Positions 1 to 64,000 of a DNA stretch of 64,000 bases are shown here, piece by piece (within the stretch, counting starts at the first letter, position 1; every line of letters starts with the position of its first letter). The DNA comes from Caulobacter segnis ATCC 21756 (lineage in GTDB: Bacteria > Pseudomonadota > Alphaproteobacteria > Caulobacterales > Caulobacteraceae), in the NCBI RefSeq assembly GCF_000092285.1, contig NC_014100.1, positions 3,472,001 to 3,536,000 of the forward strand, written 5' to 3'. Below the pieces are notes generated by a model. That model saw only the letters and a program-made list of their open reading frames with translations. It made no database searches and was not told the origin of the DNA. The position numbers and the translations under genes are program-made.

Positions 1-57
1 TTTGAGCGTCAGCCAGATCGCGTCCCGGCCGACATCAAGAACCTCGGCGCCCGTCAT
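1..57 (-). CDS. fliQ: FliQ, flagellar type III export protein (5' end only)
   Basis: Only the first 19 codons are inside the window, reading leftwards from an ATG at 57. They give MTGAEVLDVGRDAIWLTLK, which matches my memory of the amphipathic N-terminus of caulobacterial FliQ, a small two-helix membrane protein of the flagellar export gate. A CtrA-type box lies about 70 bp upstream (126-140), as expected for a class II flagellar operon (fliQ-fliR-flhB in Caulobacter). The assignment rests on a short stretch plus the promoter context, so it is likely rather than certain. Confidence 0.72.
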   Translation of the reverse strand, partial: MTGAEVLDVGRDAIWLTLK

Positions 58-125
58 CGAAAAGCCTCGTGGGAATCGGCCGCCAAGGCCGTGGAATCGA
101 CGGCTTCAGCTTGGGTGGAATATGG

Positions 126-140
126 TTAACGAGGCGTTAG
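126..140 (-). promoter_or_regulatory. CtrA-type box upstream of fliQ
   Basis: On the plus strand the site reads TTAA, seven bases, TTAG. On the minus strand it is CTAA-N7-TTAACCAT, so one half-site agrees with the extended CtrA half-site TTAACCAT. It sits about 70 bp upstream of the fliQ ATG, right for a promoter-overlapping site. Early flagellar operons of Caulobacter are known CtrA targets. Confidence 0.65.
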
Positions 141-322
141 GAGTTGCTCCTCCGCGGGGGCGATCGGGCCGAGCGCGACGGTGCGTCGCGGCGCGAGCCT
201 TGGGCCACAACACCGGCGGCCGTCATTGGACCATCGCATATTTCCCTTTTCCAAGATCGTCGCGACGTTCGCCTGATCGCGAGGTCCTGAGGATCGTGCG
301 CTTCCATCCGGACAGCACACCG

Positions 323-488
323 ATGGCGGTGGGCCTTTACATCACCGCCGCCTGCTGGTTCACCGCCTCGACATCCTTCGCCAAATCCGGCGGTGACGCT
401 CGCGCGGAGCCTGTCGGACACCTTCGCCGGCGTCGCGCCAGTCGCCGGCGTGTTCGACTGGCTTCTCCAGACGGAGCGCACCGCATGA
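323..488 (+). pseudogene. Remnant of an aquaporin (AqpS-like) gene
   Basis: Reading from 323 gives VGLYITAACWFTASTSFA. A one-base shift at about 382-385 (CAAAT where CAAT is expected) then continues as NPAVTLARSLSDTFAG and runs to a TGA at 486-488. This is the C-terminal third of a MIP-family channel, including its second NPA box. No start or upstream half is visible in 58-322. The stop overlaps the arsC ATG (ATGA), so the genes were once translationally coupled, as in ars operons where an aquaporin exports arsenite. Only about 55 residues remain, so this looks like real decay by truncation; the one-base insertion alone could be a sequencing error. Confidence 0.72.
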
Positions 489-898
489 CGACGACCGACT
501 TCCCGATCACGATCTTCCACAACCCCGCCTGCGGCACGTCGCGCAACGTCGTGGCGATGGTTCGGGCGGCCGGCTACGAGCCGGAGATCGTCGAGTACCT
601 CAAGGCCGGCTGGACGCGTGACCAACTGAAGGATCTCGCCGCCAAGAGCGGCCTGTCGGTCCGCCAGCTCTTGCGCGAAAAGGGCACGCCCGCCGAGGCG
701 CTGGGCCTGCTGGCGGACGGCGTGGCGGAGGACCGCATCCTCGACGCCATGATCGAACAGCCGATCCTGGTGAACCGGCCGATCGTCGTGAGCCCGAAGG
801 GCGCGAATCTGTGCCGCCCCTCGGAGCTCGTGCTCGACCTGCTCGATCAGCGCCCCGCCAGCTTCACCAAGGAAGACGGCGAGGTCGTGAAGCTCTAG
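485..898 (+). CDS. arsC: Arsenate reductase, glutaredoxin-linked ArsC
   Basis: 137 residues, the usual length of the thioredoxin-fold ArsC family that reduces arsenate to arsenite using glutathione and glutaredoxin. The catalytic cysteine is in the N-terminal motif NPACGTSRN, and the later conserved segment ILVNRPIVVSPKGANLCRPS carries the arginines that bind the oxyanion. The ATG at 485 overlaps the stop of the aquaporin remnant. No ArsR or efflux pump gene is adjacent, so the locus is a reduced ars operon. The stop codon shares a CTAG with the convergent gene on the other strand. Confidence 0.93.
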   Translation: MTTTDFPITIFHNPACGTSRNVVAMVRAAGYEPEIVEYLKAGWTRDQLKDLAAKSGLSVRQLLREKGTPAEALGLLADGVAEDRILDAMIEQPILVNRPIVVSPKGANLCRPSELVLDLLDQRPASFTKEDGEVVKL

Positions 899-1197
899 CG
901 GATGCGGATGCGCACCGGGACCTGGATATAGGAGCCCGCGCGGCTCTTGCCGTCCGGACCCAGCAGGTCGACCTGGAACTGGGAAGCCATCGACAGAGCC
1001 GCTTGGCCCACGCCCAGCTCGCTCGGGGTCTCGTCCTGGACCGTGCAGGCCGTCAGGCGGCCATCGCTCTTGACCAGGCAATTCAGCAGGGCGACGGCCT
1101 CGCGCGGCTGCGACGCGGGGACGAGCATGTCCGAAGCGGTCTTGGCCGGAACGGGGGTGGCGACCACGGCGGCGGCCAAGGCGAGCGAAGCAATCAC
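895..1197 (-). CDS. Small secreted protein with TonB-C-like domain
   Basis: 100 residues starting at a GTG preceded by AAAGGGA at a suitable distance. The first 18 residues form a signal peptide (hydrophobic core, then Ala-X-Ala near PVPAKTA). The rest resembles the C-terminal domain of TonB-type proteins, with the pattern LLNCLVKSDGRLTACTV, then ETPSELGVGQAAL. Such stand-alone periplasmic domains are common in Caulobacter and have no assigned role. There is no membrane anchor or proline-rich spacer, so it is not a full TonB. It follows the frameshifted gene upstream by about 65 bp and may share its transcript. Confidence 0.7.
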   Translation of the reverse strand: MIASLALAAAVVATPVPAKTASDMLVPASQPREAVALLNCLVKSDGRLTACTVQDETPSELGVGQAALSMASQFQVDLLGPDGKSRAGSYIQVPVRIRIR

Positions 1198-1261
1198 GAG
1201 TTCATCCCTTTACTTGTCGTTCTTTGCGGCGGGCCCCTCTTCCGCCGCGTCCCGTTTCGGG

Positions 1262-2624
1262 TCAGACGGCCGGAGCCCGCTGAAGACGTTGCAGGCCTTG
1301 TGCCGCCAGGTCGGTCAGCGACCGCAGGCCAAGCTCCGAGAAGATGTCGAAGGCCGCGGCCAGGGCGACGCCCGCCCGCGCCAAGCGGCCGTCGTCACGC
1401 CCCGTGATCTCGACCCGCGCTTCGTAGAGGCGCGCCAGATTCATCTGAGCGACCGCCCAGGTCGCGGGATCGCGTGCGCCCCGCACTTCGGCCAGCTCGG
1501 CCTTGAAGGCCAGTTCGGCGGCGTCCAGCACCGCCAGATCGGCGGTCAGTTCGGCGCAGCGCGCCAGGCACAGGGCGCGGTTGTTGGCGACGTGGGCGCG
1601 CAGCGCGAGGGCGGGCTGGACTCTCAGAATCTGCGTGGCGCGGTCATAGGCCGAGACCGCCTGTTCGAAGACCCGCTCGCTGGTGGTGGCCTCGCCCATC
1701 GTCTGGAGGGTCGCGCCCAGCAGGGCCTGGGCCCGAGCCCAGTCCATGGGGCTGTGATCGAGCGAGAGAACCTGACCGGCGTCGGTCACCGCGTTCACGC
1801 CCTCGCCGATGCGCGCGATCTCGCCGTCGAGGTCGCCCAGTTGCACCAGCGCGGCGCCGCGGAGGCACTCGAGTCGGGCCCACGCCTGCGGCTCGAAATC
1901 GGAGTCCAGGCCTTCCAGGGCGGCCTTGGCCTCGGATGCGGCGAGTTGCGCGAGCGCGCGGTCCTTCAGGCGCGCCGCGCAGGTGAGGATCAGATCGATG
2001 CGGTTGGCGCGCTGGTCGGCCAGCAGCAGCCGCGCCCCGCCGCCCTTGGCGCGCTTGGCGGCCGCGAGGGCGCGCAGCGGCGCCTCGAAGGCTTGGACAG
2101 CGGCCAGGGCTCGATCCATATCGCCGTCGGCCAGGGCCGCCCGCCCTTCCAGTGAAGCCGACAAGGCGCCGCAAAGCGCGGTGCGGTGGTTCGCGGGGGT
2201 CCGCGCCAAGGTCGACGTGGCCGCGGCCACCAGACCTTCGTCGCCGAACAGGTCCGCGCCCTGCAGCGCCAGCATGACCTGCTCGCAACGCGCCCGCGGC
2301 CAAGCCGTCCTGGCGTCGCTCGGTCTCGAAAACCTTCACGGCGGCTTCGGCCTGAGCCGCGCCCTTGCGCAGGGCCGTGGCGTCGCCCGTGCGACGCGCC
2401 AGCTCACGCCAGATCACGGCGGCTTCCAGCAATCGCGTTCCGCGATCCTTGGTCCCAAGGCGGCTGGCGGCGACGTCGGCGGAGCGGGCCTCGTTGTTCA
2501 ACAGGCTCACGTCCAGCAGTTCCAGCAGCGACGTGTCGCCGCCGGTCAGGCCCTCGCGCCAAACGCTCTTGGCGTCGGCCTCGACACCAAACAGTCGCTT
2601 CAGATCTCGTCCGAATTCGAACAT
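1262..2624 (-). CDS. Conserved hypothetical, TPR-like helical protein (frameshifted as sequenced)
   Basis: Two reading frames form one protein. It starts at ATG 2624 (MFEFGRDLKRLFGVEADAKS, with GGAG upstream) and runs to about 2305, then continues one frame over to the stop at 1262. Removing one G in the minus-strand GACGGCTTGG joins the halves as QDAWPRARCEQVMLALQ, giving about 453 residues. The sequence is alanine- and leucine-rich with repeated helical hairpins of about 40 residues and no catalytic motif, resembling tetratricopeptide arrays. No signal peptide is seen, so it is probably cytoplasmic. A perfect CtrA box lies 87 bp upstream of the start. Function unknown. The break may be a sequencing error, like those in pheT and trhO. 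Confidence 0.72.
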
Positions 2625-2710
2625 GGCCAGCGCACTCCACTTTGAGCGTCCCAAGCCGGGACAGCCGTCGAAGGTTCAACGCTCAAGGAGCAAAACCGGA
2701 GCCAGCAGCT

Positions 2711-2749
2711 TTAACAAGTGGTTAATAGGTCTTTACGGCGCGTTAACCA
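2711..2749. promoter_or_regulatory. CtrA box (TTAA-N7-TTAA) plus a third half-site
   Basis: TTAA at 2711 and 2722 are separated by exactly seven bases, a perfect match to the CtrA consensus. A further half-site, TTAACCAT, starts at 2742. They lie in the 381-bp gap 2625-3005, which is much more AT-rich than its surroundings and has two more TTAA copies near 2833 and 2905. The paired site is 87 bp upstream of the minus-strand gene and about 280 bp from the plus-strand one, so the former is the better target. No gene is visible in the gap. Confidence 0.6.
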
Positions 2750-3005
2750 TAAATATTTCCGAAGCCTTCACACCCCACCCACAACATCGCCCAAAATGGA
2801 GGAGGCTGGACGGATTTGGCACAGTTTTTGCTTAACCCGACGCGCCCACGGCATCCCACCCAACGAATTTATTAGAACGCCGTTCATCGAACTTAAAATG
2901 ACGTTAACTATAAGTTTTAGGGCTCCGTTTACCTTCTGTTCGCACCCCTCCCCGAGCTTGAGCAAAGCAGGTTAGAACCGGCCAGGAATTGATTGGGAGC
3001 CCGCC

Positions 3006-3485
3006 ATGGTCGCCGTCACACTCTGGATCGCCAGCCTCTGCCGCCAAGACCCGAGCTATGGCGGCTGGTCCTATGTACGCCGGATCGAAGGCGAGACCGG
3101 CGCCGCGGCGATCAAGGGCGCGGCCGGGGGCGAGCGCCGCACGACGGGCGCCAAGATGAGCCTGACCGCGCTGACCGAAGCGCTCGAAGGTCTTTCTGAC
3201 CTGCCCGCCGACGCCGCCGTGACCCTGCGCTTTTCGGATCTGGAGCTTGCGGGCCAGCTTGTCGCCCCGGACGGTGAGTACGCGACGACTGAGCCCGACG
3301 CCTGGGCGGCCGCGCGCGCCGCCGTAGCCGCTCGCCCGGTGCTGGAAATGGTCCCCGCCTCAGCTGGCGACGGGACCAATGGCTTCCTGGCGGCCTGGGC
3401 GGAGTTTGGCCTAGACACCAGCAAGTCCCGCGGCAGCTTCAAGGCCGCGATCCCCAAGCCGAACCTGATGAAGTTCCCGGGCTAG
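3006..3485 (+). CDS. Degenerate RNase H-like protein
   Basis: 159 residues from an ATG preceded by GGGAG at 6 nt. The order of elements recalls ribonuclease HI: an N-terminal strand followed by GGWSYVRR, then a strand ending GGERRTTGAKMSLTALTEAL, where RNase HI has the TTNNRMEL helix, then a strand ending in SDLELAGQL. The Asp of the first strand is replaced (WIASLCRQD), and the catalytic Glu of the MEL helix is Ser in KMSLTAL, so hydrolysis is unlikely. It may keep a nucleic-acid-binding role. The fold assignment is by pattern only. The stop abuts the convergent mgsA stop. Confidence 0.6.
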   Translation: MVAVTLWIASLCRQDPSYGGWSYVRRIEGETGAAAIKGAAGGERRTTGAKMSLTALTEALEGLSDLPADAAVTLRFSDLELAGQLVAPDGEYATTEPDAWAAARAAVAARPVLEMVPASAGDGTNGFLAAWAEFGLDTSKSRGSFKAAIPKPNLMKFPG

Positions 3486-3878
3486 CTAGTCGCGGCAAGC
3501 GACGATCAGGTTCGCCGTCGCCGGATTGCAGGCGAACGGGATATCCGCCAGCGTCGCCATCCGGATCAGCGCCTTGACGTCCACGTCGTGCGGCTGCGGC
3601 GACAGCGGATCGACGAAGAAGATCAGCACGTCCAGCCGCCCCTCGGCGATCATCGCGCCCAGTTGCTGGTCACCGCCCAGCGGGCCGCTCTTCAGCCGCA
3701 CCAGATCGAGGCCAGGCAGCGCCTCCAGGATCCTGCCGCCGGTCGTGCCGGTGGCGAACAGCGCCTTGTCCCTCAGAAAGTCGACGTGCGCCTCGGCCCA
3801 GTCGACAAGAGCGGCCTTCTTGTCGTCGTGGGCCACCAATCCAATCGAGATGGGGCCGATGGCGAGGGGAGCGGGCAT
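3486..3878 (-). CDS. mgsA: Methylglyoxal synthase
   Basis: 130 residues from the ATG at 3878, chosen over a start 10 codons upstream because AGGA lies 8-9 nt before it. MgsA converts dihydroxyacetone phosphate to methylglyoxal and phosphate, a bypass used when phosphate is limiting. Diagnostic segments are LVAHDDKK at the N-terminus, [10 protein letters not shown] and [17 protein letters not shown] in the middle (phosphate-binding loop), and [16 protein letters not shown] with the catalytic aspartate. [13 protein letters not shown] near the end is also typical. It stands alone between convergent and divergent neighbours. Confidence 0.95.
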
Positions 3879-4049
3879 GGCGCGATTCCTGGCGGCTTGG
3901 AGGCGCACTCATTTCGCGCCTCGGGCGCTATGGCAAGACGGCCTCTGCTCGCGACTTGGGCAGGAGGCGCGCGATCGCCACCCGACCTCTTGCGTGATCG
4001 CGGGCGAAGGTTCGTCCTGAAGCTCTAGCCAGATGGGGAGCAGACGACG

Positions 4050-5279
4050 ATGGTGACGCGCAATTCCGACGAGCCGGCGCTGGGACGCCGTTCCTTCCTG
4101 CGCAGCGCGGCGCTCCTCGCCGCCGCCGCGCCGATCGTGACCGAGGCCTCTCTCGCGCATGCCGCCCAGACCGCCGCCCCGCCGTCCGGCATGGCGCTGC
4201 ACGGACAGAGCCCCAACGCCCCGCCCTCCGGCGCGGTGCTGATCAACGCCAATGAAAACCCTCTCGGCCCCAGCAAGGCGGCTTGCGACGCCATCGCTCG
4301 CGTCGCGCCGCTGGGCGGGCGTTACGACCTCAACGGGGAGACCGACCTGCTGACCCGCACCTTCGCGGCGCAGAACGGGCTGAAGCCTGAATATGTCGAG
4401 GTCTACGCCGGCTCGTCCGAGCCCCTGCACTACAGCGTGCTGGCCTTCACCTCGCCGGCCAAGAGCTTCGTCACCGCCGACCCGTCGTATGAGGCCGGCA
4501 TGTACGCCGCCAAGACCAGCCAGGCCAAGGTGGTCAAGGTTCCGCTGACCAAGGACTACGCCCACGACGTCAAGGCCATGGTGGCCGCCGACGCCCAGGC
4601 CGGCGTGATCTATATCTGCAATCCCAACAACCCGACCGGCACGGTCACCACCAAGCAGGACATCATCTGGGCGCTGGAGAACAAGCCAGCCGGCTCCATC
4701 CTGCTTGTCGACGAAGCCTATATCCACCTCACGGACGAGCCAGACACGCTGGATCTCGTGGCCCAGGGCAAGGACCTGATCGTCCTGCGCACCTTCTCCA
4801 AGATCTATGGCATGGCCGGCATTCGCTGCGGGTTCGCGGTCGGGCGTCCCGACCTTCTGGCCAAGCTCAAGCCCTTCGGCCAGAACGCCATGCCGATCAC
4901 CGGCTCGGCGGCCGCCCGCGCTTCCCTCGAGGACGCCAGCCTCGTGCCGACGCGGCGCAAGATCATCGGCGACACCCGCCGCGATACGATCGCCTGGCTG
5001 AAGGCCGGCGGCTATAAGGTCATCGGCGATCCGCAGACCAACTGCTTCATGATCGACACGGGCCGCAACGGCAAAGCCGTGTTCGCGGCGATGAAGGCCA
5101 AGAACGTCCTAATCGGCCGCACTTGGCCCATCTGGCCCAACGCCGTCCGCGTCTCGGTCGGCACGCCGGAAGAGATGGCCAAGTTCAAGATCGCCTTCAA
5201 GGAGGTCATGGACGCCAAGCCGACGGCCATCGGCGACCATGTCCAGCACGCGGAACTCGACTATTATGCAATCCTATAG
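4050..5279 (+). CDS. Tat-exported PLP aminotransferase (HisC-like fold)
   Basis: 409 residues from an ATG 9 nt after GGGGAG. The N-terminus has a twin-arginine signal (GRRSFLRS, then a hydrophobic stretch ending AHAAQ), so a folded cofactor-bound enzyme should be exported. The mature part is a fold-type I aminotransferase: NANENPLGPS substrate loop, CNPNNPTGTV, LVDEAYIHL, and TFSKIYGMAGIRCG with the PLP lysine. These are the hallmarks of histidinol-phosphate aminotransferases, but the export signal and lack of his neighbours argue against histidine synthesis. The substrate is unknown. A terminator-like hairpin follows. Confidence 0.88.
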   Translation: MVTRNSDEPALGRRSFLRSAALLAAAAPIVTEASLAHAAQTAAPPSGMALHGQSPNAPPSGAVLINANENPLGPSKAACDAIARVAPLGGRYDLNGETDLLTRTFAAQNGLKPEYVEVYAGSSEPLHYSVLAFTSPAKSFVTADPSYEAGMYAAKTSQAKVVKVPLTKDYAHDVKAMVAADAQAGVIYICNPNNPTGTVTTKQDIIWALENKPAGSILLVDEAYIHLTDEPDTLDLVAQGKDLIVLRTFSKIYGMAGIRCGFAVGRPDLLAKLKPFGQNAMPITGSAAARASLEDASLVPTRRKIIGDTRRDTIAWLKAGGYKVIGDPQTNCFMIDTGRNGKAVFAAMKAKNVLIGRTWPIWPNAVRVSVGTPEEMAKFKIAFKEVMDAKPTAIGDHVQHAELDYYAIL

Positions 5280-5308
5280 CCGCCGCACCGTGCGCACCCG
5301 ATAGAGAG

Positions 5309-5334
5309 GGCCGCCCCCAAGCGAGGGCGGCCTT
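5309..5334 (+). terminator. Terminator-like hairpin after the aminotransferase gene
   Basis: GGCCGCCC and GGGCGGCC form an 8-bp stem around an 8-nt loop, starting 30 bp after the stop codon. Only two T follow directly, so it is a weak intrinsic terminator. It separates the gene from a convergent small gene. Confidence 0.45.
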
Positions 5335-5344
5335 CGCGTATCCG

Positions 5345-5572
5345 CTACGGACAGGGCGTTACGTATCGATCCTTGATGTCAGTGCGAGAACCCCAGCTAT
5401 AACCGGCTCCATCGCAGCCTCTGTAGCTTTCGCCGACCTGGATCGTCTTGGCTTCGTTGGCATAGTACATGACCAGGATCTCCTGATCGAAAGGTCCCGA
5501 CGAAGCCGGCCCGGCTACGGCCATGGCGGTCAACACGGCCGCTACGGCCGCCTTCATGATCAACGTCCTCAT
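5345..5572 (-). CDS. Small secreted DUF6289-like protein
   Basis: 75 residues from the ATG at 5572, set by a strong AAGGAG 6 nt upstream. A signal peptide (MRTLIMKAAVAAVLTAMAVA, then GPASSG) is followed by about 50 residues with the pattern of DUF6289: EILVMYYANEAKTIQVG, a Cys in YRGCDG, a Tyr-Ser-Trp-Gly stretch, and a C-terminal Cys-Pro. The two cysteines could form a disulfide outside the cytoplasm. The family has no known function. The family name is recalled from pattern only. Confidence 0.72.
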   Translation of the reverse strand: MRTLIMKAAVAAVLTAMAVAGPASSGPFDQEILVMYYANEAKTIQVGESYRGCDGAGYSWGSRTDIKDRYVTPCP

Positions 5573-5676
5573 AGCGCTCTCCTTGCCCAGCGACAGTCGG
5601 AGCAAAGCTGACACAACCCCAGGATAAGAAAAGTCTAAACTCGCGCCAAAGCTACACTCGCTCGCAGGCCTTCCGA

Positions 5677-7140
5677 TCACGCCACCTTGAACCTTGGCGG
5701 CGGCAGGCTCAGACGCGTGTCGGCCACGGCTTCACCGCGGAAGAACCGCACCAACAGGCCCTGCACGTCGGGATGGGCCTCGAAGACGTTGTGGCCGGCG
5801 TTCTCGACGATCACGCGGGACTTGCGCGTGAACTGGGCCGCCACCTCGTCCTGCTCGGACATCGGCGTGCGGCCGTCCAGCGTGCCGGCGAGCAGAAGGG
5901 CCGGATGGCCGATCCGGAGCGGCGTCCGAAAGGTTTCGCCCAGGTCCACGCCTGGGACCGCCCCCAGCAGTTGCGGCATCGGAAAGTTCAGCGCCTCGCC
6001 CAGCACGGCGGTCTTCGCCTCGCGTCGCACCTGGGCCAGCCGGCCCGGCGAGACGCCCGATGCAAGGTCGGTCGCCTCGGGCATGCCGGCGATGCCGAGC
6101 TGGCTCGCGAACTCGCCCACAAACGGCTTGAGCACATCGGTGTTTCCAGCGTCCAGCGCCAGATAGAGCCCCGGCAGCATGACCAGGGTCTGTGGATTGG
6201 CGATCAGCCCGCCCGCCATCAACTGGATGGCGAAGCCGCCCAGCTTCAGCTCGACCGGCGCGCCGTTCAGCGTCGCGGCCATGCTGACCGGCGCGGCCTC
6301 CATCCTCGCGTGCACGCGCCGCATCAAAGCCGGCAAGTCGGGGATCGCCGCGCGGACGGCGGGGTCGGCGGCCAGGAGGCTGTCCACCTGTCGCAGCATG
6401 GCGTCGACCGCGGCGGGCCGCTTCACGGTCTGGTCCTGACCTTCCAGGCTGGCCAGGGCCACGCGGTTCACGCGATCGCCGTGCCGCTTGAGCATGCTGA
6501 GCGCCAGGTGGGTGCCATAGCTGATGCCCCACAGGTCGACCTTCTCGGCGCCCAGATGGCGGCGCAGGTCGTCGATGTCGTCGGCGTTCTGTTCGGTGTT
6601 GTAGCCGGTCATGGCCACCCCGGCCTTGGTCCAGTCGGCCCACGCCTCCTGGAAGTCCCGCCGGAAATAGGACGTCAGCCCCACCTCGGTGAACGGCGGC
6701 GGCGGACGTGTCGAGGGCGGCCGCTCGGGGATATGGTTGGACAGGCCCGTGCCTCGCTGGTCGAAGGCGATGACGTCCGCCACCTCGCGCAGCGCCATGA
6801 AGATCGGATAGCGCGGTCCGCCCGCCGCCCGTGTCGCCAGGCCGCCCGGCCCCCCAGCCAGATAGACGATCGGCGGACCCGGCTTGGCCGCCGTCGAGGC
6901 GAACCGCACATAGCTCAGCCTGATCTTCCGGGAGCGTGGATCGCGGCGGTCCTCGGGAACCTCGAAGAAGCCGCGTTCGGCGTCCGTCTCCTGCCCCTTC
7001 CAGCCCTTGAAGCGGAAGGGACCGGCGGGCGGCGAGGGCGGCGCGGCGGCCTGGGCCAGCGCCAGGCCAGGAACGGCGAGACCAGGGAGAGCGAGGCCGG
7101 CGGCGAGCACGGCGCGGCGGTTGAGCGATGCATGGGTCAT
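5677..7140 (-). CDS. Secreted alpha/beta hydrolase, tricorn/proline-iminopeptidase type
   Basis: 487 residues from the ATG at 7140 (MTHASLNRR); the open frame runs further upstream but that part is not coding-like. The N-terminus has a Tat-like or Sec signal (RRAVLAAGLALPGLAVPG, then ALAQA). The oxyanion region is YLAGGPGG, the nucleophile elbow is GISYGTH, and the probable acid and base lie in LLAGTLDGRTPM and VENAGHNVFEAHP. With FDQRGTGLS before the lid, this is the family of secreted aminopeptidase-like hydrolases related to tricorn-interacting factors. Actual substrate unknown. It is divergent from a membrane LytTR regulator only 111 bp away, which may control it. Confidence 0.85.
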   Translation of the reverse strand: MTHASLNRRAVLAAGLALPGLAVPGLALAQAAAPPSPPAGPFRFKGWKGQETDAERGFFEVPEDRRDPRSRKIRLSYVRFASTAAKPGPPIVYLAGGPGGLATRAAGGPRYPIFMALREVADVIAFDQRGTGLSNHIPERPPSTRPPPPFTEVGLTSYFRRDFQEAWADWTKAGVAMTGYNTEQNADDIDDLRRHLGAEKVDLWGISYGTHLALSMLKRHGDRVNRVALASLEGQDQTVKRPAAVDAMLRQVDSLLAADPAVRAAIPDLPALMRRVHARMEAAPVSMAATLNGAPVELKLGGFAIQLMAGGLIANPQTLVMLPGLYLALDAGNTDVLKPFVGEFASQLGIAGMPEATDLASGVSPGRLAQVRREAKTAVLGEALNFPMPQLLGAVPGVDLGETFRTPLRIGHPALLLAGTLDGRTPMSEQDEVAAQFTRKSRVIVENAGHNVFEAHPDVQGLLVRFFRGEAVADTRLSLPPPRFKVA

Positions 7141-7251
7141 GGCGGCAAGTGAGCCGGTCGGCGGCCCGCCCGCCACATCGCTTCGGCCAACGGCGCCCTG
7201 CGATCGGTGAACGGTGGCGCGCCTCGGCGAACGGCGCTCTACAGTGACGCC

Positions 7252-8688
7252 ATGTGGCGAACCCTGCTTCTGATCCTCTTTTTGACAAGCCTCGCGACTC
7301 TGGCGCGGGCCCAGGACACCACGTGGGAGGCTTGCCATGGCGCGCCCGGCGTGACGGGCCCCGTGCTGAGCGATTGCCGTCCGATCGGGGACTTCGTCGA
7401 TCCCCAAGGCCAGGAGCTCTGGATCCGCGCGACGATCCCCGCCCCGAGCGACACCCAGCCGCGCGCCCTTTACGTGGCGGGCGTCGCCTCGTCCGAAGCC
7501 TGGCTCAATGGCGAGCGGCTGGGGTCCAACGGCCGCCCTGGAGCGTCGGCGCGGGACGAGATCCCAGGACGCTATCAGGCGACCTTTCCGATCCGCGAGG
7601 CCGCCTGGCGCCCCGACGCGAACACCCTGGTGGTGCGCCTGTCGTCCTTCCACGGCGGCCTGCGCTTCGCCGGCCCCATGACCGCCATCACCGTTCTGCC
7701 CTTCCCCTACCCGCAACGCACCGCCTTGTTGGCCGTGACCTTCGTGGCGGCCGGCGCGCTGCTCGCGGCGACGTTCGGCTTCGGCGTCATCCACGCCCTG
7801 AGACGGACAGGCTCCAGCCTCGTCTTGGCCGGCATGGCGGGCGTCGCGGCCCTGCAGTCCGTGGTCGAGAGCCTGCGGCCGTTGTTCAACTATCCCTATC
7901 CGCTCCACGCTTGGCGGATGAGCGCCATCTGGGCGCTCGCGGCCGGCTTCGCGATCCTGTTGGTGGTCTACGTCGCCAGCCGGTTCCTGCCCAAGGCGCG
8001 CGGCCTGATGATCGGCCTGGCCGTGGGCGGGATCGGCGCCACGGCCCTGCTCCCGGGTTTCGACAACAAGACGGTCTGGGCGCTGGTCCTGGGCGTCGCG
8101 CTGGCTATTCCACCGGCCGCGGTCGGCGTGCGTCGACGTATCCCTGGCGCCCGGCCTGTCCTGGCCTATCTGGCGCTCTTCCTCGCCGTGGCCGTCGGCT
8201 TTCCCGAATGGCTGGCCGACTTCTCCTACTTCCTGCTCGTCGCCAGCCTGGTGCTGCCGCTGCTGATGGTCGAGGTGGTGCGGCTGGGCCGCGAGGACCG
8301 CGGCCGGGAAGCGGCCCTGACCCGCGCCGTCAGCCTGCCCGACCGGCTCACGGTGGCTTCGGCCCGGGGCGTCGAGCTGGCGCCCATCGCCGAGATCCTG
8401 GCCGTGGTCGGGGCCGACGACTATGTCGAGCTGCGGCTGGTCGGCGGACGTAGCCTGCTACACGCGGCGCGCCTGGACGCTCTGACGACCCAACTGCCAG
8501 CGAACTTCCTGCGGGTCCACCGGTCGGTGATCGCCAACCTGGCGCACGTCCGCCGGCTGGAGCGCGACGGCGACCGCTGGCGGCTGCATCTGAGCGAGGG
8601 CGCGCCCCTGCCCGTCAGCCGCTCTCGCCAGAGGGCTCTGCGCGAGGCGCTGGAAGACACGCCCGTCGCCGAGGCGATATCGGCCTGA
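7252..8688 (+). CDS. Membrane-bound LytTR transcription regulator with extracytoplasmic sensor
   Basis: 478 residues from the ATG at 7252 (MWRTLLLILFLTSLATLARA, a signal or anchor). Residues of about 25-155 form a beta-rich extracytoplasmic domain (LYVAGVASSEAWLNGERLG), like the galactose-binding-fold sensors of 7TM-DISM receptors. About seven hydrophobic segments follow (155-350). The last 100 residues are a LytTR DNA-binding domain, with IAEILAVVGADDYVEL, FLRVHRSVIANLAHV and LPVSRSRQRAL. Signal sensing and DNA binding are thus in one protein with no kinase or receiver. The adjacent divergent hydrolase gene is a candidate target, by position only. Confidence 0.88.
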   Translation: MWRTLLLILFLTSLATLARAQDTTWEACHGAPGVTGPVLSDCRPIGDFVDPQGQELWIRATIPAPSDTQPRALYVAGVASSEAWLNGERLGSNGRPGASARDEIPGRYQATFPIREAAWRPDANTLVVRLSSFHGGLRFAGPMTAITVLPFPYPQRTALLAVTFVAAGALLAATFGFGVIHALRRTGSSLVLAGMAGVAALQSVVESLRPLFNYPYPLHAWRMSAIWALAAGFAILLVVYVASRFLPKARGLMIGLAVGGIGATALLPGFDNKTVWALVLGVALAIPPAAVGVRRRIPGARPVLAYLALFLAVAVGFPEWLADFSYFLLVASLVLPLLMVEVVRLGREDRGREAALTRAVSLPDRLTVASARGVELAPIAEILAVVGADDYVELRLVGGRSLLHAARLDALTTQLPANFLRVHRSVIANLAHVRRLERDGDRWRLHLSEGAPLPVSRSRQRALREALEDTPVAEAISA

Positions 8689-8721
8689 AGTCGGCTTCGG
8701 CCGACGCCGGGCCGCCCCGCC

Positions 8722-10320
8722 CTACGCCCGTTCCTTGGTCCGCTCGAAGCGCACCTTCGGATAGCGCTCGGCGACATAGCCGATCTCCCAGGAGGACTTG
8801 CCCAGGAAGACCGGGGCCTCGTCGATGTCCTGGCCCATGGCCGACTTGTGCTTGTTCACGAAGTCCTCGACGTCGACGCGGTCGCCGCCCAGCCAGCGGG
8901 CTTCGGCGTAGGGGCTGGCCTCGAAGATCACTTCCAGCTGGTACTCGTTGGCCAGACGGTCGGCCATGACCTCGAATTGCAGCTGGCCCACGGCGCCGAC
9001 GATGAAGTCGCTGCCGATCATCGGGCGGAACAGCTGGGTGACGCCCTCCTCGGCCAGACCTTCCAGCGCCTTCTTCAGGTGCTTGGCCTTCAGCGGATCC
9101 TTGACGCGCACGCGGCGCAGGATTTCCGGGGCGAAGTTGGGCAGGCCGGCGAACCGCAGCGTCCCGGTTTCGGACAGGCTGTCGCCCACCCGCAAGACAC
9201 CATGGTTTGGAATCCCAATGACGTCGCCGGCGAAGGCGTCCTCGGCCAGCTCGCGGTCGCTGGCGAAGAACATGATCGGGGCGTTGACGCTCATGGCCTT
9301 GCCAGTGTTCTGGGCCTTTAGCTTCATGCCGCGCGTGAAGCGGCCGCTGGTCAGGCGCAGGAAGGCGATCCGGTCGCGGTGGTTGGGGTCCATGTTCGCC
9401 TGGACCTTGAACACGAAGCCCGACACCTCGCTGTCGCCCGGCGCGACATGGGTCTCCGCGCCGTTCTTACTGGCCGGCATGGGCTTGGGCGGCGGGGCGT
9501 AGGCGCCAATGCCGCCCAGCAGTTCGGAAACGCCGAAGTGGCGCAGGGCCGAGCCGAAGAACACCGGCGTCATGTGGCCTTCCAGGAACGACTGGACGTC
9601 GAACGGCTTGCCGGCCTCGGTGACCAGCATGGCGTTGTCTTCCAGCTCGGCCTTTTCCTCGGGGTCCAGATACTGGACCACCGCGTTGCCCTTGAAGGCG
9701 ATCGGGTCGGGATGGCCCTCGTCGTCGGTCGAGCTCTTCTTGGCGTAGGGAATGAACTTGTCGTTGCGCAGGTCCAGCATGCCCTTGAAGCGGCCGCCGG
9801 AACCGGCCGGCCAGAAGAGCGGCGCCGGATCGAGAGCCAGCTTCGACGAGACCTCGTCCAGCAGCTCGAACGGATCCTGGGCCTCGCGGTCCATCTTGTT
9901 GATGAAGGTGATGATCGGGATGTCGCGCAGGCGGCAGACCTCGAACAGCTTCAGGGTCTGGGGCTCGATACCCTTGGCCGCGTCCAGCACCATGATCGCC
10001 GCGTCGGCGGCCGTCAGGGTGCGGTAGGTGTCTTCCGAGAAGTCCTCGTGGCCCGGCGTGTCCAGCAGGTTGAACATCAGGCCGTCGTGGTCGAACGTCA
10101 TGACTGAGGCGCTGACCGAGATGCCGCGCTCGCGCTCGATCTTCATCCAGTCCGATTGGGTGCGCCGCGTCTGGCCGCGCGCCCGCACGGCGCCAGCCGC
10201 CCGGATCGCCCCGCCGGCCAGCAGCAGGTTTTCGGTCAGGGTCGTCTTGCCGGCGTCGGGGTGACTGATGATGGCGAAGGTGCGCCGACGGGCGGCTTCA
10301 GCGGCGGGGGAAGAGCTCAT
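8722..10320 (-). CDS. prfC: Peptide chain release factor 3
   Basis: 532 residues, the usual RF3 length (about 525-530). It is a translational GTPase that removes RF1/RF2 from the ribosome after termination. The G1 loop is SHPDAGKTT, the switch region ERERGISVSASVMTF, G3 is DTPGHED and G4 is INKMD. The stretch LLAGGAIRAAGAVRARG is typical of RF3 rather than EF-G. Domain II and the C-terminal part (LQFEVMADRLANEY) are complete. It is convergent with the LytTR gene, with the hairpin GTCGGC-TTCG-GCCGAC (8690-8705) in the gap. Confidence 0.96.
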   Translation of the reverse strand: MSSSPAAEAARRRTFAIISHPDAGKTTLTENLLLAGGAIRAAGAVRARGQTRRTQSDWMKIERERGISVSASVMTFDHDGLMFNLLDTPGHEDFSEDTYRTLTAADAAIMVLDAAKGIEPQTLKLFEVCRLRDIPIITFINKMDREAQDPFELLDEVSSKLALDPAPLFWPAGSGGRFKGMLDLRNDKFIPYAKKSSTDDEGHPDPIAFKGNAVVQYLDPEEKAELEDNAMLVTEAGKPFDVQSFLEGHMTPVFFGSALRHFGVSELLGGIGAYAPPPKPMPASKNGAETHVAPGDSEVSGFVFKVQANMDPNHRDRIAFLRLTSGRFTRGMKLKAQNTGKAMSVNAPIMFFASDRELAEDAFAGDVIGIPNHGVLRVGDSLSETGTLRFAGLPNFAPEILRRVRVKDPLKAKHLKKALEGLAEEGVTQLFRPMIGSDFIVGAVGQLQFEVMADRLANEYQLEVIFEASPYAEARWLGGDRVDVEDFVNKHKSAMGQDIDEAPVFLGKSSWEIGYVAERYPKVRFERTKERA

Positions 10321-10387
10321 GGGCGGGGACTAGCCTCCTCCGCCCTTTTTGTCACCTTCCCTCGCCGCCGCACCGACCGCGCGGCGC

Positions 10388-12778
10388 CTAGAACTTCGCC
10401 GACAGACGCGCGTACCAGAGGCCGCCGTCGGTGTCGTAGGGGGCGTTACGCGAGTAGATCAGGCCGCGCGAGGCCTGGAACGTCGCCTCGTCCGGATAGG
10501 TGTCGAACAGGTTCTCGGCCCCGACCGTCAGCTTGAGCGCGTCGGTCAGTTGCGCGCTGACCGACAGGTCGACCAGCGCCTTGCCAGAGAACTTCTGGAT
10601 CAGGTCGGCGGTCCCGTTGGCCTGGGCGTCGGTCCACTCGCCCGACCAGCGGGCGCGGATCAGGCCGCTGAAGCGCCCCTTGGCGTAGTCGAACGACACG
10701 TTGGCGGCGTTCTGCGGCAGGCCATCTTCGAGGTTGATCCGCGATAGGCGCGAGACCTCGGTCAGCTTGGAGCGGGTGACCTTGGTGTCGTTCCAGTTCC
10801 AGGCGGCCGTGACGCCGGCGCGCCCGCCGAGAACCTGACCTCGCCAGGAGCCGACGACGTCCACGCCTTGCGTGCGGGTGTCGAACGAGTTGGTGAAGTA
10901 GCTGACCGTCGTCAGGCTGTCGGCGCCGGGGACGCCCGCGGCGACCAGTTGGGCGCGCAGGGCCGGCGTCACCGTGAAGTTCGGCGAGACGGCGAAACGG
11001 TTGTCGACCTCGATGCGGTAGTAGTCGACGGACGCCGTGAAGCCGCCCTGGCGGAACACCGCGCCCAGCGACAGGTTCTTCGACTCCTCCGGCTCCAGCG
11101 GCTTGCCGCCCAGCGCCACCGAGATCGGATTGACCGGCGACAGGCGGCCCGAGGTGAACAGCAGGAGGGTCGTGGTGTTCAGGCCCTGCGAGGTGCGGGT
11201 GTTGTTGATCTGGCCCGCGGTCGGGGCGCGGAAGCCGGTCGAGACCGCGCCGCGGAGGGCGAAGTTCGGCGTGAACTCGTAGCGGACCGCGATCTTGCCG
11301 TCGGTGGTTTGGCCGAACTCGGAGAAGTCCTCGTGGCGAATGGCGATGTCGGCGCCGAACTTGTCGGTGATCGGCAGGTCAAGGTCGGCATAGGCGGCGT
11401 AGCTGGTCTGGTCCCACGACCCGGCCTGGCTGGGCGCGTAGCCGGGGAAACCGTTCGAGCCGCTGGGCAGACCCGCCGCCGCGCCGGGACCGACATCCCA
11501 GGAGTAGCGATCGCCCGCCTCGATCTTGTACGTTTCCTTGCGAGCTTCCACGCCCAGCGCCAGGTTCGCCGGCTTGGCCAGGAACGACCACTCAAGCGGC
11601 CGCGAGGCGTCCAGATTCAGCGTCGCTTCTTCCTGGATCAGCGAGCCGGCGTCGAAGCTGGTCGGCGATTGCGGGCCGAACGAGGCGTTGATGCTGTTGT
11701 TCAGGAAGTAGTCGACCTTGTCGCGGCCCCAGCCGGCCGACACGTCCCACGACCAGCCCTTGGCGTCGCCGCGCAGGCCGCCATTGACCGAGGCGTTGGT
11801 CTCGTCCTGGCCGAACTTGGGCGAGAAGCCGGCCGGATAGATCTGGTTCAGCGACCACCCCGGGAACACGGTGCTGGTGCGGTAGGAGCTGTCGGTAGAC
11901 GGGTTACGCCAGTTAAAGTCGGTGACGCCGTGCAGATCGCTGTAGGTGGCGAAGCCATAGGCCTCAACCGCATCACCGACTGGCAGGACCAGGTTCAGCG
12001 AGCCGCGCCAGACTTCGCGGTCAGGCTGGCCCCAGCGTTGGACGGGACTGGGCACCTTGATGTTCGGGTTCGCCGCCTGGAAGGCGATGGCGTCGGGACG
12101 CTGGCGCGTCCGCGAGGTGGCCTCGGCGTTGGTGTAGTCCAGCGCGCCCACCAGACTACCGCCGTTGCCGATGGCGAGGCCGTAGCGTGCGCCGATCTCG
12201 GTCTTGTCGCCGTCGCCGGCGTAGTAGCGGCCCGTCTGGGCGTAGCCGTCGAAGCCCGTCTTGTCGCTGAGGATGATGTTGATCACGCCGGCGATCGCGT
12301 CGGAGCCGTATTGGGCCGAGGCGCCGTCGCGCAACACCTCGATGCGCTCAAGGCCGCTGGTCCCGAGGGCCGCCAGATCGACGCCCTGTTGACCGCGACC
12401 ACCCAGCACCGCCGAGCGGTGGCGACGCTTGCCGTTGACCAGCACCAGGGTCTGGTCGGGCGAAAGGCCGCGCAGGGTGGCCGGGCGGACAAAGGCTTGG
12501 CCGTCGGCGGCCGGCAGGCGCTGAACGTTGAACGACGGCGTCGTGGCCGCCAGCTTGTCCATGATCTCGTCGGAGACGACGCTCTTCAGCGCCTCCTGGC
12601 TGACGACGTCCACCGGCGCGGCGGACTCGAAAGCCGTGCGGTCGACGCGGCGGGTGCCGGTGACGACAAGGGTGTCCACCTCCGCAGCCTCGGGGGCCGG
12701 CGCCGCCTGCTGGGCGTGGGCTTGGCTGGAAAGAACCAGGGCGAGCACGCCCCAGGCGGCCGTCGTCATGAGTTTCAT
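10388..12778 (-). CDS. TonB-dependent outer-membrane receptor
   Basis: 796 residues with a signal peptide (ending SSQAHAQQ), a TonB-box-like segment (EVDTLVVTGTRR), a plug domain with TLRGLSPDQTLVLVNGKRRH and RIEVLRDGASAQYGSDAIAG, and a long beta-barrel ending in an aromatic residue (WYARLSAKF). It imports an unidentified ligand across the outer membrane with energy from TonB-ExbB-ExbD. No binding protein or periplasmic enzyme gene is next to it, so the substrate cannot be inferred. It stands alone on the minus strand; the 291 bp upstream (12779-13069) show no gene or clear operator. Confidence 0.93.
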   Translation of the reverse strand: MKLMTTAAWGVLALVLSSQAHAQQAAPAPEAAEVDTLVVTGTRRVDRTAFESAAPVDVVSQEALKSVVSDEIMDKLAATTPSFNVQRLPAADGQAFVRPATLRGLSPDQTLVLVNGKRRHRSAVLGGRGQQGVDLAALGTSGLERIEVLRDGASAQYGSDAIAGVINIILSDKTGFDGYAQTGRYYAGDGDKTEIGARYGLAIGNGGSLVGALDYTNAEATSRTRQRPDAIAFQAANPNIKVPSPVQRWGQPDREVWRGSLNLVLPVGDAVEAYGFATYSDLHGVTDFNWRNPSTDSSYRTSTVFPGWSLNQIYPAGFSPKFGQDETNASVNGGLRGDAKGWSWDVSAGWGRDKVDYFLNNSINASFGPQSPTSFDAGSLIQEEATLNLDASRPLEWSFLAKPANLALGVEARKETYKIEAGDRYSWDVGPGAAAGLPSGSNGFPGYAPSQAGSWDQTSYAAYADLDLPITDKFGADIAIRHEDFSEFGQTTDGKIAVRYEFTPNFALRGAVSTGFRAPTAGQINNTRTSQGLNTTTLLLFTSGRLSPVNPISVALGGKPLEPEESKNLSLGAVFRQGGFTASVDYYRIEVDNRFAVSPNFTVTPALRAQLVAAGVPGADSLTTVSYFTNSFDTRTQGVDVVGSWRGQVLGGRAGVTAAWNWNDTKVTRSKLTEVSRLSRINLEDGLPQNAANVSFDYAKGRFSGLIRARWSGEWTDAQANGTADLIQKFSGKALVDLSVSAQLTDALKLTVGAENLFDTYPDEATFQASRGLIYSRNAPYDTDGGLWYARLSAKF

Positions 12779-13069
12779 CGGGAACCTGCGCTGTTTACTG
12801 CGGCGCGGGGTAACGGCGGGTCTTGTCAGGTGGACGACAGACGCGTGTTGGTTCGATGAAGGCTCCGAACAGCGTTCGCGCGATATTATACCGAGAGTTG
12901 CAGCGCTCGCCCCAGGCGAGACAAAGTCAGTTAAAGCCGCGTCACCATGTCTCGCGAAATGATCGCCAGGCGACCAAAATACCCCTATTCGAATAATGGG
13001 TTTGGAGTCATGCTTGCGCCTTCACCAACGACGACTTCAGATCGTCGGGTGTCTGGAGGAAATCGAACG

Positions 13070-13207
13070 ATGGCCCTGCTCGACCACCACCGTTCTCAAG
13101 GCCGGCAACATCCCGCCGGCAGCGCACTGTGCTTCGGCGTCACGATCGCTGGCCTTGTCGGCTTGGCGGTGACGATTAGCTGGCTGATGACGCTGGTGAA
13201 GTTCTAG
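13070..13207 (+). CDS. Small single-pass membrane protein
   Basis: 45 residues from an ATG with GGAGGA 9 nt upstream. A soluble, charged N-terminus (LLDHHRSQGRQH) is followed by one hydrophobic segment (ALCFGVTIAGLVGLAVTISW), ending LMTLVKF. It resembles no family I recognise. The good ribosome binding site and composition make it a plausible gene. Its stop shares a CTAG with the convergent gene. Confidence 0.6.
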   Translation: MALLDHHRSQGRQHPAGSALCFGVTIAGLVGLAVTISWLMTLVKF

Positions 13208-13686
13208 GCGGCCAAGCGCTGCCAGACTTGCCGGTCGGCTTCAGCGTTGGTGAGAGCGCCGGCGTTCTGGCGATGCAGCAACGCGCCCATGACTTCCACG
13301 CCCAGCTGGACATAGCGAGCCTGCACATCCTCGACGTTGCAGCCGCGCGTGGGCGCCACGAACAGAGCCGCATTGATATCCGGCGCCTTGGCGATGATCA
13401 GCGCGGCGAGGCGCTGAGCCCGCTCCACGTCCTTGTGCTGCAGGATCGGCTCTTCTGAAAACAGCTCTTTCCCCAACTCCAGCACGCTGTTCAGCGACAG
13501 CTTCGCAAAGCGATCACGCGTCACGGGCGGCGTCACTTCGCTCGGGTCGAAGCTGAGGATGACGTCATTCATCAAGAAAAGCATGGGCGTCACGGGCTGA
13601 GCGGCTACGAGCCGGACAGATACCCGATCCGGGCTTTCAGCCGGGTTTAGGATCACGGTTAATGGGGCGCCGGCCTGGTTCGCCAC
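13204..13686 (-). CDS. Hypothetical protein
   Basis: 160 residues from a GTG start with no strong ribosome binding site, so the start is uncertain. No signal peptide or membrane segment. It has a mixed beta/helix N-terminal half (ILSFDPSEVTPPVTRDRF) and a helical C-terminal half (DVERAQRLAALIIAKAPD and DVQARYVQLGVEVMGALLH). I do not recognise a family. Codon use looks like its neighbours. Confidence 0.6.
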   Translation of the reverse strand: MANQAGAPLTVILNPAESPDRVSVRLVAAQPVTPMLFLMNDVILSFDPSEVTPPVTRDRFAKLSLNSVLELGKELFSEEPILQHKDVERAQRLAALIIAKAPDINAALFVAPTRGCNVEDVQARYVQLGVEVMGALLHRQNAGALTNAEADRQVWQRLAA

Positions 13687-13720
13687 CGATCAACGGCCGT
13701 CTCGCGCTGAGTTTGTCCCG

Positions 13721-14059
13721 TCAGGCCGGATCGGGTTCGACCGGCTCGGTCAGGAAATGCCGCCCCTCGCGGTCCTCGATCTCCACGAGCCACACATCAG
13801 GGTCGATGCGCGCCGCGCGCTCGACATAGGCGTCCAGATCAGGCTCGAACGCGGAGCGGACCGGCTGCATCCAGAAGCGCTCGCCGTCGCCCCGCGTCGC
13901 CTCGCTGTAGAGCCGAGCGGTTCCGGCCCGGCGATCCACCACCTTGACCAGGACCGCGCCGGCGCGGGTGTCGCCCTTGCGGCCCACGGTGGCGAACGCC
14001 CCGCCCAGCTCCGCGCGACGGATCAGCGCGCCCACCCAGATGTCTGTCGAAAGTAGCAT
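13721..14059 (-). CDS. DUF1491 family protein
   Basis: 112 residues from the ATG at 14059, preferred to an upstream start because the family begins with this pattern (LSTDIWVGALIRRAEL). Further landmarks are the GDTRAGAVLVKV strand, a middle region with ERFWMQPV, and DVWLVEIEDREGRHFLTEPV near the end. This alphaproteobacterial family has no known function. It diverges from the next gene by 64 bp. Confidence 0.82.
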   Translation of the reverse strand: MLLSTDIWVGALIRRAELGGAFATVGRKGDTRAGAVLVKVVDRRAGTARLYSEATRGDGERFWMQPVRSAFEPDLDAYVERAARIDPDVWLVEIEDREGRHFLTEPVEPDPA

Positions 14060-14123
14060 GCTAACCGAACCGCAACCCAAGCTGGGCTAGAACCCGCCCT
14101 TCGAATGTCTCACCCATAGGCCA

Positions 14124-15014
14124 ATGACGTCCGCAGAGCATCATAAAGGTCGCGCCCGCCACCGTATGGCGGCGGTGGCGCTCGCGGGGATTCTCGCCGC
14201 GCCCACGGGACTTTGCGCCGCCGAAGCCGCCGATCAGCTTTACGAACGCACGTTGATGACGACGGCGAACGCGCGATGCGGCCTTTTCGCGCCTCCGATC
14301 TCGGCGGCGCTGGACGCCGCCCGCGCCCAGGCCAGGGGCGCCACCCTCCGCTCGGGCGTCAGCGAGCAGCAGGTCTTCGCGCTGGAGCAACGGGCGCGCG
14401 CCAAGGCCGGCGCCGCGGCCTGCAACTCCAAGGACCTCACCTTGGCGGCCTCACGGGTCAAAGCCGCTTTCGACGGCTACGCCCAGATGCAGACGATGAC
14501 CTATCCGGGCGACGTCGCGTCGTGGAAGGCCGATCGGTCTTCGTCGGCGACCATTCCGTTCTGGCGTCTGTCGCAGATGTCGGCGTTCGGCGGCGACCGA
14601 CTGATGTTCGGCCTGGCCGGACGCAACAAAGCCGTCACCGCCGTCGCCACTTTCGAAAACGGCCAGCGGCCCTACGCCGCCCGGGTGATCTTGCGCGACA
14701 CCCGCCGCACCTTGGGTCCCTATATCGATCAGCGCTTGGGTCGCGCCTTGAACGGCAAGGTCGCGCCGCGGAACGCCAGCCTGGTGTTCAACGCCGAGAC
14801 CCGGGAGGAAGCCCCGCCGACCTTGCTGCCCACGGGCGCCAAGACCGGCCTGGCCTTCCGCTTCCCCCTTGCCCTGGCCGACGCCATGTCGCAACTGGAT
14901 CCGCGCGAGGCGGTGACGATCGAGTTCGTCTTTACCGGCCGTGGGGACGAGATGACCCGCAAAGCCTATGTCGAGGTGGGCGATTTCGCGGCTGGGCGAG
15001 CGTTCCTGCATTAG
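14124..15014 (+). CDS. Secreted hypothetical protein
   Basis: 296 residues. A start at 14124 is used; an internal Met at 14166 would place the signal peptide (MAAVALAGILAAPTGLCA) right at the N-terminus, and neither has a clear ribosome binding site. The mature part has helices (LFAPPISAALDAARAQARG), two conserved-looking Cys, and a beta-rich C-terminal half (ATFENGQRPYAARVILRD, EFVFTGRGDEM). Expected to be periplasmic or surface-located. No family recognised. It is convergent with divJ. Confidence 0.7.
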   Translation: MTSAEHHKGRARHRMAAVALAGILAAPTGLCAAEAADQLYERTLMTTANARCGLFAPPISAALDAARAQARGATLRSGVSEQQVFALEQRARAKAGAAACNSKDLTLAASRVKAAFDGYAQMQTMTYPGDVASWKADRSSSATIPFWRLSQMSAFGGDRLMFGLAGRNKAVTAVATFENGQRPYAARVILRDTRRTLGPYIDQRLGRALNGKVAPRNASLVFNAETREEAPPTLLPTGAKTGLAFRFPLALADAMSQLDPREAVTIEFVFTGRGDEMTRKAYVEVGDFAAGRAFLH

Positions 15015-15053
15015 GCCCGCTCGCTTCCGACGGAGGCGTCGGCGGCAGAAAAG

Positions 15054-16859
15054 TCAGCGCGGGGCGAACGCGATGACGTTGTCGCCCAGACTGGCCGGCG
15101 GGGACCTGTCCTCGACCGGCGCTTCCGGCTCCGGCGTCTTGGCGGGTGGCAGCACGGCCAGCAGCACCGGCAGCCGAACCGAGACCGTCGTTCCGGCCCC
15201 GAGGCGGCTTTCGATAGCCATCTCACCGCCGTGAAGCTTGGCGAAGGCGCGAACGAGGGACAGCCCAAGACCCGTGCCACGCGCGCGCTGTTCGGCCCCG
15301 CCCGCCTGTTCATAAGGCCGGCCCAGCCGCTCCAGGTCCTCGGGGCTGATGCCTACGCCGGTGTCGGCCACGACGATCTCCAGGACGCCGTCATAGCCAT
15401 CCAGCGTCACGGTCACTTGGCCGCCGCGCGGCGTGAACTTCAGGGCGTTGGAAACCAGGTTGAGGACGATCTGCTTCAGGGCGCGACGATCGGCGTCGAC
15501 TTCCAGCTCGCCGGGCGGCAGAACGCCGCGGAGCTGGACGCCGGCGCTGTCCGACTGGACCCGCAGCAGGCGCATCGCCGCCTGGATGGCCTCGCGGGCG
15601 TCAAAGACGCCGCGCTGCAATTCGAACCGCTCGGCCTCGATCTTGGACATGTCCAGCACGTCGTTGATCAGATCCAGCAGGTGCCCGCCGCTTTCGTGGA
15701 TCAACTCGGCGTATTCGGCATAGCGATCGCTGAGAGGACCGAACATCCGCGCGCGCATGATGTCGGAGAAGCCCATGATGGCGTTCAGCGGCGTGCGAAG
15801 CTCGTGGCTCATATTGGCCAGGAAGCGGGCGCGGCCCGCGGCAAGGCCCTCGGCGTCGGCCCGCGCCTGCTCCAGGGCGGCCGCCCGGTCGCGCTCCGCC
15901 GTCACGTCACGCAGTACGCCGACCAGCTGGTTGGGAGCCACGCGCTGAAGGTCCAGCGCCAACAGACGCTCGGCACCCAGCGCCGGAACGAAGTCGAGGC
16001 TGGCGGCCCCGTCGCGATGGGCCTGAGCGATGGCTGCGGCGAGCCTCGCCCGATCCGCCGGCGCGGCGGCGTCGGCCAGACCGCGCGTCATCAACTGCTC
16101 GGTCGACACCCCCAGCGGCGCCGATCCGCGCACGGTGGTGACCTGTTCATGCCCGCGGACGGCGATCGCCAGGTAAGGCAGGCCGTCCAGAAGGGTCTCG
16201 AGCCAACCGATCTCCAAGGCGTCGCGGTCCTCGCGTAGCGCCTGGCGACGGCGACCGATGAGAAGCCCGGCGGCGAGACCCAGCCCCATGGTGACGAGCG
16301 CCAAGAAACCCAGAAGGAAGGCCAGCGGCCCGGTCGGAGCCGCCGGCGCCAGGCCGGAAAGCTGGATCAGGGCCGCCACGCAGCCGCCGATCAGGGCCAG
16401 AGCGGCGCCTTCGGCCAAGCGCTTGGAGCGACCCATGGTCGAGGCGGCCGCGACCGGCGCCAGACACCAAGCGGCCATCGCGCCGGACACGCCGCCGGTC
16501 AGGGCGGCCGCCGAGGCTCCGCCCACGGCCCAAAGCACCAGCAACAAGGATTCGGTCCGCTCGCCCCCGCGCGTCGCCACCAGGGCGGCCAAGGCGGGAA
16601 CCGCGCCGGCGGCCAAGGCGCTCCAAACCGGCCAAGCGCGGGCGTCGACAATGAACAGCGCCGCGGCGGCCGCCAGGCAGACAGCCCCCAGCCACCCCAG
16701 GCGCCAGGCAAGCGCGGGATCGAAGCCCGCCTGCGGGGCGGGACGCCTGATCGAGTCTGGTCGCGCTTCGAGTTCCAAGGCCGGCCGGTTTCGACTGCGG
16801 CGGGAGTCGCCGTTCAGGAAGCCTAACGCGAGCGGAAGGTTTCGGCAAAGCGCGCACAA
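15054..16859 (-). CDS. divJ: DivJ-like membrane histidine kinase
   Basis: 601 residues if the TTG at 16859 is used; a TTG at 16778 is an alternative, and neither has a good ribosome binding site. About six membrane segments (residues 50-205) precede a PAS-like domain (220-330), a HisKA domain with H352 in ANMSHELRTPLNAIMGF, and a HATPase domain with NALKFTPRGG, DTGVGIS and GTGLGLS. This layout and the length match Caulobacter DivJ, the stalked-pole kinase that phosphorylates DivK and PleD. The neighbours (a divergent soluble kinase gene, then sufE, and fliQ nearby) match the divJ region as I recall it. A TTAA-N6-TTAA pair lies just upstream. Confidence 0.8.
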   Translation of the reverse strand: MCALCRNLPLALGFLNGDSRRSRNRPALELEARPDSIRRPAPQAGFDPALAWRLGWLGAVCLAAAAALFIVDARAWPVWSALAAGAVPALAALVATRGGERTESLLLVLWAVGGASAAALTGGVSGAMAAWCLAPVAAASTMGRSKRLAEGAALALIGGCVAALIQLSGLAPAAPTGPLAFLLGFLALVTMGLGLAAGLLIGRRRQALREDRDALEIGWLETLLDGLPYLAIAVRGHEQVTTVRGSAPLGVSTEQLMTRGLADAAAPADRARLAAAIAQAHRDGAASLDFVPALGAERLLALDLQRVAPNQLVGVLRDVTAERDRAAALEQARADAEGLAAGRARFLANMSHELRTPLNAIMGFSDIMRARMFGPLSDRYAEYAELIHESGGHLLDLINDVLDMSKIEAERFELQRGVFDAREAIQAAMRLLRVQSDSAGVQLRGVLPPGELEVDADRRALKQIVLNLVSNALKFTPRGGQVTVTLDGYDGVLEIVVADTGVGISPEDLERLGRPYEQAGGAEQRARGTGLGLSLVRAFAKLHGGEMAIESRLGAGTTVSVRLPVLLAVLPPAKTPEPEAPVEDRSPPASLGDNVIAFAPR

Positions 16860-16862
16860 TCG

Positions 16863-16876
16863 TTAAGCGAGGTTAA
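16863..16876. promoter_or_regulatory. CtrA-like half-site pair, 6-bp spacing
   Basis: TTAA at 16863 and 16873 are separated by six bases, not the seven of the CtrA consensus, between divJ and the divergent kinase gene. It abuts the longest divJ start. If functional it would overlap one or both promoters. The wrong spacing makes it weak evidence. Confidence 0.35.
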
Positions 16877-16970
16877 CGGCGGACTTCGCTGTGGACGGAA
16901 ACGGAATCGTAAGCGCCGTGAGTCATTGTCCAGCTCCAATCGGTACGGACAGAAGGTCCGGGAGTTCGTA

Positions 16971-17765
16971 ATGCCAGAACCGGCGTCCCTGGACGCATCG
17001 CTTATCGTACCCTTCGCGGACGCTGCTCCGACCGAGCGTCGGACAGCCGCGGAGGAGCGTCGCCGCGCGGCGCTGGACGATCGCAAGCGGTCCTTCCTGC
17101 GTATGGTCAGCCACGAGCTGCGCACCCCTCTGAACGCCGTGATCGGCTTTTCGGAGATTTTGTCGCATGAGCTGTACGGCCCGCTCGGCGCGCCGCAGTA
17201 TCGCGAATACGCCCAGATCGTCCACGAAAGCGGCGTGAAGCTGCTGAAGCTGGTCAACCAGATCGTCGAGATCGCGCGCCTGGAAGGCCACGTCACCGAC
17301 ATCAAGATGACGCCCGAGAGCCTCGACGAGGCCCTGGAAGACGTGATCGAGGGCCTGCGTCCGGAAATCGCCCGCCGCGAGGTCATCATCCACATCATCG
17401 GCCAGGGCGCCCTGCCCCTGGTCATCGCCGACAGCCGGGGCCTGCGCACCATGCTGTCGAACCTGCTTCAGAACGCCGTGACCCACTCGCCGGCCGGCGG
17501 CGTTGTGCACGTCGCCGCGGGCCGGATCGGCGCCGAGGTCGAGGTGACCATCCGCGATCAGGGTCCAGGCGTCGACAGCGCCGAATTGCCGCGCCTGCTT
17601 CAGCCCTTCGAGCAGGGCGGCTCGCCCCTGACGCGGGCGAACGAGGGCGTGGGCCTGGGGCTTCCGATCGTTGATCTGCTGTCGCGCGCCATGGGCGGGC
17701 GGCTGAAGCTCTCGTCCAGCCTTGGCGCGGGCTTCCTGGCGCGACTGATCCTGCAGGCGGGCTGA
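16971..17765 (+). CDS. Soluble sensor histidine kinase
   Basis: 264 residues from the ATG at 16971 with GGGAG 7 nt upstream. There is no membrane segment and no recognisable sensor domain in the 40-residue N-terminal part. HisKA follows with H48 in RMVSHELRTPLNAVIGF, then HATPase with LLQNAVTHSPAGG, DQGPGVDS and GVGLGLPIV. The catalytic region is close to that of the neighbouring divJ (SEILSHELYGPLG parallels its IMRARMFGPLS), so the two probably arose by duplication. It may form or modulate a DivJ/PleC-type circuit. No receiver gene is adjacent. Confidence 0.88.
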   Translation: MPEPASLDASLIVPFADAAPTERRTAAEERRRAALDDRKRSFLRMVSHELRTPLNAVIGFSEILSHELYGPLGAPQYREYAQIVHESGVKLLKLVNQIVEIARLEGHVTDIKMTPESLDEALEDVIEGLRPEIARREVIIHIIGQGALPLVIADSRGLRTMLSNLLQNAVTHSPAGGVVHVAAGRIGAEVEVTIRDQGPGVDSAELPRLLQPFEQGGSPLTRANEGVGLGLPIVDLLSRAMGGRLKLSSSLGAGFLARLILQAG

Positions 17766-17816
17766 TCGCCACGCCACGCTTGCCTTGGAGGGGTGAAGGC
17801 GCCTAAACGCCCGCCC

Positions 17817-18251
17817 ATGACCAACCCGATCAACGCCGCCCTCGACGAACTGGCCGACGAGTTCGAACTGCTCGGCGACTGGGAAGAGCGCTATCGCTAC
17901 GTGATCGAGCTCGGCAAGGACCTCGCGCCGCTCACCGACGCCGAGCGCTCCGAGGAGAACAAGGTGCGCGGCTGCGCCAGCCAGGTCTGGCTGGTCACCG
18001 AGCCCCAGGCCGACGGAACCCTGGCGTTTCGCGGCGACAGCGACGCCCACATCGTCAGCGGCCTGGTGGCCATCATGCTGCGCCTCTATTCCGGCCGCGC
18101 GCCGGCCGACATCGTCGCCTTCGACGCCAAGGCCGCCCTCGATCGCCTGGGCCTTTCGGAGGCCCTGTCGTCACAGCGCTCCAACGGCCTGAAGTCGATG
18201 GTCGGCCGCATCCAGCGCGACGCCCAGGAGGCGCTTGGAAACCTTGGCTAG
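17817..18251 (+). CDS. sufE: Cysteine desulfuration protein SufE
   Basis: 144 residues from the ATG at 17817. SufE accepts persulfide sulfur from the desulfurase SufS for Fe-S cluster assembly. The active cysteine is in NKVRGCASQVWL, and the N-terminal ELADEFELLGDWEERYRYVIELG and the C-terminal LSSQRSNGLKSMVGRI are family hallmarks. Other suf genes are not in the window. The stop overlaps the start of the next gene, suggesting coupled translation. Confidence 0.95.
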   Translation: MTNPINAALDELADEFELLGDWEERYRYVIELGKDLAPLTDAERSEENKVRGCASQVWLVTEPQADGTLAFRGDSDAHIVSGLVAIMLRLYSGRAPADIVAFDAKAALDRLGLSEALSSQRSNGLKSMVGRIQRDAQEALGNLG

Positions 18252-19196
18252 GTATCGCGTCGCCGCCCTTTATCGGTTCACGCGGTTCGAGGATCCGGCC
18301 GCGATCCAGGGGCCGCTCGCCGCCCTGTGCTGTAGCCTGGGCGTGAAGGGCACCCTGCTTCTGGCCCGCGAGGGGATCAACGGCACGATCGCGCGGGCGA
18401 GGACGCCGCCATCGAGGCGGTTCTGGCCCACATTCGCGCCCTGCCCGGCTGCGCCGATCTCGCGCCAAAGACCGCCTGGGCCGAGCGCATGCCGTTCTAT
18501 CGGATGAAGGTGCGGCTGAAGAAAGAGATCGTCACCCTGGGCGAGCCCGACCTCGATCCGACGGATCCAGGGACCTATGTCGCTCCCGCCGACTGGAACG
18601 CGCTGATCAGCGATCCCGACGTCGTGGTGATCGACACTCGCAACGACTACGAGGTCGGCGTCGGCCGGTTCGAGGGCGCGGTCGATCCGAAAACCGCCAG
18701 TTTCTCGGAGTTCCCCGCCTGGTTCCGCCAGTACCGACAAGACCTTGAGGCCGCACGCGCTCCCGACGCGCCGCCTCTGAAGGTCGCCATGTACTGCACC
18801 GGCGGCATTCGCTGCGAGAAATCGACCGCCTTCCTGAAGGCCGAAGGCGTCGAGCAGGTCTTTCACCTGAAGGGCGGCGTTCTCGACTATCTGGAGCAGG
18901 TGCCCGAACCCGAAAGCCTTTGGCGGGGCGAGTGCTTCGTGTTCGACGAGCGCGTCGCGGTCGGGCATGGCCTGGCGCCAGGAACCCACGCGTTGTGTCG
19001 CGGCTGCCGCATGCCGGTCAGTCCAGAGGACCAGGCCTCGCCGCTCTATGTCGAGGGCGTCTCGTGTCCCGCCTGCCATGACCAGCGGACCGAGGAGCAA
19101 AAAGCCCGCGCGGCCGAGCGTCACCGTCAGGCCCTGCATTGCGAGGCTCTGGGCATCGACCATGTCGGCGCGACGTTGCCAGCCAAATCGGGCTGA
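18244..19196 (+). CDS. trhO: tRNA uridine(34) hydroxylase TrhO, rhodanese family (frameshifted as sequenced)
   Basis: TrhO (YceA) makes 5-hydroxyuridine at tRNA position 34 using oxygen. Residues from TTG 18244 (a TTG at 18235 is also possible, behind AGGAGG) read [14 protein letters not shown] to REGINGTIA, then the frame breaks at about 18391-18396. Dropping one of two CG dinucleotides restores [18 protein letters not shown]. The rest (18489 on) holds the rhodanese domain with active cysteine in [12 protein letters not shown] and a C-terminal region with paired Cys-X2-Cys ([15 protein letters not shown]). The break is a duplicated dinucleotide like those in pheT, so a sequence error is likely. 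Confidence 0.85.
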
Positions 19197-19255
19197 ACCG
19201 TTCGCATCGCCCCCGCGTTGACACGGCTCCCCTTCCCTCATCGAGGAGCCGCCCC

Positions 19256-19705
19256 ATGCACACCAACGAAGATCACATCAAGCTCGTCAACGGCCTGGTC
19301 GAGACCACGATCGACAGCGCCGACGGCTATGCCGAGGCCGCCAAGGACGCCGACAACAGCCGCTACAAGGATCTGTTCGAACGTCGCGCCGAGGAACGCC
19401 GCTCGGTCGCCTCGGAACTGCAGGACGAAGTTCGTCGCCTCGGCGGCGAGCCCAAGGACGACGGCACCATCCTGGCCGCCGCCCACCGCGCCTTCCTGAA
19501 CCTGAAGGACGCCATGTCCAAGGGTGACGAGGCCGTGGTCAACGAGGTCGAGGCCGGTGAGGACCACATCAAGGCCAAGTACGAAAAGGCCATGCAGGAC
19601 GCGGACGTCGATCCTCAGACCCGCGCCGTGATCGAACGCGCCTGGACCTCGGTCAAGTCCGGCCACGACCAGATGCGCGACATCAAGCACATGCTGAAGC
19701 ACTAG
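19256..19705 (+). CDS. DUF2383 four-helix-bundle protein (PA2169 family)
   Basis: 149 residues from the ATG at 19256 with GAGGAG upstream. The whole protein is helical, with [20 protein letters not shown], an [20 protein letters not shown] helix, and [20 protein letters not shown]. This is the ferritin-like fold of DUF2383 proteins, often made under stress, with no proven reaction. An intrinsic terminator follows, so it is a single-gene unit. Confidence 0.85.
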
Positions 19706-19723
19706 GCTTCAAGCCGGATCTGG

Positions 19724-19754
19724 AAGGGCGGGGCCGGAAGGTCCCGCCCTTTCT
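19724..19754 (+). terminator. Intrinsic terminator after the DUF2383 gene
   Basis: AAGGGCGGG pairs with CCCGCCCTT around a 10-nt loop and is followed by TTTCTC. It starts 18 bp after the stop codon. Confidence 0.7.
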
Positions 19755-19785
19755 CATATTTGCGTCAGGCGCCGCGACACCGCAT

Positions 19786-20106
19786 ATGAAGACCATGGAA
19801 GACGCGCCGCGCCCCGCCTCCGCCGAACGTCTCGTTCTCGACGAGCGGCAGGTGAACCTGATCGCCAAGGCCCTGGCCGAACCGCGCCGCCGCCAGATCC
19901 TGAAGGAGATCGGCGCCGCCGCCGATCCCACGCCCTGCGGCGACGTGGCCCAGCGTCACCCGATCAGCGCCGCCACCCTCTCCCACCACATGAAGGAACT
20001 TGAGCGCGCCGGCCTGATCCGCGTCTGCCGGCAAGGCAAGTTCGCGTTCATGGCCCTCCAGCGCGACGTGCTGAACGCCTACCTGGCGCAGCTGGCGGAG
20101 ATTTAA
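19786..20106 (+). CDS. ArsR-family winged-helix regulator
   Basis: 106 residues; the start may be either Met (19786 or 19795). The helix-turn-helix core reads [16 protein letters not shown], then [19 protein letters not shown] and a wing ([15 protein letters not shown]). A cysteine in TPCGD precedes the recognition helix, but no full metal-binding motif (such as CVCDL) is present, so it is a non-metal or unknown-signal member. It is followed by a secreted peptidase-like gene 87 bp downstream. Confidence 0.88.
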
Positions 20107-20193
20107 GCCCGCATCAGCAGGCTCGACCAATGCTTGCCTTCCACTCGCGCTCCCGGCAACCTCAACGCAAGATTGAGGTGGGAGCGATCGTTC

Positions 20194-21798
20194 GTGTCGT
20201 TGGGTCAAAGAGCGGCGTGGGTCGCTGCAGCCGCCGCTCTATGTGCGTGGACAACCTGTTGGGCCCAAGAGGCTGAGACGAACGGCAAGGGCCAGGGCGC
20301 GACCGCTGCGACTGAGCAAACAGGCCTGTGGAGACGCGCCGAAAGCGAGCATTTCGTCGTCTACTCCTCCCAAAGCGAAAATCTGATCCGCCGCTACGTC
20401 GCCATGCTCGAGGACTTCGACAGCCTCCTGCGCCTTCTGCACGGCAAGGTCGACGCTGAAACGCCTCGCAAACTGCCCGTCTATCTGGTGTCGAGCACCC
20501 CAGAGATGCGGCGCGTGTTGCCGGACGCTGTAGACGGTCTGCGAGGCGTCTACCTAACGCCGTTGGAAGACATCTTCGTCGTCGCCATACGCGCAGATAA
20601 CGACCGGTATGACCGCAACAACGGCGACGACGTGGTGCTCCACGAATACACGCACCACTTCGTCGCCCAGTATTTCCCCGCGGGCTATCCCGGCTGGCTG
20701 ACGGAAGGGCTCGCGGAGTATTTCATGACCGTCGACCTTCAGCCGGAAAAGGTGCTGGTCGGCGACTTCAACCGCAGTCGCGGCTATTCCCTCATGAACA
20801 CCAAGTGGGTCCCGATGGCGGATCTGCTGTCGAAAAGGCCTGATCAGGTCGCCGAAAGCGACCGTAACGCCTTCTACGCCCAGTCCTGGTTACTCACCCA
20901 CTACATCTGGAGCGACAGGGACAGACGCTCGCGCATGACGAAATATCTGGACGCCGTACATGACGGCGCTCATCCCATGAATGCCTGGCAAACCGTGTAC
21001 GGCCAGGACGAGAAGACGTTGGAAAAGACCCTGACCGCCTACACGGACAAGCTGTCGGGGCTGGAGTTGAAGCGCACGCCGCCCCCGCCTCCCAAGATCA
21101 CCTTCTCACGCATGCCGGCCGGCGCGGACGATCTGATCCTGGAAGTCCAGCAACTGAAACTGGACATTCCTCCGGCCAAGGGTCCCGCCTTTCTGGCCAA
21201 AATACGCAAGATCACCGCCAAGCGGCCCAACGAGTTCTACAGCCGCCGTGTCATGGCCCGCGCCGAATGCGACCTGGGCGACCGCAAGATCTGCGAAGGG
21301 ATGCTGAAGGGCTTGCTGGACGAACGCTCGCAGGACCTGGAGACCTTGCAGATCATGGCGGCCAGTCGCCTGTCGACGGCGCGGCAGGCGATCCGCGACA
21401 AGGCCAGCCGAGAGCAAGTCCAGGCGATCTACGCTGACGCCGCGAGCTATCTCGGACGGATCCACAAGATCGATCCCAACGACTACATGGCCTTGTTCGG
21501 CTACGCCCAGACCAAGGGGTTCGATGTGGTTCCTTCGGAGAACACGCTGAACGTTATCAGCCGAGCGGCGGAAATCGCGCCTCAAGCGTCCCTGATCCGC
21601 ATGACCGCCGCGCGCCTGTTCATCCAAGCCCGGGAATATGAGGCCGCCTGCGAGATGCTGGCGCCGGTGGCCGGCAATCCCCATGGCGGCGCTCGCGCCA
21701 GGTACGCCGCTCAGTTGATGGCCGAGTTGCGGGACAAGCCCGACGGCGAGGCGCTGTCGGGAGCGCCGCTGGCGAGCGCCTTCGCCGCGAACGGCTAA
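20194..21798 (+). CDS. Secreted gluzincin-like metallopeptidase (DUF1570 type)
   Basis: 534 residues from a GTG at 20194 with GGGAG 9 nt upstream, which puts a signal peptide (QRAAWVAAAAALCAWTTCWA) at the N-terminus. A longer frame begins with TTG 20134. The zinc motif HEYTH is in VVLHEYTHHFVAQYF, with the third ligand candidate in GWLTEGLAEYF, the arrangement of the DUF1570 gluzincins. The C-terminal half is helical and repeat-like, suggesting TPR units. Expected in the periplasm. Substrate unknown. Confidence 0.8.
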   Translation: MSLGQRAAWVAAAAALCAWTTCWAQEAETNGKGQGATAATEQTGLWRRAESEHFVVYSSQSENLIRRYVAMLEDFDSLLRLLHGKVDAETPRKLPVYLVSSTPEMRRVLPDAVDGLRGVYLTPLEDIFVVAIRADNDRYDRNNGDDVVLHEYTHHFVAQYFPAGYPGWLTEGLAEYFMTVDLQPEKVLVGDFNRSRGYSLMNTKWVPMADLLSKRPDQVAESDRNAFYAQSWLLTHYIWSDRDRRSRMTKYLDAVHDGAHPMNAWQTVYGQDEKTLEKTLTAYTDKLSGLELKRTPPPPPKITFSRMPAGADDLILEVQQLKLDIPPAKGPAFLAKIRKITAKRPNEFYSRRVMARAECDLGDRKICEGMLKGLLDERSQDLETLQIMAASRLSTARQAIRDKASREQVQAIYADAASYLGRIHKIDPNDYMALFGYAQTKGFDVVPSENTLNVISRAAEIAPQASLIRMTAARLFIQAREYEAACEMLAPVAGNPHGGARARYAAQLMAELRDKPDGEALSGAPLASAFAANG

Positions 21799-21813
21799 GA
21801 CGCGTCTCCGTCG

Positions 21814-23163
21814 TCAGGCCTGGGTGTTCGGGGCCAGACGCCCCTCAGGGCCGCCCTGCTGGGGCGAAGCCATCGCGCGATCTTTCGACTTCACCCGGCT
21901 GCGGCGCAGGAAATAGAGGCCCGCCAACAGGGTGCACGCCGCGCCCACCAGACTTGTCGCGTAGATGCTGGCCACGAAGAAATTGAGCCAGTCCAGCGCG
22001 ACCATGGCGAAGTTGCGCCAGATCAGCAGGGCAACGCTGCCCAGATAGCCGGAGGCGTCCGCCACATAGATCAGGAAGCCCGCCGTGCCGACTTGCCCGC
22101 TATAGGCGACCATGCGGTCGAACAGCATGGCGTTGAACGGGGTGTAGGCCATGTAGATGCCCGCCCCCGTCAGGATCATCCAGGTCAGCGGCGACAGCAT
22201 GTGCGCCTGGAAGGCCAGGGTCGACAGACCCAGCGTGACGAAGCCCACCAGGATGACGCCATGCATGACCAGAAGGGCGCGTAGATTGTCCCGCACCAGC
22301 ATCACCGCGCCCAGGACGCCCAGCGCGATCACCGCCACCGGCAATTCGCTGGCCGTGAACACGTCCGAGGCCTCGCCAAAGCCCAAGGTCGTCCAGATCT
22401 CGGCGGCGAAGTTGTCGCGGAAGTCCCGCAACGCCGTCAGCAGGATGTAGGACAGCACGAGCAGGACGATCCCTGGGGCGTAGGTCGCCAGGAAGGCGCG
22501 GCGCTGGGCGCTATCCATGGGCTGTCGGCGCACGCGGGCCGCCTCGTCCTCGGCGTTGGGCGGCGGAAGCTGGGTGAGCGCCCAGACCGAAACGGCCAGC
22601 AGGGGCATGAAGACCGCGCCCGTGGCGGCCGGCATCCAGAAGGCCGAGACGTGGATGTCGCTCATCAGCCACTTGCCGACTGACTTCACCACGCCGGAGG
22701 ACAGGATGAAGCTGGCGCAGAGGATGGCGCCCAGCACCTCGGAGGTCCGCCGCCCCTCCATATATCCGAACACCAGTCCCCAGATCATGCCCAGCGGCAG
22801 CCCGTTCAGGAACAAGGCCAGGACGTTCCACGGCGCCGGGATCATCGCGAAGGCCAGCAACGCGAGCCACGAAGCGCCGATCAGCCCGAGAATGGCCGCG
22901 CCGCGGCGCGCGGGGGCGATCTCGGAGATGACCTTGACGCCGATGAACTTGGACGCCGCGTAGCCGATCACCTGAGCCAGGACGAGGGCGATCTTGTAGT
23001 CGATCGCGAAGCTCCAGCCCTCGACCACGCCAAAGGTCGCCGCCGCGAACGGCTTGCGAAAAGCGTACATCGAGAAGTAGGCGCAGAAGCCCGCAAGGCC
23101 GGCGAACAGGGCGAATGCCAGCGGATGAGCGCGCTCGAGCCAGCGCCGAGGACCAGATGTCAT
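21814..23163 (-). CDS. MFS transporter, DUF5690 type
   Basis: 449 residues with about 12 membrane segments. The motif YFSMYAFRKPFAAATF near the N-terminus recalls the glycerol-3-phosphate/hexose-phosphate antiporter group, whose members carry phosphorylated solutes, and the family is usually labelled DUF5690. It lies behind the GntR gene on the same strand, with an operator 26 bp upstream of its start. The setting suggests it imports the phosphonate, its ester, or a headgroup released by the neighbouring phospholipase; this is inference. Confidence 0.82.
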   Translation of the reverse strand: MTSGPRRWLERAHPLAFALFAGLAGFCAYFSMYAFRKPFAAATFGVVEGWSFAIDYKIALVLAQVIGYAASKFIGVKVISEIAPARRGAAILGLIGASWLALLAFAMIPAPWNVLALFLNGLPLGMIWGLVFGYMEGRRTSEVLGAILCASFILSSGVVKSVGKWLMSDIHVSAFWMPAATGAVFMPLLAVSVWALTQLPPPNAEDEAARVRRQPMDSAQRRAFLATYAPGIVLLVLSYILLTALRDFRDNFAAEIWTTLGFGEASDVFTASELPVAVIALGVLGAVMLVRDNLRALLVMHGVILVGFVTLGLSTLAFQAHMLSPLTWMILTGAGIYMAYTPFNAMLFDRMVAYSGQVGTAGFLIYVADASGYLGSVALLIWRNFAMVALDWLNFFVASIYATSLVGAACTLLAGLYFLRRSRVKSKDRAMASPQQGGPEGRLAPNTQA

Positions 23164-23188
23164 GGGAACGCCCCCTGATGAAGCGCTC

Positions 23189-23200
23189 TGGTCTATACCA
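23189..23200. promoter_or_regulatory. Operator O1, TGGTCTATACCA, before the MFS gene
   Basis: A 12-bp inverted repeat (TGGT-N4-ACCA) located 26-37 bp upstream of the MFS start. The identical 12-mer occurs before the phospholipase gene. Its complement, TGGTATAGACCA, is as I recall the site bound by the GntR regulator PhnF of mycobacteria, so the adjacent GntR protein is the likely binder. Confidence 0.7.
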
Positions 23201-23233
23201 TCGACATGTCGGCTCGATGACGCTCCGACGCCC

Positions 23234-23953
23234 CTACCGGACGCGGATGTCCACGCTTACGGTCAGGGCGTCGTGACGCCAGTACTCACGGTCGAACTCC
23301 ACCACATTGCCCTGGGCGTCGTAACAGGTGCGGACCAAGCTAAGGCCCGGCAGACCGGACTTCACGCGCAAGGCCTCGGCCTCGCCGCGCGTCAGGGCGC
23401 AGGGCCGCATGTCGACCTTGTTCCGCGCGACGCCAATGCCATAGACCGACTTCAGGACGCTGGTCAGGGAGCCGTTCAGATCGTGCTCGATCAGGCCGGG
23501 CGCGCGCGCCGCGTCGACGATGATGCTCTCGATCAGCACGGCCCGGCCGTCGATCGAGCGACGCCGGTGGATCCAGTACATCGGCGCGCCCACCGGCCGC
23601 GAGAAGATCTGGGCCAGCACGCCGTCGCAGGCGATCTCGACCTTGCTGAGCGTTTCGGTCTCGGGTCGCCGGCCTTGCGCCTCGACATAGGACATGAAGC
23701 CTTCCCAGCGGGTCGGATCATAGACCACCGGCGGCGGGGAGACGTACCAGCCGCTGCGGTCCTTGCGATAGATGATCCCCTCGGCCTCGAGCTGAAAGAG
23801 CGCCTCGCGCACCGTACCGCGGGCCACGCCGCCGCCGATCTGCAACTGGCGTTCGGACGGCAGCCGCTCGCCGGGCTTGAACTCTCCAGCCGTGATGCGG
23901 GCGGCGATGTCGTCGCGCACGCCGATATACTGAAGACTGTCGGGCTGTTGCAT
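23234..23953 (-). CDS. GntR-family regulator with UTRA domain (PhnF-like)
   Basis: 239 residues. A winged helix (PGERLPSERQLQIGGGVARG, then TVREALFQLEAEGIIYRK) is followed by a UTRA ligand-binding domain (about 85-235; PVGAPMYWIHRRRSIDGRA, REYWRHDALTVSVDIR). UTRA regulators often sense small metabolites such as sugar phosphates or phosphonates. The gene is between the transporter and phospholipase genes, both of which carry the TGGTCTATACCA palindrome, so it probably represses both and the TonB operon until ligand is present. Confidence 0.9.
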   Translation of the reverse strand: MQQPDSLQYIGVRDDIAARITAGEFKPGERLPSERQLQIGGGVARGTVREALFQLEAEGIIYRKDRSGWYVSPPPVVYDPTRWEGFMSYVEAQGRRPETETLSKVEIACDGVLAQIFSRPVGAPMYWIHRRRSIDGRAVLIESIIVDAARAPGLIEHDLNGSLTSVLKSVYGIGVARNKVDMRPCALTRGEAEALRVKSGLPGLSLVRTCYDAQGNVVEFDREYWRHDALTVSVDIRVR

Positions 23954-24088
23954 CGAACGACCTGGCCGGCGGTCGAATCCGCCGGGCGCAAGGATGTGAG
24001 GGGAGGCGCCCCCGGGTCAAGGAACCGATCGGCTTCAAGCGCCTGACATGGCGATGTCATGAAAGGTTCGCGATCAAACGCTTCAATC

Positions 24089-24100
24089 TGGTCTATACCA
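24089..24100. promoter_or_regulatory. Operator O2, TGGTCTATACCA, before the phospholipase gene
   Basis: Identical to O1 over 14 bp (TCTGGTCTATACCA) and placed 25 bp upstream of the phospholipase ATG, in the gap between this gene and the divergent GntR gene. It would block transcription of the phospholipase and could allow autoregulation of the GntR gene. Confidence 0.72.
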
Positions 24101-24124
24101 AACTGGATTTGAGAGGATTGGGTC

Positions 24125-26248
24125 ATGGCGACCAACCGACGCTCGTTCCTGCGCGCCGCCGCCGCTGGCGCCACCTCCAGCCTGCTCCACACCACCATCG
24201 CCCGCGCCTTGGCGATCCCGGCGCGCCATCGAACCGGCACGATCATGGACGTCGAACACGTCGTGATCTTCATGCAGGAGAACCGAGCGTTCGATCACTA
24301 CTTCGGAACGCTGAACGGCGTGCGGGGGCTGGGCGACCCGCGTCCGCAGCGGTTGCCCGGCGGAGCCTCTGTGTGGCGCCAGCCCAGCCGGGAGCATCCC
24401 GACGGTTTCGTCGCGCCGTTCCATGGCGACGCCTCGGTCACCAACGCCTACACGGTCGACGGCTCAGACCAGGGCCACCAGGCGGCGATCACCATCGTCA
24501 ACGGCGGGCGCTATGACCAGTGGGGTCACTCGGGCGAGCTGCACAAGCGGATGGTTTACTACAAGGCCTCCGACCTGCCCTTCTATCACGCGCTGGCCAG
24601 CGCCTTCACCGTCTGCGACGCCTACCACTGCTCGACCCTGACCCAGACCTACCCCAACCGCCTGCACCTGTGGACGGGCTGCAACGGCGGCGGGAAGGTC
24701 GGCGGCGATCCCGAGATGAGTAACTACGGCGAGGACGAGACGCCCAGCGCCGACATGGCCACCGACAAGGTCATGGCCAAGGGGCCGTACGACTGGACGA
24801 CCTACGCCGAACGGCTCGAGGCGGCCGGGATAAGTTGGAAGGTCTATCAGGAGTACGACAACTTCGGTGACAACATCCTGTCGGTGTTCAAGCCGTTCCG
24901 CCCCTGCGCCAAGGATTCGTCCTTCTACGCGCGGGGTCGATCTTGGGTGTCGGAGCACAAGACCGGCGCCGACCGCACCCGCTCGGACGGCGAGCAACTG
25001 GTCGAGGCCTTCCGCGCCGACGTCGCCGCCGATCGCCTGCCCCAGGTCTCCTGGATCGTCACCGCCGCCGACCTTTCCGAGCACCCCCAGGCCGAGCCCT
25101 CCAAGGGCGAACATGTCTGCGCCGAGCTGATCAAGGCGCTGGTCGATCATCCCGAGGTGTTCGCCAAGACCGTCTTCATCGTCAATTACGACGAGGCCGG
25201 CGGCTTCTATGACCACATGCAGCCGCCGATGCCGCCGCTGACCCCGCAACAAGGCTGGAGCTCGGTCTCGGTCGCCGGCGAGAGCAAGGACTACGGCCAG
25301 GCCGACGTCGCGAACAAGGGCGCTCACCCCCTGGGCCTGGGCATCCGCGTGCCGGCCATCGTCGTCTCGCCCTGGACGCGCGGCGGCTTCGTCTGTTCGG
25401 AGGTGTTCGACCACACCTCGACCCTGCGCTTCCTGGAGCGGCGCTTCGGCGTGCGCGAGGAGAACATCAGCGATTGGCGCCGCACCATCTGCGGCGACCT
25501 CACCTCGGCGTTCGATTTCGCTGCGCCGAACCAAGACTGGGCGACCGTGACCCTGCCGGCGACGGCGGACTACATGCAGCGCGTGGCGCGTTCCAAGGCC
25601 GCGCCGAGCCTGCGTATCCCGACCATCCAGACGGCGTCGATCCAGGACGGACCGCAGCGCGGCGCGCGCGCCCTGCCCTACCTGCTGTCCGCCGACGCGC
25701 GGGTGAAGGACGGCAAGGTCTGGATCGATCTGGTCAACGCCGGGCGCGCCGGCGCGGTGTTCCAGGTGTTTGACAACACCGACCGGGACGGCCCCTGGCG
25801 CTTCACCCTGGCGCCTGGCCAGGCCTATGCGGCGGGTCATTGGAACCACGCCGGCCGCGCGCCCGGCCCCTATGACCTCACCGTCCACGGCCCGAACGGC
25901 TTCTACCGTCGCTTCGCGGGGGACGCCTCGCGCTCTCAGCCCTCGATCAAGGTCTTGCCGGACGCGCGCTCGCGGCTGGTTCTCCAGCTGACCAGCGAGC
26001 GCGCCGGCCTCGTCATCGCCGAGATGGACCAAGCCTATCCGCTATCGGAAGGCGAGGCTCGCCAGACCGTGGGCCTCAAGCCCGCGCGCGCGGTTCAGGC
26101 GGCTTGGGACCTTCGCGGCAGCGACCATTGGTACGACCTGACGCTGACCCACCCGGACGACCCCACCTTTCTTCAGCGCCTGGCCGGCCACATCGAGACC
26201 GGTCGCGCCAGCCGCACCGATCCCGGCATCGGGCGCATGCGCCTCTAG
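24125..26248 (+). CDS. Tat-exported phospholipase C, phosphocholine-specific type
   Basis: 707 residues, the usual length of this family (about 690-730). The N-terminus is a Tat signal (NRRSFLRAAAAG). A phosphoesterase domain follows (about 40-450), with VVIFMQENRAFDHYFG, the Thr/Pro-Asn-Arg motif TQTYPNRLHLWTG and IVNYDEAGGFYDH. Two beta-rich C-terminal domains (DUF756 type, 500-700) complete it. Members cleave phosphatidylcholine or sphingomyelin. Here it lies in a phosphonate locus under the same operator, so it may act on phosphonolipids or related headgroup esters. That substrate is inference. The HD protein gene follows after 23 bp. Confidence 0.9.
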   Translation: MATNRRSFLRAAAAGATSSLLHTTIARALAIPARHRTGTIMDVEHVVIFMQENRAFDHYFGTLNGVRGLGDPRPQRLPGGASVWRQPSREHPDGFVAPFHGDASVTNAYTVDGSDQGHQAAITIVNGGRYDQWGHSGELHKRMVYYKASDLPFYHALASAFTVCDAYHCSTLTQTYPNRLHLWTGCNGGGKVGGDPEMSNYGEDETPSADMATDKVMAKGPYDWTTYAERLEAAGISWKVYQEYDNFGDNILSVFKPFRPCAKDSSFYARGRSWVSEHKTGADRTRSDGEQLVEAFRADVAADRLPQVSWIVTAADLSEHPQAEPSKGEHVCAELIKALVDHPEVFAKTVFIVNYDEAGGFYDHMQPPMPPLTPQQGWSSVSVAGESKDYGQADVANKGAHPLGLGIRVPAIVVSPWTRGGFVCSEVFDHTSTLRFLERRFGVREENISDWRRTICGDLTSAFDFAAPNQDWATVTLPATADYMQRVARSKAAPSLRIPTIQTASIQDGPQRGARALPYLLSADARVKDGKVWIDLVNAGRAGAVFQVFDNTDRDGPWRFTLAPGQAYAAGHWNHAGRAPGPYDLTVHGPNGFYRRFAGDASRSQPSIKVLPDARSRLVLQLTSERAGLVIAEMDQAYPLSEGEARQTVGLKPARAVQAAWDLRGSDHWYDLTLTHPDDPTFLQRLAGHIETGRASRTDPGIGRMRL

Positions 26249-26271
26249 AGCCTCTACCTGACGGATATCGC

Positions 26272-26847
26272 ATGACCACCAGTTCCCCGGCCGACGCGTT
26301 CCTGGCCGAGATCACCGACCTCTTCACGCGCCTCGGCGGCCTGCACTACGGAGAAGACGTCACCCAGATGGAGCACGCCCTGCAGGCGGCGCATCACGCC
26401 AAGCTGGACGACGCCCCTCCCGCCCTGGTCGCGGCGGCCCTGCTGCACGATATCGGCCACCTGATGCAGAAGATCGGCGAGGACGCCGCCGACCGTGGCA
26501 TCGACACCCGTCACGAACAGATCGGCGCTGGCTATCTGGCTCGCGTCTTCGGCCCCGAAGTGACCGAGCCGATCCGCCTGCATGTGGCCGCCAAGCGCTA
26601 TCGCGTCGCCGTCGACCCCGCCTACGGCAGCCGCCTCAGCGACGCCTCGCAGCAGAGCCTTGCCCTGCAGGGGGGCCCGATGAACGCCGATGAGATCAAG
26701 ATCTTCCTGGCCGACCCGTTCGCGGCGGCGGCGCAGAAGCTGCGCGGCTACGATGAGGCCGGCAAGGATCTGGACGCGGAGGTCGCGAACTTCGAGACCT
26801 ATCGCGCGCTGCTGCGCGGCCTGATCGACCAGGCCGGCAAGCTCTAG
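26272..26847 (+). CDS. HD-domain protein of phosphonate loci, PhnZ-like
   Basis: 191 residues from the ATG at 26272. The HD core is LLHDIGH, with upstream GGLHYGEDVTQMEHALQ and downstream RHEQIGAGYL, RLHVAAKRY and KLRGYDEAG. The intervals between candidate metal ligands (His to HD 24, HD His to next His 18, last His to Asp 57) agree with what I remember of PhnZ, the diiron oxygenase that cleaves the C-P bond of 1-hydroxy-2-aminoethylphosphonate; one interval is 23 rather than 24. It matches the phosphonate-operon HD family. No PhnY gene is nearby. Its stop shares a CTAG with phnX. Confidence 0.82.
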   Translation: MTTSSPADAFLAEITDLFTRLGGLHYGEDVTQMEHALQAAHHAKLDDAPPALVAAALLHDIGHLMQKIGEDAADRGIDTRHEQIGAGYLARVFGPEVTEPIRLHVAAKRYRVAVDPAYGSRLSDASQQSLALQGGPMNADEIKIFLADPFAAAAQKLRGYDEAGKDLDAEVANFETYRALLRGLIDQAGKL

Positions 26848-27656
26848 ACGGGTCGGTCGCCCCGCGCGATGCGGGCTTCGATCTCAGCCAGCGCCGGGCC
26901 CAGCTCGGCGATGGTCTCGACCACATAGTGCGCGCCGGCGTCCGCCAAGGCCTTGGCGGACGCGGCGACGCGCGCGGCGCGCTCCTCGACCGGCAGGGCG
27001 GCCAGCGCCGTCTCGCTCAGGCCCACGCCGTTGCCGGACGCCGAGACTCCGACAGCCCAGGCGCCGGCCTCCAGGCCCTCGGTGATCCCCACCACCGCGT
27101 CGTCGACCTTGACGCAGGCCCGCGCCGGCCAGGCGCCCAGCGCGACCAGCGCCTTCCACATCATCAACGGCGACGGACGGCCCTCGGCCGTCTCGCCCGC
27201 GCAGACCACGACCTCCGGCGCATAGCCCTGGTCGGTCGCCAGCGGCAGGATGTCGGCCATCATCGGGCGCGTGTAGCCGGTGGTGGAGCCGATCTTCACG
27301 CCGCGCGCGCGCAGGCCCGCGGCCAACTCGGCCGCGCCTGGGATCAAGGTCGAGCAGTCGCGCGCCGCCGCGCGCATCTTGGGCTCGACGGCGTCGTGCA
27401 GACGATCGACATCCGCTTCGTTGCTCGACTGGCCGTAGCGCGCCAGCCAGCCCTCGGCCACGCGCGGCATGGCCAGCAGGGCGCGGACATGATCACGCTT
27501 GGCCCGCCCCATGTCGCGGCGCGCCTCGGCCTCGGTGATCTCGACGCCGGCCTCGGCGAACACCTCCCGCAAGGCCAGGACCGGCGCGCAGCAGCCAAAG
27601 TCGATCATCGTGCCGGCCCAGTCGAACACGACGGCCTGGATAGGGCTGTGGCTCAC
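26844..27656 (-). CDS. phnX: Phosphonoacetaldehyde hydrolase
   Basis: 270 residues, the family's normal size. PhnX splits phosphonoacetaldehyde into acetaldehyde and phosphate. It is a HAD-fold enzyme: nucleophile region VVFDWAGTMIDFG, the cap-domain lysine that forms the Schiff base in RRDMGRAKRDHV, motif II in KIGSTTGYTRPMM and the acidic motif in CVKVDDAVVGITEG. The start is a GTG overlapping the stop of the oxidase gene (GTGA), so it is the last cistron of the minus-strand operon. No PhnW aminotransferase gene is in the window. Confidence 0.95.
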   Translation of the reverse strand: MSHSPIQAVVFDWAGTMIDFGCCAPVLALREVFAEAGVEITEAEARRDMGRAKRDHVRALLAMPRVAEGWLARYGQSSNEADVDRLHDAVEPKMRAAARDCSTLIPGAAELAAGLRARGVKIGSTTGYTRPMMADILPLATDQGYAPEVVVCAGETAEGRPSPLMMWKALVALGAWPARACVKVDDAVVGITEGLEAGAWAVGVSASGNGVGLSETALAALPVEERAARVAASAKALADAGAHYVVETIAELGPALAEIEARIARGDRPV

Positions 27657-28786
27657 GCGAAGGCTCCGTCGGAAAGGTTCAGCAAATCGTCGGCGACGGT
27701 TTCCGCCAGCCCGAAGGCCGTCGAGGCTCCGGTCCCGCCCGTCACCACGACGAGTCGAACGCCCGGCATGGGCGTCTCGACCAGGCTATGCCCCTCGGCC
27801 GAGGCGTAGGTCCCGGTCCAGCGTTCGAGGACCATCGGCGGCGCCTGGCCGAACACCTGCGCAAACTCGTCGAGGATCAGGGCGTCAACGTCGTCTCGCG
27901 CGAACGGATCGGGCGTTAGCGCATAGTGATGGCTGTCGCCGACGACCAGCGAGCCGTCAGCGCTCTGGACGACGATCAGGTGGACGCCGTGCTCCAGATG
28001 CGCCGGCTGCTCGGCTTGAAGACGGGCGCGCAGGGCCCTGGCCTCCGGCAGATCGGCGTAGCCGAGATAGCGGACAAGTCCGAGGTCGGACATGACGGGC
28101 GCCGGCAGACGCCAGCCCGGATCGGCCAGTCGTAGCATCTGCAGCTTGCAGCGCGTCACGCCCGCGCGGGCGAAGCTGTCGGGAAACAGGGTCACCAGAT
28201 CATCGCCGGGACAGACGACGATGGCGTCAGCTTCGATGGCGCCGACGGACGTCTCCAGCCGCCCGGTCTCGACACCGCGAACGGCCGCGCCGCGCAGGAA
28301 CGCAACGCCATGCGCGGCCTCTAGCCAGGCCGCCAGACGCGGGATCGCGCTACGCGACTCCACGCGCAGATCGACGCTGCTGGTGAGGCCGCCGAGACCC
28401 CCCCCTCGCGTCGGGAGCCGATCGCCGAGCGCTTCGGCGTCTCGCCACGCGCAGCCGTCGGCCATCTCGGTCTCCAGAAAGGCTTCGAGCACCGCCTTGG
28501 CTTCGGGGCGTCGGGCGATCATCGTCAGGCCGCGCTGAAGAACCTCGACCCCCGCGGCGTCGGCGACTTCGCGCCAGACGTCCGCCGACCGGCGCGCGTG
28601 GCGCCAGACCGCGCCCCGCGCCTGCCCGGTCACGGTCACGAAGCCGAAATTGCGCACCGAAGCGCCGTTAGCCTGGGCGTCACGGTCCACGACGACCACA
28701 CGCTTGCCCAGCCGCGCGGCGGCCAGGGCGTGGGCCAGCCCCACGATACCCGCGCCGACGACGGCGACGTCGAAACCTTGCTTCAA
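27653..28786 (-). CDS. FAD-dependent oxidoreductase of phosphonate loci (PbfD-type)
   Basis: 377 residues from a TTG (28786) that overlaps the upstream stop; the open frame extends 106 codons further but that part is not coding-like. The FAD-binding motif is VAVVGAGIVGLAHALAA, the C-terminal FAD loop is VVTGGTGASTAFGLAE, and VRNFGFVTVTGQ is typical of the DAO-like family (recalled as TIGR03364) that sits beside PhnX. Members have been reported to oxidise N-alkyl aminoethylphosphonate to phosphonoacetaldehyde, replacing PhnW. That activity is recalled and inferred for this protein, not shown. Confidence 0.82.
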   Translation of the reverse strand: MKQGFDVAVVGAGIVGLAHALAAARLGKRVVVVDRDAQANGASVRNFGFVTVTGQARGAVWRHARRSADVWREVADAAGVEVLQRGLTMIARRPEAKAVLEAFLETEMADGCAWRDAEALGDRLPTRGGGLGGLTSSVDLRVESRSAIPRLAAWLEAAHGVAFLRGAAVRGVETGRLETSVGAIEADAIVVCPGDDLVTLFPDSFARAGVTRCKLQMLRLADPGWRLPAPVMSDLGLVRYLGYADLPEARALRARLQAEQPAHLEHGVHLIVVQSADGSLVVGDSHHYALTPDPFARDDVDALILDEFAQVFGQAPPMVLERWTGTYASAEGHSLVETPMPGVRLVVVTGGTGASTAFGLAETVADDLLNLSDGAFA

Positions 28787-29751
28787 GACAGACCTTCCCG
28801 TTGGCGCGCCGCGTCTTCGGCGACCAGATGCCGCAGGACGCGCTTCTCCAGCACCAGCATCGCGCCGGCGCCATTGGTCCGCATCACTAGACCGTCCGCC
28901 AGCGGATGAGCCGCTTGGCGGACCGCCATCGCCAAACGCTGAAACTCCCAAGCCGCATCCCCATCGACGCCGTGCAAGGCGCAGAGCTGCCGCCAGTCGA
29001 ACGCGAAGCTGTCCAGCAGTTGGGCGAAGCGCGCGGCTCTCTGCTGCGCTTCCCGCCCTTCGACGGCGACCGCCAGCTCGCCCTTCAGGTCGTCGAGCAG
29101 CCACTGAACCTCGGCGGCCGGCATGATGGGCGAGCGCTGATTGATCTCGGTCAGCAGCGGATGATCCGCGTTCGGATCCCAGCCCGCCTTAGGCCACTGC
29201 CCCCTCGGCGGCGGGGGAGCCTGGACGAACCGCCAGAAAGCCGCCGTGCCGGTCGTGTCGGCGACCAGGTGGATGCGTTCAAAGCTGGCGTTGTTCTCGA
29301 CATGATGCCGTCGCCAGTTGTCGAAGACCCAGGCCTCGCCGGCGCCCATATGCACGACCTCGCCGTCGCAGTGGAAGCGGACTTCCGGCCAGGTGAAGAC
29401 CGGGATGTGCAGGCGCACACGCGTATGCCAGTGGTAGTTGATGTCGGCATGTTCCGGCACGCCCGCGCCCGGCGCCAAGCGCATCAGCCGCGAGCGGCTC
29501 CAGACGACGCCGAAACCCGCCAAGGCCTGCTTCAGGTAGGGCATGGCTTCCAGCCAGGGCGTCGCCGCCATGCGGCCGTGCACCCCGTCGTTCTCGCCGC
29601 CCCCGGTGGTGATGAGGCGGACGGCGCTGTTGCCTGGAACCTGATCGGGATGCGCGACCCAGGCCTCGGCCGGCAAGGCCGCGACCTCGGCCTGCAAGCG
29701 CTCGACGTCGAACAACAGGGGCAGTTGAAAGAAGGGTCGTGAAAGCCGCAT
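28783..29751 (-). CDS. Asp/Asn beta-hydroxylase-fold oxygenase
   Basis: 322 residues. The first 200 form a 2-oxoglutarate/Fe(II) oxygenase domain of the AspH type, with GAGVPEHADINYHWHTR (His-X-Asp metal pair), RLHIPVFTWPEVRFHC and VFDNWRRHHVENNASFERIH (distal His and 2-oxoglutarate Arg). The remaining 120 residues are helical and lack a recognised domain. It has no signal peptide and so is probably cytoplasmic. It is third from last in the minus-strand operon; its stop overlaps the FAD oxidase start, and it begins 3 bp after the TPR-sulfotransferase. Substrate unknown. Confidence 0.85.
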   Translation of the reverse strand: MRLSRPFFQLPLLFDVERLQAEVAALPAEAWVAHPDQVPGNSAVRLITTGGGENDGVHGRMAATPWLEAMPYLKQALAGFGVVWSRSRLMRLAPGAGVPEHADINYHWHTRVRLHIPVFTWPEVRFHCDGEVVHMGAGEAWVFDNWRRHHVENNASFERIHLVADTTGTAAFWRFVQAPPPPRGQWPKAGWDPNADHPLLTEINQRSPIMPAAEVQWLLDDLKGELAVAVEGREAQQRAARFAQLLDSFAFDWRQLCALHGVDGDAAWEFQRLAMAVRQAAHPLADGLVMRTNGAGAMLVLEKRVLRHLVAEDAARQREGLS

Positions 29752-29754
29752 GGG

Positions 29755-31671
29755 TCAGACCGTCTCCGTCCGCGGATCGCCCAGCGCCGCGCGCAGCGGC
29801 TCAAGCCATGGCGCGTAGCGCTTCCACTGCTCCAGCCCCTCCCGCCCGATAGGCTGGCGAACCTGTTCGGAGCTGGGCGTGCGGATGCCGCGGCGCGTCT
29901 CGTGGAAGCGCAGGCACTGCGGCTCGAAGTCCAGCCCGCCATGGGCCAGCATCCGCCGCGTAGCGCCTTCAAGATCGTCGACCACGTCCTCGTAATGAAC
30001 GCGGAGCACACGTCCGGGCAGCACGCTGTCCCAGTGCCGCATCAAATCCAGATAGATCCGGTAGTAGCCGGCGATGTCGTCCAGGCCATAAGTGAACTCC
30101 TGGTTGGTCGTCCCGAACAGCTGCTTGAAGTTGCTGAAGCAACAGGCCATCGGCTCGCGCCGTACGTCGATGATCGTCGCCTTCGGCAGGATCAGATGGA
30201 TCAGCCCGATGTGCCAGAAGTTGTTGGGCATCTTGTCGAGGAAGAACGGCCGCCCGAGCCGACGATAGGCCCGCGTCTCGTCCAGGAACCGCTCTCCTAG
30301 CGCACGCGCCTGCGCGGCGGTCAGGTCCAGCAGCGCGGCGGGATCGGCCGGCAGGCCGCAATCGGGATCGCGGCCGCACAACTCGCCCGCATACCGGCCG
30401 ATCTCGGTCAGCTCGTGCGTCCCCTCGATCTGGGAATGGGACGCCAGGATCTGCTCGATCAGCGTCGAGCCCGAACGCGGCAGGCCCAGGACGAAGATCG
30501 GCGCCGGATCGTCAGCGCCCCAGCCGACGCGACGGGCGAAGAGCTCCGCGGTCAGGACCTCCTTTAGGCGCTCGGCGCAGCGTTCGGCGACGTCGGGCCG
30601 ATAGCGACTGGACGCGCGGCGAAGGGCGTTGCCCCCTGCGTAGAAGCCCCATGACTCCGCATAGTCGCCGTGGTCCTCCAGCGCCTTGCCGAGGGCGAAG
30701 CGAAGATAGACCCGATCCATGTCGGCGAGCGCCGGCGCGGCCTCGGCGGCGCGCATGCGAACGATGTCGTCGTCAGTGAAGCGATAGGTCTTGAGGTTGG
30801 CGAGACTGAACCAGGCGACGCCGTAGTCCGGCCGTGCGGACAAGGCGGCGCGATAGTCGGCGACCGCCGCGGCGCCACGTCCCATCGCCTTCAGCGCATT
30901 GGCCCGCCACAGACGGAGGTCGGCGATCTCGTCCGCCGACTCGCAGGGCGCCGCCAGCAGTCGCGCATAGAGGTCGATCACCGGCTCGAAGTCGCCAAGT
31001 CCAAGGCAGGCCACGCCGTAGAGCTTCAGGAACGCGCGGCTATCGGGCGCGTCGATCAGCAGCCGCTCGGCCTCGCGCCGGGCTAGACGGTGCTTCTGCC
31101 CCTGCAGCAGGACCATGGCGTAGTCGAAACGCGCCTCGTGATAGTCCGGCGCCTGATCGAGGATCGCCGCCAGCACGGCCTCGGCGTCCTCCAGCGCCCC
31201 GCGCTCGAGACGGATGCGCGCCAGCAGGCGCAGGGCGCCGACGCTCTCGCCCGCAGCACGCAGATGATCCTTCAGAACCTCTTCGGCGGGCTCAAGATCG
31301 CCGTCGGCCAGCAGGCTTTGCGCCACGACGATGGCTTGCGGGAGCTGCTTCAGCCCGGCGAGCCGCTGGGCCGCCGTGTCCGCGTCGGCAAGCTCGCCCC
31401 GCAGGCGGTGGAGTTGCTCCAGCATGTCCCAGCAGGCCGGAAGCGCCGGGTTTAGCGCCACGGCCTCGCGCAAGGCGGCGATCGCCGCCGAGCCGTCCCC
31501 CAAAGCGATCAGGCATTGCGCCCGCTCCTGATGGAGACGACCGAAGCGCGGGTGCTCGGCCCGGAGGCGATCCAGCAGCAACAGAGCTTCAGCGACCTGC
31601 CGCTGCTCTCGAAGCATCCGCGCCTCGCGCAGCAGAGCCTCGCGCTGGTCCAGGTCCTGGGACGGGATCAC
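29755..31671 (-). CDS. TPR-repeat sulfotransferase
   Basis: 638 residues from a GTG overlapping the upstream stop. Residues of about 5-380 are tetratricopeptide repeats (pattern ALREAVALNPALPACWDML, repeated about every 34-36). The C-terminal 260 form a sulfotransferase: phosphosulfate loop FVLGLPRSGSTLIEQILASH, then FFLDKMPNNFWHIG and the 3'-phosphate site DVRREPMACCFSNFKQLF. These bacterial proteins resemble tyrosylprotein sulfotransferases and use PAPS. Combined TPR and transferase domains suggest a protein or peptide substrate, which is unidentified. Confidence 0.9.
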   Translation of the reverse strand: MIPSQDLDQREALLREARMLREQRQVAEALLLLDRLRAEHPRFGRLHQERAQCLIALGDGSAAIAALREAVALNPALPACWDMLEQLHRLRGELADADTAAQRLAGLKQLPQAIVVAQSLLADGDLEPAEEVLKDHLRAAGESVGALRLLARIRLERGALEDAEAVLAAILDQAPDYHEARFDYAMVLLQGQKHRLARREAERLLIDAPDSRAFLKLYGVACLGLGDFEPVIDLYARLLAAPCESADEIADLRLWRANALKAMGRGAAAVADYRAALSARPDYGVAWFSLANLKTYRFTDDDIVRMRAAEAAPALADMDRVYLRFALGKALEDHGDYAESWGFYAGGNALRRASSRYRPDVAERCAERLKEVLTAELFARRVGWGADDPAPIFVLGLPRSGSTLIEQILASHSQIEGTHELTEIGRYAGELCGRDPDCGLPADPAALLDLTAAQARALGERFLDETRAYRRLGRPFFLDKMPNNFWHIGLIHLILPKATIIDVRREPMACCFSNFKQLFGTTNQEFTYGLDDIAGYYRIYLDLMRHWDSVLPGRVLRVHYEDVVDDLEGATRRMLAHGGLDFEPQCLRFHETRRGIRTPSSEQVRQPIGREGLEQWKRYAPWLEPLRAALGDPRTETV

Positions 31672-32297
31672 GGCGCGGCGCTCGCGCGCAGGAAAGGCGC
31701 CAGCCAGTCGGGATCCGGCTGGTCGGCGTCGTAGTACTCGAAGATCAGGTGGATGCGGTCGGCGTCACCGTCATTGCGAACCCAGTGGGGCCCGAGATTG
31801 TCGACCTCGACCGCCTCGCCTTCCGGGAAGTGATGCTCGGCGCCGCCGAACAAAGACACGACGCCAGGATTGGTCGTCAGCGGCACGTGGATCTTGTGCG
31901 GCCACTTGGCGGCGGGATTGGCGTCGATGTGCGGATGGATCACTCCGCCCGGCGGCATTCGCGCCAGCATCACCCGAGGAAAGACGCCTCGCGCATAGCC
32001 GTAGTCGCGAACAGCGTGCGCCAGTACCGGCTCCAGCAGACCTCGCCAAGCCGTCCAGGCCGGGCGATCGTGCGAACCACGCCAGTCGCGCGGACTGTCG
32101 ACAAAGCGGAAGACGATGTGCCGGGTCGCGTCCAGCACTTCGAACTTGTTGGGCTTGGCGGCGTTCTCGGCGGCCCAGACGTCCTCGGGGATCGCCGCAA
32201 CGGCCGCGCGAAGCGCCGTGATGTCGACAGGACCCAAGGGGCGCACTGTCCGGGTCTTGCGCGGATTGGCCGTCAGCTCGAGCCGCGCCGCGCTCAT
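31668..32297 (-). CDS. Second Asp/Asn beta-hydroxylase-fold oxygenase
   Basis: 209 residues, ATG start overlapping the upstream stop by 4 bp. The 2-oxoglutarate/Fe(II) site is visible: PPGGVIHPHIDANPAAKW (His-X-Asp), KIHVPLTTNPGVVS and VDNLGPHWVRNDGDADRIHL (distal His, Arg). It lacks the helical extension of the other copy and their sequences differ outside the core. It is the middle cistron between the two sulfotransferases. Hydroxylation of Asp or Asn in a protein or peptide is the family's known reaction; the target here is unknown. Confidence 0.86.
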   Translation of the reverse strand: MSAARLELTANPRKTRTVRPLGPVDITALRAAVAAIPEDVWAAENAAKPNKFEVLDATRHIVFRFVDSPRDWRGSHDRPAWTAWRGLLEPVLAHAVRDYGYARGVFPRVMLARMPPGGVIHPHIDANPAAKWPHKIHVPLTTNPGVVSLFGGAEHHFPEGEAVEVDNLGPHWVRNDGDADRIHLIFEYYDADQPDPDWLAPFLRASAAP

Positions 32298-32932
32298 CGC
32301 ACGCCCTCGAAGTCGTAGCCGAACAGCTCGAGATCCTGGGCGTAGCGCGCGGCGACGCCGTCGATCAGCGCTTGATCGTAATAGGCGCGGTAGTCTTCGT
32401 GATGGGTGCCGTTGACGCGATCCAGAGGGCGCGGGGCGATACCGATCCGATCGCAGAGGGCGTCGTAGGAGCCCTGCATGTCCTCGACCCGTCCGACCTG
32501 ATCGGCCAGCAAGGTCTCGCCGTCATCGTCGACGAGCAGCCAAGCCTGCGGCTGGAACAGGATGTGTCCCTCGGGCGGATCCACGCACAGGAAGTGGCGC
32601 ATCGCCTCTCGCGGCTGACGCTGAAAGACGTCGCCGCCACGCAGCATGAAAGCGCAGTACGAGACGAACCGGTCGAATGGATTGCGCACGAAGGCGAACT
32701 TGAAATAGGCCGCGAAGGCCTCCTCGCCGAGGTAGGGCCGCACCTGGCGCAGCGACAGGTGACCATGCTGGATCGCCGCGAGCTCGGACCAGGGAAAGCG
32801 CTTGTTGACGAACAGGCCGACCTGCTCGACGTCCTCGTCCCCCATCTGCTCGCGCAAGGCCTGTCGCACGGCGTGGGTGCCGGTCTTGGGCACGGCGGCG
32901 AAGATGAAGCGGTGTCGATGGGAAACGATCAT
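32294..32932 (-). CDS. Sulfotransferase family 2 protein
   Basis: 212 residues from the ATG at 32932; a GTG five codons earlier (32947) is possible. The PAPS-binding start is FIFAAVPKTGTHAVRQAL and the second site is FKFAFVRNPFDRFVSYCAFM, typical of sulfotransferase family 2 (carbohydrate or small-acceptor type). It has no TPR part, unlike the other transferase in the operon. It is the first gene after the TonB receptor, separated by about 61 bp containing a terminator-like hairpin, and overlaps the next gene by 4 bp. Confidence 0.85.
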   Translation of the reverse strand: MIVSHRHRFIFAAVPKTGTHAVRQALREQMGDEDVEQVGLFVNKRFPWSELAAIQHGHLSLRQVRPYLGEEAFAAYFKFAFVRNPFDRFVSYCAFMLRGGDVFQRQPREAMRHFLCVDPPEGHILFQPQAWLLVDDDGETLLADQVGRVEDMQGSYDALCDRIGIAPRPLDRVNGTHHEDYRAYYDQALIDGVAARYAQDLELFGYDFEGVR

Positions 32933-32949
32933 GTCTTCCGCACGCACGG

Positions 32950-32978
32950 AAAAGCGCCCCGCTCAGAGAGCGAGGCGC
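32950..32978 (-). terminator. Terminator-like hairpin between the TonB receptor and downstream operon
   Basis: On the minus strand GCGCCTCGCTC pairs with GAGCGGGGCGC (11 bp, one G-U) across a 3-nt loop and is followed by TTTT. It lies 15 bp after the receptor stop. As the next genes have no other obvious promoter, it probably acts as a partial terminator that makes the receptor more abundant than the enzymes. Confidence 0.65.
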
Positions 32979-32993
32979 CGTCCGTGGTCCTGG

Positions 32994-35795
32994 TTAGAAC
33001 TTATAGCGGAGGCCAACCATGTAGGTGGAGCCGCTCTGGGTCTGGTTATAGAGGTACTCGTTCTGACCCCAGAACTGCGTGTCCTTCTGGTTCGTCAGAT
33101 TGATCGCGTTCAGCGTGACCTGGAGGGCCTCGGAGACGTTGAAGAACGCCGAGGCGTCCACATAGGTGGATCCCTGGAACCCGCGGGTGCTGGCGCTCAT
33201 CAGGCTGTCGCTGTGACCGGTGAACCACTTGTTGCGATGGCTCATGGAGCCGCGCAGGCCCCAACGCTCGGTCTCGTAGTAGAGCGTGGCGTTGTAGCTG
33301 GTGTTCGAGATCCCGGTGAGCGCCTCGTCGGCGTCCACGTAGGTGTAGTTCACCACCGCGCCGAGCTTGTCGAACGGCGCCGGCAAGAACGAGAATTGGC
33401 CCTGCGCGGCCAGCTCCACGCCGGTCAGCTGCTTGGTGCCCGCGACATTGATCGGCATCTCGAACTCTTTGACGATCGAGTTCGCCGTCGCGCCCGGGAT
33501 CGTGGTGTAGGGCACGCCCGTCTGGCTGAACGGCACGTTTTCGAGCGTCTGCGTGCCGATGAAGTTCTTGATGCTCTTGTGGAACACGCTCGCCGAAAGC
33601 AGCCCGTCCTGGCCGAAGTAGTACTCGGCCGCCAGATCCAGGGTGGTGTCCTTGAAGGGCTTCAGGTTGGGATTGCCGCGCGAGGCGGTGATGTCGCCGG
33701 TTTCGGACTGGAACGCGCTGCCCTTGGCCGCCATCGAGCCCAGGCCCGGACGGTTCAGGTTCTGGGTCGCCGAGAAGCGCACCTGAACCTCAGGCGTCAG
33801 CTCCACAACCGTGTTCAGGGCCGGCAGAACGCCCGAATAGCTGCCCTTCACGTCCGTCGTGCCCAGATACGCGTAGTTGTCGCCCTGGATCCAGCCGGTG
33901 CCGTGGGTGTCGGTCTGATAGCCGCGCAGGCCGATATTACCTCGGAAGCGCTTGCCCATCAGCTCGCTGTCCCAGTCCGCCTGAACGTACTCGGAGACGG
34001 TCTCTTCCGAGGTCTCGTAGACGTTCTCGATGTCCTGCAGCGCGCCGCCCGTGCCGTCCTTGTTGGGACCGAAGCGGTGGTATTCGTTGTACTTGGCGAA
34101 GGTCTTTTCGTAGTCGCCGACCAGCCACGAGCCGAACTCGTTGGTGAACACGCTGGTGACGTCGGCGACCGACTTGCCGCGCATCTTGGACCGGGTTCCA
34201 TTGACGTTGTCGTCGTAGAACAGGTCGCGGCCGCCTTGCGTGAACTTGTGGTAGGCGACGCCGGCGCGCAGGGTCCACACGTCGTTCAGCGCGTACCTGG
34301 CGTTCAGCACGCCTTCCTTCAGTTCCGACTGGTTGTTGAAGCCGCGATAGTAGAAGGAATCCAGCGCGTAGTTGGCCGGGTCGGTGGCGTTGAAGTTCGG
34401 ATAGGAGAACGTCGCCGATTGGCCGTCAGCGCCGTAGTTGGCGATCATGTTGCCCTTGGCGCGCATATAGAGCTTGTCGTCGTAGGGCGTCTTGTAGGTC
34501 GACTTTTCGTAACCGACGTGACCGTCGATCGTGAGACGGTCTGACAGGTCCCACTTGCCGGTCAGCGCGACCTGGTTGAAGCGGTTTTCATTCAACGAGC
34601 GACGATGCTCGCTGCCGAAGGTCGTGCCCGTGACATCGGTCAAGGTGACGTAGTTGCTGCTGTCCCACGCCAGGTTGTTGAGCACGGAACCCTTCTGGAA
34701 CTGCGACGGCCAGACCCCGCCCGCCGGCGTGTCGAACGCGAAGGACTTCGTCCCGGAGCCCAGCGGCCGCGTGGCCAGGTGATACTCGTTGCGGTGGGTC
34801 GTGAACTCGCCGTGCAGGACGTCGAGCGTCAGCAGGAGATTGTCCACCGGCTTCCATTGCACGGCGCCCGTCAGGCCCAGGCGCTCGGCCTTGGAGTTCC
34901 AGGACGAGATGCGGTTGCCGTCCGCGATGTAGAGGTCGCCGGACAGGAACTTGGCCTGCTGCGCGGCGGTCAAGTGGGAGATGTCCAGGCCGCTGGCGAC
35001 TAGCTTCTGCATGTCCGAGGCGGACAGCTTGTCGTAGTTGTAGGTGTTGTGGCCCTGCTCGGTCGTCTCACGCTTGCTGTAGGCGACCGAGACCGCCACG
35101 CCGAACTTGTTGTCCCAGTTCTGGCTGAACAGAGCCGCGATGCGCGGCTGGGTGTCCTTGGTGTACTCGTTGGTGCCCAACTTGACCGAGACAGCGCCCT
35201 TGCCGCCCGTCGCATAATCAAAGGGCTTGCCCGTGAACAGGCCCACCGTGCCGGCCATGCCGCCTTCGTTCTGCGCGGCTTCGAAAGTCTTTTCGACCTC
35301 GACCCTCGAGAACAGTTCCGAAGCGAAGATGTTGAAGTCGAAAGCACGGTCGCGCGAACGCTGGCCGCGGCTGTCCTGCGCCGAGTCGACGTTGCCCAGC
35401 ACTTCCATGCCGTTGAGCTGAACACGGGCGAAGTCCGGCCCCAGACCCCGCAGCGAGATGCGGCGACCTTCGCCGGCCTCGCGGTTGATCTGGACACCCG
35501 GCAGGCGCTGCAGCGACTCGGCCAGGTTCAGTTCCGGGAACTTCGCCATGTCTTCGGCGACGATCGCGTCTTTCTGAATCACGGAGTCGCGCTTGATGGC
35601 GCGGGCGTCGGCGAGCGACTTGCGAAAGCCCGTGACGATGACCGCATCGACGGTCTCGCTGGCCGTCGAACCGTCCGAAGCCTGCCGCGCGAACGCAGCC
35701 GTGGCGCTGGCGTCAGCCACGAGCATCGCGACGGTGCACAGCAAAAAGCGCTTCAGATCCGAGCGCCAGGCTCGAATGGGATGTGACTTAGACAT
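32994..35795 (-). CDS. TonB-dependent receptor (TIGR01782-like), head of the phosphonate operon
   Basis: 933 residues from the ATG at 35795 with AGGGGA 6 nt upstream. It has a signal peptide (TVAMLVADASATAAFA), an N-terminal TonB-box-like VDAVIVTGFRKSL, a plug domain with AESLQRLPGVQINREAGEGR and ISLRGLGPDFARVQLNGME, and a barrel ending YMVGLRYKF. This long subtype is common in Caulobacter, often for sugars or complex organic ligands. It heads the operon containing two sulfotransferases, two oxygenases, the FAD oxidase and phnX, and is preceded by two operator-like palindromes, so its ligand is probably phosphonate-related. That link is inference. Confidence 0.92.
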   Translation of the reverse strand: MSKSHPIRAWRSDLKRFLLCTVAMLVADASATAAFARQASDGSTASETVDAVIVTGFRKSLADARAIKRDSVIQKDAIVAEDMAKFPELNLAESLQRLPGVQINREAGEGRRISLRGLGPDFARVQLNGMEVLGNVDSAQDSRGQRSRDRAFDFNIFASELFSRVEVEKTFEAAQNEGGMAGTVGLFTGKPFDYATGGKGAVSVKLGTNEYTKDTQPRIAALFSQNWDNKFGVAVSVAYSKRETTEQGHNTYNYDKLSASDMQKLVASGLDISHLTAAQQAKFLSGDLYIADGNRISSWNSKAERLGLTGAVQWKPVDNLLLTLDVLHGEFTTHRNEYHLATRPLGSGTKSFAFDTPAGGVWPSQFQKGSVLNNLAWDSSNYVTLTDVTGTTFGSEHRRSLNENRFNQVALTGKWDLSDRLTIDGHVGYEKSTYKTPYDDKLYMRAKGNMIANYGADGQSATFSYPNFNATDPANYALDSFYYRGFNNQSELKEGVLNARYALNDVWTLRAGVAYHKFTQGGRDLFYDDNVNGTRSKMRGKSVADVTSVFTNEFGSWLVGDYEKTFAKYNEYHRFGPNKDGTGGALQDIENVYETSEETVSEYVQADWDSELMGKRFRGNIGLRGYQTDTHGTGWIQGDNYAYLGTTDVKGSYSGVLPALNTVVELTPEVQVRFSATQNLNRPGLGSMAAKGSAFQSETGDITASRGNPNLKPFKDTTLDLAAEYYFGQDGLLSASVFHKSIKNFIGTQTLENVPFSQTGVPYTTIPGATANSIVKEFEMPINVAGTKQLTGVELAAQGQFSFLPAPFDKLGAVVNYTYVDADEALTGISNTSYNATLYYETERWGLRGSMSHRNKWFTGHSDSLMSASTRGFQGSTYVDASAFFNVSEALQVTLNAINLTNQKDTQFWGQNEYLYNQTQSGSTYMVGLRYKF

Positions 35796-35816
35796 GGAAT
35801 TCCCCTGCCCCAACTC

Positions 35817-35828
35817 TGGTATGGACCA
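35817..35828. promoter_or_regulatory. Operator O3, TGGTATGGACCA, before the TonB receptor
   Basis: One mismatch from the complement of O1/O2 (TGGTATAGACCA), keeping both TGGT and ACCA arms. It is 22 bp upstream of the receptor start, a position expected for repression. Confidence 0.55.
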
Positions 35829-36280
35829 GTGGCTTTAAGCAGGCTGCCACGACACCCGCGTGACAGTGTCCCCGGCTCTTGAGAAATTCCGCGCCAACCG
35901 CGCCGGGGGCGTTTTGTATGATATACAGCGGGTGAAGCGCCGAACGGATAGCCGGGAGACACGAGGCGGCGGGAAAGCTCAAAATTTTGGACTATACCAA
36001 ATCGTGGTGTGAGAGTGGATTTTCCCGAAGCCGCCCAGGATCGCAGAGAGGCTTCCGCCACGCGCCGCAGGAGTCTGTGACATTTGTTGGAACCACCGGC
36101 GCACAGCAGCGTTTGTGACCCCACGCGCCTTAGCGCGCACGGGGGCGTGGTGTTCATCTTGACGGTAAAATCTGACGCCAAGGTCAGCCGGCGCGACGCG
36201 CGCCCGTTGCCAGAACGGTTAGAATCGTCGCGCCAACTTCGAAACGTTTCATCGCCCAGCGCTCCGGCCTCGAGATAGTC
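35829..36280. other. Intergenic region between TonB operon and hybrid kinase operon
   Basis: Apart from the operator copy at 35988 I see no gene, RNA or clear terminator here. It must contain promoters for both divergent operons. A GCGCCGGGGGCGTTTT stretch (35911-35926) is GC-rich but does not form a clear hairpin. Confidence 0.5.
35988..35999. promoter_or_regulatory. Operator O4, TGGACTATACCA, upstream of the TonB receptor
   Basis: One mismatch from O1/O2 (T to A at position 4). It lies 193 bp upstream of the receptor ATG and 281 bp upstream of the hybrid kinase ATG. Paired with O3 it could allow looping or mark the true promoter. Confidence 0.55.
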
Positions 36281-39200
36281 ATGTCGACCAAAAGCTCATC
36301 GCGTTCGTCTATGCCGTGGTCCCGCATGGAGGTCTGGGCGGCGTTCGGCCTGGCCCTGGTGCTGCTGTTCTTTCTGGCGAGCGGCATGGTCGCCTATCGC
36401 AATGTCACGGTTCTGCGCGCCAACAGCCAGCAGATCTGGCACTCGCACGATGTCCTGATGGCGATCGACGACCTGCTCTCGACCGTGCAGGACACCGAAA
36501 CCGGCCAGCGCGGCTATCTGCTCACGGGCAACGACCGCTACCTCGAGCCCTATCAGGAGGCGGCCTCCGCCGTCGTCTCGCGGACCGACGCGGTCAGGAA
36601 CCTGACGCGGGACAATCCCACGCAGCAGGCCAACCTCGCGGTCCTCGAGCGGCGGATCGCCTCGAAACTCATCGAGCTCGAAGAGACCATCGCGCTGCGC
36701 CGGACCCAGGGCGCCCAGGCGGCTCTCGCCGTGGTCAACACCGACCGCGGAAAGTCCGAGATGGACGCCATCCGCCAACAGATCGGCGTCATGCGGCAGG
36801 AGGAAAACCGCCTACGCGATATCCGCCTGAGCCAGATGGGCGCCGCCTATGACACCGCGTTGCTGAGCGGCGTGCTGGCGAGCGTGCTCGGCGCGATCTT
36901 GACGCTGGTGGTGTTCTATCTGATCCGACGCGCCGCAAGGGCCCAGGCCCGTGGGGAATGGCTGCAGGCCGGGCAGGTTGGCCTGTCCTCGGCGATGATG
37001 GGCGACCTCTCGGTCGAGATGTTGGCCGACAACATCCTGGACTTCCTGTCGAAGTACGTTGGGTTCCAGGCCGGCGTGTTGTTCAAGGGCCACGGCGGTC
37101 ATTTCTACCGAGCTGCGAGCCTGGGGATACCTGCCGACGCCCAGACCCCCGAACGCTTCAACCTGAAGGAAGGCCTGCTGGGCAAGGTCGCGGCCGAGGG
37201 CAAGGCGACGATCATCCGCGACGTGCCTGACGGCTACATCTCGGTGGGCTCGGCCTTGGGTCACGACAAGCCCAAGCACCTGGTGATCGTGCCGGTCAAA
37301 GCTGACGGCGTCGTCAACGCCGTGATCGAGCTCGGCTTCCTGCACCCTGTGGACGATCGCGTCCTGACGCTGCTGGAGCAGGCGTCCAGCACCATCGGGG
37401 TCGGGCTGCGCTCGGCCCGCTATCGCGCCCAACTGCAGGACTCGCTGGAGGAAACCCAGCGCCAGTCGGAGGAACTGCAGGTCCAAAGCGAGGAGCTGCG
37501 CGTCTCGAACGAGGAACTGGAAGAACAAGGCCGAGCGCTCAAGGAAACCCAGACGCGGCTCGAACAGCAGCAGGCGGAACTGGAGCAGACTAACAGTCAG
37601 CTGGAAGAGCAGGCCCAGATGCTGGAGACCCAGCGCGACGACCTGGAACGCACCAGCGCGGCCGTGGCGCTCAAGGCCCGCGAGCTGGAGCAAGCCAGTC
37701 AGTACAAGTCCGACTTCCTGGCCAACATGTCCCACGAGCTGCGCACGCCGCTCAATTCGTTGCTGATCCTCTCCAAGCTGCTGAGCGACAATCCGAACGG
37801 CAACCTGACCGCCGAACAGGTGAAGTTCGCCCAGACGATCGAATCGTCCGGCAACGACCTTCTGAGCCTGATCAACGACATCCTCGACCTATCGAAGATC
37901 GAGGCCGGCCATATCGAGGTGCGGCCCGAAAGCGTCTCGCTGCAGCGTCTGACGGGCGACCTGCGGCAGCTGTTCAATCCCGTGGCCGACAGCCGGAAGT
38001 TGGACTTCGCGATCGAGGTGGCCGCGGACTGCCCCTTGGTCGTCGAGACCGACCGGCAGCGTCTGGAGCAAGTGCTCAAGAACCTCCTCTCCAACGCCTT
38101 CAAGTTCACCGAGAAGGGCGGCGTGCGGCTGGAGATCAAGGCGGCGAGCAATGACCGCATCGCCTTCGCGGTCAAGGACACCGGGATCGGCGTGTCCCGC
38201 GATCAGCAGGAGGCGATCTTCGAGGCGTTCCGCCAGGCCGACGGCACCATCAGCCGCAAGTATGGCGGCACGGGCCTTGGCCTTTCGATAAGCCGCCAGC
38301 TGTCGCGCTTGCTGGGCGGATCGATCACGCTGGAAAGCCAGCCTGGCGAAGGCAGCGTCTTCACCGTCACCATCCCCGTCGCCTACGATCCGGCGCGCGT
38401 GGCGCCGCGCGAGCCGCCGCGCCTGGCCGAAACGCCCGTCGCCGCCCCCGCCCCTCGCCCCCATGCGAAGCGTACCACCCCGCCGAAGACCGTCGAGGAC
38501 GACCGCGAGCAAGCCGCGGGCGCACGGCGCGTGCTGCTCGTCGTCGAGGACGACGACACCTTCGCCAGCATCGTCCGCGACATGTCGCGCGAGCAGGGCT
38601 TCCAGTGCCTGGTGGCCAACACGGCAGAGGAAGCCGTCAAGCTCGCGCGTGAGTTCAAGCCCAGCGCTGTCGTCCTGGACGTCGGCTTGCCCGATGAATC
38701 GGGTCTTCTGGTGCTCGACCGCCTCAAGCGCGACGACGCCACCCGGCACATCCCGATCCATGTCATCTCGGCCGAGGACCACAGCCAGACGGCGCTGTCG
38801 CTGGGCGCGATCGGCTATCTGGTCAAACCGGTCAAGCGCGACGATCTCACCGAAGTCCTCAAGACCCTCGAGGCCAAACTCGCCAGCACGGTCCGGCGCG
38901 TGCTGATTGTCGAGGACGACCCGGTCCAGCGCGAGGCGGTGGGCAAGTTGCTGACCTCGGGCGATGTGGAGACCGTCGGCGTGGGCACGGCCGCCGAGTG
39001 CCTGGAGGCGCTCAAGCGCGAGACCTTCGACTGCATGGTGCTGGACCTCTCGCTGCCGGACGCCTCGGGCTATTCGTTGCTGGAGACCCTCAGCCAGAAT
39101 GGCGATCATGCGTTCCCGCCGGTGATCGTCTATACCGGTCGCGACCTGTCAGCCGACGACGAGCAGCGCCTGCGCCGCTATTCCAGCTCGATCATCATCA

Positions 39201-39712
39201 AGGGCGCCAAGTCGCCGGAGCGCCTGCTGGACGAGGTTTCGCTGTTCCTGCACCAGGTCGTCTCGGCGCTGCCGCCCGAGCAGCAGAAGATGATCCAGAA
39301 GGCTCGCAACCGCGATGCGGTGCTGGAAGGTCGCCGGATCCTCGTGGTCGAGGACGACATCCGCAACGTCTACTCGCTGACCAACGTCCTGGAGCCCCGC
39401 GGCGCGGTCGTCGAGATCGCCCGCAATGGCCAGGAGGCCATCGACGCGCTGGGTCGGGCGGCGCAGGACCCGAGCGAAGAGATCGACCTCGTTCTCATGG
39501 ACGTGATGATGCCGGTCATGGACGGCCTGACGGCGACCCGGGCGATCCGCAATGACCCTCGCTGGTCCAAACTGCCGATCCTGATGCTGACGGCGAAAGC
39601 CATGCCCGACGATCAGGCGCGTTGCATCGAGGCCGGCGCCAACGACTACATGGCCAAGCCGATCGACGTCGACAAACTGCTGTCGCTGGTCCGCGTCTGG
39701 ATGCCGAGGTAG
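36281..39712 (+). CDS. Hybrid sensor kinase: CHASE3, GAF, HisKA/HATPase, three receivers
   Basis: 1143 residues. Membrane segments at about 20-40 and 195-215 flank a CHASE3-type periplasmic helix bundle (SHDVLMAIDDLLSTVQDTET, GQRGYLLTG). A GAF-like domain (235-380) and a Glu/Gln-rich coiled coil (385-470) precede HisKA with H485 in ANMSHELRTPLNSLLILSK and HATPase (GTGLGLSISRQ). Three receiver domains start at about 750 (LLVVEDDDTF), 871 (LIVEDDPVQ) and 1018 (LVVEDDIRN). The next three genes overlap or abut, so the four form one operon. Input signal unknown; this architecture is usual for stress-type multistep phosphorelays. Confidence 0.92.
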   Translation: MSTKSSSRSSMPWSRMEVWAAFGLALVLLFFLASGMVAYRNVTVLRANSQQIWHSHDVLMAIDDLLSTVQDTETGQRGYLLTGNDRYLEPYQEAASAVVSRTDAVRNLTRDNPTQQANLAVLERRIASKLIELEETIALRRTQGAQAALAVVNTDRGKSEMDAIRQQIGVMRQEENRLRDIRLSQMGAAYDTALLSGVLASVLGAILTLVVFYLIRRAARAQARGEWLQAGQVGLSSAMMGDLSVEMLADNILDFLSKYVGFQAGVLFKGHGGHFYRAASLGIPADAQTPERFNLKEGLLGKVAAEGKATIIRDVPDGYISVGSALGHDKPKHLVIVPVKADGVVNAVIELGFLHPVDDRVLTLLEQASSTIGVGLRSARYRAQLQDSLEETQRQSEELQVQSEELRVSNEELEEQGRALKETQTRLEQQQAELEQTNSQLEEQAQMLETQRDDLERTSAAVALKARELEQASQYKSDFLANMSHELRTPLNSLLILSKLLSDNPNGNLTAEQVKFAQTIESSGNDLLSLINDILDLSKIEAGHIEVRPESVSLQRLTGDLRQLFNPVADSRKLDFAIEVAADCPLVVETDRQRLEQVLKNLLSNAFKFTEKGGVRLEIKAASNDRIAFAVKDTGIGVSRDQQEAIFEAFRQADGTISRKYGGTGLGLSISRQLSRLLGGSITLESQPGEGSVFTVTIPVAYDPARVAPREPPRLAETPVAAPAPRPHAKRTTPPKTVEDDREQAAGARRVLLVVEDDDTFASIVRDMSREQGFQCLVANTAEEAVKLAREFKPSAVVLDVGLPDESGLLVLDRLKRDDATRHIPIHVISAEDHSQTALSLGAIGYLVKPVKRDDLTEVLKTLEAKLASTVRRVLIVEDDPVQREAVGKLLTSGDVETVGVGTAAECLEALKRETFDCMVLDLSLPDASGYSLLETLSQNGDHAFPPVIVYTGRDLSADDEQRLRRYSSSIIIKGAKSPERLLDEVSLFLHQVVSALPPEQQKMIQKARNRDAVLEGRRILVVEDDIRNVYSLTNVLEPRGAVVEIARNGQEAIDALGRAAQDPSEEIDLVLMDVMMPVMDGLTATRAIRNDPRWSKLPILMLTAKAMPDDQARCIEAGANDYMAKPIDVDKLLSLVRVWMPR

Positions 39713-39714
39713 GC

Positions 39715-40536
39715 GTGTCCGAGATCGAAGACCTTGAAATCCAGCTGCTGCTGGAGGCGCTCTATCAGCGCTACCACTACGACTTCCGTCACTATGCGCG
39801 AGCGTCGATCAAGCGCCGTTTGACGCAGGCGCGGAGCCAGTTGGGGTTCCCGTCCATCTCGGCGATGCAGGACCGCGTGTTGCACGACCCGGCCATGCTC
39901 CCGCGCCTGCTCGGGTTCCTCACCGTCCAGGTGAGCGAGATGTTCCGCGATCCCTCCTATTTCCGCGCCCTGCGCGAGAAGGTCGTGCCGCACCTGCGCA
40001 CCTATCCGTCGCTGAAGGTGTGGATCGCGGGCTGCAGCACCGGGGAGGAAGTCTATTCGCTGGCGATCCTGTTTCGCGAGGAAGGCCTCTACGATCGGAC
40101 GATCTTCTACGCCACCGACATCAATCCCGAGGCGCTCGCGGCGGCCGAGGCGGGGGTCTACGCCCTCGACCGCATCCGCAAGTTCACCGAGAACCACCAG
40201 AAATCGGGCGGCAGGTCCTCCTTGTCCGACTACTACACCGCCGCCTACGGGCGCGCGGTGTTCGACAAGTCTTTGCGCAATCGCGTCGTCTTCTCCGACC
40301 ACAGCCTGGTGACGGACGCGGTCTTCGCCGAGATGCATCTGATCTCGTGCCGCAACGTGATGATCTATTTCGATCGCCCGCTGCAGGACCGGGCGATCGG
40401 CCTTTTCCGGGAGTCCCTGACGCGCAAGGGGTTCCTGGGCCTGGGCTCCAAGGAGAGCCTGCGGTTCTCGGCGCACGCCGCCGCCTTTTCGGAGTTCGCC
40501 GCCGAAGAAAAGATCTACCAGAGGCGCGAGCCGTGA
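39715..40536 (+). CDS. CheR-type protein-glutamate methyltransferase
   Basis: 273 residues from a GTG 2 bp after the previous stop. The N-terminal helical domain (LLLEALYQRYHYDFRHYARA, RRLTQARSQLGF) and the SAM-binding fold (VWIAGCSTGEEVYSLAIL, FYATDINPEALAAAEAGVY, HLISCRNVMIYFDR) are those of CheR. It has no TPR or other extension. No methyl-accepting chemoreceptor gene is near, so its target is probably the hybrid kinase or a receptor elsewhere. It shares a 4-bp overlap with the CheB gene. Confidence 0.93.
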   Translation: MSEIEDLEIQLLLEALYQRYHYDFRHYARASIKRRLTQARSQLGFPSISAMQDRVLHDPAMLPRLLGFLTVQVSEMFRDPSYFRALREKVVPHLRTYPSLKVWIAGCSTGEEVYSLAILFREEGLYDRTIFYATDINPEALAAAEAGVYALDRIRKFTENHQKSGGRSSLSDYYTAAYGRAVFDKSLRNRVVFSDHSLVTDAVFAEMHLISCRNVMIYFDRPLQDRAIGLFRESLTRKGFLGLGSKESLRFSAHAAAFSEFAAEEKIYQRREP

Positions 40537-41102
40537 GCGGGGCGCGCCTCATCGTGATCGGCGCCTCGGCTGGCGCCGTGCAGGCGCTCCTGGCTTTGCT
40601 GCCTAGCCTGCCCGCCAGTTTTCCGCTGCCCATGCTGGTCGTCGTGCATGTGCCGTCGGACCGCGACAACGTCCTGGTGCCACTGCTGCAGGCCAAGTGC
40701 CGCCTGCTGGTGAAAGAGGCGGAAGACAAGGAGCCGATCCTTGGCGGCGTGATCTATTTCGCGCCTTCGGACTATCACCTTCTGGTCGAGGCGGAAGGAA
40801 CGCTGGCCCTGTCAACGGATGAACAGGTCAACTACTCTCGCCCGTCGATCGATGTCCTCTTCGAGAGCGCGGCCGACGCCTATGGCGCTGGTGTCGTGGG
40901 TGTGGTGATGACCGGAGCCAACCACGATGGAGCCGCGGGCCTCAAGGCTGTGCTGGACGCCGGCGGCGTGGCCATCATTCAGGATCGGACGGAAGCCTAC
41001 GCCACGGCGATGCCCGACGCCGCCCTCGAGGCCTGCCCGACGGCTTTCACCATGACCCTTGATTCCATCGCCTCGTACCTGTCGAGTTTGGGGGCCGCAT
41101 GA
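40533..41102 (+). CDS. CheB-type methylesterase, catalytic domain only
   Basis: 189 residues from a GTG overlapping the CheR stop (GTGA). It has only the esterase/deamidase domain: catalytic Ser in VIGASAGAVQAL, His in LVVVHVPSDRDN and Asp in TGANHDGAAGLKA, and no N-terminal receiver, so it is not switched by phosphorylation in the usual way. It would remove the methyl groups added by the preceding enzyme. It overlaps the next gene by 4 bp. Confidence 0.92.
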   Translation: MSGARLIVIGASAGAVQALLALLPSLPASFPLPMLVVVHVPSDRDNVLVPLLQAKCRLLVKEAEDKEPILGGVIYFAPSDYHLLVEAEGTLALSTDEQVNYSRPSIDVLFESAADAYGAGVVGVVMTGANHDGAAGLKAVLDAGGVAIIQDRTEAYATAMPDAALEACPTAFTMTLDSIASYLSSLGAA

Positions 41103-42238
41103 CTACAGCGGACAAGCCGATCAACTTCCTCCTGGTCGACGACCTGGAAGAAAACCTCCTGGCCCTTGAGGCCCTTCTGCAACGCGATGGCCTGACGTGT
41201 CTCAAGGCGCGCTCGGGCGAGGAGGCGCTGGAGCTCCTTCTCGAGCACGAGGTGGCCCTGGCGCTGCTCGACGTGCAGATGCCCGGCATGGACGGCTTCG
41301 AGCTGGCCGAGTTCATGCGCGGCAGCGAGCGTGCGCGGCACATCCCGATCATCTTCGTCACCGCGGGCGCGGCCAGCAATCAGCGCCGTTTCCGCGGCTA
41401 CGAGGCGGGCGCGGTCGACTTCATCCAGAAGCCGATCGAGGCCCACATCCTGCGCAGCAAGGCCAATGTCTTCTTCGACCTCTACGAACAGCGTCGACAG
41501 ATCGAGGCCCAGCGCGATGAACTGGAGACCGCGGCCCAGGCCCTGAGGCGGGCCGACCGCCACAAGGACAACTTCCTGGCCGTCCTGGCCCACGAGCTGC
41601 GCAACCCTGTCGCGGCGCTGGGCGGCGGCCTTCACCTGCTCAAGAAGGACATCCCTCCCGAACGCGCCCACGACATCCGCACGCGCATGGAACGGATGCT
41701 CGACCACCTGACCCATCTCGTCGACGACCTGCTGGACGTCTCTCGCGTCAGCCAGGGCAAGATCGTCCTCAAGAAGGCCCGGATCGAGCTGGGCGAGGTC
41801 CTGCAGTCGGCCATCGACGCGAGCCAGCACAACCTCGAAGCGGCCGGCCACAGCTTCGTCACCGAGCTGCCCGAGCAACCGATATGGCTCGACGGCGACC
41901 ATACCCGGCTAGCCCAGATCGTCTCGAACCTGCTGAACAACGCCGCCAAGTACACGCCCAGCGGCGGTACGGTCTCCCTCAAGGCGGAGGCTTCCGGGGG
42001 CTGGGCGACCATCACGGTTTCGGACACCGGCGTTGGCGTTCCGGCGGACATGCAGTCGAGGATTTTCGAGATCTTCGCTCAGGTCGAAGACCACCTGGGC
42101 AAGGCGCAGGGCGGCCTCGGGATCGGCCTCGCCCTGGTCAAACAGCTTGTCTCCCTGCACGGCGGCGTCATCACGGTGACAAGCGCCGGCGAAAACCGCG
42201 GCAGCGCCTTTACGGTTCGGCTCCCGGTGATGGCGTGA
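41099..42238 (+). CDS. Response regulator fused to histidine kinase (REC-HisKA-HATPase)
   Basis: 379 residues. The N-terminal receiver (LLVDDLEENLLALEALL; phospho-acceptor in LALLDVQMPGMDGFE) is joined by a short helix to HisKA with H165 in LAVLAHELRNPVAALGGG and HATPase with NNAAKYTPSGG and QGGLGIGLALVKQL. There is no membrane segment. It is the last gene of the four-gene operon and could act as the phosphorelay partner of the upstream hybrid kinase. Such receiver-first kinases usually receive phosphate from another kinase. Confidence 0.92.
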   Translation: MTTADKPINFLLVDDLEENLLALEALLQRDGLTCLKARSGEEALELLLEHEVALALLDVQMPGMDGFELAEFMRGSERARHIPIIFVTAGAASNQRRFRGYEAGAVDFIQKPIEAHILRSKANVFFDLYEQRRQIEAQRDELETAAQALRRADRHKDNFLAVLAHELRNPVAALGGGLHLLKKDIPPERAHDIRTRMERMLDHLTHLVDDLLDVSRVSQGKIVLKKARIELGEVLQSAIDASQHNLEAAGHSFVTELPEQPIWLDGDHTRLAQIVSNLLNNAAKYTPSGGTVSLKAEASGGWATITVSDTGVGVPADMQSRIFEIFAQVEDHLGKAQGGLGIGLALVKQLVSLHGGVITVTSAGENRGSAFTVRLPVMA

Positions 42239-42319
42239 ATATTCTCCGCCCCGCGCGTTGAAACGGTTCGATGATTATCTAAATGTCTAACCGATCGCCG
42301 CATTGGCGAACGGAGACAG

Positions 42320-43072
42320 ATGATGAGCAAGCTTGCGGGCAAGACCGCCGTGGTGACGGGCGGGTCGAAGGGGATTGGCGCGGGGATCGCTAAGGCGCTG
42401 GCGGCCGAAGGCGCGGCGGTGGTGGTGAACTACGCCTCCGACCGGGCCGGCGCGGAGACCGTCGTGGCGGACATCACCGCCGCCGGCGGCAAGGCGATTT
42501 CGGTTCAGGGCTCGGTCGCCAAGGTCGAAGACGTCGCGCGACTGTTCGACGAGGCCCAGACGGCTTTCGGCGGCGTCGATATCCTGGTGAACAACGCCGG
42601 CGTCTACGCTTTCACCCCGTTGGAGGCCGTGACCGAGGCCGAGTTCCGCCGCCAGTTCGACATCAACGTGTTGGGAGTCCTGCTGGCCTCTCAGGAAGCG
42701 GCGAAACGCTTTGGCCCCGACGGCGGCAGCATCATCAACATCAGCTCGTCGGCGGTGACGCTGGAGCTGCCGACCTTCTCGATCTACACGGCCACCAAGG
42801 CCTCGGTGGACGCGATCACCCGCGTGCTGGCCAAGGAGCTGGGACCGCGCAAGATCCGCGTCAACGCCATCGCGCCAGGCGCCGTCGAGACCGAAGGCAC
42901 CCACGCGGCCGGCATCATGGGCACGGATTTCGAGGCCCAGATCGTGGCGGGCACGTCCCTGGGCCGCATGGGTCAACCCTCGGACATCGCGCCGGTCGCG
43001 ACCTTCCTGGCCTCGCCCGACAGCTTTTGGATCACCGGCGAGGTGATCGCGGTCGCCGGCGGCAACCGCTAG
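42320..43072 (+). CDS. SDR-family oxidoreductase
   Basis: 250 residues (start at 42320 or 42323; both ATG follow GGAGACAG). It is a classical short-chain dehydrogenase: NAD(P) motif [12 protein letters not shown], the NNAG motif, and the catalytic Ser in [10 protein letters not shown] with YTATK holding Tyr and Lys. The C-terminal [20 protein letters not shown] matches the 3-oxoacyl-ACP reductase-like subgroup. An Asn residue after the dinucleotide loop ([13 protein letters not shown]) suggests NADP. Substrate unknown; no operon partner. Confidence 0.9.
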
Positions 43073-43073
43073 G

Positions 43074-43117
43074 GCGTTTTCCGACGACGTGGATGCCGGT
43101 TCGTCGTCAGAAAATGC
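43074..43117. repeat. Palindromic intergenic repeat (GC-T4-C...G-A4-TGC type)
   Basis: A 44-bp element whose ends GCGTTTTCCGACGACG and CGTCGTCAGAAAATGC are inverted copies with few mismatches around a short centre. Similar elements are scattered in alphaproteobacterial intergenic regions, and a diverged second copy is at 52253-52297. It directly follows the SDR stop and could also serve as a terminator for the convergent genes. Confidence 0.6.
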
Positions 43118-43131
43118 ATTAAAACAAAAGA

Positions 43132-43854
43132 CTAGATCATCCGATAGTGCCGCGCCAGACGCTGCAGGGCGAGCTTCAGCACCGTCTTGCCCGTCCGGCG
43201 CGGCAGCTTCAGCGCGGCCTCGGCGGCTTCCAGGGCCGAGCCCATCAGACAGACCCGCTCCAGGATCTCGCGAAGGCCCGGCCCGACCTCCGCTAGAGCG
43301 CGGGCGATCCGCTGGCGGGCGGCGTGGTCCCGCTCGACCGGCGCCAGGCCGGGCTGTCCCCCGTCCACGCGGGAGGCATCCCAGCGCATGGTCAGGCGCC
43401 CCTGGGTCCCCAGACGTTCGAACTCTTCGCGCAACCGTTCGCCGGCGGCGGCCTCGATCGGCGTCAGCCAAGGCTGTCCGGCGCGATCGCGCCGTCGCGC
43501 CAGCCAGGCGATCGGGGACTCGCCGAGATTGCGCCGCACGGGCTTGGAGTCCTCGGGCAGCAGCACGGTGGTCTCGATCACCCCAGGTCGCCCGGGCGGG
43601 GGCAGCAGCGGCGCGGGTCTGGCGATCATGGTCCAGCCGCCTTGCGGACGGACCTTCAGCGTCGCCTCGCGCGCGAGGGCCTGGAAGGCGGCTTCATCGA
43701 GGGTCAGCATCGCACGACGCCGGCGGTTGGCGCCCAGGCGCACCCCATAGCCCTCGCCCTGGGCCTCGACCACCGCGCCCGGGCGGGACAGCAGGCGCAT
43801 AGCGCGCTCCGCCTGACGACGGGCCTCGAGCTCCCGATCGAACGTCATGCTCAT
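43132..43854 (-). CDS. DUF6456 domain protein
   Basis: 240 residues from the ATG at 43854, overlapping the upstream stop (ATGA). It has helical ends and a middle region (LTLDEAAFQALAREATL, then SPIAWLARRRDRAGQPWLTP) and a C-terminal helix-turn-helix-like stretch (GKTVLKLALQRLARHY). The AGERLREEFERLGTQGRLTMRW segment is typical of DUF6456, which pairs with a DnaA-like regulator in alphaproteobacteria. Probably acts with the upstream protein; no known reaction. Confidence 0.72.
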   Translation of the reverse strand: MSMTFDRELEARRQAERAMRLLSRPGAVVEAQGEGYGVRLGANRRRRAMLTLDEAAFQALAREATLKVRPQGGWTMIARPAPLLPPPGRPGVIETTVLLPEDSKPVRRNLGESPIAWLARRRDRAGQPWLTPIEAAAGERLREEFERLGTQGRLTMRWDASRVDGGQPGLAPVERDHAARQRIARALAEVGPGLREILERVCLMGSALEAAEAALKLPRRTGKTVLKLALQRLARHYRMI

Positions 43855-44222
43855 AGCGGCAGGGCCTCCGCATGGGCGGGCGCCTGACGAAGACACGCCT
43901 CCAGCTCCGCCAGGCGGCGGTCGAAGTCCGCGTTCTCGCGCAGGTCCTCGATCTTGCGGCAGGCGTGTCCGCAGGTCGTACGGTCGCGGCCGAACGCGTA
44001 GGCCACCCGATGCAGCGGCCAGTGGAAGGTGATGTGGGTCAGATAGATGGCCAGATGCCGCGCACGGACGGCGGCGTTGGTGGTCCGGCGGGCCGTATTG
44101 ATCTCGGCCGCCGGAATCCCTGTCGCCAGGGAGACAAGATGGGTGACGAAACCGACCATCAGGCGGTCGCGTCGGGGATCGGGCGTAATGAGCCAGATAT
44201 CCTCAAGGGCTTGAACCAGCAT
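43851..44222 (-). CDS. Small regulator resembling DnaA domain IV
   Basis: 123 residues. The second half matches the DnaA duplex-binding domain: AVRARHLAIYLTHITFHWPL, then RVAYAFGRDRTTCGHACRKI, close to DnaA's GRDHTTVLHACRKIE. There is no AAA+ part, so it cannot act as an initiator by itself but could bind DnaA-box-like DNA. It overlaps the DUF6456 gene and is likely co-translated with it. A role in replication or cell-cycle control is inference. Confidence 0.82.
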   Translation of the reverse strand: MLVQALEDIWLITPDPRRDRLMVGFVTHLVSLATGIPAAEINTARRTTNAAVRARHLAIYLTHITFHWPLHRVAYAFGRDRTTCGHACRKIEDLRENADFDRRLAELEACLRQAPAHAEALPL

Positions 44223-44338
44223 GGCGCTCTCCTCCAGACCGCGAGTCCGGCGGGCGACGCCACTATAGGTTTATTTTCCTGGGCAGAGGAAGATATTCCT
44301 ACATTCCCATTCGACCTGGGCCTAAGGCATTGATCTTA

Positions 44339-45301
44339 TTAGGCTGCGACAGCGCCTACGCTCGTCGCGAAACGAGCATTGGTGCGCGTCATGTCATGCA
44401 CCGCAGCGGGTTTTGAAGGGACATTGAGCACGCGAATCTGCGGCACGCGATCGAAGATCTCGCCCATCCGGTCAATCCAAGCCTCGTCGAGCAAGGACGC
44501 TCGCCCCCGCAACGCTCGGCAGGCCTCAAGGCTGGCCTCCCGCGTCGCCGCCAGATTGGCGCCCAGGATGTCTGGAGGACAATGTTCGCGGATCCCCTGA
44601 ACGACCTCCGGCGGCGGCTCGGGCGCCGCGCTCAGCCAGCGCTCGGACTTCCGGAACTGGTCGGAGGCCAGCAAGCGCATCATGTATCCCGTCTTGGACT
44701 GAAGCAGAGCGCGATAGGTCGGATCGACGATGACCACCGGGAACAGAGGCGCCAAGGCGGGCAAGGCCGTGTTGGCGTAGCATCGGACGCCCCAATAGCG
44801 CTCGGCGATCCGCGCGAAGTGGTCGAGATCGCGCACCAGCTCCAGTCCGGACTCCGCCATGGGCAGGATTTCGACTTTCGGCTTGTTCGGGTCCACGCTG
44901 TCGTTGGCGACGTCGACGTAAAGCGAGCCCAGCTGGATCGCGTTCTGGAAATAGCGGTCACGCAGCACGCCCCAGACCATGGTCCCGGCGCCGCCATGCT
45001 TGAGGAAGGCGCTGACGGCTCTCGCCGCCGCAGTGCGCGCCCTGGCGTTGCGGGCGCGAAGATGGGTCACGACATCCTGAGTGATCTCGAGGCAGTACCC
45101 GTACGGATAGGGCTTTTCACGACGCGCGAAGGCGCCAGGCTTCAGCACCCTGTCGGTTTCGGCCCTCATGGCCAGGAACAGCGGCTCCAGTTCCGAGAGG
45201 ACCGGCAACAGAAACCGGCGTGTCAGCGCGGCCTGGAAACGACTGGCTTCAAGAGGGTCAGGAGGCTGGATCACCAAGAGAACGAGCGCCGCTGGCAACA
45301 T
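44339..45301 (-). CDS. Hypothetical protein
   Basis: 320 residues from the ATG at 45301 (TTG 45310 is an alternative). The N-terminus (LPAALVLLVIQP) is short and hydrophobic but not a clear signal peptide. Landmarks are YPYGYCLEITQDVVTHL, QNAIQLGSLYVDVANDSVDP and RYWGVRCYANTALPALAPLF. I do not recognise a family. The 116-bp gap upstream of the DnaA-IV-like gene on its other side shows no feature. Single gene on the minus strand. Confidence 0.65.
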   Translation of the reverse strand: MLPAALVLLVIQPPDPLEASRFQAALTRRFLLPVLSELEPLFLAMRAETDRVLKPGAFARREKPYPYGYCLEITQDVVTHLRARNARARTAAARAVSAFLKHGGAGTMVWGVLRDRYFQNAIQLGSLYVDVANDSVDPNKPKVEILPMAESGLELVRDLDHFARIAERYWGVRCYANTALPALAPLFPVVIVDPTYRALLQSKTGYMMRLLASDQFRKSERWLSAAPEPPPEVVQGIREHCPPDILGANLAATREASLEACRALRGRASLLDEAWIDRMGEIFDRVPQIRVLNVPSKPAAVHDMTRTNARFATSVGAVAA

Positions 45302-45398
45302 GGCGCCCAAAGCGCCGGGCGCGATAGGATAGCCCCCGCTCGCCAGATCGTCAGCCTACCCTAAGCGGCGCCGTCCCCGATTAGGGCCGCGTCGCCGA

Positions 45399-47165
45399 TC
45401 AGCGCTTGCCGTTCCGCTCGGCGATCCAGGCGTCGACCCGCCGCTCCAGCACCGCCAGCGGCAGCGAACCGTTCAGCAGCACGACATCGTGGAACGCGCG
45501 CTCGTCGAAACGCGGGCCCAACGCCTGCTCGGCGCGACGGCGCAGCTCCAAGATCTTCAGCTCGCCGACCTTGTACGCCAGCGCCTGACCCGGCCAGGAG
45601 ACGTAGCGCTTCAGCTCGACCTCGATGTTCACCGGCGACAGCGCGGTGTTGTCGGTGAAGCAGGCCCGGGCCTGGTCCAGGGTCCAATGCTTCCAGTGGA
45701 TGCCCGTATCCGCGACCAAGCGGCAGGCCCGCCACATCTCGTAGGACAGGCGGCCGAACAGTTCGTAGGGATCGCGGTAGATGCCCATCTCCTCGCCCAG
45801 CCACTCCGAATAAAGACCCCAGCCTTCCCCGAAGGCGGTGAAGTAGAGGCTCTTGCGGAAGTCCGGAGCGCCGGTCTGCTCGGCGGCCAGCGAGGTCTGG
45901 ATGTGGTGACCGGGCGCGCCCTCGTGGAGCACCAGGGCAGGCAGCTCGTACAGCGGCCTCTGGTCGAGCTCGGAGGTGTTGATCATCAGCCCGCCAGCCC
46001 GACCGACCTTGGCGTCGCCGCCGAAATAGCGGCCCGTGGTGTAGCCCTTCTCGATGGCGGCGGGCACCGGCCGCACGCCATAGGTCAGGCGGGGAAGGAC
46101 GCCGAAGTGGGCCGGCAACTGGTCGTCGGCGCGCTTGGCGATCTCGCTGGCCTTCTCCAGCAGTTGCTGGCGGCTGGTCGCGTAGAAGCGCGGGTCCTTG
46201 CGCAACATGGCGATGAACGCCGGAAGATCGCCCTGGAATCCGGCCGCCTTCATCGTCTCCTGCATCCGCGCCCGAATCCGTGCGACCTCGGCCTGGCCGA
46301 TGTCATGGATCTGATCCGGCGTCATGGTGGTGGTGGTGTGCCGCCGGGCCAGGAAGGCGTAGTAGCGCTTGCCGTCCGTCAGGTCCGAAGCCGCCAGGCT
46401 CTTGGCCGCGCGGGGCGCATACTCTTCGGTCATGAACTTGACGAAGCTGGCGCGGGCCGGGGCGACCTTGGCGGTCACGGCCGCCTCCCCTTCAGCCACC
46501 AACGCCGCGCGCGTCGCTTCGGGAATGCTCGTCGGCAGAGCCCGCAACGGCGCCAGCAGCGGGTCTTCGGCCAGCGGCGCGCCGGCGATGCGCTGAGCGC
46601 GCTCCAGCACCGTCTGCGCGGTCGGGACGGCCTGCACGAAGCCGGTTTTCACGCCGCGGCGGGCGTTTTCGATATTCACCGCGTACCAGTCGGGCATGCG
46701 GTTCAGCAGCGCGATCCAACGGCGCGCCTCGCCCTCGTCTTTCAGGCGCAGCCCGCTGGCGCGATAGAGCATCATCACGTCGAAGCCGCCGTCACTGCTG
46801 AACGGCATGCGGGACTCGTCGAAGCCGGCGGCCTCGATCCGATCATTGAGGGTCCACAGAAGGAGCTCGCGGGTCAGGGCCTCCTGTTCGGACAGCCCCG
46901 ACGCTCCCATCCCCGTCAATTCTTCGCGGATCGCCTTCAGCTTGGTCAGGCGCGCGGCGTCCGCGGCGGGCGTGACGTCGGGCAAGCGCCAGCGCGCTTG
47001 GGCCGGGCCGCCGGAATCGGGATCCTCGTCGCCGCCGCCGAGCGACTCGAACCGGGTGACCAGGCCTGTCAGGGTTTCGGAGGGGCCGGCCCACGCCGCC
47101 GAAGCGGCCAAGGCGGTGAAGCAGACGCCGACGAAGGCGGCGCGCCAGGGTGCGATGCGAGTCAT
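45399..47165 (-). CDS. DUF885 family secreted hydrolase
   Basis: 588 residues from the ATG at 47165. A signal peptide (FVGVCFTALAASAAWA) indicates periplasmic location. The family motif is LVLHEGAPGHHIQTSLA, with the later FTAFGEGWGLYSEWLGEEMG and a C-terminal GQALAYKVGELKILELRRRA. DUF885 proteins are thermolysin-like zinc hydrolases (His-Glu plus downstream Glu) with few known substrates. Length (about 590) is normal. It is convergent with the two tRNA genes' side and has no operon partner. Confidence 0.88.
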   Translation of the reverse strand: MTRIAPWRAAFVGVCFTALAASAAWAGPSETLTGLVTRFESLGGGDEDPDSGGPAQARWRLPDVTPAADAARLTKLKAIREELTGMGASGLSEQEALTRELLLWTLNDRIEAAGFDESRMPFSSDGGFDVMMLYRASGLRLKDEGEARRWIALLNRMPDWYAVNIENARRGVKTGFVQAVPTAQTVLERAQRIAGAPLAEDPLLAPLRALPTSIPEATRAALVAEGEAAVTAKVAPARASFVKFMTEEYAPRAAKSLAASDLTDGKRYYAFLARRHTTTTMTPDQIHDIGQAEVARIRARMQETMKAAGFQGDLPAFIAMLRKDPRFYATSRQQLLEKASEIAKRADDQLPAHFGVLPRLTYGVRPVPAAIEKGYTTGRYFGGDAKVGRAGGLMINTSELDQRPLYELPALVLHEGAPGHHIQTSLAAEQTGAPDFRKSLYFTAFGEGWGLYSEWLGEEMGIYRDPYELFGRLSYEMWRACRLVADTGIHWKHWTLDQARACFTDNTALSPVNIEVELKRYVSWPGQALAYKVGELKILELRRRAEQALGPRFDERAFHDVVLLNGSLPLAVLERRVDAWIAERNGKR

Positions 47166-47259
47166 GCGCCCGAGCTTAAGCGAACGGCGCTCGCGTCGCG
47201 ACACGCGAATGACCGCCGGCGGGCGGGTCTACGTGTCCAATATCCGGAAGAACCGAGAA

Positions 47260-47334
<75 letters not shown>

Positions 47335-47383
47335 GCTATTCGCGAGATATGGTCTCCTCCAGCCCGTCCCGAAAGGGAGGGAA

Positions 47384-47458
<75 letters not shown>

Positions 47459-47622
47459 ATCGGAGGGGCTTGGTGAAGCGCCCCGCGACGAGGAGGCGGC
47501 TTATGGCAGAGCGCTTCGCGGTTTGCAAGCGCCCTTTGAGGGGTTGCGAAGCGGCTTTTTTCGACGGCTTGTTCTGATCGGGTTTTCGCCGGGTTTTCGC
47601 CCGGTGTTCACGGGGCGGAGTC

Positions 47623-48489
47623 GTGGCGTTGCGTCTATTCGTGTTCGGTCTGGGCTATGTGGGAGAGGCTTTCGCCAACGCCTTACGGGCGCGCGGTTGG
47701 GAGATCGCGGCCACGGCGCGCACGCCCCAGCAGGCGCAGGCGCTGCAGGCCAAGGGCGTCTCCGTCGTCGATCCCGGCGACCGCGACGCCATGGCGCGGG
47801 TCCTGACCGGGGTCAACGCGATCCTCGTCACCGCGCCTCCAGGTCCCGACGGCTGCCCGGCGCTGGAATCGATCGTCCCCGCCCTCGCCCAGGCTCAGGC
47901 CTTTCCCGACTGGATCGGCTACCTGTCCACGACCGGCGTCTATGGCGACTTCGACGGCCGTTGGGTGTTCGAGACCTCGCCGCTGAAGGCGCAATCGGTC
48001 GAAGGCGCGCGCCGAGTCGGCGCCGAGCGCGACTGGCAGGAAGTCGGACGCGGCATGGGCCTGACCGTGACGGTCTTCCGCCTGCCCGGCATCTACGGGC
48101 CGGGCCGCAGCGCGCTGGACCGCCTGCGCGCCGGCGAGGGCCGCCGGATCGTCAAGCCGGGCCAGGTGTTCAGCCGGATCCACGTCGACGACATCGTCTC
48201 GGGCCTGCTGGCCTCGCTGGACAAGCCGCGCGCGGGCGGCGTCTACAACCTGGTCGACGACGAGCCCGCCCCGCCTCAGGACGTGATGGAGCAAGCCGCC
48301 CGCTTGCTGGGCGCTCCGGTCCCACCGGACCTGCCCTTCAACGAGCTCGGCCTCTCGCCCGCAACCCGCCGCTTCTACGCCGAGAACAAGCGCGTCTCGA
48401 ACGCCAGGGTGAAGGCGGAGTTGGGCTGGAGGCCGGCCTATCCGACCTATCGGGAAGGACTGCAGGCGATCCTGAACGCGGGCGGCTGA
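47623..48489 (+). CDS. NAD-dependent epimerase/dehydratase-like protein (YeeZ type)
   Basis: 288 residues from a GTG (GTG GCG TTG CGT). The dinucleotide motif is FVFGLGYVGEAFA; LSTTGVYGDFDGRWVFE holds the Ser-Thr-Tyr region, and RLPGIYGPGRSALDRLR and SRIHVDDIVSGL are typical extended-SDR segments. The catalytic lysine of YxxxK is not obvious, as is common in the YeeZ-like subgroup. Substrate unknown. Confidence 0.83.
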   Translation: MALRLFVFGLGYVGEAFANALRARGWEIAATARTPQQAQALQAKGVSVVDPGDRDAMARVLTGVNAILVTAPPGPDGCPALESIVPALAQAQAFPDWIGYLSTTGVYGDFDGRWVFETSPLKAQSVEGARRVGAERDWQEVGRGMGLTVTVFRLPGIYGPGRSALDRLRAGEGRRIVKPGQVFSRIHVDDIVSGLLASLDKPRAGGVYNLVDDEPAPPQDVMEQAARLLGAPVPPDLPFNELGLSPATRRFYAENKRVSNARVKAELGWRPAYPTYREGLQAILNAGG

Positions 48490-48493
48490 AGAC

Positions 48494-49366
48494 CTATTCG
48501 TCGTCGATCGCCAGCGGGCGCGGCGTGATGCCCACGGCCTCGAGGCCCGCCGCGTTACGCAGGCGGGCAGCGCGCGCCAGCCGGCGAGCGACGAGATCCC
48601 CCTCCTCCGGCTCGGCCAGTCCCTTGGCCTCGGCGACGGCGGCGACGAGGCGCTCCAAATCCTGCGGGCGCGAAAGTCGGTGGTCGCCGTCCTTGATCAG
48701 CGTGAAGACGACGTCGTGGCTGTTGAGGGCGTTGGCCAGTTCCAGCGCGTGCGTCCAGGGCACATCCGGGTCCGCGCCGCCCTGCAGAACGCGCACGGGG
48801 ATGTCGATCGGCACGGGCCCCGGCAGGATCGACCACCGCGCCCCGTCCTCCAGCAGGTCGCGGGTGATCGGATAGCCGCCGTCGTCGTACTCTGACGGGC
48901 GGATCCAGAACCCGTCGCGGGCGATCGTCGCCTTGGCCTCGTCGGAGAGTTCGGGCGCCATCAGCTTTTCGGTGAAGTCAGGCGCGGGCGCGATGAGCAC
49001 CATCGCCCTCACCCGGTCCGGCCGCGCGATGGCCGCCAGGCAAGCCAACCAGCCGCCCATGGACGATCCGACCAGCACCAGCGGCCCCTCGGTCAGCTCG
49101 TCGATGACCGCGAGCGCGTCCTCACGCCAGCGGCTGATCGTGCCGTCCTTGAACGCGCCGTCGGACTCGCCGTGGCCGAAATAGTCGAAGCGGACATAGG
49201 ATCCGCCGCTCGCCATGGCCTGCTCGGCCAGCACCTCGGCCTTGGTCCCGGTCATGTCGGAATGGAAGCCGCCCAGCCACACGACCGTCGCGCCTTCCCC
49301 CGAAATACGCCGGAAAGCGAGTCGGGAGCCATCATCACGCGTCAGGGCGCCTGGGGATTCGGTCAT
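48494..49366 (-). CDS. Alpha/beta hydrolase
   Basis: 290 residues. Oxyanion region VVWLGGFHSDMTGTKA, FDYFGHGESDG, nucleophile elbow LVGSSMGGWLACLAAI, acid candidate in LQGGADPDVPW and base in IKDGDHRLSRPQDL. This pattern resembles the ABHD10-like serine hydrolases (palmitoyl-thioesterase or carboxylesterase). A 45-residue C-terminal tail (LVARRLARAARLRNAAGLEA) has no known role. It is convergent with the epimerase gene, 4 bp from its stop. Confidence 0.87.
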   Translation of the reverse strand: MTESPGALTRDDGSRLAFRRISGEGATVVWLGGFHSDMTGTKAEVLAEQAMASGGSYVRFDYFGHGESDGAFKDGTISRWREDALAVIDELTEGPLVLVGSSMGGWLACLAAIARPDRVRAMVLIAPAPDFTEKLMAPELSDEAKATIARDGFWIRPSEYDDGGYPITRDLLEDGARWSILPGPVPIDIPVRVLQGGADPDVPWTHALELANALNSHDVVFTLIKDGDHRLSRPQDLERLVAAVAEAKGLAEPEEGDLVARRLARAARLRNAAGLEAVGITPRPLAIDDE

Positions 49367-49423
49367 GGCGTCGCCTCGATCCTTTCGCTACTTACAGCCC
49401 CGCGTTGTCCTCGCGAGAGTCGT

Positions 49424-50605
49424 GTGTCCGACCTACCTCCCGATTTCACCCTGCTGCAAGTGACGCCGGAGCTGGAAACCGGTGGCGCGGAGCAGACGAC
49501 GATTGATGTCGCCCATGCCGTGGTGGCGCAAGGCGGCAAGGCCCTGGTCGCGACCAAGGGCGGGCGCATGGCCTCGCGCCTGACCGCCGACGGCGGCCGC
49601 CTGGCCCAGATGCCGGCTCAATCCAAGAACCCGCTCGTCATGCTGGGCAACGCCGCGCGGCTGATCGACCTGATCCGACGCGAGAAGGTCAGCCTGGTCC
49701 ACGCCCGCTCGCGCGCGCCGGCGTTCAGCGCCCTGTGGGCCGCTCACGCCACCAAGACCCCGTTCGTGGCCACCTATCACGGCGTCTACAACGCCCGCTC
49801 CAACCTCAAGCGCTGGTACAACGCGGTGATGACCAAGGGCGACCTGGTCATCGCCAACTCGGAATACACCCGCCAGCACGTGATCCAGGAGCACGGCATC
49901 CCCCCGGAAAAGGTCGTCGCGATCCCCCGAGGCGTCGACCTCTCGCGTTTCGAGCCCGGGATGGTGGGCTGCGAGCGTGTGAACGGGCTGATGGAGGCCT
50001 GGGGCGTCGCGTCCGACGAGCGCCGCCTGAAGGTGCTGCTGGCCGGCAGGCTGACGCGCTGGAAAGGCCAAGGCCTGCTGGTCCAAGCCATGGCCCTGCT
50101 GAAAGCGCGCGGCGAGGACCGGATCCTGCTCTTGCTGGCGGGCGACGACCAGGGCCGCAAGGGCTATCGCGCCGAACTGACCACCGCCATCGCCGCCGCC
50201 GGCCTCGAGGATCGGGTCAAGCTCGTCGGTCACTGCGACGACATGCCGGCGGCCTATCTGTTGGCCGACCTGGCCATCGCGCCCTCGCTTGAGCCGGAGG
50301 CCTTCGGCCGAACGGCCGTCGAGCCGCAGGTCATGGGCCGCCCGGTCATGGCCGCCGACCATGGCGCGACGCGCGAGACGGTGGTCCCCGGCGAAACCGG
50401 CTGGCTGGTGACGCCCGGCGACGCCGAGGCCTGGGCGAGCGCCCTTCTACACGCCGCCGAGGCGGGAGCCGCGCGGCGTCAAGCCATGGGCCAGGCCGCC
50501 CGGGCGCGCGCACGACGGTTGTATTCGGTGGACGCGATGTGCGAAGCCACCCTCGATGTCTACGCTCGCGTTTTGCGAGCTCGCGGCATGGAGCACGCGT
50601 CGTGA
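49424..50605 (+). CDS. Glycosyltransferase family 4
   Basis: 393 residues from the GTG at 49424; the open frame extends upstream without coding character. GT-B fold landmarks are TPELETGGAEQTTID (acceptor side), YHGVYNARSNLKRWYN, AIPRGVDLSRFEP, LLAGRLTRWKGQ and the EX7E-like donor motif in SLEPEAFGRTAVEPQ. Such enzymes build lipopolysaccharide or other cell-surface glycans from nucleotide sugars. It overlaps the next gene (GTGA), also an LPS-type transferase. Confidence 0.9.
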   Translation: MSDLPPDFTLLQVTPELETGGAEQTTIDVAHAVVAQGGKALVATKGGRMASRLTADGGRLAQMPAQSKNPLVMLGNAARLIDLIRREKVSLVHARSRAPAFSALWAAHATKTPFVATYHGVYNARSNLKRWYNAVMTKGDLVIANSEYTRQHVIQEHGIPPEKVVAIPRGVDLSRFEPGMVGCERVNGLMEAWGVASDERRLKVLLAGRLTRWKGQGLLVQAMALLKARGEDRILLLLAGDDQGRKGYRAELTTAIAAAGLEDRVKLVGHCDDMPAAYLLADLAIAPSLEPEAFGRTAVEPQVMGRPVMAADHGATRETVVPGETGWLVTPGDAEAWASALLHAAEAGAARRQAMGQAARARARRLYSVDAMCEATLDVYARVLRARGMEHAS

Positions 50606-51567
50606 GCAAGGAGATCAAGAAGGTCCTGGTCATCAAGCTGGGCGCGCTGGGCGACTTCGTCCTGGCCCTGGCGGCGATGAAGAAGATTCGCGCGGCGCAT
50701 CCCAAGGCCAAGATCACCCTGTTGACCACGCCGCCCTTCGAGGCGCTGGCCAAGCTCAGCCCCTATTTCAACGCCGTGGAGACCGACGGACGCCCAGGCG
50801 ACCTCGGCGAGACCCTGGCCATGATCGGCCGGATCCGGAAGGCGGGCTACGACCGGGTCTACGACCTGCAGACCAACAGCCGCACCAACTGGTACTTCCA
50901 GTTGCTGCGCCCCTTCCCGCCGCAGTGGAACGGCGTCGCCTTCGGCTGCGCCCTGCCGCAGAAGGGCAAGGCGCGCCTGCACATGCACACGCTGGAGCGT
51001 CAGGCCGACCAACTGAAGGCCGCTGGCATATGGCCGGACGCGCCCACGGAGCCTGGCAGCGCGCCCGCGCCGGACCTGTCGTGGATTCTCAAGAAGCAGA
51101 AGCAGGCGCCGCCGACCGCGGCCAAGCCCAAGCCCTATGTGCTCCTGGTGCCCGGCGGTTCGGCCCATCGACCCGAGAAGCGTTGGCCGGTCGAGTTCTA
51201 TGCCCAACTGGCGTCGCTGCTGAAGGCGCGAGGGTTCGACATCGTGGTCATCGGTGGCCCTCAGGAAAGCGCCATGGCGCGCCAGATCCAGAAAGTGACG
51301 GCCGGCGCTCGCGACCTGACCGGCCGCACCGATTTCGCCCAGCTCGCCCTGCTGGGCGCCAAGGCCGCCCTGGCCGTGGGCAACGACACCGGTCCGACCC
51401 ATCTCCTGGCCGCCGCCGGCGCGCCGACGATCGCCCTGTTCTCGGACGCGTCGGACCCGGACCTCTGCGCGCCGCGCGGCCACGTGACCGTCATCCGCTC
51501 GCCAGACCTGCAGGCGCTCCCGGTCAGCACCGTCGCCAGCGCGGCCGTGGCCCTGACGACGCGCTGA
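50602..51567 (+). CDS. Glycosyltransferase family 9 (heptosyltransferase type)
   Basis: 321 residues from the GTG at 50602, which overlaps the GT4 stop. The N-terminus has the family signature VLVIKLGALGDFVLALAAM, followed by YDRVYDLQTNSRTN, a donor region LLVPGGSAHRPEKRWP and AVGNDTGPTHLLAAAGAPTIA. GT9 enzymes add heptose-like residues to the LPS core. With the GT4 gene it makes a two-gene LPS-core unit. Confidence 0.92.
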   Translation: MSKEIKKVLVIKLGALGDFVLALAAMKKIRAAHPKAKITLLTTPPFEALAKLSPYFNAVETDGRPGDLGETLAMIGRIRKAGYDRVYDLQTNSRTNWYFQLLRPFPPQWNGVAFGCALPQKGKARLHMHTLERQADQLKAAGIWPDAPTEPGSAPAPDLSWILKKQKQAPPTAAKPKPYVLLVPGGSAHRPEKRWPVEFYAQLASLLKARGFDIVVIGGPQESAMARQIQKVTAGARDLTGRTDFAQLALLGAKAALAVGNDTGPTHLLAAAGAPTIALFSDASDPDLCAPRGHVTVIRSPDLQALPVSTVASAAVALTTR

Positions 51568-51579
51568 GGCGCGGCGACC

Positions 51580-52179
51580 TTAGTACCCCGCGTACCGTCC
51601 CGGCTTGTGATTGGCGATGATCACCGCGCTAAGCGCCACGGCGCTGGCGATCGACAACAGCAGCTTGTCGAAGCTGATCGTGAAGAAGGCGGTGGCCACG
51701 ACGACGCAATCGGCCGCCATCTGCACCTTGCCGGCGCTAATCCCGCGCCGCTCCTGCAGATAGAGCGCCAGCACCCCAATCCCGCCCACGCTGGAGCGAT
51801 GCCGGGCCAGGGCCAGGATGCCCATGCCGACGATCGTGCCGCCGAAGATCGCCGCGAAGATCGGATCGACGCCCGTCACCTTCAGCCAATGGGGCATGGC
51901 GTAGGCGAAGCCGGCCAACAGTAGGTTCGTCGCCAGGGTCTTGAAGGTGAACATCCATCCCAGGGTGCGCTGGGCCAGCACATAGAACGGCAGGTTCAGC
52001 ACGAAGAAGACGACGCCCACCGGCCAGCCGCTCAGGTACGAGACGATCAGCGCCACCCCGGCGACGCCGCCTGTGACCAAGCCTGCAGCCTTCAGCAGGG
52101 TTAGGCCGACAGCGATGAAGCTGGAGCCGATCAGGAGGGCGTGAACGTCCTCCAACGCGGTATGACGATGCGGATTCAT
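51580..52179 (-). CDS. YitT family membrane protein
   Basis: 199 residues from the ATG at 52179, chosen because the upstream part lacks coding character. Five to six membrane segments (ALLIGSSFIAVGLTLLKAAG, VGVVFFVLNLPFYVLA, TLATNLLLAGFAYAMP, IFGGTIVGMGILALA, LLLSIASAVALSAVIIA). LVTGGVAGVALIVSYL and SSVGGIGVLALYLQ match the YitT/UPF0750 pattern. Function unknown. Confidence 0.85.
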   Translation of the reverse strand: MNPHRHTALEDVHALLIGSSFIAVGLTLLKAAGLVTGGVAGVALIVSYLSGWPVGVVFFVLNLPFYVLAQRTLGWMFTFKTLATNLLLAGFAYAMPHWLKVTGVDPIFAAIFGGTIVGMGILALARHRSSVGGIGVLALYLQERRGISAGKVQMAADCVVVATAFFTISFDKLLLSIASAVALSAVIIANHKPGRYAGY

Positions 52180-52252
52180 GGAGATCAGGCAGGGGTCTTC
52201 GTCAGGATGACACGCATCCCCGCCTCGCCGTTTCCCCCTAGCCGCCCCTCTA

Positions 52253-52297
52253 GAGCATTTTCTGGTAAGTGCGAAACGGTATTGGGTCGAAAAATGC
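52253..52297. repeat. Diverged copy of the GAGCATTTTC/GAAAATGC palindromic repeat
   Basis: GAGCATTTTC at the left and GAAAAATGCC at the right are inverted ends like those of the 43074-43117 element, but the centre is AT-richer and diverged. It is in the 336-bp gap (52180-52515) upstream of infC; the rest of that gap shows no gene. Confidence 0.5.
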
Positions 52298-52515
52298 CCC
52301 AAACTTTTCAGTTGGAGCCTTTTTTACCCAGCCCAGTGAACTCAGCCGGATCGGAAAGAACTCTGCCCCCGAAAAAACTCGGTCCGGCGACGTCTCTTTA
52401 ACCGCCTTCGCTTGATAGAGCGCGGCCGGCGCGTCATATATCAGTTTCTCGCGGCGCGCCCAGCGCGGCGCGAATACGTTTAGCCATACCCTTCAACTGC
52501 CTCGGAGCCGCCCCT

Positions 52516-53049
52516 ATTCGCCGTCCTATGCAAACGCCGCCCGTCAAGGACGGGCCGCGTATCAACGATGAAATCCGTGTCCCCCGCGTCCTGCTGATCG
52601 ACCAAAATGGCGAGAAGCAAGGCGAGATGCCGACGTCCGCCGCCCTGGAAGCGGCCGAGGAGGCTGGTCTGGACCTGGTGGAAATCGTTCCGAACGCCAA
52701 TCCTCCCGTCTGCAAGATCCTGGACTACGGCAAGTTCAAGTTCCAGGAGCAGAAGAAGAAGAACGAGGCGCGCAAGCGGCAAAAGGTCGTCGAGCTCAAG
52801 GAAATCAAGCTCCGCCCGAACATCGACGTTCACGACTACGAAGTGAAGGCCAAGTCGATGCATCGCTTCTTCGAGGAAGGCGACAAGGTCAAGGTGACCC
52901 TGCGCTTCCGCGGCCGCGAAATGGCGCACCCGGAACTCGGCATGAAGCTGCTGCTCAAGGTCAAGGCCGACTTCGACGAAGTCGCCAAGGTCGAATATGA
53001 GCCGCGCATGGAAGGCCGACAAATGATCATGATCCTGGCCCCGCGCTAG
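52516..53049 (+). CDS. infC: Translation initiation factor IF-3 (probable AUU start)
   Basis: 177 residues from ATT 52516, with GGAG 8 nt upstream; the first ATG (52528) is 20 nt from that site. The added residues (I/M-R-R-P) match how many alphaproteobacterial IF-3 proteins begin. IF-3 keeps the ribosomal subunits apart and checks start codons, and its own AUU-type start gives autoregulation in E. coli. Landmarks are [48 protein letters not shown] and [19 protein letters not shown] strong terminator follows, so it is apart from rpmI-rplT here, which lie 3.4 kb away. Confidence 0.93.
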
Positions 53050-53073
53050 GATTGGATCACGGATAGAGATCGA

Positions 53074-53108
53074 AACGCCCCGGCCCCACGGCCGGGGCGT
53101 TTTGTTTT
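53074..53108 (+). terminator. Intrinsic terminator after infC
   Basis: AACGCCCCGGCC and GGCCGGGGCGTT form a 12-bp perfect stem with a 4-nt loop, followed by TTGTTTT. Confidence 0.93.
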
Positions 53109-53179
53109 ATCTATCGGTTCGCGCATCTCGACAGTCCCTCAACCCGTGATAGATTTTTCACGGGGTTGGGGAGTCTCTT

Positions 53180-55114
53180 GTGATCAAGTCGTTCTTGGCC
53201 GCGGGCGCGGCCTGCTTTGCTTTGTGCTCCAGCGCCGCGTTCGGCGCGGAGAAGCCCGATCTGGCGATCTACGGGCGATTGCCGCAGTTCGAAGGGGTCA
53301 CGATCTCGCCAGATGGCTCGAAGCTGGCGCTGATCCTGACCGACGGCGAAGAGCGCCTCCTGGCCATTCGCACCCTGAACGGCCAGACCCTGGCCGGCGT
53401 CAAGGCGGCGAAGACCAAGCTCCGCGGCGTTCTCTGGGCGGGAGAAGACCACGTCGTCATGCTCTCCACCCAGACGGCGAACGTCTTTGGGCTAAGCGGG
53501 CCGGCCCGAGAATACATGATGGCCGTCGACTTCAATCTGGTGACTCGCAAGCAGTCTCTGCTGCTGCGCTCGCAGCCTGAATCGATGAACGTGATCCTCG
53601 ACCGACCGATGGTCCGCACGGTCGATGGCCAGCCCGTCGTCTTCGTGGAGGGCATCCACTTCTTCGACAATACCGGCGTCAACACCCTCTTTCGGATCAA
53701 CTTGAAGGACGGCGCCACGCGCATGCTGGACGGCGGCGTCCGCATGGACACCGACGGCTGGCTGGTCGACGCGGCCGGCGAACCGGTGGCGCAATCGCTC
53801 TACGACGGCAAGAAGGGGCGCTGGAGCCTGCGGATGAAGATCGGCTCCAGTTGGAAGACGGTCGACGAGGCGGACTCGCCGATGGGCTCCTACGGGCTTT
53901 CCGGCTTTGGCCGCGACGGCAAGTCGGTGCTGGTCTGGCGCACCGACGACGAGAACAACAGCATCCTGCGGGAGTATCGCGGGGTGGGCGCCCACGAGGA
54001 TTTGCCCGGCGATCTTGATCTGAGCGGCTTGCTGCACGATCCCGACAGCCTGGGGCTGCTCGGCGGCTACACGCTGAAGGGCGACGATCTCGCCTACACC
54101 TTCTTCGACCCTGTCAGCCAGAGGGCCTGGGACTCCGTGACCAAGGCCTTCAAGGGCGACCGCGTCAGCCTGGCGTCCTGGTCGAAAAACCGGCGGCGTG
54201 TCGTGGTTCACGTCGACTCGGCCGTGGACGGCCCAGCCTATGCGTTGATCGATCTCGACACCAAACGCGCGAGCTGGCTCGGCGAAATCTATAGGGGCCT
54301 GAGCGCCGAGGCCGTCTCGCCTGTCCGCCCCGTCAAGTACAAGGCCGCCGACGGTCTGGAGATCACCGGCTATCTCACCCTGCCCAAGGGCCGCGATCCC
54401 AAGAACCTGCCCCTGATCGTGCTGCCGCACGGCGGTCCCGAGGGACGAGACTCGCCTGGCTTCGACTGGTGGAGCCAGGCCCTGGCCTCGCGCGGCTATG
54501 CGGTGCTGCAGCCAAACTTCCGGGGCTCCGAGGGCTTTGGCTGGGACTTCGTCAAGGCCGGCTTCGGCGAGTGGGGCAGGAAGATGCAGACGGATTTGTC
54601 CGACGGCGTCCGGGATCTGGCCAAGCAGGGGATCGTCGATCCCAAGCGCGTGTGCGTCGTCGGCGCCTCCTACGGCGGCTACGCGGCGCTGGCGGGCGCC
54701 ACGCTGGACCGAGGAGTCTACCGTTGCGCGGTCTCTGTGGCCGGCCCCTCCGACCTCAAGAAGATGCTGCTGTCGGTTCGCGACGCCCACAATGGCAGCA
54801 TGTCGGCCGCGCAACGCTACTGGCTGCGCTTCATGGGGGCCGACGGGATCAAGGACCCCGATCTGGCGGCGATCTCGCCGGCCCGCCTGGCCGACAAGGT
54901 CGAGATCCCCATCCTGCTGATCCACGGCAAGGACGACACCGTCGTGCGCTACGACCAGAGCCAGATCATGGCCGACGCGTTGAAAAAGGCCGGCAAGCCT
55001 GTCGCCTTCGTCACCCTGGACGGCGAAGACCACTGGCTCTCGCGCGGCGCCACGCGGCTGAAGATGCTGAGCGAGACCGTCGCCTTCGTCGAAAAGCACA
55101 ACCCGCCGGAGTAA
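53180..55114 (+). CDS. Secreted S9 family prolyl oligopeptidase-like peptidase
   Basis: 644 residues from a GTG. A signal peptide (FLAAGAACFALCSSAAFGA) precedes a beta-propeller region (about 30-370) and an alpha/beta hydrolase domain. The catalytic Ser is in VVGASYGGYAALAGA, Asp in LLIHGKDDTVVRYDQS and His in DGEDHWLSRG. LPHGGPEGRDSPGFD and LQPNFRGSEGFGWDF are typical of the acylaminoacyl-peptidase-like S9 subgroup. Expected in the periplasm, for peptide turnover. Confidence 0.92.
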   Translation: MIKSFLAAGAACFALCSSAAFGAEKPDLAIYGRLPQFEGVTISPDGSKLALILTDGEERLLAIRTLNGQTLAGVKAAKTKLRGVLWAGEDHVVMLSTQTANVFGLSGPAREYMMAVDFNLVTRKQSLLLRSQPESMNVILDRPMVRTVDGQPVVFVEGIHFFDNTGVNTLFRINLKDGATRMLDGGVRMDTDGWLVDAAGEPVAQSLYDGKKGRWSLRMKIGSSWKTVDEADSPMGSYGLSGFGRDGKSVLVWRTDDENNSILREYRGVGAHEDLPGDLDLSGLLHDPDSLGLLGGYTLKGDDLAYTFFDPVSQRAWDSVTKAFKGDRVSLASWSKNRRRVVVHVDSAVDGPAYALIDLDTKRASWLGEIYRGLSAEAVSPVRPVKYKAADGLEITGYLTLPKGRDPKNLPLIVLPHGGPEGRDSPGFDWWSQALASRGYAVLQPNFRGSEGFGWDFVKAGFGEWGRKMQTDLSDGVRDLAKQGIVDPKRVCVVGASYGGYAALAGATLDRGVYRCAVSVAGPSDLKKMLLSVRDAHNGSMSAAQRYWLRFMGADGIKDPDLAAISPARLADKVEIPILLIHGKDDTVVRYDQSQIMADALKKAGKPVAFVTLDGEDHWLSRGATRLKMLSETVAFVEKHNPPE

Positions 55115-55164
55115 CGATTACAGCGGTCGCCAAGCGGTGGGTTCGGGGGTAAACCCCGCCCGCG

Positions 55165-56358
55165 ATGTCCGATACCGCTCACAGCACCCGCGCGCTCGCC
55201 GTCCTGCTCCTGGTTGTCTTCATCAACCTGGTGGGTTTCGGCGTCGTCATCCCGCTGCTGCCGTTCTACGCCAAGGCGATGAACGCCGCGCCGTGGCAGG
55301 TGACGATGATGTTCGCCGCTTACAGCCTGGGGCAGTTCTTCGGCGAGCCGTTCTGGGGGCGCCTGTCGGACCGCATCGGACGGCGGCCTGTGCTGATCGT
55401 CACGATCGTCGCCAACGCCATCGCCTACGTCGCCTTGGCCTTCGCGCCGAACATCTGGATCGCCATGGCCATCCGCCTGGTCGGCGGCTTCGGCAGCGGC
55501 AACATCTCGACCATCCAGGGATACATGGCCGACGTGACGCCGCCCGAGAAGCGGGCCGGGCGCATGGGCCTGCTGGGCGCGGCGTTCGGCGCGGGGTTCG
55601 TCATCGGCCCGTCGCTGGGCGGCTTGCTAGCCCGTCCCAGCGCCGGCCAGCTGGGCTTCCAGATCCCGCTGTTCGTCGCCGCCGGCATGGCCGCGGCCGC
55701 CGCGATCGGCGTCGTCGCCTTCGTCAGCGAAAGTCGGGCGCGCGCGGCCCACGACGTCATCCAACCCGGAAGGGGCGAGGCCCTGGCCCAAGCGGCCGCC
55801 CACCCGATCCTGTCACGCGTGCTGATGGTCACCTTGGTGTCGACCGGCGCCTTCGCGGGCATGGAGTCGATCTTCGGCCTCTGGGCCAACGCGCGCTTCG
55901 CATGGGGACCGCGCGAAGTGGGCCTGTGCTTCGCGGTGATTGGCGTCATCGCCTCGCTGGGCCAAGGCGTGCTGACCGGCCGCCTCGCACGGCGGTTCGG
56001 CGAGGGACGCGTCCTGACGACGGGCCTTGGCGTCATCATGCTCAGCCTGTTCGCCACCCCCTTCGCGCCACACCCCAGCCTGGCCCTGGTCGCGGTGGGC
56101 TGCACGGCCTTTGGCCAGTCGCTGGTGTTCCCGTGCGTCGCCGCCCTGATCTCGCGCGCTAGCCCGGCGGATCGCCAGGGCCAGATGCTGGGCCTGAACA
56201 TGGCGGCCGGCTCCCTGGCCCGGATCGCGGGGCCCTTGACCGCCGGCCCGCTGTTCGGCTTGGCGGCTGGCGGCCCCTACTGGCTGGGTTCGGCGCTGAT
56301 GATCCCGGCCATCGCCTTCGCCCTGACCATCGTCCACAGGACCAAGGCGGCCGCCTGA
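55165..56358 (+). CDS. MFS drug-efflux-type transporter (TetA-like)
   Basis: 397 residues, about 12 membrane segments. The first segment ([19 protein letters not shown]), [18 protein letters not shown] (MFS motif A) and [19 protein letters not shown] (motif C of antiporters) are those of the TCR/Tet efflux group. Chromosomal Caulobacter members are not proven to export tetracycline. No TetR regulator is adjacent. Confidence 0.88.
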
Positions 56359-56498
56359 TCGCCGCCGCCGCGCTGCGCACCCTTGCCAGCGGCGAGTCTT
56401 TCCTGTAGCAACGCCGCCTTTCCGGAACCGCCTGGCCATTGGCATGCCATGGCGGTTCGTCATGCTTCCAGAGGACGGGGCGAAAGCTCCGACGCGAA

Positions 56499-56699
56499 AT
56501 GCCGAAGTTGAAGACGAAGTCGGGCGCCAAAAAGCGCTTCAAACTGACCGCCACGGGCAAGCTGAAGGCCGGCGTCGCCGGCAAGCGCCACCGCCTGATC
56601 GGTCACAATGGCAAGTACATCCGCCAACAGCGCGGCACGAAGGTGATGAGCGAGGCTGACGCCAAGATCATCCGCACCTACCTGCCCTACGGCCTTTAA
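56499..56699 (+). CDS. rpmI: Ribosomal protein bL35
   Basis: 66 residues from the ATG at 56499. It matches bL35 throughout: [38 protein letters not shown] and [10 protein letters not shown]. First gene of the rpmI-rplT unit; the leader of 140 bp after the MFS gene may hold the promoter and L20-responsive element, but I cannot identify its structure. Confidence 0.98.
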
Positions 56700-56714
56700 G
56701 AGGAGCGCTGACAC

Positions 56715-57071
56715 ATGGCTCGCGTTAAACGGGGCGTCGTCGCCCACGCCAAGCACAAGAAGGTTCTCGAGCAAGCCAAGGGCTTCTACGGGCGCCGCAA
56801 GAACACCATCCGCACGGCGAAGGCCGCGGTCGACAAGGCCGGCCAATACGCCTACCGCGACCGCAAGGTGCGCAAGCGCGCCTTCCGTTCGCTGTGGATC
56901 CAGCGCATCAACGCCGGCGCTCGCCTGGAAGGCTTCACCTACTCGCAATTTATCCACGGCCTGGACGTGGCGGGTATCGTGATGGACCGTAAGGTCCTCG
57001 CCGACATCGCCGGCGCCGATCCGGTTGCGTTCAAGGCCATCGCCGACAAGGTTCGCGCCGCCCTGGCCTAA
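56715..57071 (+). CDS. rplT: Ribosomal protein bL20
   Basis: 118 residues, 15 bp after rpmI with AAGAGGAG in the gap. It is a large-subunit assembly protein. Matching segments are [40 protein letters not shown] and [20 protein letters not shown]. Intrinsic terminator follows after 35 bp. Confidence 0.98.
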
Positions 57072-57105
57072 GGACATCTGGGTTTTCGAAGCCCAATCGA
57101 TCCTG

Positions 57106-57138
57106 AAAAGCCCTCCGGTGCGAACCGGAGGGCTTTTT
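57106..57138 (+). terminator. Intrinsic terminator after rplT
   Basis: AAAAGCCCTCCGGT pairs with ACCGGAGGGCTTTT across a 4-nt loop, followed by more T. Strong bidirectional-looking form. Confidence 0.95.
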
Positions 57139-57191
57139 GCTGCGCGCTCCCCTACTCCCCCGCGACCAAATCCTCTAGACGGATGCCCGTC

Positions 57192-58265
57192 ATGACCGAT
57201 CTCAACACCCTCGAAGCCGATGTGCTGGCCCAGGTGGCCGCCGCTGGCGATCTCTCGACGCTCGACGCGGTCCGCGTGGCCGCTGTCGGCAAGACCGGCT
57301 CGATCTCGGGCCTGCTGAAAACCCTGGGCGCGATGAGCCCCGAGGAGCGCAAGACCCAGGGCGCGGCGATCAACGCTTTGCGCGACAAGGTCACCGAGGC
57401 CATCGCCGCCAAGAAGGCTGCGCTCGAAGCCGCCGAGCTCGACGCGCGCCTGGCCAGCGAGACCCTCGATCTGTCCCTGCCCGCGCCCTACCGCCGCAAG
57501 GGCAGCGTCCACCCGACCATGCAGACCATGGACGAGATCGTCGCGGTCTTCGCCGAGATGGGCTTCGCCGTCGCCGAAGGTCCGGACATCGAGGACGACT
57601 TCCACAATTTCACGGCTCTGAACTTCCCCGAGAAGCACCCGGCCCGCGAGATGCATGACACCTTCTTCTTCAATACGAAGGAGTCGGGCGAACGCATGCT
57701 GCTCCGCACCCACACCAGCCCCGTGCAGGTGCGGACCATGGTGTCGCAGAAGCCGCCGATCCGCATCATCGCGCCGGGCCGCACCTACCGCGTGGACAAC
57801 GACGCCACCCACACGCCGGTGTTCCACCAAGTCGAGGGCCTGGTGATCGACAAGGGCATCCACATGGGTCACCTGAAGTGGACCCTGGAGACCTTCCTGG
57901 CGCGGTTCTTCGAGACCGACGCGGTCACCACCCAGTTCCGCCCGCACCACTTCCCGTTCACCGAGCCGTCGGCCGAGATGGACGTGCAGTGCGACCGCTC
58001 GGGCGGCGAGATCAAGATCGGCCAGGGCACGAGCTGGCTCGAGATCCTGGGCTGCGGGATGGTTCATCCGAACGTCCTGCGCGCCTGCGGTATCGATCCG
58101 GACGAGTACCAGGGCTTCGCCTTCGGCATGGGCGTCGACCGCCTGGGCATGCTGAAGTACGGCATGCCGGACCTTCGCGACATGTGGTCGTCGGACGTCC
58201 GCTGGCTGTCGCACTACGGCTTTAGCGCCTTCGCCGCGCCGAACCCGGCCAGCGGCCTGAGCTGA
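57192..58265 (+). CDS. pheS: Phenylalanyl-tRNA synthetase alpha subunit
   Basis: 357 residues from the ATG at 57192; an ATG three codons earlier (57183) is possible and neither has a strong ribosome binding site. An N-terminal helical region is followed by a class II catalytic domain: motif 2 in [40 protein letters not shown] and motif 3 in [18 protein letters not shown]. It works as an alpha2-beta2 enzyme with the following pheT product. Confidence 0.97.
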
Positions 58266-58323
58266 TCGCCCTTCTGGAATTCCACCAACCCCTCCGCGCG
58301 GCGGCGGGGCTTGGAGATTGAAA

Positions 58324-60763
58324 ATGAAATTCACGCTCTCCTGGCTCAAGGATCACCTTGAGACCACCGCCACCGTTCCCGAGATCGTCGCGGCCATGAC
58401 CATGGCCGGGCTCGAGGTCGAGCACGTCATCGATCCGGCGACCAAGCTCGCGCCCTTCACGGTCTGCAAGATCGTCGAGGCCGCCCGCCACCCGAACGCC
58501 GACCGTCTGCAGGTCTGCCAGGTCGACACCGTCGATGGCCGCAAGGAGATCGTCTGCGGCGCGCCGAACGCCCGCGCGGGCCTGACCACCATCTACGCCC
58601 CGATCGGCGCCTACGTGCCGGGCCTGGACGTGACCCTGGTCGAGAAGCCGGTGCGCGGCGTCGTCTCGAACGGCATGCTCTGCTCGGCCGCCGAGCTGGA
58701 ATACGCCACCGAGAGCGACGGCATCATGGAGCTGCCCGACAGCCTGGCGGTCGGCACGCCGGCCGTTGACGCGCTGGGCCTGGAAGCCGTCATCGACTTC
58801 GAAGTCACCCCCAACCGCCCCGACTGGCTGGGCGTCGCCGGCATCGCCCGCGACCTGGCCGCCGCGGGCGTGGGTAAGCTGAAGGACCTGTCGATCGCGC
58901 CGGTCGCCGGGACCTTCCCCTGCCCGATCACAGTCAAGGTGGACGGCGAGGCCTGCCCGGTGTTCGCCGGCCGCCTGATCAAGGGCGTCAAGAACGGCCC
59001 TTCGCCCAAGTGGCTGGCCGACCGCCTGACCGCCATCGGCCTGCGCCCGATCAACGCCCTAGTGGACGTCACCAACCTGATCTCCTACGACCGTGCCCGC
59101 CCGCTGCACGTCTATGACGCGGCCAAGCTGGTCGGCGCGACGATCGAGGCCCGCCTGGGCCGCGGCAAGGCCGAGACCACGCCCGGCGACCAGCCCTCGC
59201 CGGCCGAACATCACGACGAGCAACTGATCGCTCTGGACGGCAAGACCTACGACATCACGCCGGAGATGTGCGTGATCGCCGACGCCCAGGGCAACCGCCC
59301 GATCGGCCTGGGCGGCGTCATGGGCGCGGCGAGAGCACCGGCTGCTCCGACGAGACGGTCGACGTCTTCGTCGAGAGCGCATGGTTCGAACCGATCCGCA
59401 TCGCCCAGACGGGCCGCGCCACCGGCATCAACAGCGACGCCCAGTACCGCTTCGCCCGTACGGTCGACACCGGCTCGGTCGTGCCTGGCCTGGAGCTAGC
59501 CACCAAGCTGATATCCTGGAGCTGTGCGGCGGCCAGCCGTCGGACATTGTTGTCGCCGGCGAGGCTCCGGCCGCGCCGAAGGGCTTCGCCTTCGACCCTG
59601 CTTACGTCGAGCAGCTGTCGGGCCTGTCGGTCTCGGTCGACCGCGCACGCCAGATCCTGGTCGACCTGGGCTTCGACGTGAAGGACGGCTCGCCCTGGAC
59701 CGTCACGCCGCCGACCTTCCGCCGCGACGTGGAAGGCAAGGCCGACCTGGTGGAAGAAGTCGCGCGCATCGCCGGCTACGGCGCCCTGCCCTCGACGCCG
59801 CTGCCGGAAGCGCCGCGCGCGGTCGGCGGCATCCTGACCGCCAAGCAGGCCCGCGCCCGCACGGCCCGCCGGGCTCTGGCCGCCGCCGGCTACGCCGAGG
59901 CCGTGACCTACAGCTTCACCAGCCGCAAGACCGCCGAGCTGTTTGGCGGCGGCGCGGCCGAGCTGGTCCTCGCCAACCCGATCGCCTCGGAACTGGACTG
60001 CATGCGCCCGTCGCTGCTGCCCAACCTGATCGAGGCCGCCGGCCGCAACGCCCGCCAGGGCTTCCCGGACGCGGCCCTGTTCGAGATCGGCCCGACCTTC
60101 CACGGCGACAAGCCGAACGATCAGCGCACCGTCGTCTCGGCGATCGTGGTCCCGAAAGCGCCGCGTAGCTGGAGCAAGGCTCCGCAAGACGACGTCTTCA
60201 CCGTCAAGGGCGACCTGCTGGCCCTGCTGGAGGAGCTGGGCGCCCCCGTCGCCTCGCTGCAGACCGCGCAGGGCTCGGCCTCGTCCTGGTGGCACCCGGG
60301 CCGCTCGGCGCGCCTGCAACTGGGCCCCAAGGCGGTGATGGCCGAATTCGGCGAGATCCACCCGGCGGTCCTGAAGGCCCTCGACGTGGCCGGCCCGGTC
60401 TACGGCTTCGAGATCACCCTGGAGGCGATCCCCGAGCCGAAGAAGAAGTCGGTCAAGACGCGCCCGGCCTTCTCGCCCTCGGCCCTGATGCCGCTGACCC
60501 GCGACTTCGCCTTCCTGGTCGAGAAGACCAAGGCCGCCGGCGACCTCGTGAAAGCCGCCGCCGGCGCCGACAAGGCGCTGATCACCGCCGCGCGCGTGTT
60601 CGACGTCTACGAAGGCCCCGGCGTGCCGGAGGGCTTCAAGTCGATCGCGATCGAGGTCGTGGTCCAGCCCCGCGAAGCCACCCTCACCGACGCCGAGATC
60701 GAGGCCCTGTCGGCCAAGATCGTCGCGGCGGCCGAGAAGGCCGGCGGCAAGCTGCGGGGGTAA
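58324..60763 (+). CDS. pheT: Phenylalanyl-tRNA synthetase beta subunit (two frameshifts as sequenced)
   Basis: About 811 residues when the breaks are bridged, from the ATG at 58324 with GGAG 7 nt upstream. Three frames are needed: 58324 to about 59326 (tRNA-binding OB domain, B3/B4), 59327 to about 59513 ([20 protein letters not shown]), and 59514 to 60763 (B5, core, ferredoxin-like anticodon-binding domain). Each break is a duplicated dinucleotide: GC at about 59325 (GGVMG-GES expected) and AT at about 59512 (TKLI-LELCGG expected). As pheT is essential and all domains are otherwise well kept, both are probably sequencing errors. Confidence 0.92.
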
Positions 60764-60770
60764 GAGCTGA

Positions 60771-60881
60771 AATCCTCCCCCTAGCGGGGGAGGTGTCCGC
60801 GAAGCGGACGGAGGGGGAAGTTCTGCTGGCCCGGTAACTCCCCCTCCGGCCTTCGGCCGCCTCCCCCACGGGGGGAGGATT
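60771..60881. repeat. Large GC-rich inverted repeat after pheT
   Basis: The 111-bp element starts AATCCTCCCCC and ends GGGGGGAGGATT, with inner inverted pieces GTCCGCGAAGCGGAC and GGCCTTCGGCC that make their own small hairpins. The whole would fold into a long branched stem. It resembles intergenic repeats common in Caulobacterales and may end pheT transcripts. No coding. Confidence 0.65.
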
Positions 60882-61023
60882 GTCCACTTTCCAGGCGCCA
60901 AGCCTCACCACGGGCAAAACCCGCCCCCTCCGCGACCGAACGTCCCTGGCTGGGGCAAGCCCTTGCGCGGCGCCAAATGTCACGCTACCTGTAAGAAGCG
61001 CTCACTGGAGTCATCGCTTCCAC

Positions 61024-61173
61024 ATGCAATCGACCTTCGCCTTCGCCGCTTTCGTGACCACCGGCCTCGCCGCCGTGGCCGCGATGTCGTGCGCGGTGTC
61101 GATGTGGAACATGATTAACCAGATTAAAACCGTGCGAGTTCGAACGGGGCAAAATCGGCGCAAGCAGCGGTAG
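61024..61173 (+). CDS. Possible small membrane protein
   Basis: 49 residues: a hydrophobic helix (FAFAAFVTTGLAAVAAMSCA), then a basic C-terminus rich in Arg and Gln (RTGQNRRKQR). The ribosome binding site (TGGAG) is 14 nt upstream, rather far. A terminator follows after 42 bp, which supports a transcribed unit. No family known. Confidence 0.5.
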   Translation: MQSTFAFAAFVTTGLAAVAAMSCAVSMWNMINQIKTVRVRTGQNRRKQR

Positions 61174-61215
61174 GAAACCCTACCAAACCCAAAGCCGAAG
61201 GATCGCAAGATCTCC

Positions 61216-61248
61216 AAAAAGCCCCGCTCCCACGAGCGGGGTTTTTTG
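61216..61248 (+). terminator. Intrinsic terminator
   Basis: CCCCGCTC and GAGCGGGG form an 8-bp stem (A5-G before, T6 after) with a 4-nt loop. It ends the small membrane protein gene. Confidence 0.93.
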
Positions 61249-61298
61249 TTGCGCGGTTCCTCGGTCCTCCAAGTCTCTCAAATCCAAGGACCACCTCG

Positions 61299-61601
61299 AT
61301 GAGCTACCTGCCCTCTCCACCCGCCTTCCACAGCGACGCTGACGGCGTCACCGTGCACCAGTTGCTGCTGGCCGCGCAGGACGCGCCCAGCGCGCTCGAC
61401 GCCGTTCGCCAAGGCCTGGCCGACAGCGGCGCCGAACTGTGCGGCCTGACCCTCAAGCCCGTCGGCCAGATCGTCGAAGCCTCGCTGCGCGTGCGCCATC
61501 TGGGCGACCAAGCGGCCCGCCTTCTGGCCCGCGACCTCGCCGCCTGGCCTGGCGTGAGCTCGGCCTCGGTAGAGCACCAGTGGGTCCGGCCGTGCGCGTA
61601 G
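61299..61601 (+). CDS. ACT-like small protein 1
   Basis: 100 residues. After 15 residues of tail it shows one beta-alpha-beta-beta-alpha-beta unit (VTVHQLLLAAQDAPSALDAV, LTLKPVGQIVEASLRV, AARLLARDLAAWPGVSSASV), the order of an ACT domain as in acetolactate synthase small subunits. No ligand site can be named. The next gene encodes a similar unit and overlaps it, so they may form a pair. Confidence 0.6.
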   Translation: MSYLPSPPAFHSDADGVTVHQLLLAAQDAPSALDAVRQGLADSGAELCGLTLKPVGQIVEASLRVRHLGDQAARLLARDLAAWPGVSSASVEHQWVRPCA

Positions 61602-61861
61602 ACCCTCTCAAACAGGAGGATGAGAAACGTCGTCTCTTCCTCGTCACCGCCGAGGACACGCCCGACGCCCTGATGCGCGTCTTGGGCGTGGCTTCGGTCC
61701 AGCAGGCGCGGTTGCGCGCCCTGTCCGCCGCTCCCGAGGGCCAGCACCTGGCCATTCGCCTCGAGATCGACGACCAGGGCGACGCCCGCGCCGAAGCCCT
61801 GGCCTCGCGCCTGGCCGCCTGTCCTTCCGTGCGTGGCGTGGGATTCGGCTGGCGGCAGTAA
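61592..61861 (+). CDS. ACT-like small protein 2
   Basis: 89 residues from a GTG overlapping the previous stop by 10 bp; the start is approximate. The unit RRLFLVTAEDTPDALMRVLG, HLAIRLEIDDQGD and ALASRLAACPSVRGVGFGW repeats the ACT-like order of the first protein. Tandem ACT units often form a regulatory dimer with an amino-acid site at the interface, but no partner enzyme gene is near. Confidence 0.58.
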   Translation: MRVDPLKQEDEKRRLFLVTAEDTPDALMRVLGVASVQQARLRALSAAPEGQHLAIRLEIDDQGDARAEALASRLAACPSVRGVGFGWRQ

Positions 61862-61914
61862 CCAAACAGCGCTCTCGTACGTATCTGAGGTGAGTTCCGC
61901 CTCCGGAGACCACG

Positions 61915-62505
61915 ATGCGCCGCCTGCTTGCCCTCCTCGCCGCCGCCTTCGCCCTGCTGATCACGGGCGCGCCCGCCCTCGCCGCCCCCAAGACCGAGAC
62001 CGCCGTCTTCGCCGGCGGCTGCTTCTGGTGCATGGAGCACGACATGGGCGGCATCCCCGGCGTGCTGAAGGTCGAGAGCGGCTACACCGGCGGCCACGTC
62101 AAGAACCCGACCTATCGGGACGTCACCAGCGAACGTAGCGGCCACTACGAGGCCGTTCGCGTCACCTACGACCCCGCCAAGCTGGACTACGGCTTCCTGC
62201 TCTATCGCTATTGGAAGCTGGTCGATCCGACCGACGATGGCGGCCAGTTCTGTGACCGCGGCCCGTCCTACCGTCCGGCCCTCTTCGTCACGCCCGCCCA
62301 GCGCCCGATCGCCGAAAAGTCCCGCGCCGAGGCCGCCAAGCGCCTGAAGACGGGAACGATGAAAGCCCAGATCCTGCCGCTGCAAACCTTCTATCCGGCG
62401 GAGGAATACCACCGCGACTACGCCAAGCGGAACGCCGCCAACTACAACGCCTACCGCGTGGGCTGCGGCCGTGACGCGCGGCTCAAGCAGGTGTGGGGCG
62501 GATAG
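61915..62505 (+). CDS. msrA: Periplasmic peptide methionine sulfoxide reductase A
   Basis: 196 residues with a signal peptide (RRLLALLAAAFALLITGAPA). MsrA reduces the S-form of methionine sulfoxide. The active motif is GGCFWCMEHDM, followed by GYTGGHVKNPTYRDVTS, GHYEAVRVTYDP and FYPAEEYHRDY. A resolving Cys is plausible in VGCGRD near the end. Export indicates repair of oxidised envelope proteins. No msrB gene is adjacent. Confidence 0.94.
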   Translation: MRRLLALLAAAFALLITGAPALAAPKTETAVFAGGCFWCMEHDMGGIPGVLKVESGYTGGHVKNPTYRDVTSERSGHYEAVRVTYDPAKLDYGFLLYRYWKLVDPTDDGGQFCDRGPSYRPALFVTPAQRPIAEKSRAEAAKRLKTGTMKAQILPLQTFYPAEEYHRDYAKRNAANYNAYRVGCGRDARLKQVWGG

Positions 62506-62565
62506 CGTCGCGGTAGCGTTCGGGCTTCTCCCTCGCTAGGTTGCGCACCGCAAGCGGAGGCCTTG

Positions 62566-63093
62566 ATGACGAAACCGGTTCTGGAGTTGTGGTTGGAGCG
62601 CGGCCTTTTCGCGTCGCGCTGGCTGATGGCGCCGTTTTATGTCGGCCTCGTCGTGGCCCTGGCGGCGCTGATCGTCGTCTTCTTCCAGGAGCTGGCGCAC
62701 GAACTGCCGCACGTCCTGTCGATGAAGCCGGAGGACGCGATCCTGATGGCGCTGTCGCTGATCGACCTCTCCCTGGCCGCGAACCTGCTCGTGATCGTGA
62801 TCCTGTCCGGCTACGAGAACTTCGTCTCGAAGATCGATACGGCCAGCCATGAGGATCGGCCGGACTGGATGGGCACGGTCGACTTCTCGGGCCTGAAGAT
62901 GAAGCTGATCGCCTCGATCGTGGCGATCTCGGCCATCGCCTTGCTCAAGGCTTTCCTCAAGCTGACGGAGCCTGGCCAGACGGTCGATCAGGTGCGCCTA
63001 TTGTGGCTGGTGGTCGTGCACTTGTCGTTCGTCGCCTCGGGCGTCCTGCTGGCCGTCATGGACTGGCTGAACGGCAAGGTGGAGAAGCACTAG
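62566..63093 (+). CDS. YqhA/UPF0114 family membrane protein
   Basis: 175 residues from the ATG at 62566 with GGAGG 5 nt upstream. Three to four membrane helices (MAPFYVGLVVALAALIVVFF, ILMALSLIDLSLAANLLVIV, KLIASIVAISAIALLKAFL, LVVVHLSFVASGVLLAVMD) and LSGYENFVSKID fit the TIGR00645 pattern. Function unknown. Confidence 0.9.
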   Translation: MTKPVLELWLERGLFASRWLMAPFYVGLVVALAALIVVFFQELAHELPHVLSMKPEDAILMALSLIDLSLAANLLVIVILSGYENFVSKIDTASHEDRPDWMGTVDFSGLKMKLIASIVAISAIALLKAFLKLTEPGQTVDQVRLLWLVVVHLSFVASGVLLAVMDWLNGKVEKH

Positions 63094-63109
63094 ACTTCTC
63101 CCGCCCGCC

Positions 63110-63724
63110 CTAGAACGGCAGCGTGCGCCGTTTGCGGCTGTAGCCGAGGTAGCCGATGTTGGCGCCCAGACGCAGACCAACGCCCGCACGGATCGGCGCC
63201 AGGGTGATCTCGTCGGCCTTCTGGTAGTTCACGCCGAGGCCGCCGATCAGGTAGGCGCTGCCTTCGACGCCCGGGAAACGACGGAAGACGGCGTCGGGAT
63301 ACTGCAGGTTATAGCAGAGGGTGAAGACGCGGCTGGCGTTGCCGCCCCAGTCCCAGCCGATCGACGGGCCTTGCCAGAAGACCTCCATCGTCGGGCGGCC
63401 TTTCATGTAGAGCAGGCCCCGGCCGTAGCGCAGGCCAATGGCGATGGCGCCCGAGCCCTCCTCGCCCGCGATATAGGCGGTGGGTTGGCCCTGCTCCTTG
63501 AACACCCGCTCGATCGCCGCGCCGGCGCTCTCGGCCGTGACGCCCAAGAAGTCCGAGGTCGCGCGCACCATCTCGTCGCGCGAATAGGTCGAGGCGCCGC
63601 CCGTCTCATAGTTCGGGCCGCTGGCCCCCGCCGGCGGCGGATTGGCCTGCAGGGCCAGGGCGTCGGTCGCCGAGGCGGTCAGGCCGGCGGCGGCGCCGGA
63701 GAGGATCAGCTTGCGACGGTCCAT
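63110..63724 (-). CDS. eipA: Envelope integrity protein EipA (DUF1134)
   Basis: 204 residues from the ATG at 63724 (MDRRKLILSG), preferred to an upstream start because it puts the signal peptide at the N-terminus. The DUF1134 region includes FLGVTAESAGAAIERVFKEQ, GRPTMEVFWQGPSIGWDWGG and VEGSAYLIGGLGVNYQ. EipA is a periplasmic protein needed for envelope stress resistance in Brucella, where its gene is recalled to be CtrA-controlled. Here a perfect CtrA box lies 71-85 bp upstream. Confidence 0.9.
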   Translation of the reverse strand: MDRRKLILSGAAAGLTASATDALALQANPPPAGASGPNYETGGASTYSRDEMVRATSDFLGVTAESAGAAIERVFKEQGQPTAYIAGEEGSGAIAIGLRYGRGLLYMKGRPTMEVFWQGPSIGWDWGGNASRVFTLCYNLQYPDAVFRRFPGVEGSAYLIGGLGVNYQKADEITLAPIRAGVGLRLGANIGYLGYSRKRRTLPF

Positions 63725-63794
63725 GGGTGGGCCTCCAGGTCGATTACTTTGCAACACTGTTGCAAGCCATTGGGACGGGTTTGCGGCCCCAAAC

Positions 63795-63809
63795 TTAACG
63801 CGGGGTTAA
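63795..63809. promoter_or_regulatory. CtrA box (TTAA-N7-TTAA) between eipA and lepA
   Basis: TTAA at 63795 and 63806 with exactly seven bases between them (CGCGGGG). It is 71 bp upstream of the eipA start and 75 bp upstream of the lepA start. By analogy to Brucella, eipA is the likelier target. Confidence 0.7.
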
Positions 63810-63884
63810 GCATGTCCGCCCGCGTCGCCCCCCCCGAAACGCAACGCCCCTCGCGAACCGGGCCAAATGTGCTATGCGCAGCCC

Positions 63885-64000
63885 ATGACTTCGACGCCTC
63901 TCGACAAGATCCGTAACTTTTCCATCGTGGCGCACATCGACCACGGCAAGTCCACGCTGTCCGACCGCCTGATCCAGACCACCGGCGGCCTCACCGCGCG
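63885..64000 (+). CDS. lepA: Elongation factor 4, LepA (5' part)
   Basis: The window ends after 38 complete codons from the ATG at 63885. The N-terminus [20 protein letters not shown] contains the G1 GTP-binding loop (AHIDHGKST), diagnostic of LepA, a ribosome-associated GTPase. Divergent from eipA. Confidence 0.96.

Follow-up and report, generated by a model that had tools for sequence, protein, structure and literature searches.

Among the closest described systems to the locus of Caulobacter segnis ATCC 21756 treated here is the PbfD-PhnX phosphonatase pathway, the third pathway of PMC10590968. As in that pathway, a FAD oxidase of the TIGR03364 family is found beside phnX and no phnW is present in the locus; what is additional here is a TonB-dependent receptor, a set of hydroxylases and sulfotransferases, a phospholipase C (PLC) and an HD-domain oxygenase (Phn-HD), and the main text of PMC10590968 mentions neither TonB, nor an HD domain, nor a phospholipase. 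As for the PhnY-PhnZ and TmpA-TmpB pathways, the likeness lies in the sequence of the HD protein, whose closest solved relatives are TmpB and PhnZ, and in its conserved HD positions; the locus differs in having no TmpA- or PhnY-like gene, and its HD protein scores below the TmpB cut-off. The transport systems for 2-aminoethylphosphonate (AEP), AepXVW, AepP and AepSTU, have in common with the locus a major-facilitator uptake carrier, whereas the main text of PMC8316502 mentions neither TonB nor the outer membrane, and here a receptor is present. PhoB-regulated TonB receptors of Caulobacter crescentus have been proposed to import alternative phosphate donors (PMC11208175); compared with that description, TonB receptors occur in both cases, and the GntR-type operators and the hydroxylase-sulfotransferase set distinguish the present locus. 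Finally, a group of 25 mostly gamma- and betaproteobacterial loci (group B; L183-L208 without L187) has the AspH2 domain in common with the locus and, in most cases, a relative of TPR-ST and a receptor nearby; group B differs in that no phosphonate genes were found in its stretches and in that hydroxylase and sulfotransferase form one protein in 21 of the 25. We know of no modified TonB receptor.

Organization of the Locus

The features found in the window, that is, the whole stretch of 64,000 nucleotides that was analyzed, are collected in Table 1. The initial annotation had described a tight minus-strand run from the receptor to phnX, with a plus-strand PLC and a PhnZ-like gene converging on phnX, and both are borne out: the minus-strand order is TonB receptor, ST2, AspH1, TPR-ST, AspH2, PbfD and PhnX, the successive junctions being a 46-base gap, two 4-base overlaps, a 3-base gap and two further 4-base overlaps, and the end of the Phn-HD gene overlaps phnX by 4 bases. 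The gene list of that annotation did not contain the PhnR-like GntR/UTRA gene between the MFS and PLC genes. Its claim of one transcript stands in part: this strain and roughly half of the fetched Caulobacter relatives have a layout that would allow one, whereas in the others the receptor unit and phnX lie in separate gene series. A weak terminator-like stem lies inside the 46-base gap behind the receptor gene (32972-32955); because the region holds no more such stems than chance would give (six found against a mean of 7.7 in shuffles) and no sigma-70-type promoter was found there (shuffles average 1.2), the full-length transcript is graded as possible. Since receptor unit and phnX occupy different series in some relatives, the conserved fact is shared regulation.

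Table 1. Features of the locus, with positions in the window
Feature	Position	Strand	Score or model
MFS DUF5690 transporter (major-facilitator type)	21814..23163	-	PF18943 541.9 bits
Operator-like palindrome, GntR-type, exact TGGTCTATACCA, before MFS gene	23189..23200	+	
GntR/UTRA regulator, PhnR-like	23234..23953	-	TIGR03337 240.4 bits; PF00392 + PF07702
Operator-like palindrome, GntR-type, exact, in divergent GntR-PLC intergenic region	24089..24100	+	
PC-PLC, phosphocholine-specific-type phospholipase C	24125..26248	+	TIGR03396 756.9 bits (cut-off 580)
Phn-HD, PhnZ/TmpB-like HD-domain oxygenase	26272..26847	+	TIGR03276 201.9 bits
PhnX, phosphonoacetaldehyde hydrolase	26844..27656	-	TIGR01422 339.6 bits (cut-off 220)
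PbfD/HpnW-type FAD oxidase, TTG start, 4-base overlap with AspH2	27653..28786	-	TIGR03364 407.4 bits (cut-off 285.1)
AspH2, Asp_Arg_Hydrox (2-oxoglutarate oxygenase) with extra C-terminal part	28783..29751	-	PF05118 49.9 bits
TPR-ST, tetratricopeptide part + Sulfotransfer_3	29755..31671	-	PF13469 156.9 bits + TPR models
AspH1, Asp_Arg_Hydrox (2-oxoglutarate oxygenase)	31668..32297	-	PF05118 44.1 bits
ST2, Sulfotransfer_2 family	32294..32947	-	PF03567 54.1 bits, first 97 residues
TonB-dependent receptor, TBDR-1 type	32994..35795	-	TIGR01782 614.9 bits; PF00593 + PF07715
Operator-like site TGGTCCATACCA, 1 mismatch, before receptor start	35817..35828	-	
Pho-box-like repeat, weak, before receptor	35849..35866	-	11/14
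Second operator-like site TGGACTATACCA, 1 mismatch, farther upstream of receptor	35988..35999	+	

GntR Regulator and Operator-like Palindromes

Regarding the regulator, its best NCBIfam model is PhnR (TIGR03337), with a score below the curated cut-off of 296.75 bits. At no more than one mismatch, the palindrome TGGTCTATACCA has six sites in the whole 4.66-Mb genome, four of them at this locus, where operator-like copies stand ahead of the receptor, PLC and MFS genes; the reversed pattern, taken as a control, occurs once in the genome. As to a PhnR regulon, then, palindromes common to the target genes are present, and the regulator misses the PhnR equivalog cut-off.

Of 10 receptor genes in Caulobacter relatives, 9 have the palindrome in the 260 bases ahead of the start (eight of them at -32 to -35 and the ninth at -185 alone), as have all 12 MFS genes (-35 to -38); it is also upstream of PLC (9/9) and of GntR (14/14), these being largely identical sites, upstream of HD in 4 of 14, chiefly where there is no PLC, and upstream of PbfD in none of 11. 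Receptor promoters were scored in the 40 of 55 alphaproteobacterial loci that had a receptor match and enough upstream sequence: a near-start palindrome at up to two mismatches was present in 28, mostly from Caulobacterales and Sphingomonadales, against a background of 16 in 600 random stretches from the same loci, with one permutation of the shuffled-motif control scoring 23 of 40; the other 12, which include all six Asticcacaulis loci, had no operator at two mismatches.

Two Pho-box-like repeats were noted in the window, at 24043 (12/14) and 35849 (11/14), and repeats similar to the latter occurred in 3 of the 14 relative stretches scanned. As Pho boxes they were set aside, being near chance level, and the one before the receptor is only suggestive, since five shuffles of the window gave one to four such sites each.

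Conservation of the Receptor Unit

Loci were collected through AspH2, 80 of its 114 relatives being taken in, so that receptors of the same type lacking the hydroxylase-sulfotransferase set would escape. The initial annotation had made its proposal depend on conservation outside this strain, and there is indeed such conservation: the receptor unit recurs in 17 of the 75 Caulobacter genomes and in other alphaproteobacterial genera. Close orthologs of AspH1 and ST2 occur in the identical 17 genomes; weak AspH1 matches in further genomes (28-40% identity) and four weak ST2 matches were excluded from the count. The order of the five-gene receptor unit (receptor, ST2, AspH1, TPR-ST and AspH2) is constant, with the phosphonate genes shifting around it. 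Colinearity holds on every fetched contig of sufficient length, and in the other genera as well. In the sample used for gene order, the count is 8 of 8 without the four distant ST2 matches (51-64% identity, no HD) and 8 of 12 with them.

Across the 75 Caulobacter genomes, 16 have the unit and Phn-HD, one the unit only, six Phn-HD only and 52 neither (p = 1.3e-10, phylogeny ignored), and the single genome with the unit only carries an HD fragment at a contig edge. The 55 alphaproteobacterial loci, among which L157 is named Rhizobiales and a few have broad names only, leave 43 unit genomes after removal of 12 on short contigs; Phn-HD is unbroken, at no less than 141 bits, in 42 of these and in pieces in one, and PhnX is above its cut-off in 42. 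The idea that HD, and not PhnX, is the constant enzyme was dropped in view of the latter count. In L078 and L087, HD occupies the place of the PLC-HD pair and no PLC lies within the stretch. As minor observations, a PI-PLC gene directly precedes the receptor in L136, and a DeoR-type regulator, assigned by Pfam in one locus, is found near the unit in a cluster of 13 loci.

Judged from sequence, the palindromes that the receptor has in common with PLC and MFS, and the co-occurrence of the unit with Phn-HD and PhnX, support the receptor as a member of the regulon; its grouping with the phosphonate genes in the initial annotation is thereby upheld.

Phosphonate Enzymes, Phospholipase and Receptor

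Scores over the curated NCBIfam cut-offs were obtained for PhnX, the TIGR03364 oxidase, PC-PLC and the receptor subfamily. Phn-HD falls short of its own family cut-off (214.6 bits) and of that for TmpB (165.1 bits, cut-off 300), and it is therefore labeled only as PhnZ/TmpB-like; its nearest solved structures are TmpB (6npa, 118 bits) and PhnZ (99 bits), and positions H35, H59, D60, H81, H104 and D161, which we take to be metal ligands, are invariant in 14 sequences. Neither a PhnY/TmpA-type partner alpha-hydroxylase for HD nor a phnW was found among the locus genes. A phosphonatase route is indicated by PhnX over its cut-off together with the adjacent phosphonoacetaldehyde-forming enzyme PbfD, which overlaps phnX by 4 bases. 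PbfD-type enzymes oxidize N-methyl-AEP, and some also AEP, to phosphonoacetaldehyde, a chemistry on which the oxidase step of the initial annotation is well founded (PMC10590968).

As for the remaining proteins, the PLC has a solved relative in 9gy2 (498 bits) and, judged by eye, a twin-arginine N-terminus; because it scores as phosphocholine-specific, ordinary phospholipids may be its substrate. The DUF5690 carrier is a probable inner-membrane importer. The receptor has the plug (PF07715) and the beta-barrel (PF00593), with an N-terminus that looks signal-like by eye; a search for target residues in it gave 283 unit-specific conserved columns relative to other receptors, too many to locate a site.

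Hydroxylases and Sulfotransferases

PF05118 has only two matches genome-wide, AspH1 and AspH2, both at this locus. Invariant residues are H123, D125, H171 and R181 in AspH1 (16 sequences), H101, D103, H150 and R159 in AspH2 (17 sequences) and the stretches PKTGTH and VRNPFDRF in ST2 (15 sequences); we take the HxD...H...R residues and the sulfotransferase loop stretches to be cofactor-binding, and on that assignment these sites are intact in all three proteins. The nearest solved relative of AspH2 is L-proline cis-4-hydroxylase (4p7w, E 8.5e-6), and the profiles of ST2 and AspH1 found no solved relative at E 0.1. In TPR-ST, the TPR part matches OGT, and for the sulfotransferase part there is only a weak match to protein-tyrosine sulfotransferase (8w5z, E 0.008). 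No NCBIfam model matches AspH1 or AspH2, which is neutral as to whether they are lipid hydroxylases.

AspH2 aligns with the N-terminal half of 11 longer proteins (48-61% identity over 305-317 positions). In group B the AspH2 relative is of fusion length in 21 of 25 loci, its second half being a sulfotransferase: Sulfotransfer_3 by Pfam in the single locus tested (L186), and similar to the sulfotransferase part of TPR-ST, with E between 1e-9 and 2e-4, in 10 of 11 compared. A TonB receptor lies upstream on the same strand in 17 of the 25 loci. Phn-HD was not found in 18 of the 25 genomes, many of them MAGs, and was found in seven; unfused AspH2 does go with Phn-HD in this group, HD being present in all four genomes with unfused or contig-cut AspH2 (L194, L201, L202 and L203) and in 3 of the 21 whose AspH2 is fused. 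The 28 unfused alphaproteobacterial AspH2 sequences form one clade (0.93) nested among the fused ones. The hydroxylase-sulfotransferase set is not specific to phosphonate loci; since its relatives accompany TonB receptors where Phn-HD was not found, its members are read as partners of the receptor and not as phosphonate enzymes.

Conversely, some loci have the phosphonate genes without AspH. L220 and L222 carry GntR, HD, PLC, PbfD, PhnX and MFS with another receptor (22% identical), no AspH or sulfotransferase in the fetched stretch and no ST2 in the genome; L221 has the order PbfD-PhnX-MFS-HD-other receptor-TPR-ST, with no AspH; and L121-L125 have HD without AspH nearby. In L236 and L238, TmpA-like genes adjoin HD, L236 being in the same genome as L203.

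Proposed Pathway and Alternatives

The reading we favor, which taken whole we place just short of an even chance, is a regulon of the PhnR type for TonB-dependent scavenging of phosphonates, in which the receptor comes with a toolset of its own for hydroxylation and sulfation. The receptor would take a phosphonate-bearing molecule, perhaps a lipid or polymer, across the outer membrane; the Tat-type PLC, going by its family, would remove the aminophosphonate headgroup, the simplest substrate being a phosphonolipid, and the DUF5690 carrier would bring it inside. There, in keeping with the established functions of their families, PbfD would convert AEP or N-methyl-AEP to phosphonoacetaldehyde, from which PhnX would free phosphate; in a parallel branch, HD would split 1-hydroxylated headgroups, for example 1-hydroxy-AEP into an amino acid and phosphate, the chemistry being that of its family and the substrate presumed. 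ST2, AspH1, TPR-ST and AspH2 would act in the cytoplasm as a receptor-linked set, adding hydroxyl and sulfate groups to some protein or peptide; the likeliest targets are the receptor itself, prior to export, or a partner on which it depends. The initial annotation had proposed the link between receptor and phosphonates, which stands, and left the AspH and sulfotransferase genes unexplained; of its enzymes, the oxidase step holds, whereas HD had been given no role and yet accompanies the unit in nearly all genomes tested.

The step assigned to the hydroxylase-sulfotransferase set is where the explanation is new and also where it is least secure. The set could be a post-translational modification system, in which AspH1 and AspH2 hydroxylate the receptor or its partner and ST2 and TPR-ST sulfate the hydroxyls or tyrosines to give a binding site; on this view the system would first have served other TonB receptors in the form of an AspH-sulfotransferase fusion, and the phosphonate regulon would have taken it over later. 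This detailed form is rather doubtful. The set and its natural fusions suggest that TonB receptors are linked with a hydroxylation-sulfation chemistry, of which a literature search found no description, and the locus as a whole suggests a dedicated, possibly receptor-modifying route of phosphonate harvesting in Caulobacter and related bacteria. With operators of the phosphonate-regulator type before the receptor in several alphaproteobacterial genera, uptake of phosphonates larger than free AEP through the Gram-negative outer membrane becomes testable in the easily grown Caulobacter.

A different role for the set, which we consider unlikely, is to make or edit a small molecule or lipid, either a secreted binder retrieved by the receptor or a sulfated, hydroxylated, phosphorus-free lipid used under phosphate shortage. 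The Asp_Arg_Hydrox family includes small-molecule hydroxylases and the lipid hydroxylases LpxO and OlsC, receptor-plus-tailoring operons exist for siderophores, and the weak Pho-box-like repeat before the receptor would fit phosphate shortage; however, the TPR part resembles the protein-modifying OGT, and no backbone-building gene was found among the part of the neighbor clusters that was identified.

AspH1 or AspH2 as the missing alpha-hydroxylase that feeds HD, in the role of PhnY or TmpA and with the sulfotransferases separate, was favored at first on account of the close association of HD with the unit, HD occurring together with both 2-oxoglutarate oxygenases in nearly every unit genome. 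Further points in its favor are the lack of a TmpA/PhnY-like gene in the locus, the confinement of the PF05118 matches to it, the proline hydroxylase as nearest solved relative of AspH2, the split between unfused and fused AspH2 in group B, and the TmpA-like genes that adjoin HD elsewhere. It was weakened by the AspH-free loci L220 and L222 and by the AspH-sulfotransferase genes near TonB receptors where Phn-HD was not found; in addition, HD lacks a nearby AspH in L121-L125, the HD in the genome of L203 has its own TmpA-like partner, and the sulfotransferases would stay unexplained; we consider this role unlikely.

Finally, a regulon that chiefly harvests ordinary phospholipids or phosphocholine compounds, with the phosphonate enzymes as a side branch, would agree with a PLC above the phosphocholine-specific cut-off, with the PI-PLC gene of L136 and with the DeoR-type regulator of the 13-locus cluster, but it is quite unlikely given PhnX in 42 and Phn-HD in 43 of the 43 unit genomes (one in pieces), PhnR as the best model for the regulator, and the HD genes that stand in L078 and L087 without a PLC in the stretch.

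Organization and conservation of the locus

Gene calls and domain matches agree with the initial annotation in that a single minus-strand run leads from the TonB receptor to phnX, which is faced by a convergent plus-strand pair, a phosphocholine-type phospholipase C (PLC) and a PhnZ/TmpB-like HD oxygenase (HD). According to domain models, the set also includes a DUF5690 carrier (MFS) and a PhnR-like GntR/UTRA regulator. The first five genes of the run are termed the receptor unit, and the four that follow the receptor the toolset.

Features of the window locus and of loci fetched from other genomes (L-numbers)
Sequence	Positions	Strand	Feature
Window	35795 to 26844	minus	TonB receptor, ST2 (Sulfotransfer_2), AspH1, TPR-ST (tetratricopeptides and Sulfotransfer_3), AspH2, PbfD/HpnW FAD oxidase, PhnX, in this order; junctions +46, -4, -4, +3, -4, -4 bases
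Window	36281-39712		Divergently oriented to the receptor gene, a large hybrid histidine kinase with CHASE3, GAF and three receiver domains
Window	47260-47334, 47384-47458		Two tandem tRNA-Gly(gcc)
L121	4106-13189		Second locus kind in Caulobacter (with L122-L125): HD of another clade, DUF5690 in most; L121 also with LysR regulator and PhoD-like phosphatase
L126	8427-10240		Third, more distant HD, preceded by PbfD and PhnX and adjoining a GDSL lipase gene
L136	2642-3853		Gene for a Ca-dependent phosphoinositide phospholipase C, immediately preceding receptor unit
L150	476-1321		DeoR-type regulator near receptor unit; cluster of 13 loci (Pfam on L150 only)
L186	10001-11824		AspH-type oxygenase fused to sulfotransferase, TonB receptor usually near; 20 further fusion-length ORFs in L183-L208
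L221	6131-15015		PbfD-PhnX-MFS-HD-TonB receptor-TPR-ST series

Close orthologs of AspH1 and ST2 occur in the identical set of 17 of 75 Caulobacter genomes (in pieces at contig ends in G030). The receptor unit is kept intact, and the phosphonate genes are variously arranged around it: phnX follows it in one series in the window genome, L038, L039, L040, L078 and L079 (also in L045 and L087, on short contigs), lies behind GntR-MFS-PbfD in L031, L080 and L082, and is at another place in the genome in L081, L084 and L085; in L034 and L036, GntR-MFS-PbfD-PhnX precedes the unit and runs into it. PbfD follows AspH2 in L089, the rest of the unit being absent from that contig.

A scan with AspH2, one genome per species, gave 114 relatives, 80 of which were kept; by gene content, 55 of these mark receptor-unit loci, mostly of Caulobacterales and Sphingomonadales. 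ORF clusters, whose counts are restricted by the 10-kb flanks and by where contigs stop, placed TPR-ST in 54 of the 55, ST2 in 47, AspH1 in 46, the receptor in 45, GntR in 32, PLC in 31, HD in 26 and PbfD/PhnX in 21. Wider stretches of L224, L227 and L228 carry MFS, PbfD, HD and GntR on the receptor side of the unit, with PhnX also in the latter two.

Operator-like palindromes

The exact palindrome TGGTCTATACCA occurs once upstream of the MFS gene and once upstream of PLC, and the receptor upstream region holds two versions, each with one mismatch. Allowing up to one mismatch, the whole genome has six sites, of which the locus accounts for four, and the reversed control pattern has one; in the 8 kb around each of the remaining two (816897 and 3369412; L046, L047), no locus protein matched at an E value of 1e-8.

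Among Caulobacter relatives (at most one mismatch, within 260 bases before the gene), the site precedes the receptor in 9/10 (between -32 and -35 in eight, and in the ninth at -185 alone), PLC in 9/9 (-33 to -38), MFS in 12/12 (-35 to -38) and GntR in 14/14, the last being largely the PLC site read from the opposite side; it precedes HD in 4/14 and PbfD in 0/11.

With up to two mismatches, a near-start site was present in 28 of 40 receptor promoters from the AspH2 scan, the 12 without it being six Asticcacaulis loci (L151, L156, L158, L167, L168, L177) and L140, L147, L148, L152, L157 and L180. As background, random stretches drawn from these loci, some real sites among them, matched in 16 of 600 cases; shuffled motifs at two mismatches gave a mean of 1.2 per 40 loci, yet one permutation reached 23.

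Genome-wide co-occurrence with HD and PhnX

HD matched in all 43 unit genomes tested (the 55 loci less 12 on short contigs), unbroken at 141 bits or more in 42 and in pieces in one, and PhnX was above the cut-off in 42. In G118 (locus L155), HD is split over frames and the receptor and PLC are also in pieces, reflecting either a decaying locus or sequencing errors. Across the 75 Caulobacter genomes, 16 had both unit and HD, one the unit only, six HD only and 52 neither (p = 1.3e-10, shared ancestry ignored). In an order-wide sample of 299 genomes, 20 had HD at E 1e-20 and 12 had ST2 at E 1e-40; HD accompanied ST2 in 8/8 genomes with a close form (at least 75% identity) and in 0/4 with a distant one (51-64%).

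Proposed function

The catabolic enzymes of the locus are already known. In the portions of the open-licence literature consulted, a weak negative, we found no description of a TonB receptor that has PhnR-type operators and is accompanied by PLC and phosphonate enzymes (PMC11208175, PMC10574752 and PMC8316502 included), nor of a receptor-linked AspH-sulfotransferase set.

The presence of a phospholipase suggests that the imported molecule may be a phosphonolipid. PbfD enzymes convert N-methyl-AEP, and for some also AEP, into phosphonoacetaldehyde (PMC10590968); PhnX would then hydrolyse this product. None of the locus genes was recognized as PhnW. HD, whose closest match among solved structures is TmpB, retains the conserved positions; because no TmpA/PhnY adjoins it at the window locus, its substrate would, in the simplest case, be an already hydroxylated headgroup.

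As for the toolset, its cofactors PAPS and 2-oxoglutarate are cytoplasmic, and no export signal was seen by eye in its four proteins. The TPR part of TPR-ST is OGT-like, and the protein faintly matches tyrosine sulfotransferase; on these grounds our leading guess, a tentative one, is that the toolset targets a protein made in the cytoplasm, first of all the receptor.

The toolset and the phosphonate genes apart

Phosphonate loci occur without AspH nearby. L220 and L222 have GntR, HD, PLC, PbfD, PhnX and MFS beside a different receptor (22% identical), with no AspH or sulfotransferase in the fetched stretch and no ST2 match genome-wide; L225, L229 and L233 resemble them, as does L232 without PhnX, and these four genomes carry the unit elsewhere. 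L121-L125 have receptor, HD and PLC (MFS in 4/5) and no AspH in the stretch. The L221 series also lacks AspH; its TPR-ST is 52% identical, and its receptor had no match to the window receptor at E 1e-6.

Twenty-five of the loci with AspH2 relatives, mostly gamma- and betaproteobacterial with two from Brevundimonas (group B), showed no HD, PhnX or PbfD in their stretches. The AspH2 relative is of fusion length (at least 593 residues) in 21, and 17 loci have a receptor gene upstream in the same orientation. The second half of the fusion is Sulfotransfer_3 in L186, the one locus with Pfam, and is weakly like the sulfotransferase part of TPR-ST in 10 of 11 tested. AspH2 and the fusion first half share 48-61% identity over 305-317 aligned positions; the 28 unfused alphaproteobacterial AspH2 sequences form one clade (support 0.93) nested among fused forms (enclosing nodes, 0.999 and 0.979). 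L214 and L217 have relatives of all five unit proteins and no HD found in their genomes, one of which is only 57% complete.

Taken together, in these comparisons the toolset travels with receptors, and the phosphonate link looks like a later, special case.

Genome-wide, HD was not found in 18 of the 25 group B genomes, many of them MAGs; HD is present in the other seven, namely every genome whose AspH2 is unfused or contig-cut (four) and three of the 21 with fused forms. Since unfused AspH2 and HD do occur together, the idea that AspH1 or AspH2 is the alpha-hydroxylase feeding HD stays alive, unlikely as we consider it. In six of these seven, the surroundings of HD gave no match to PLC, PbfD, PhnX, MFS or GntR; L234 has PLC, PbfD and PhnX beside it, and a TmpA-like gene is present in L236 and L238. 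L186 also carries TPR-ST and TPR-AspH genes.
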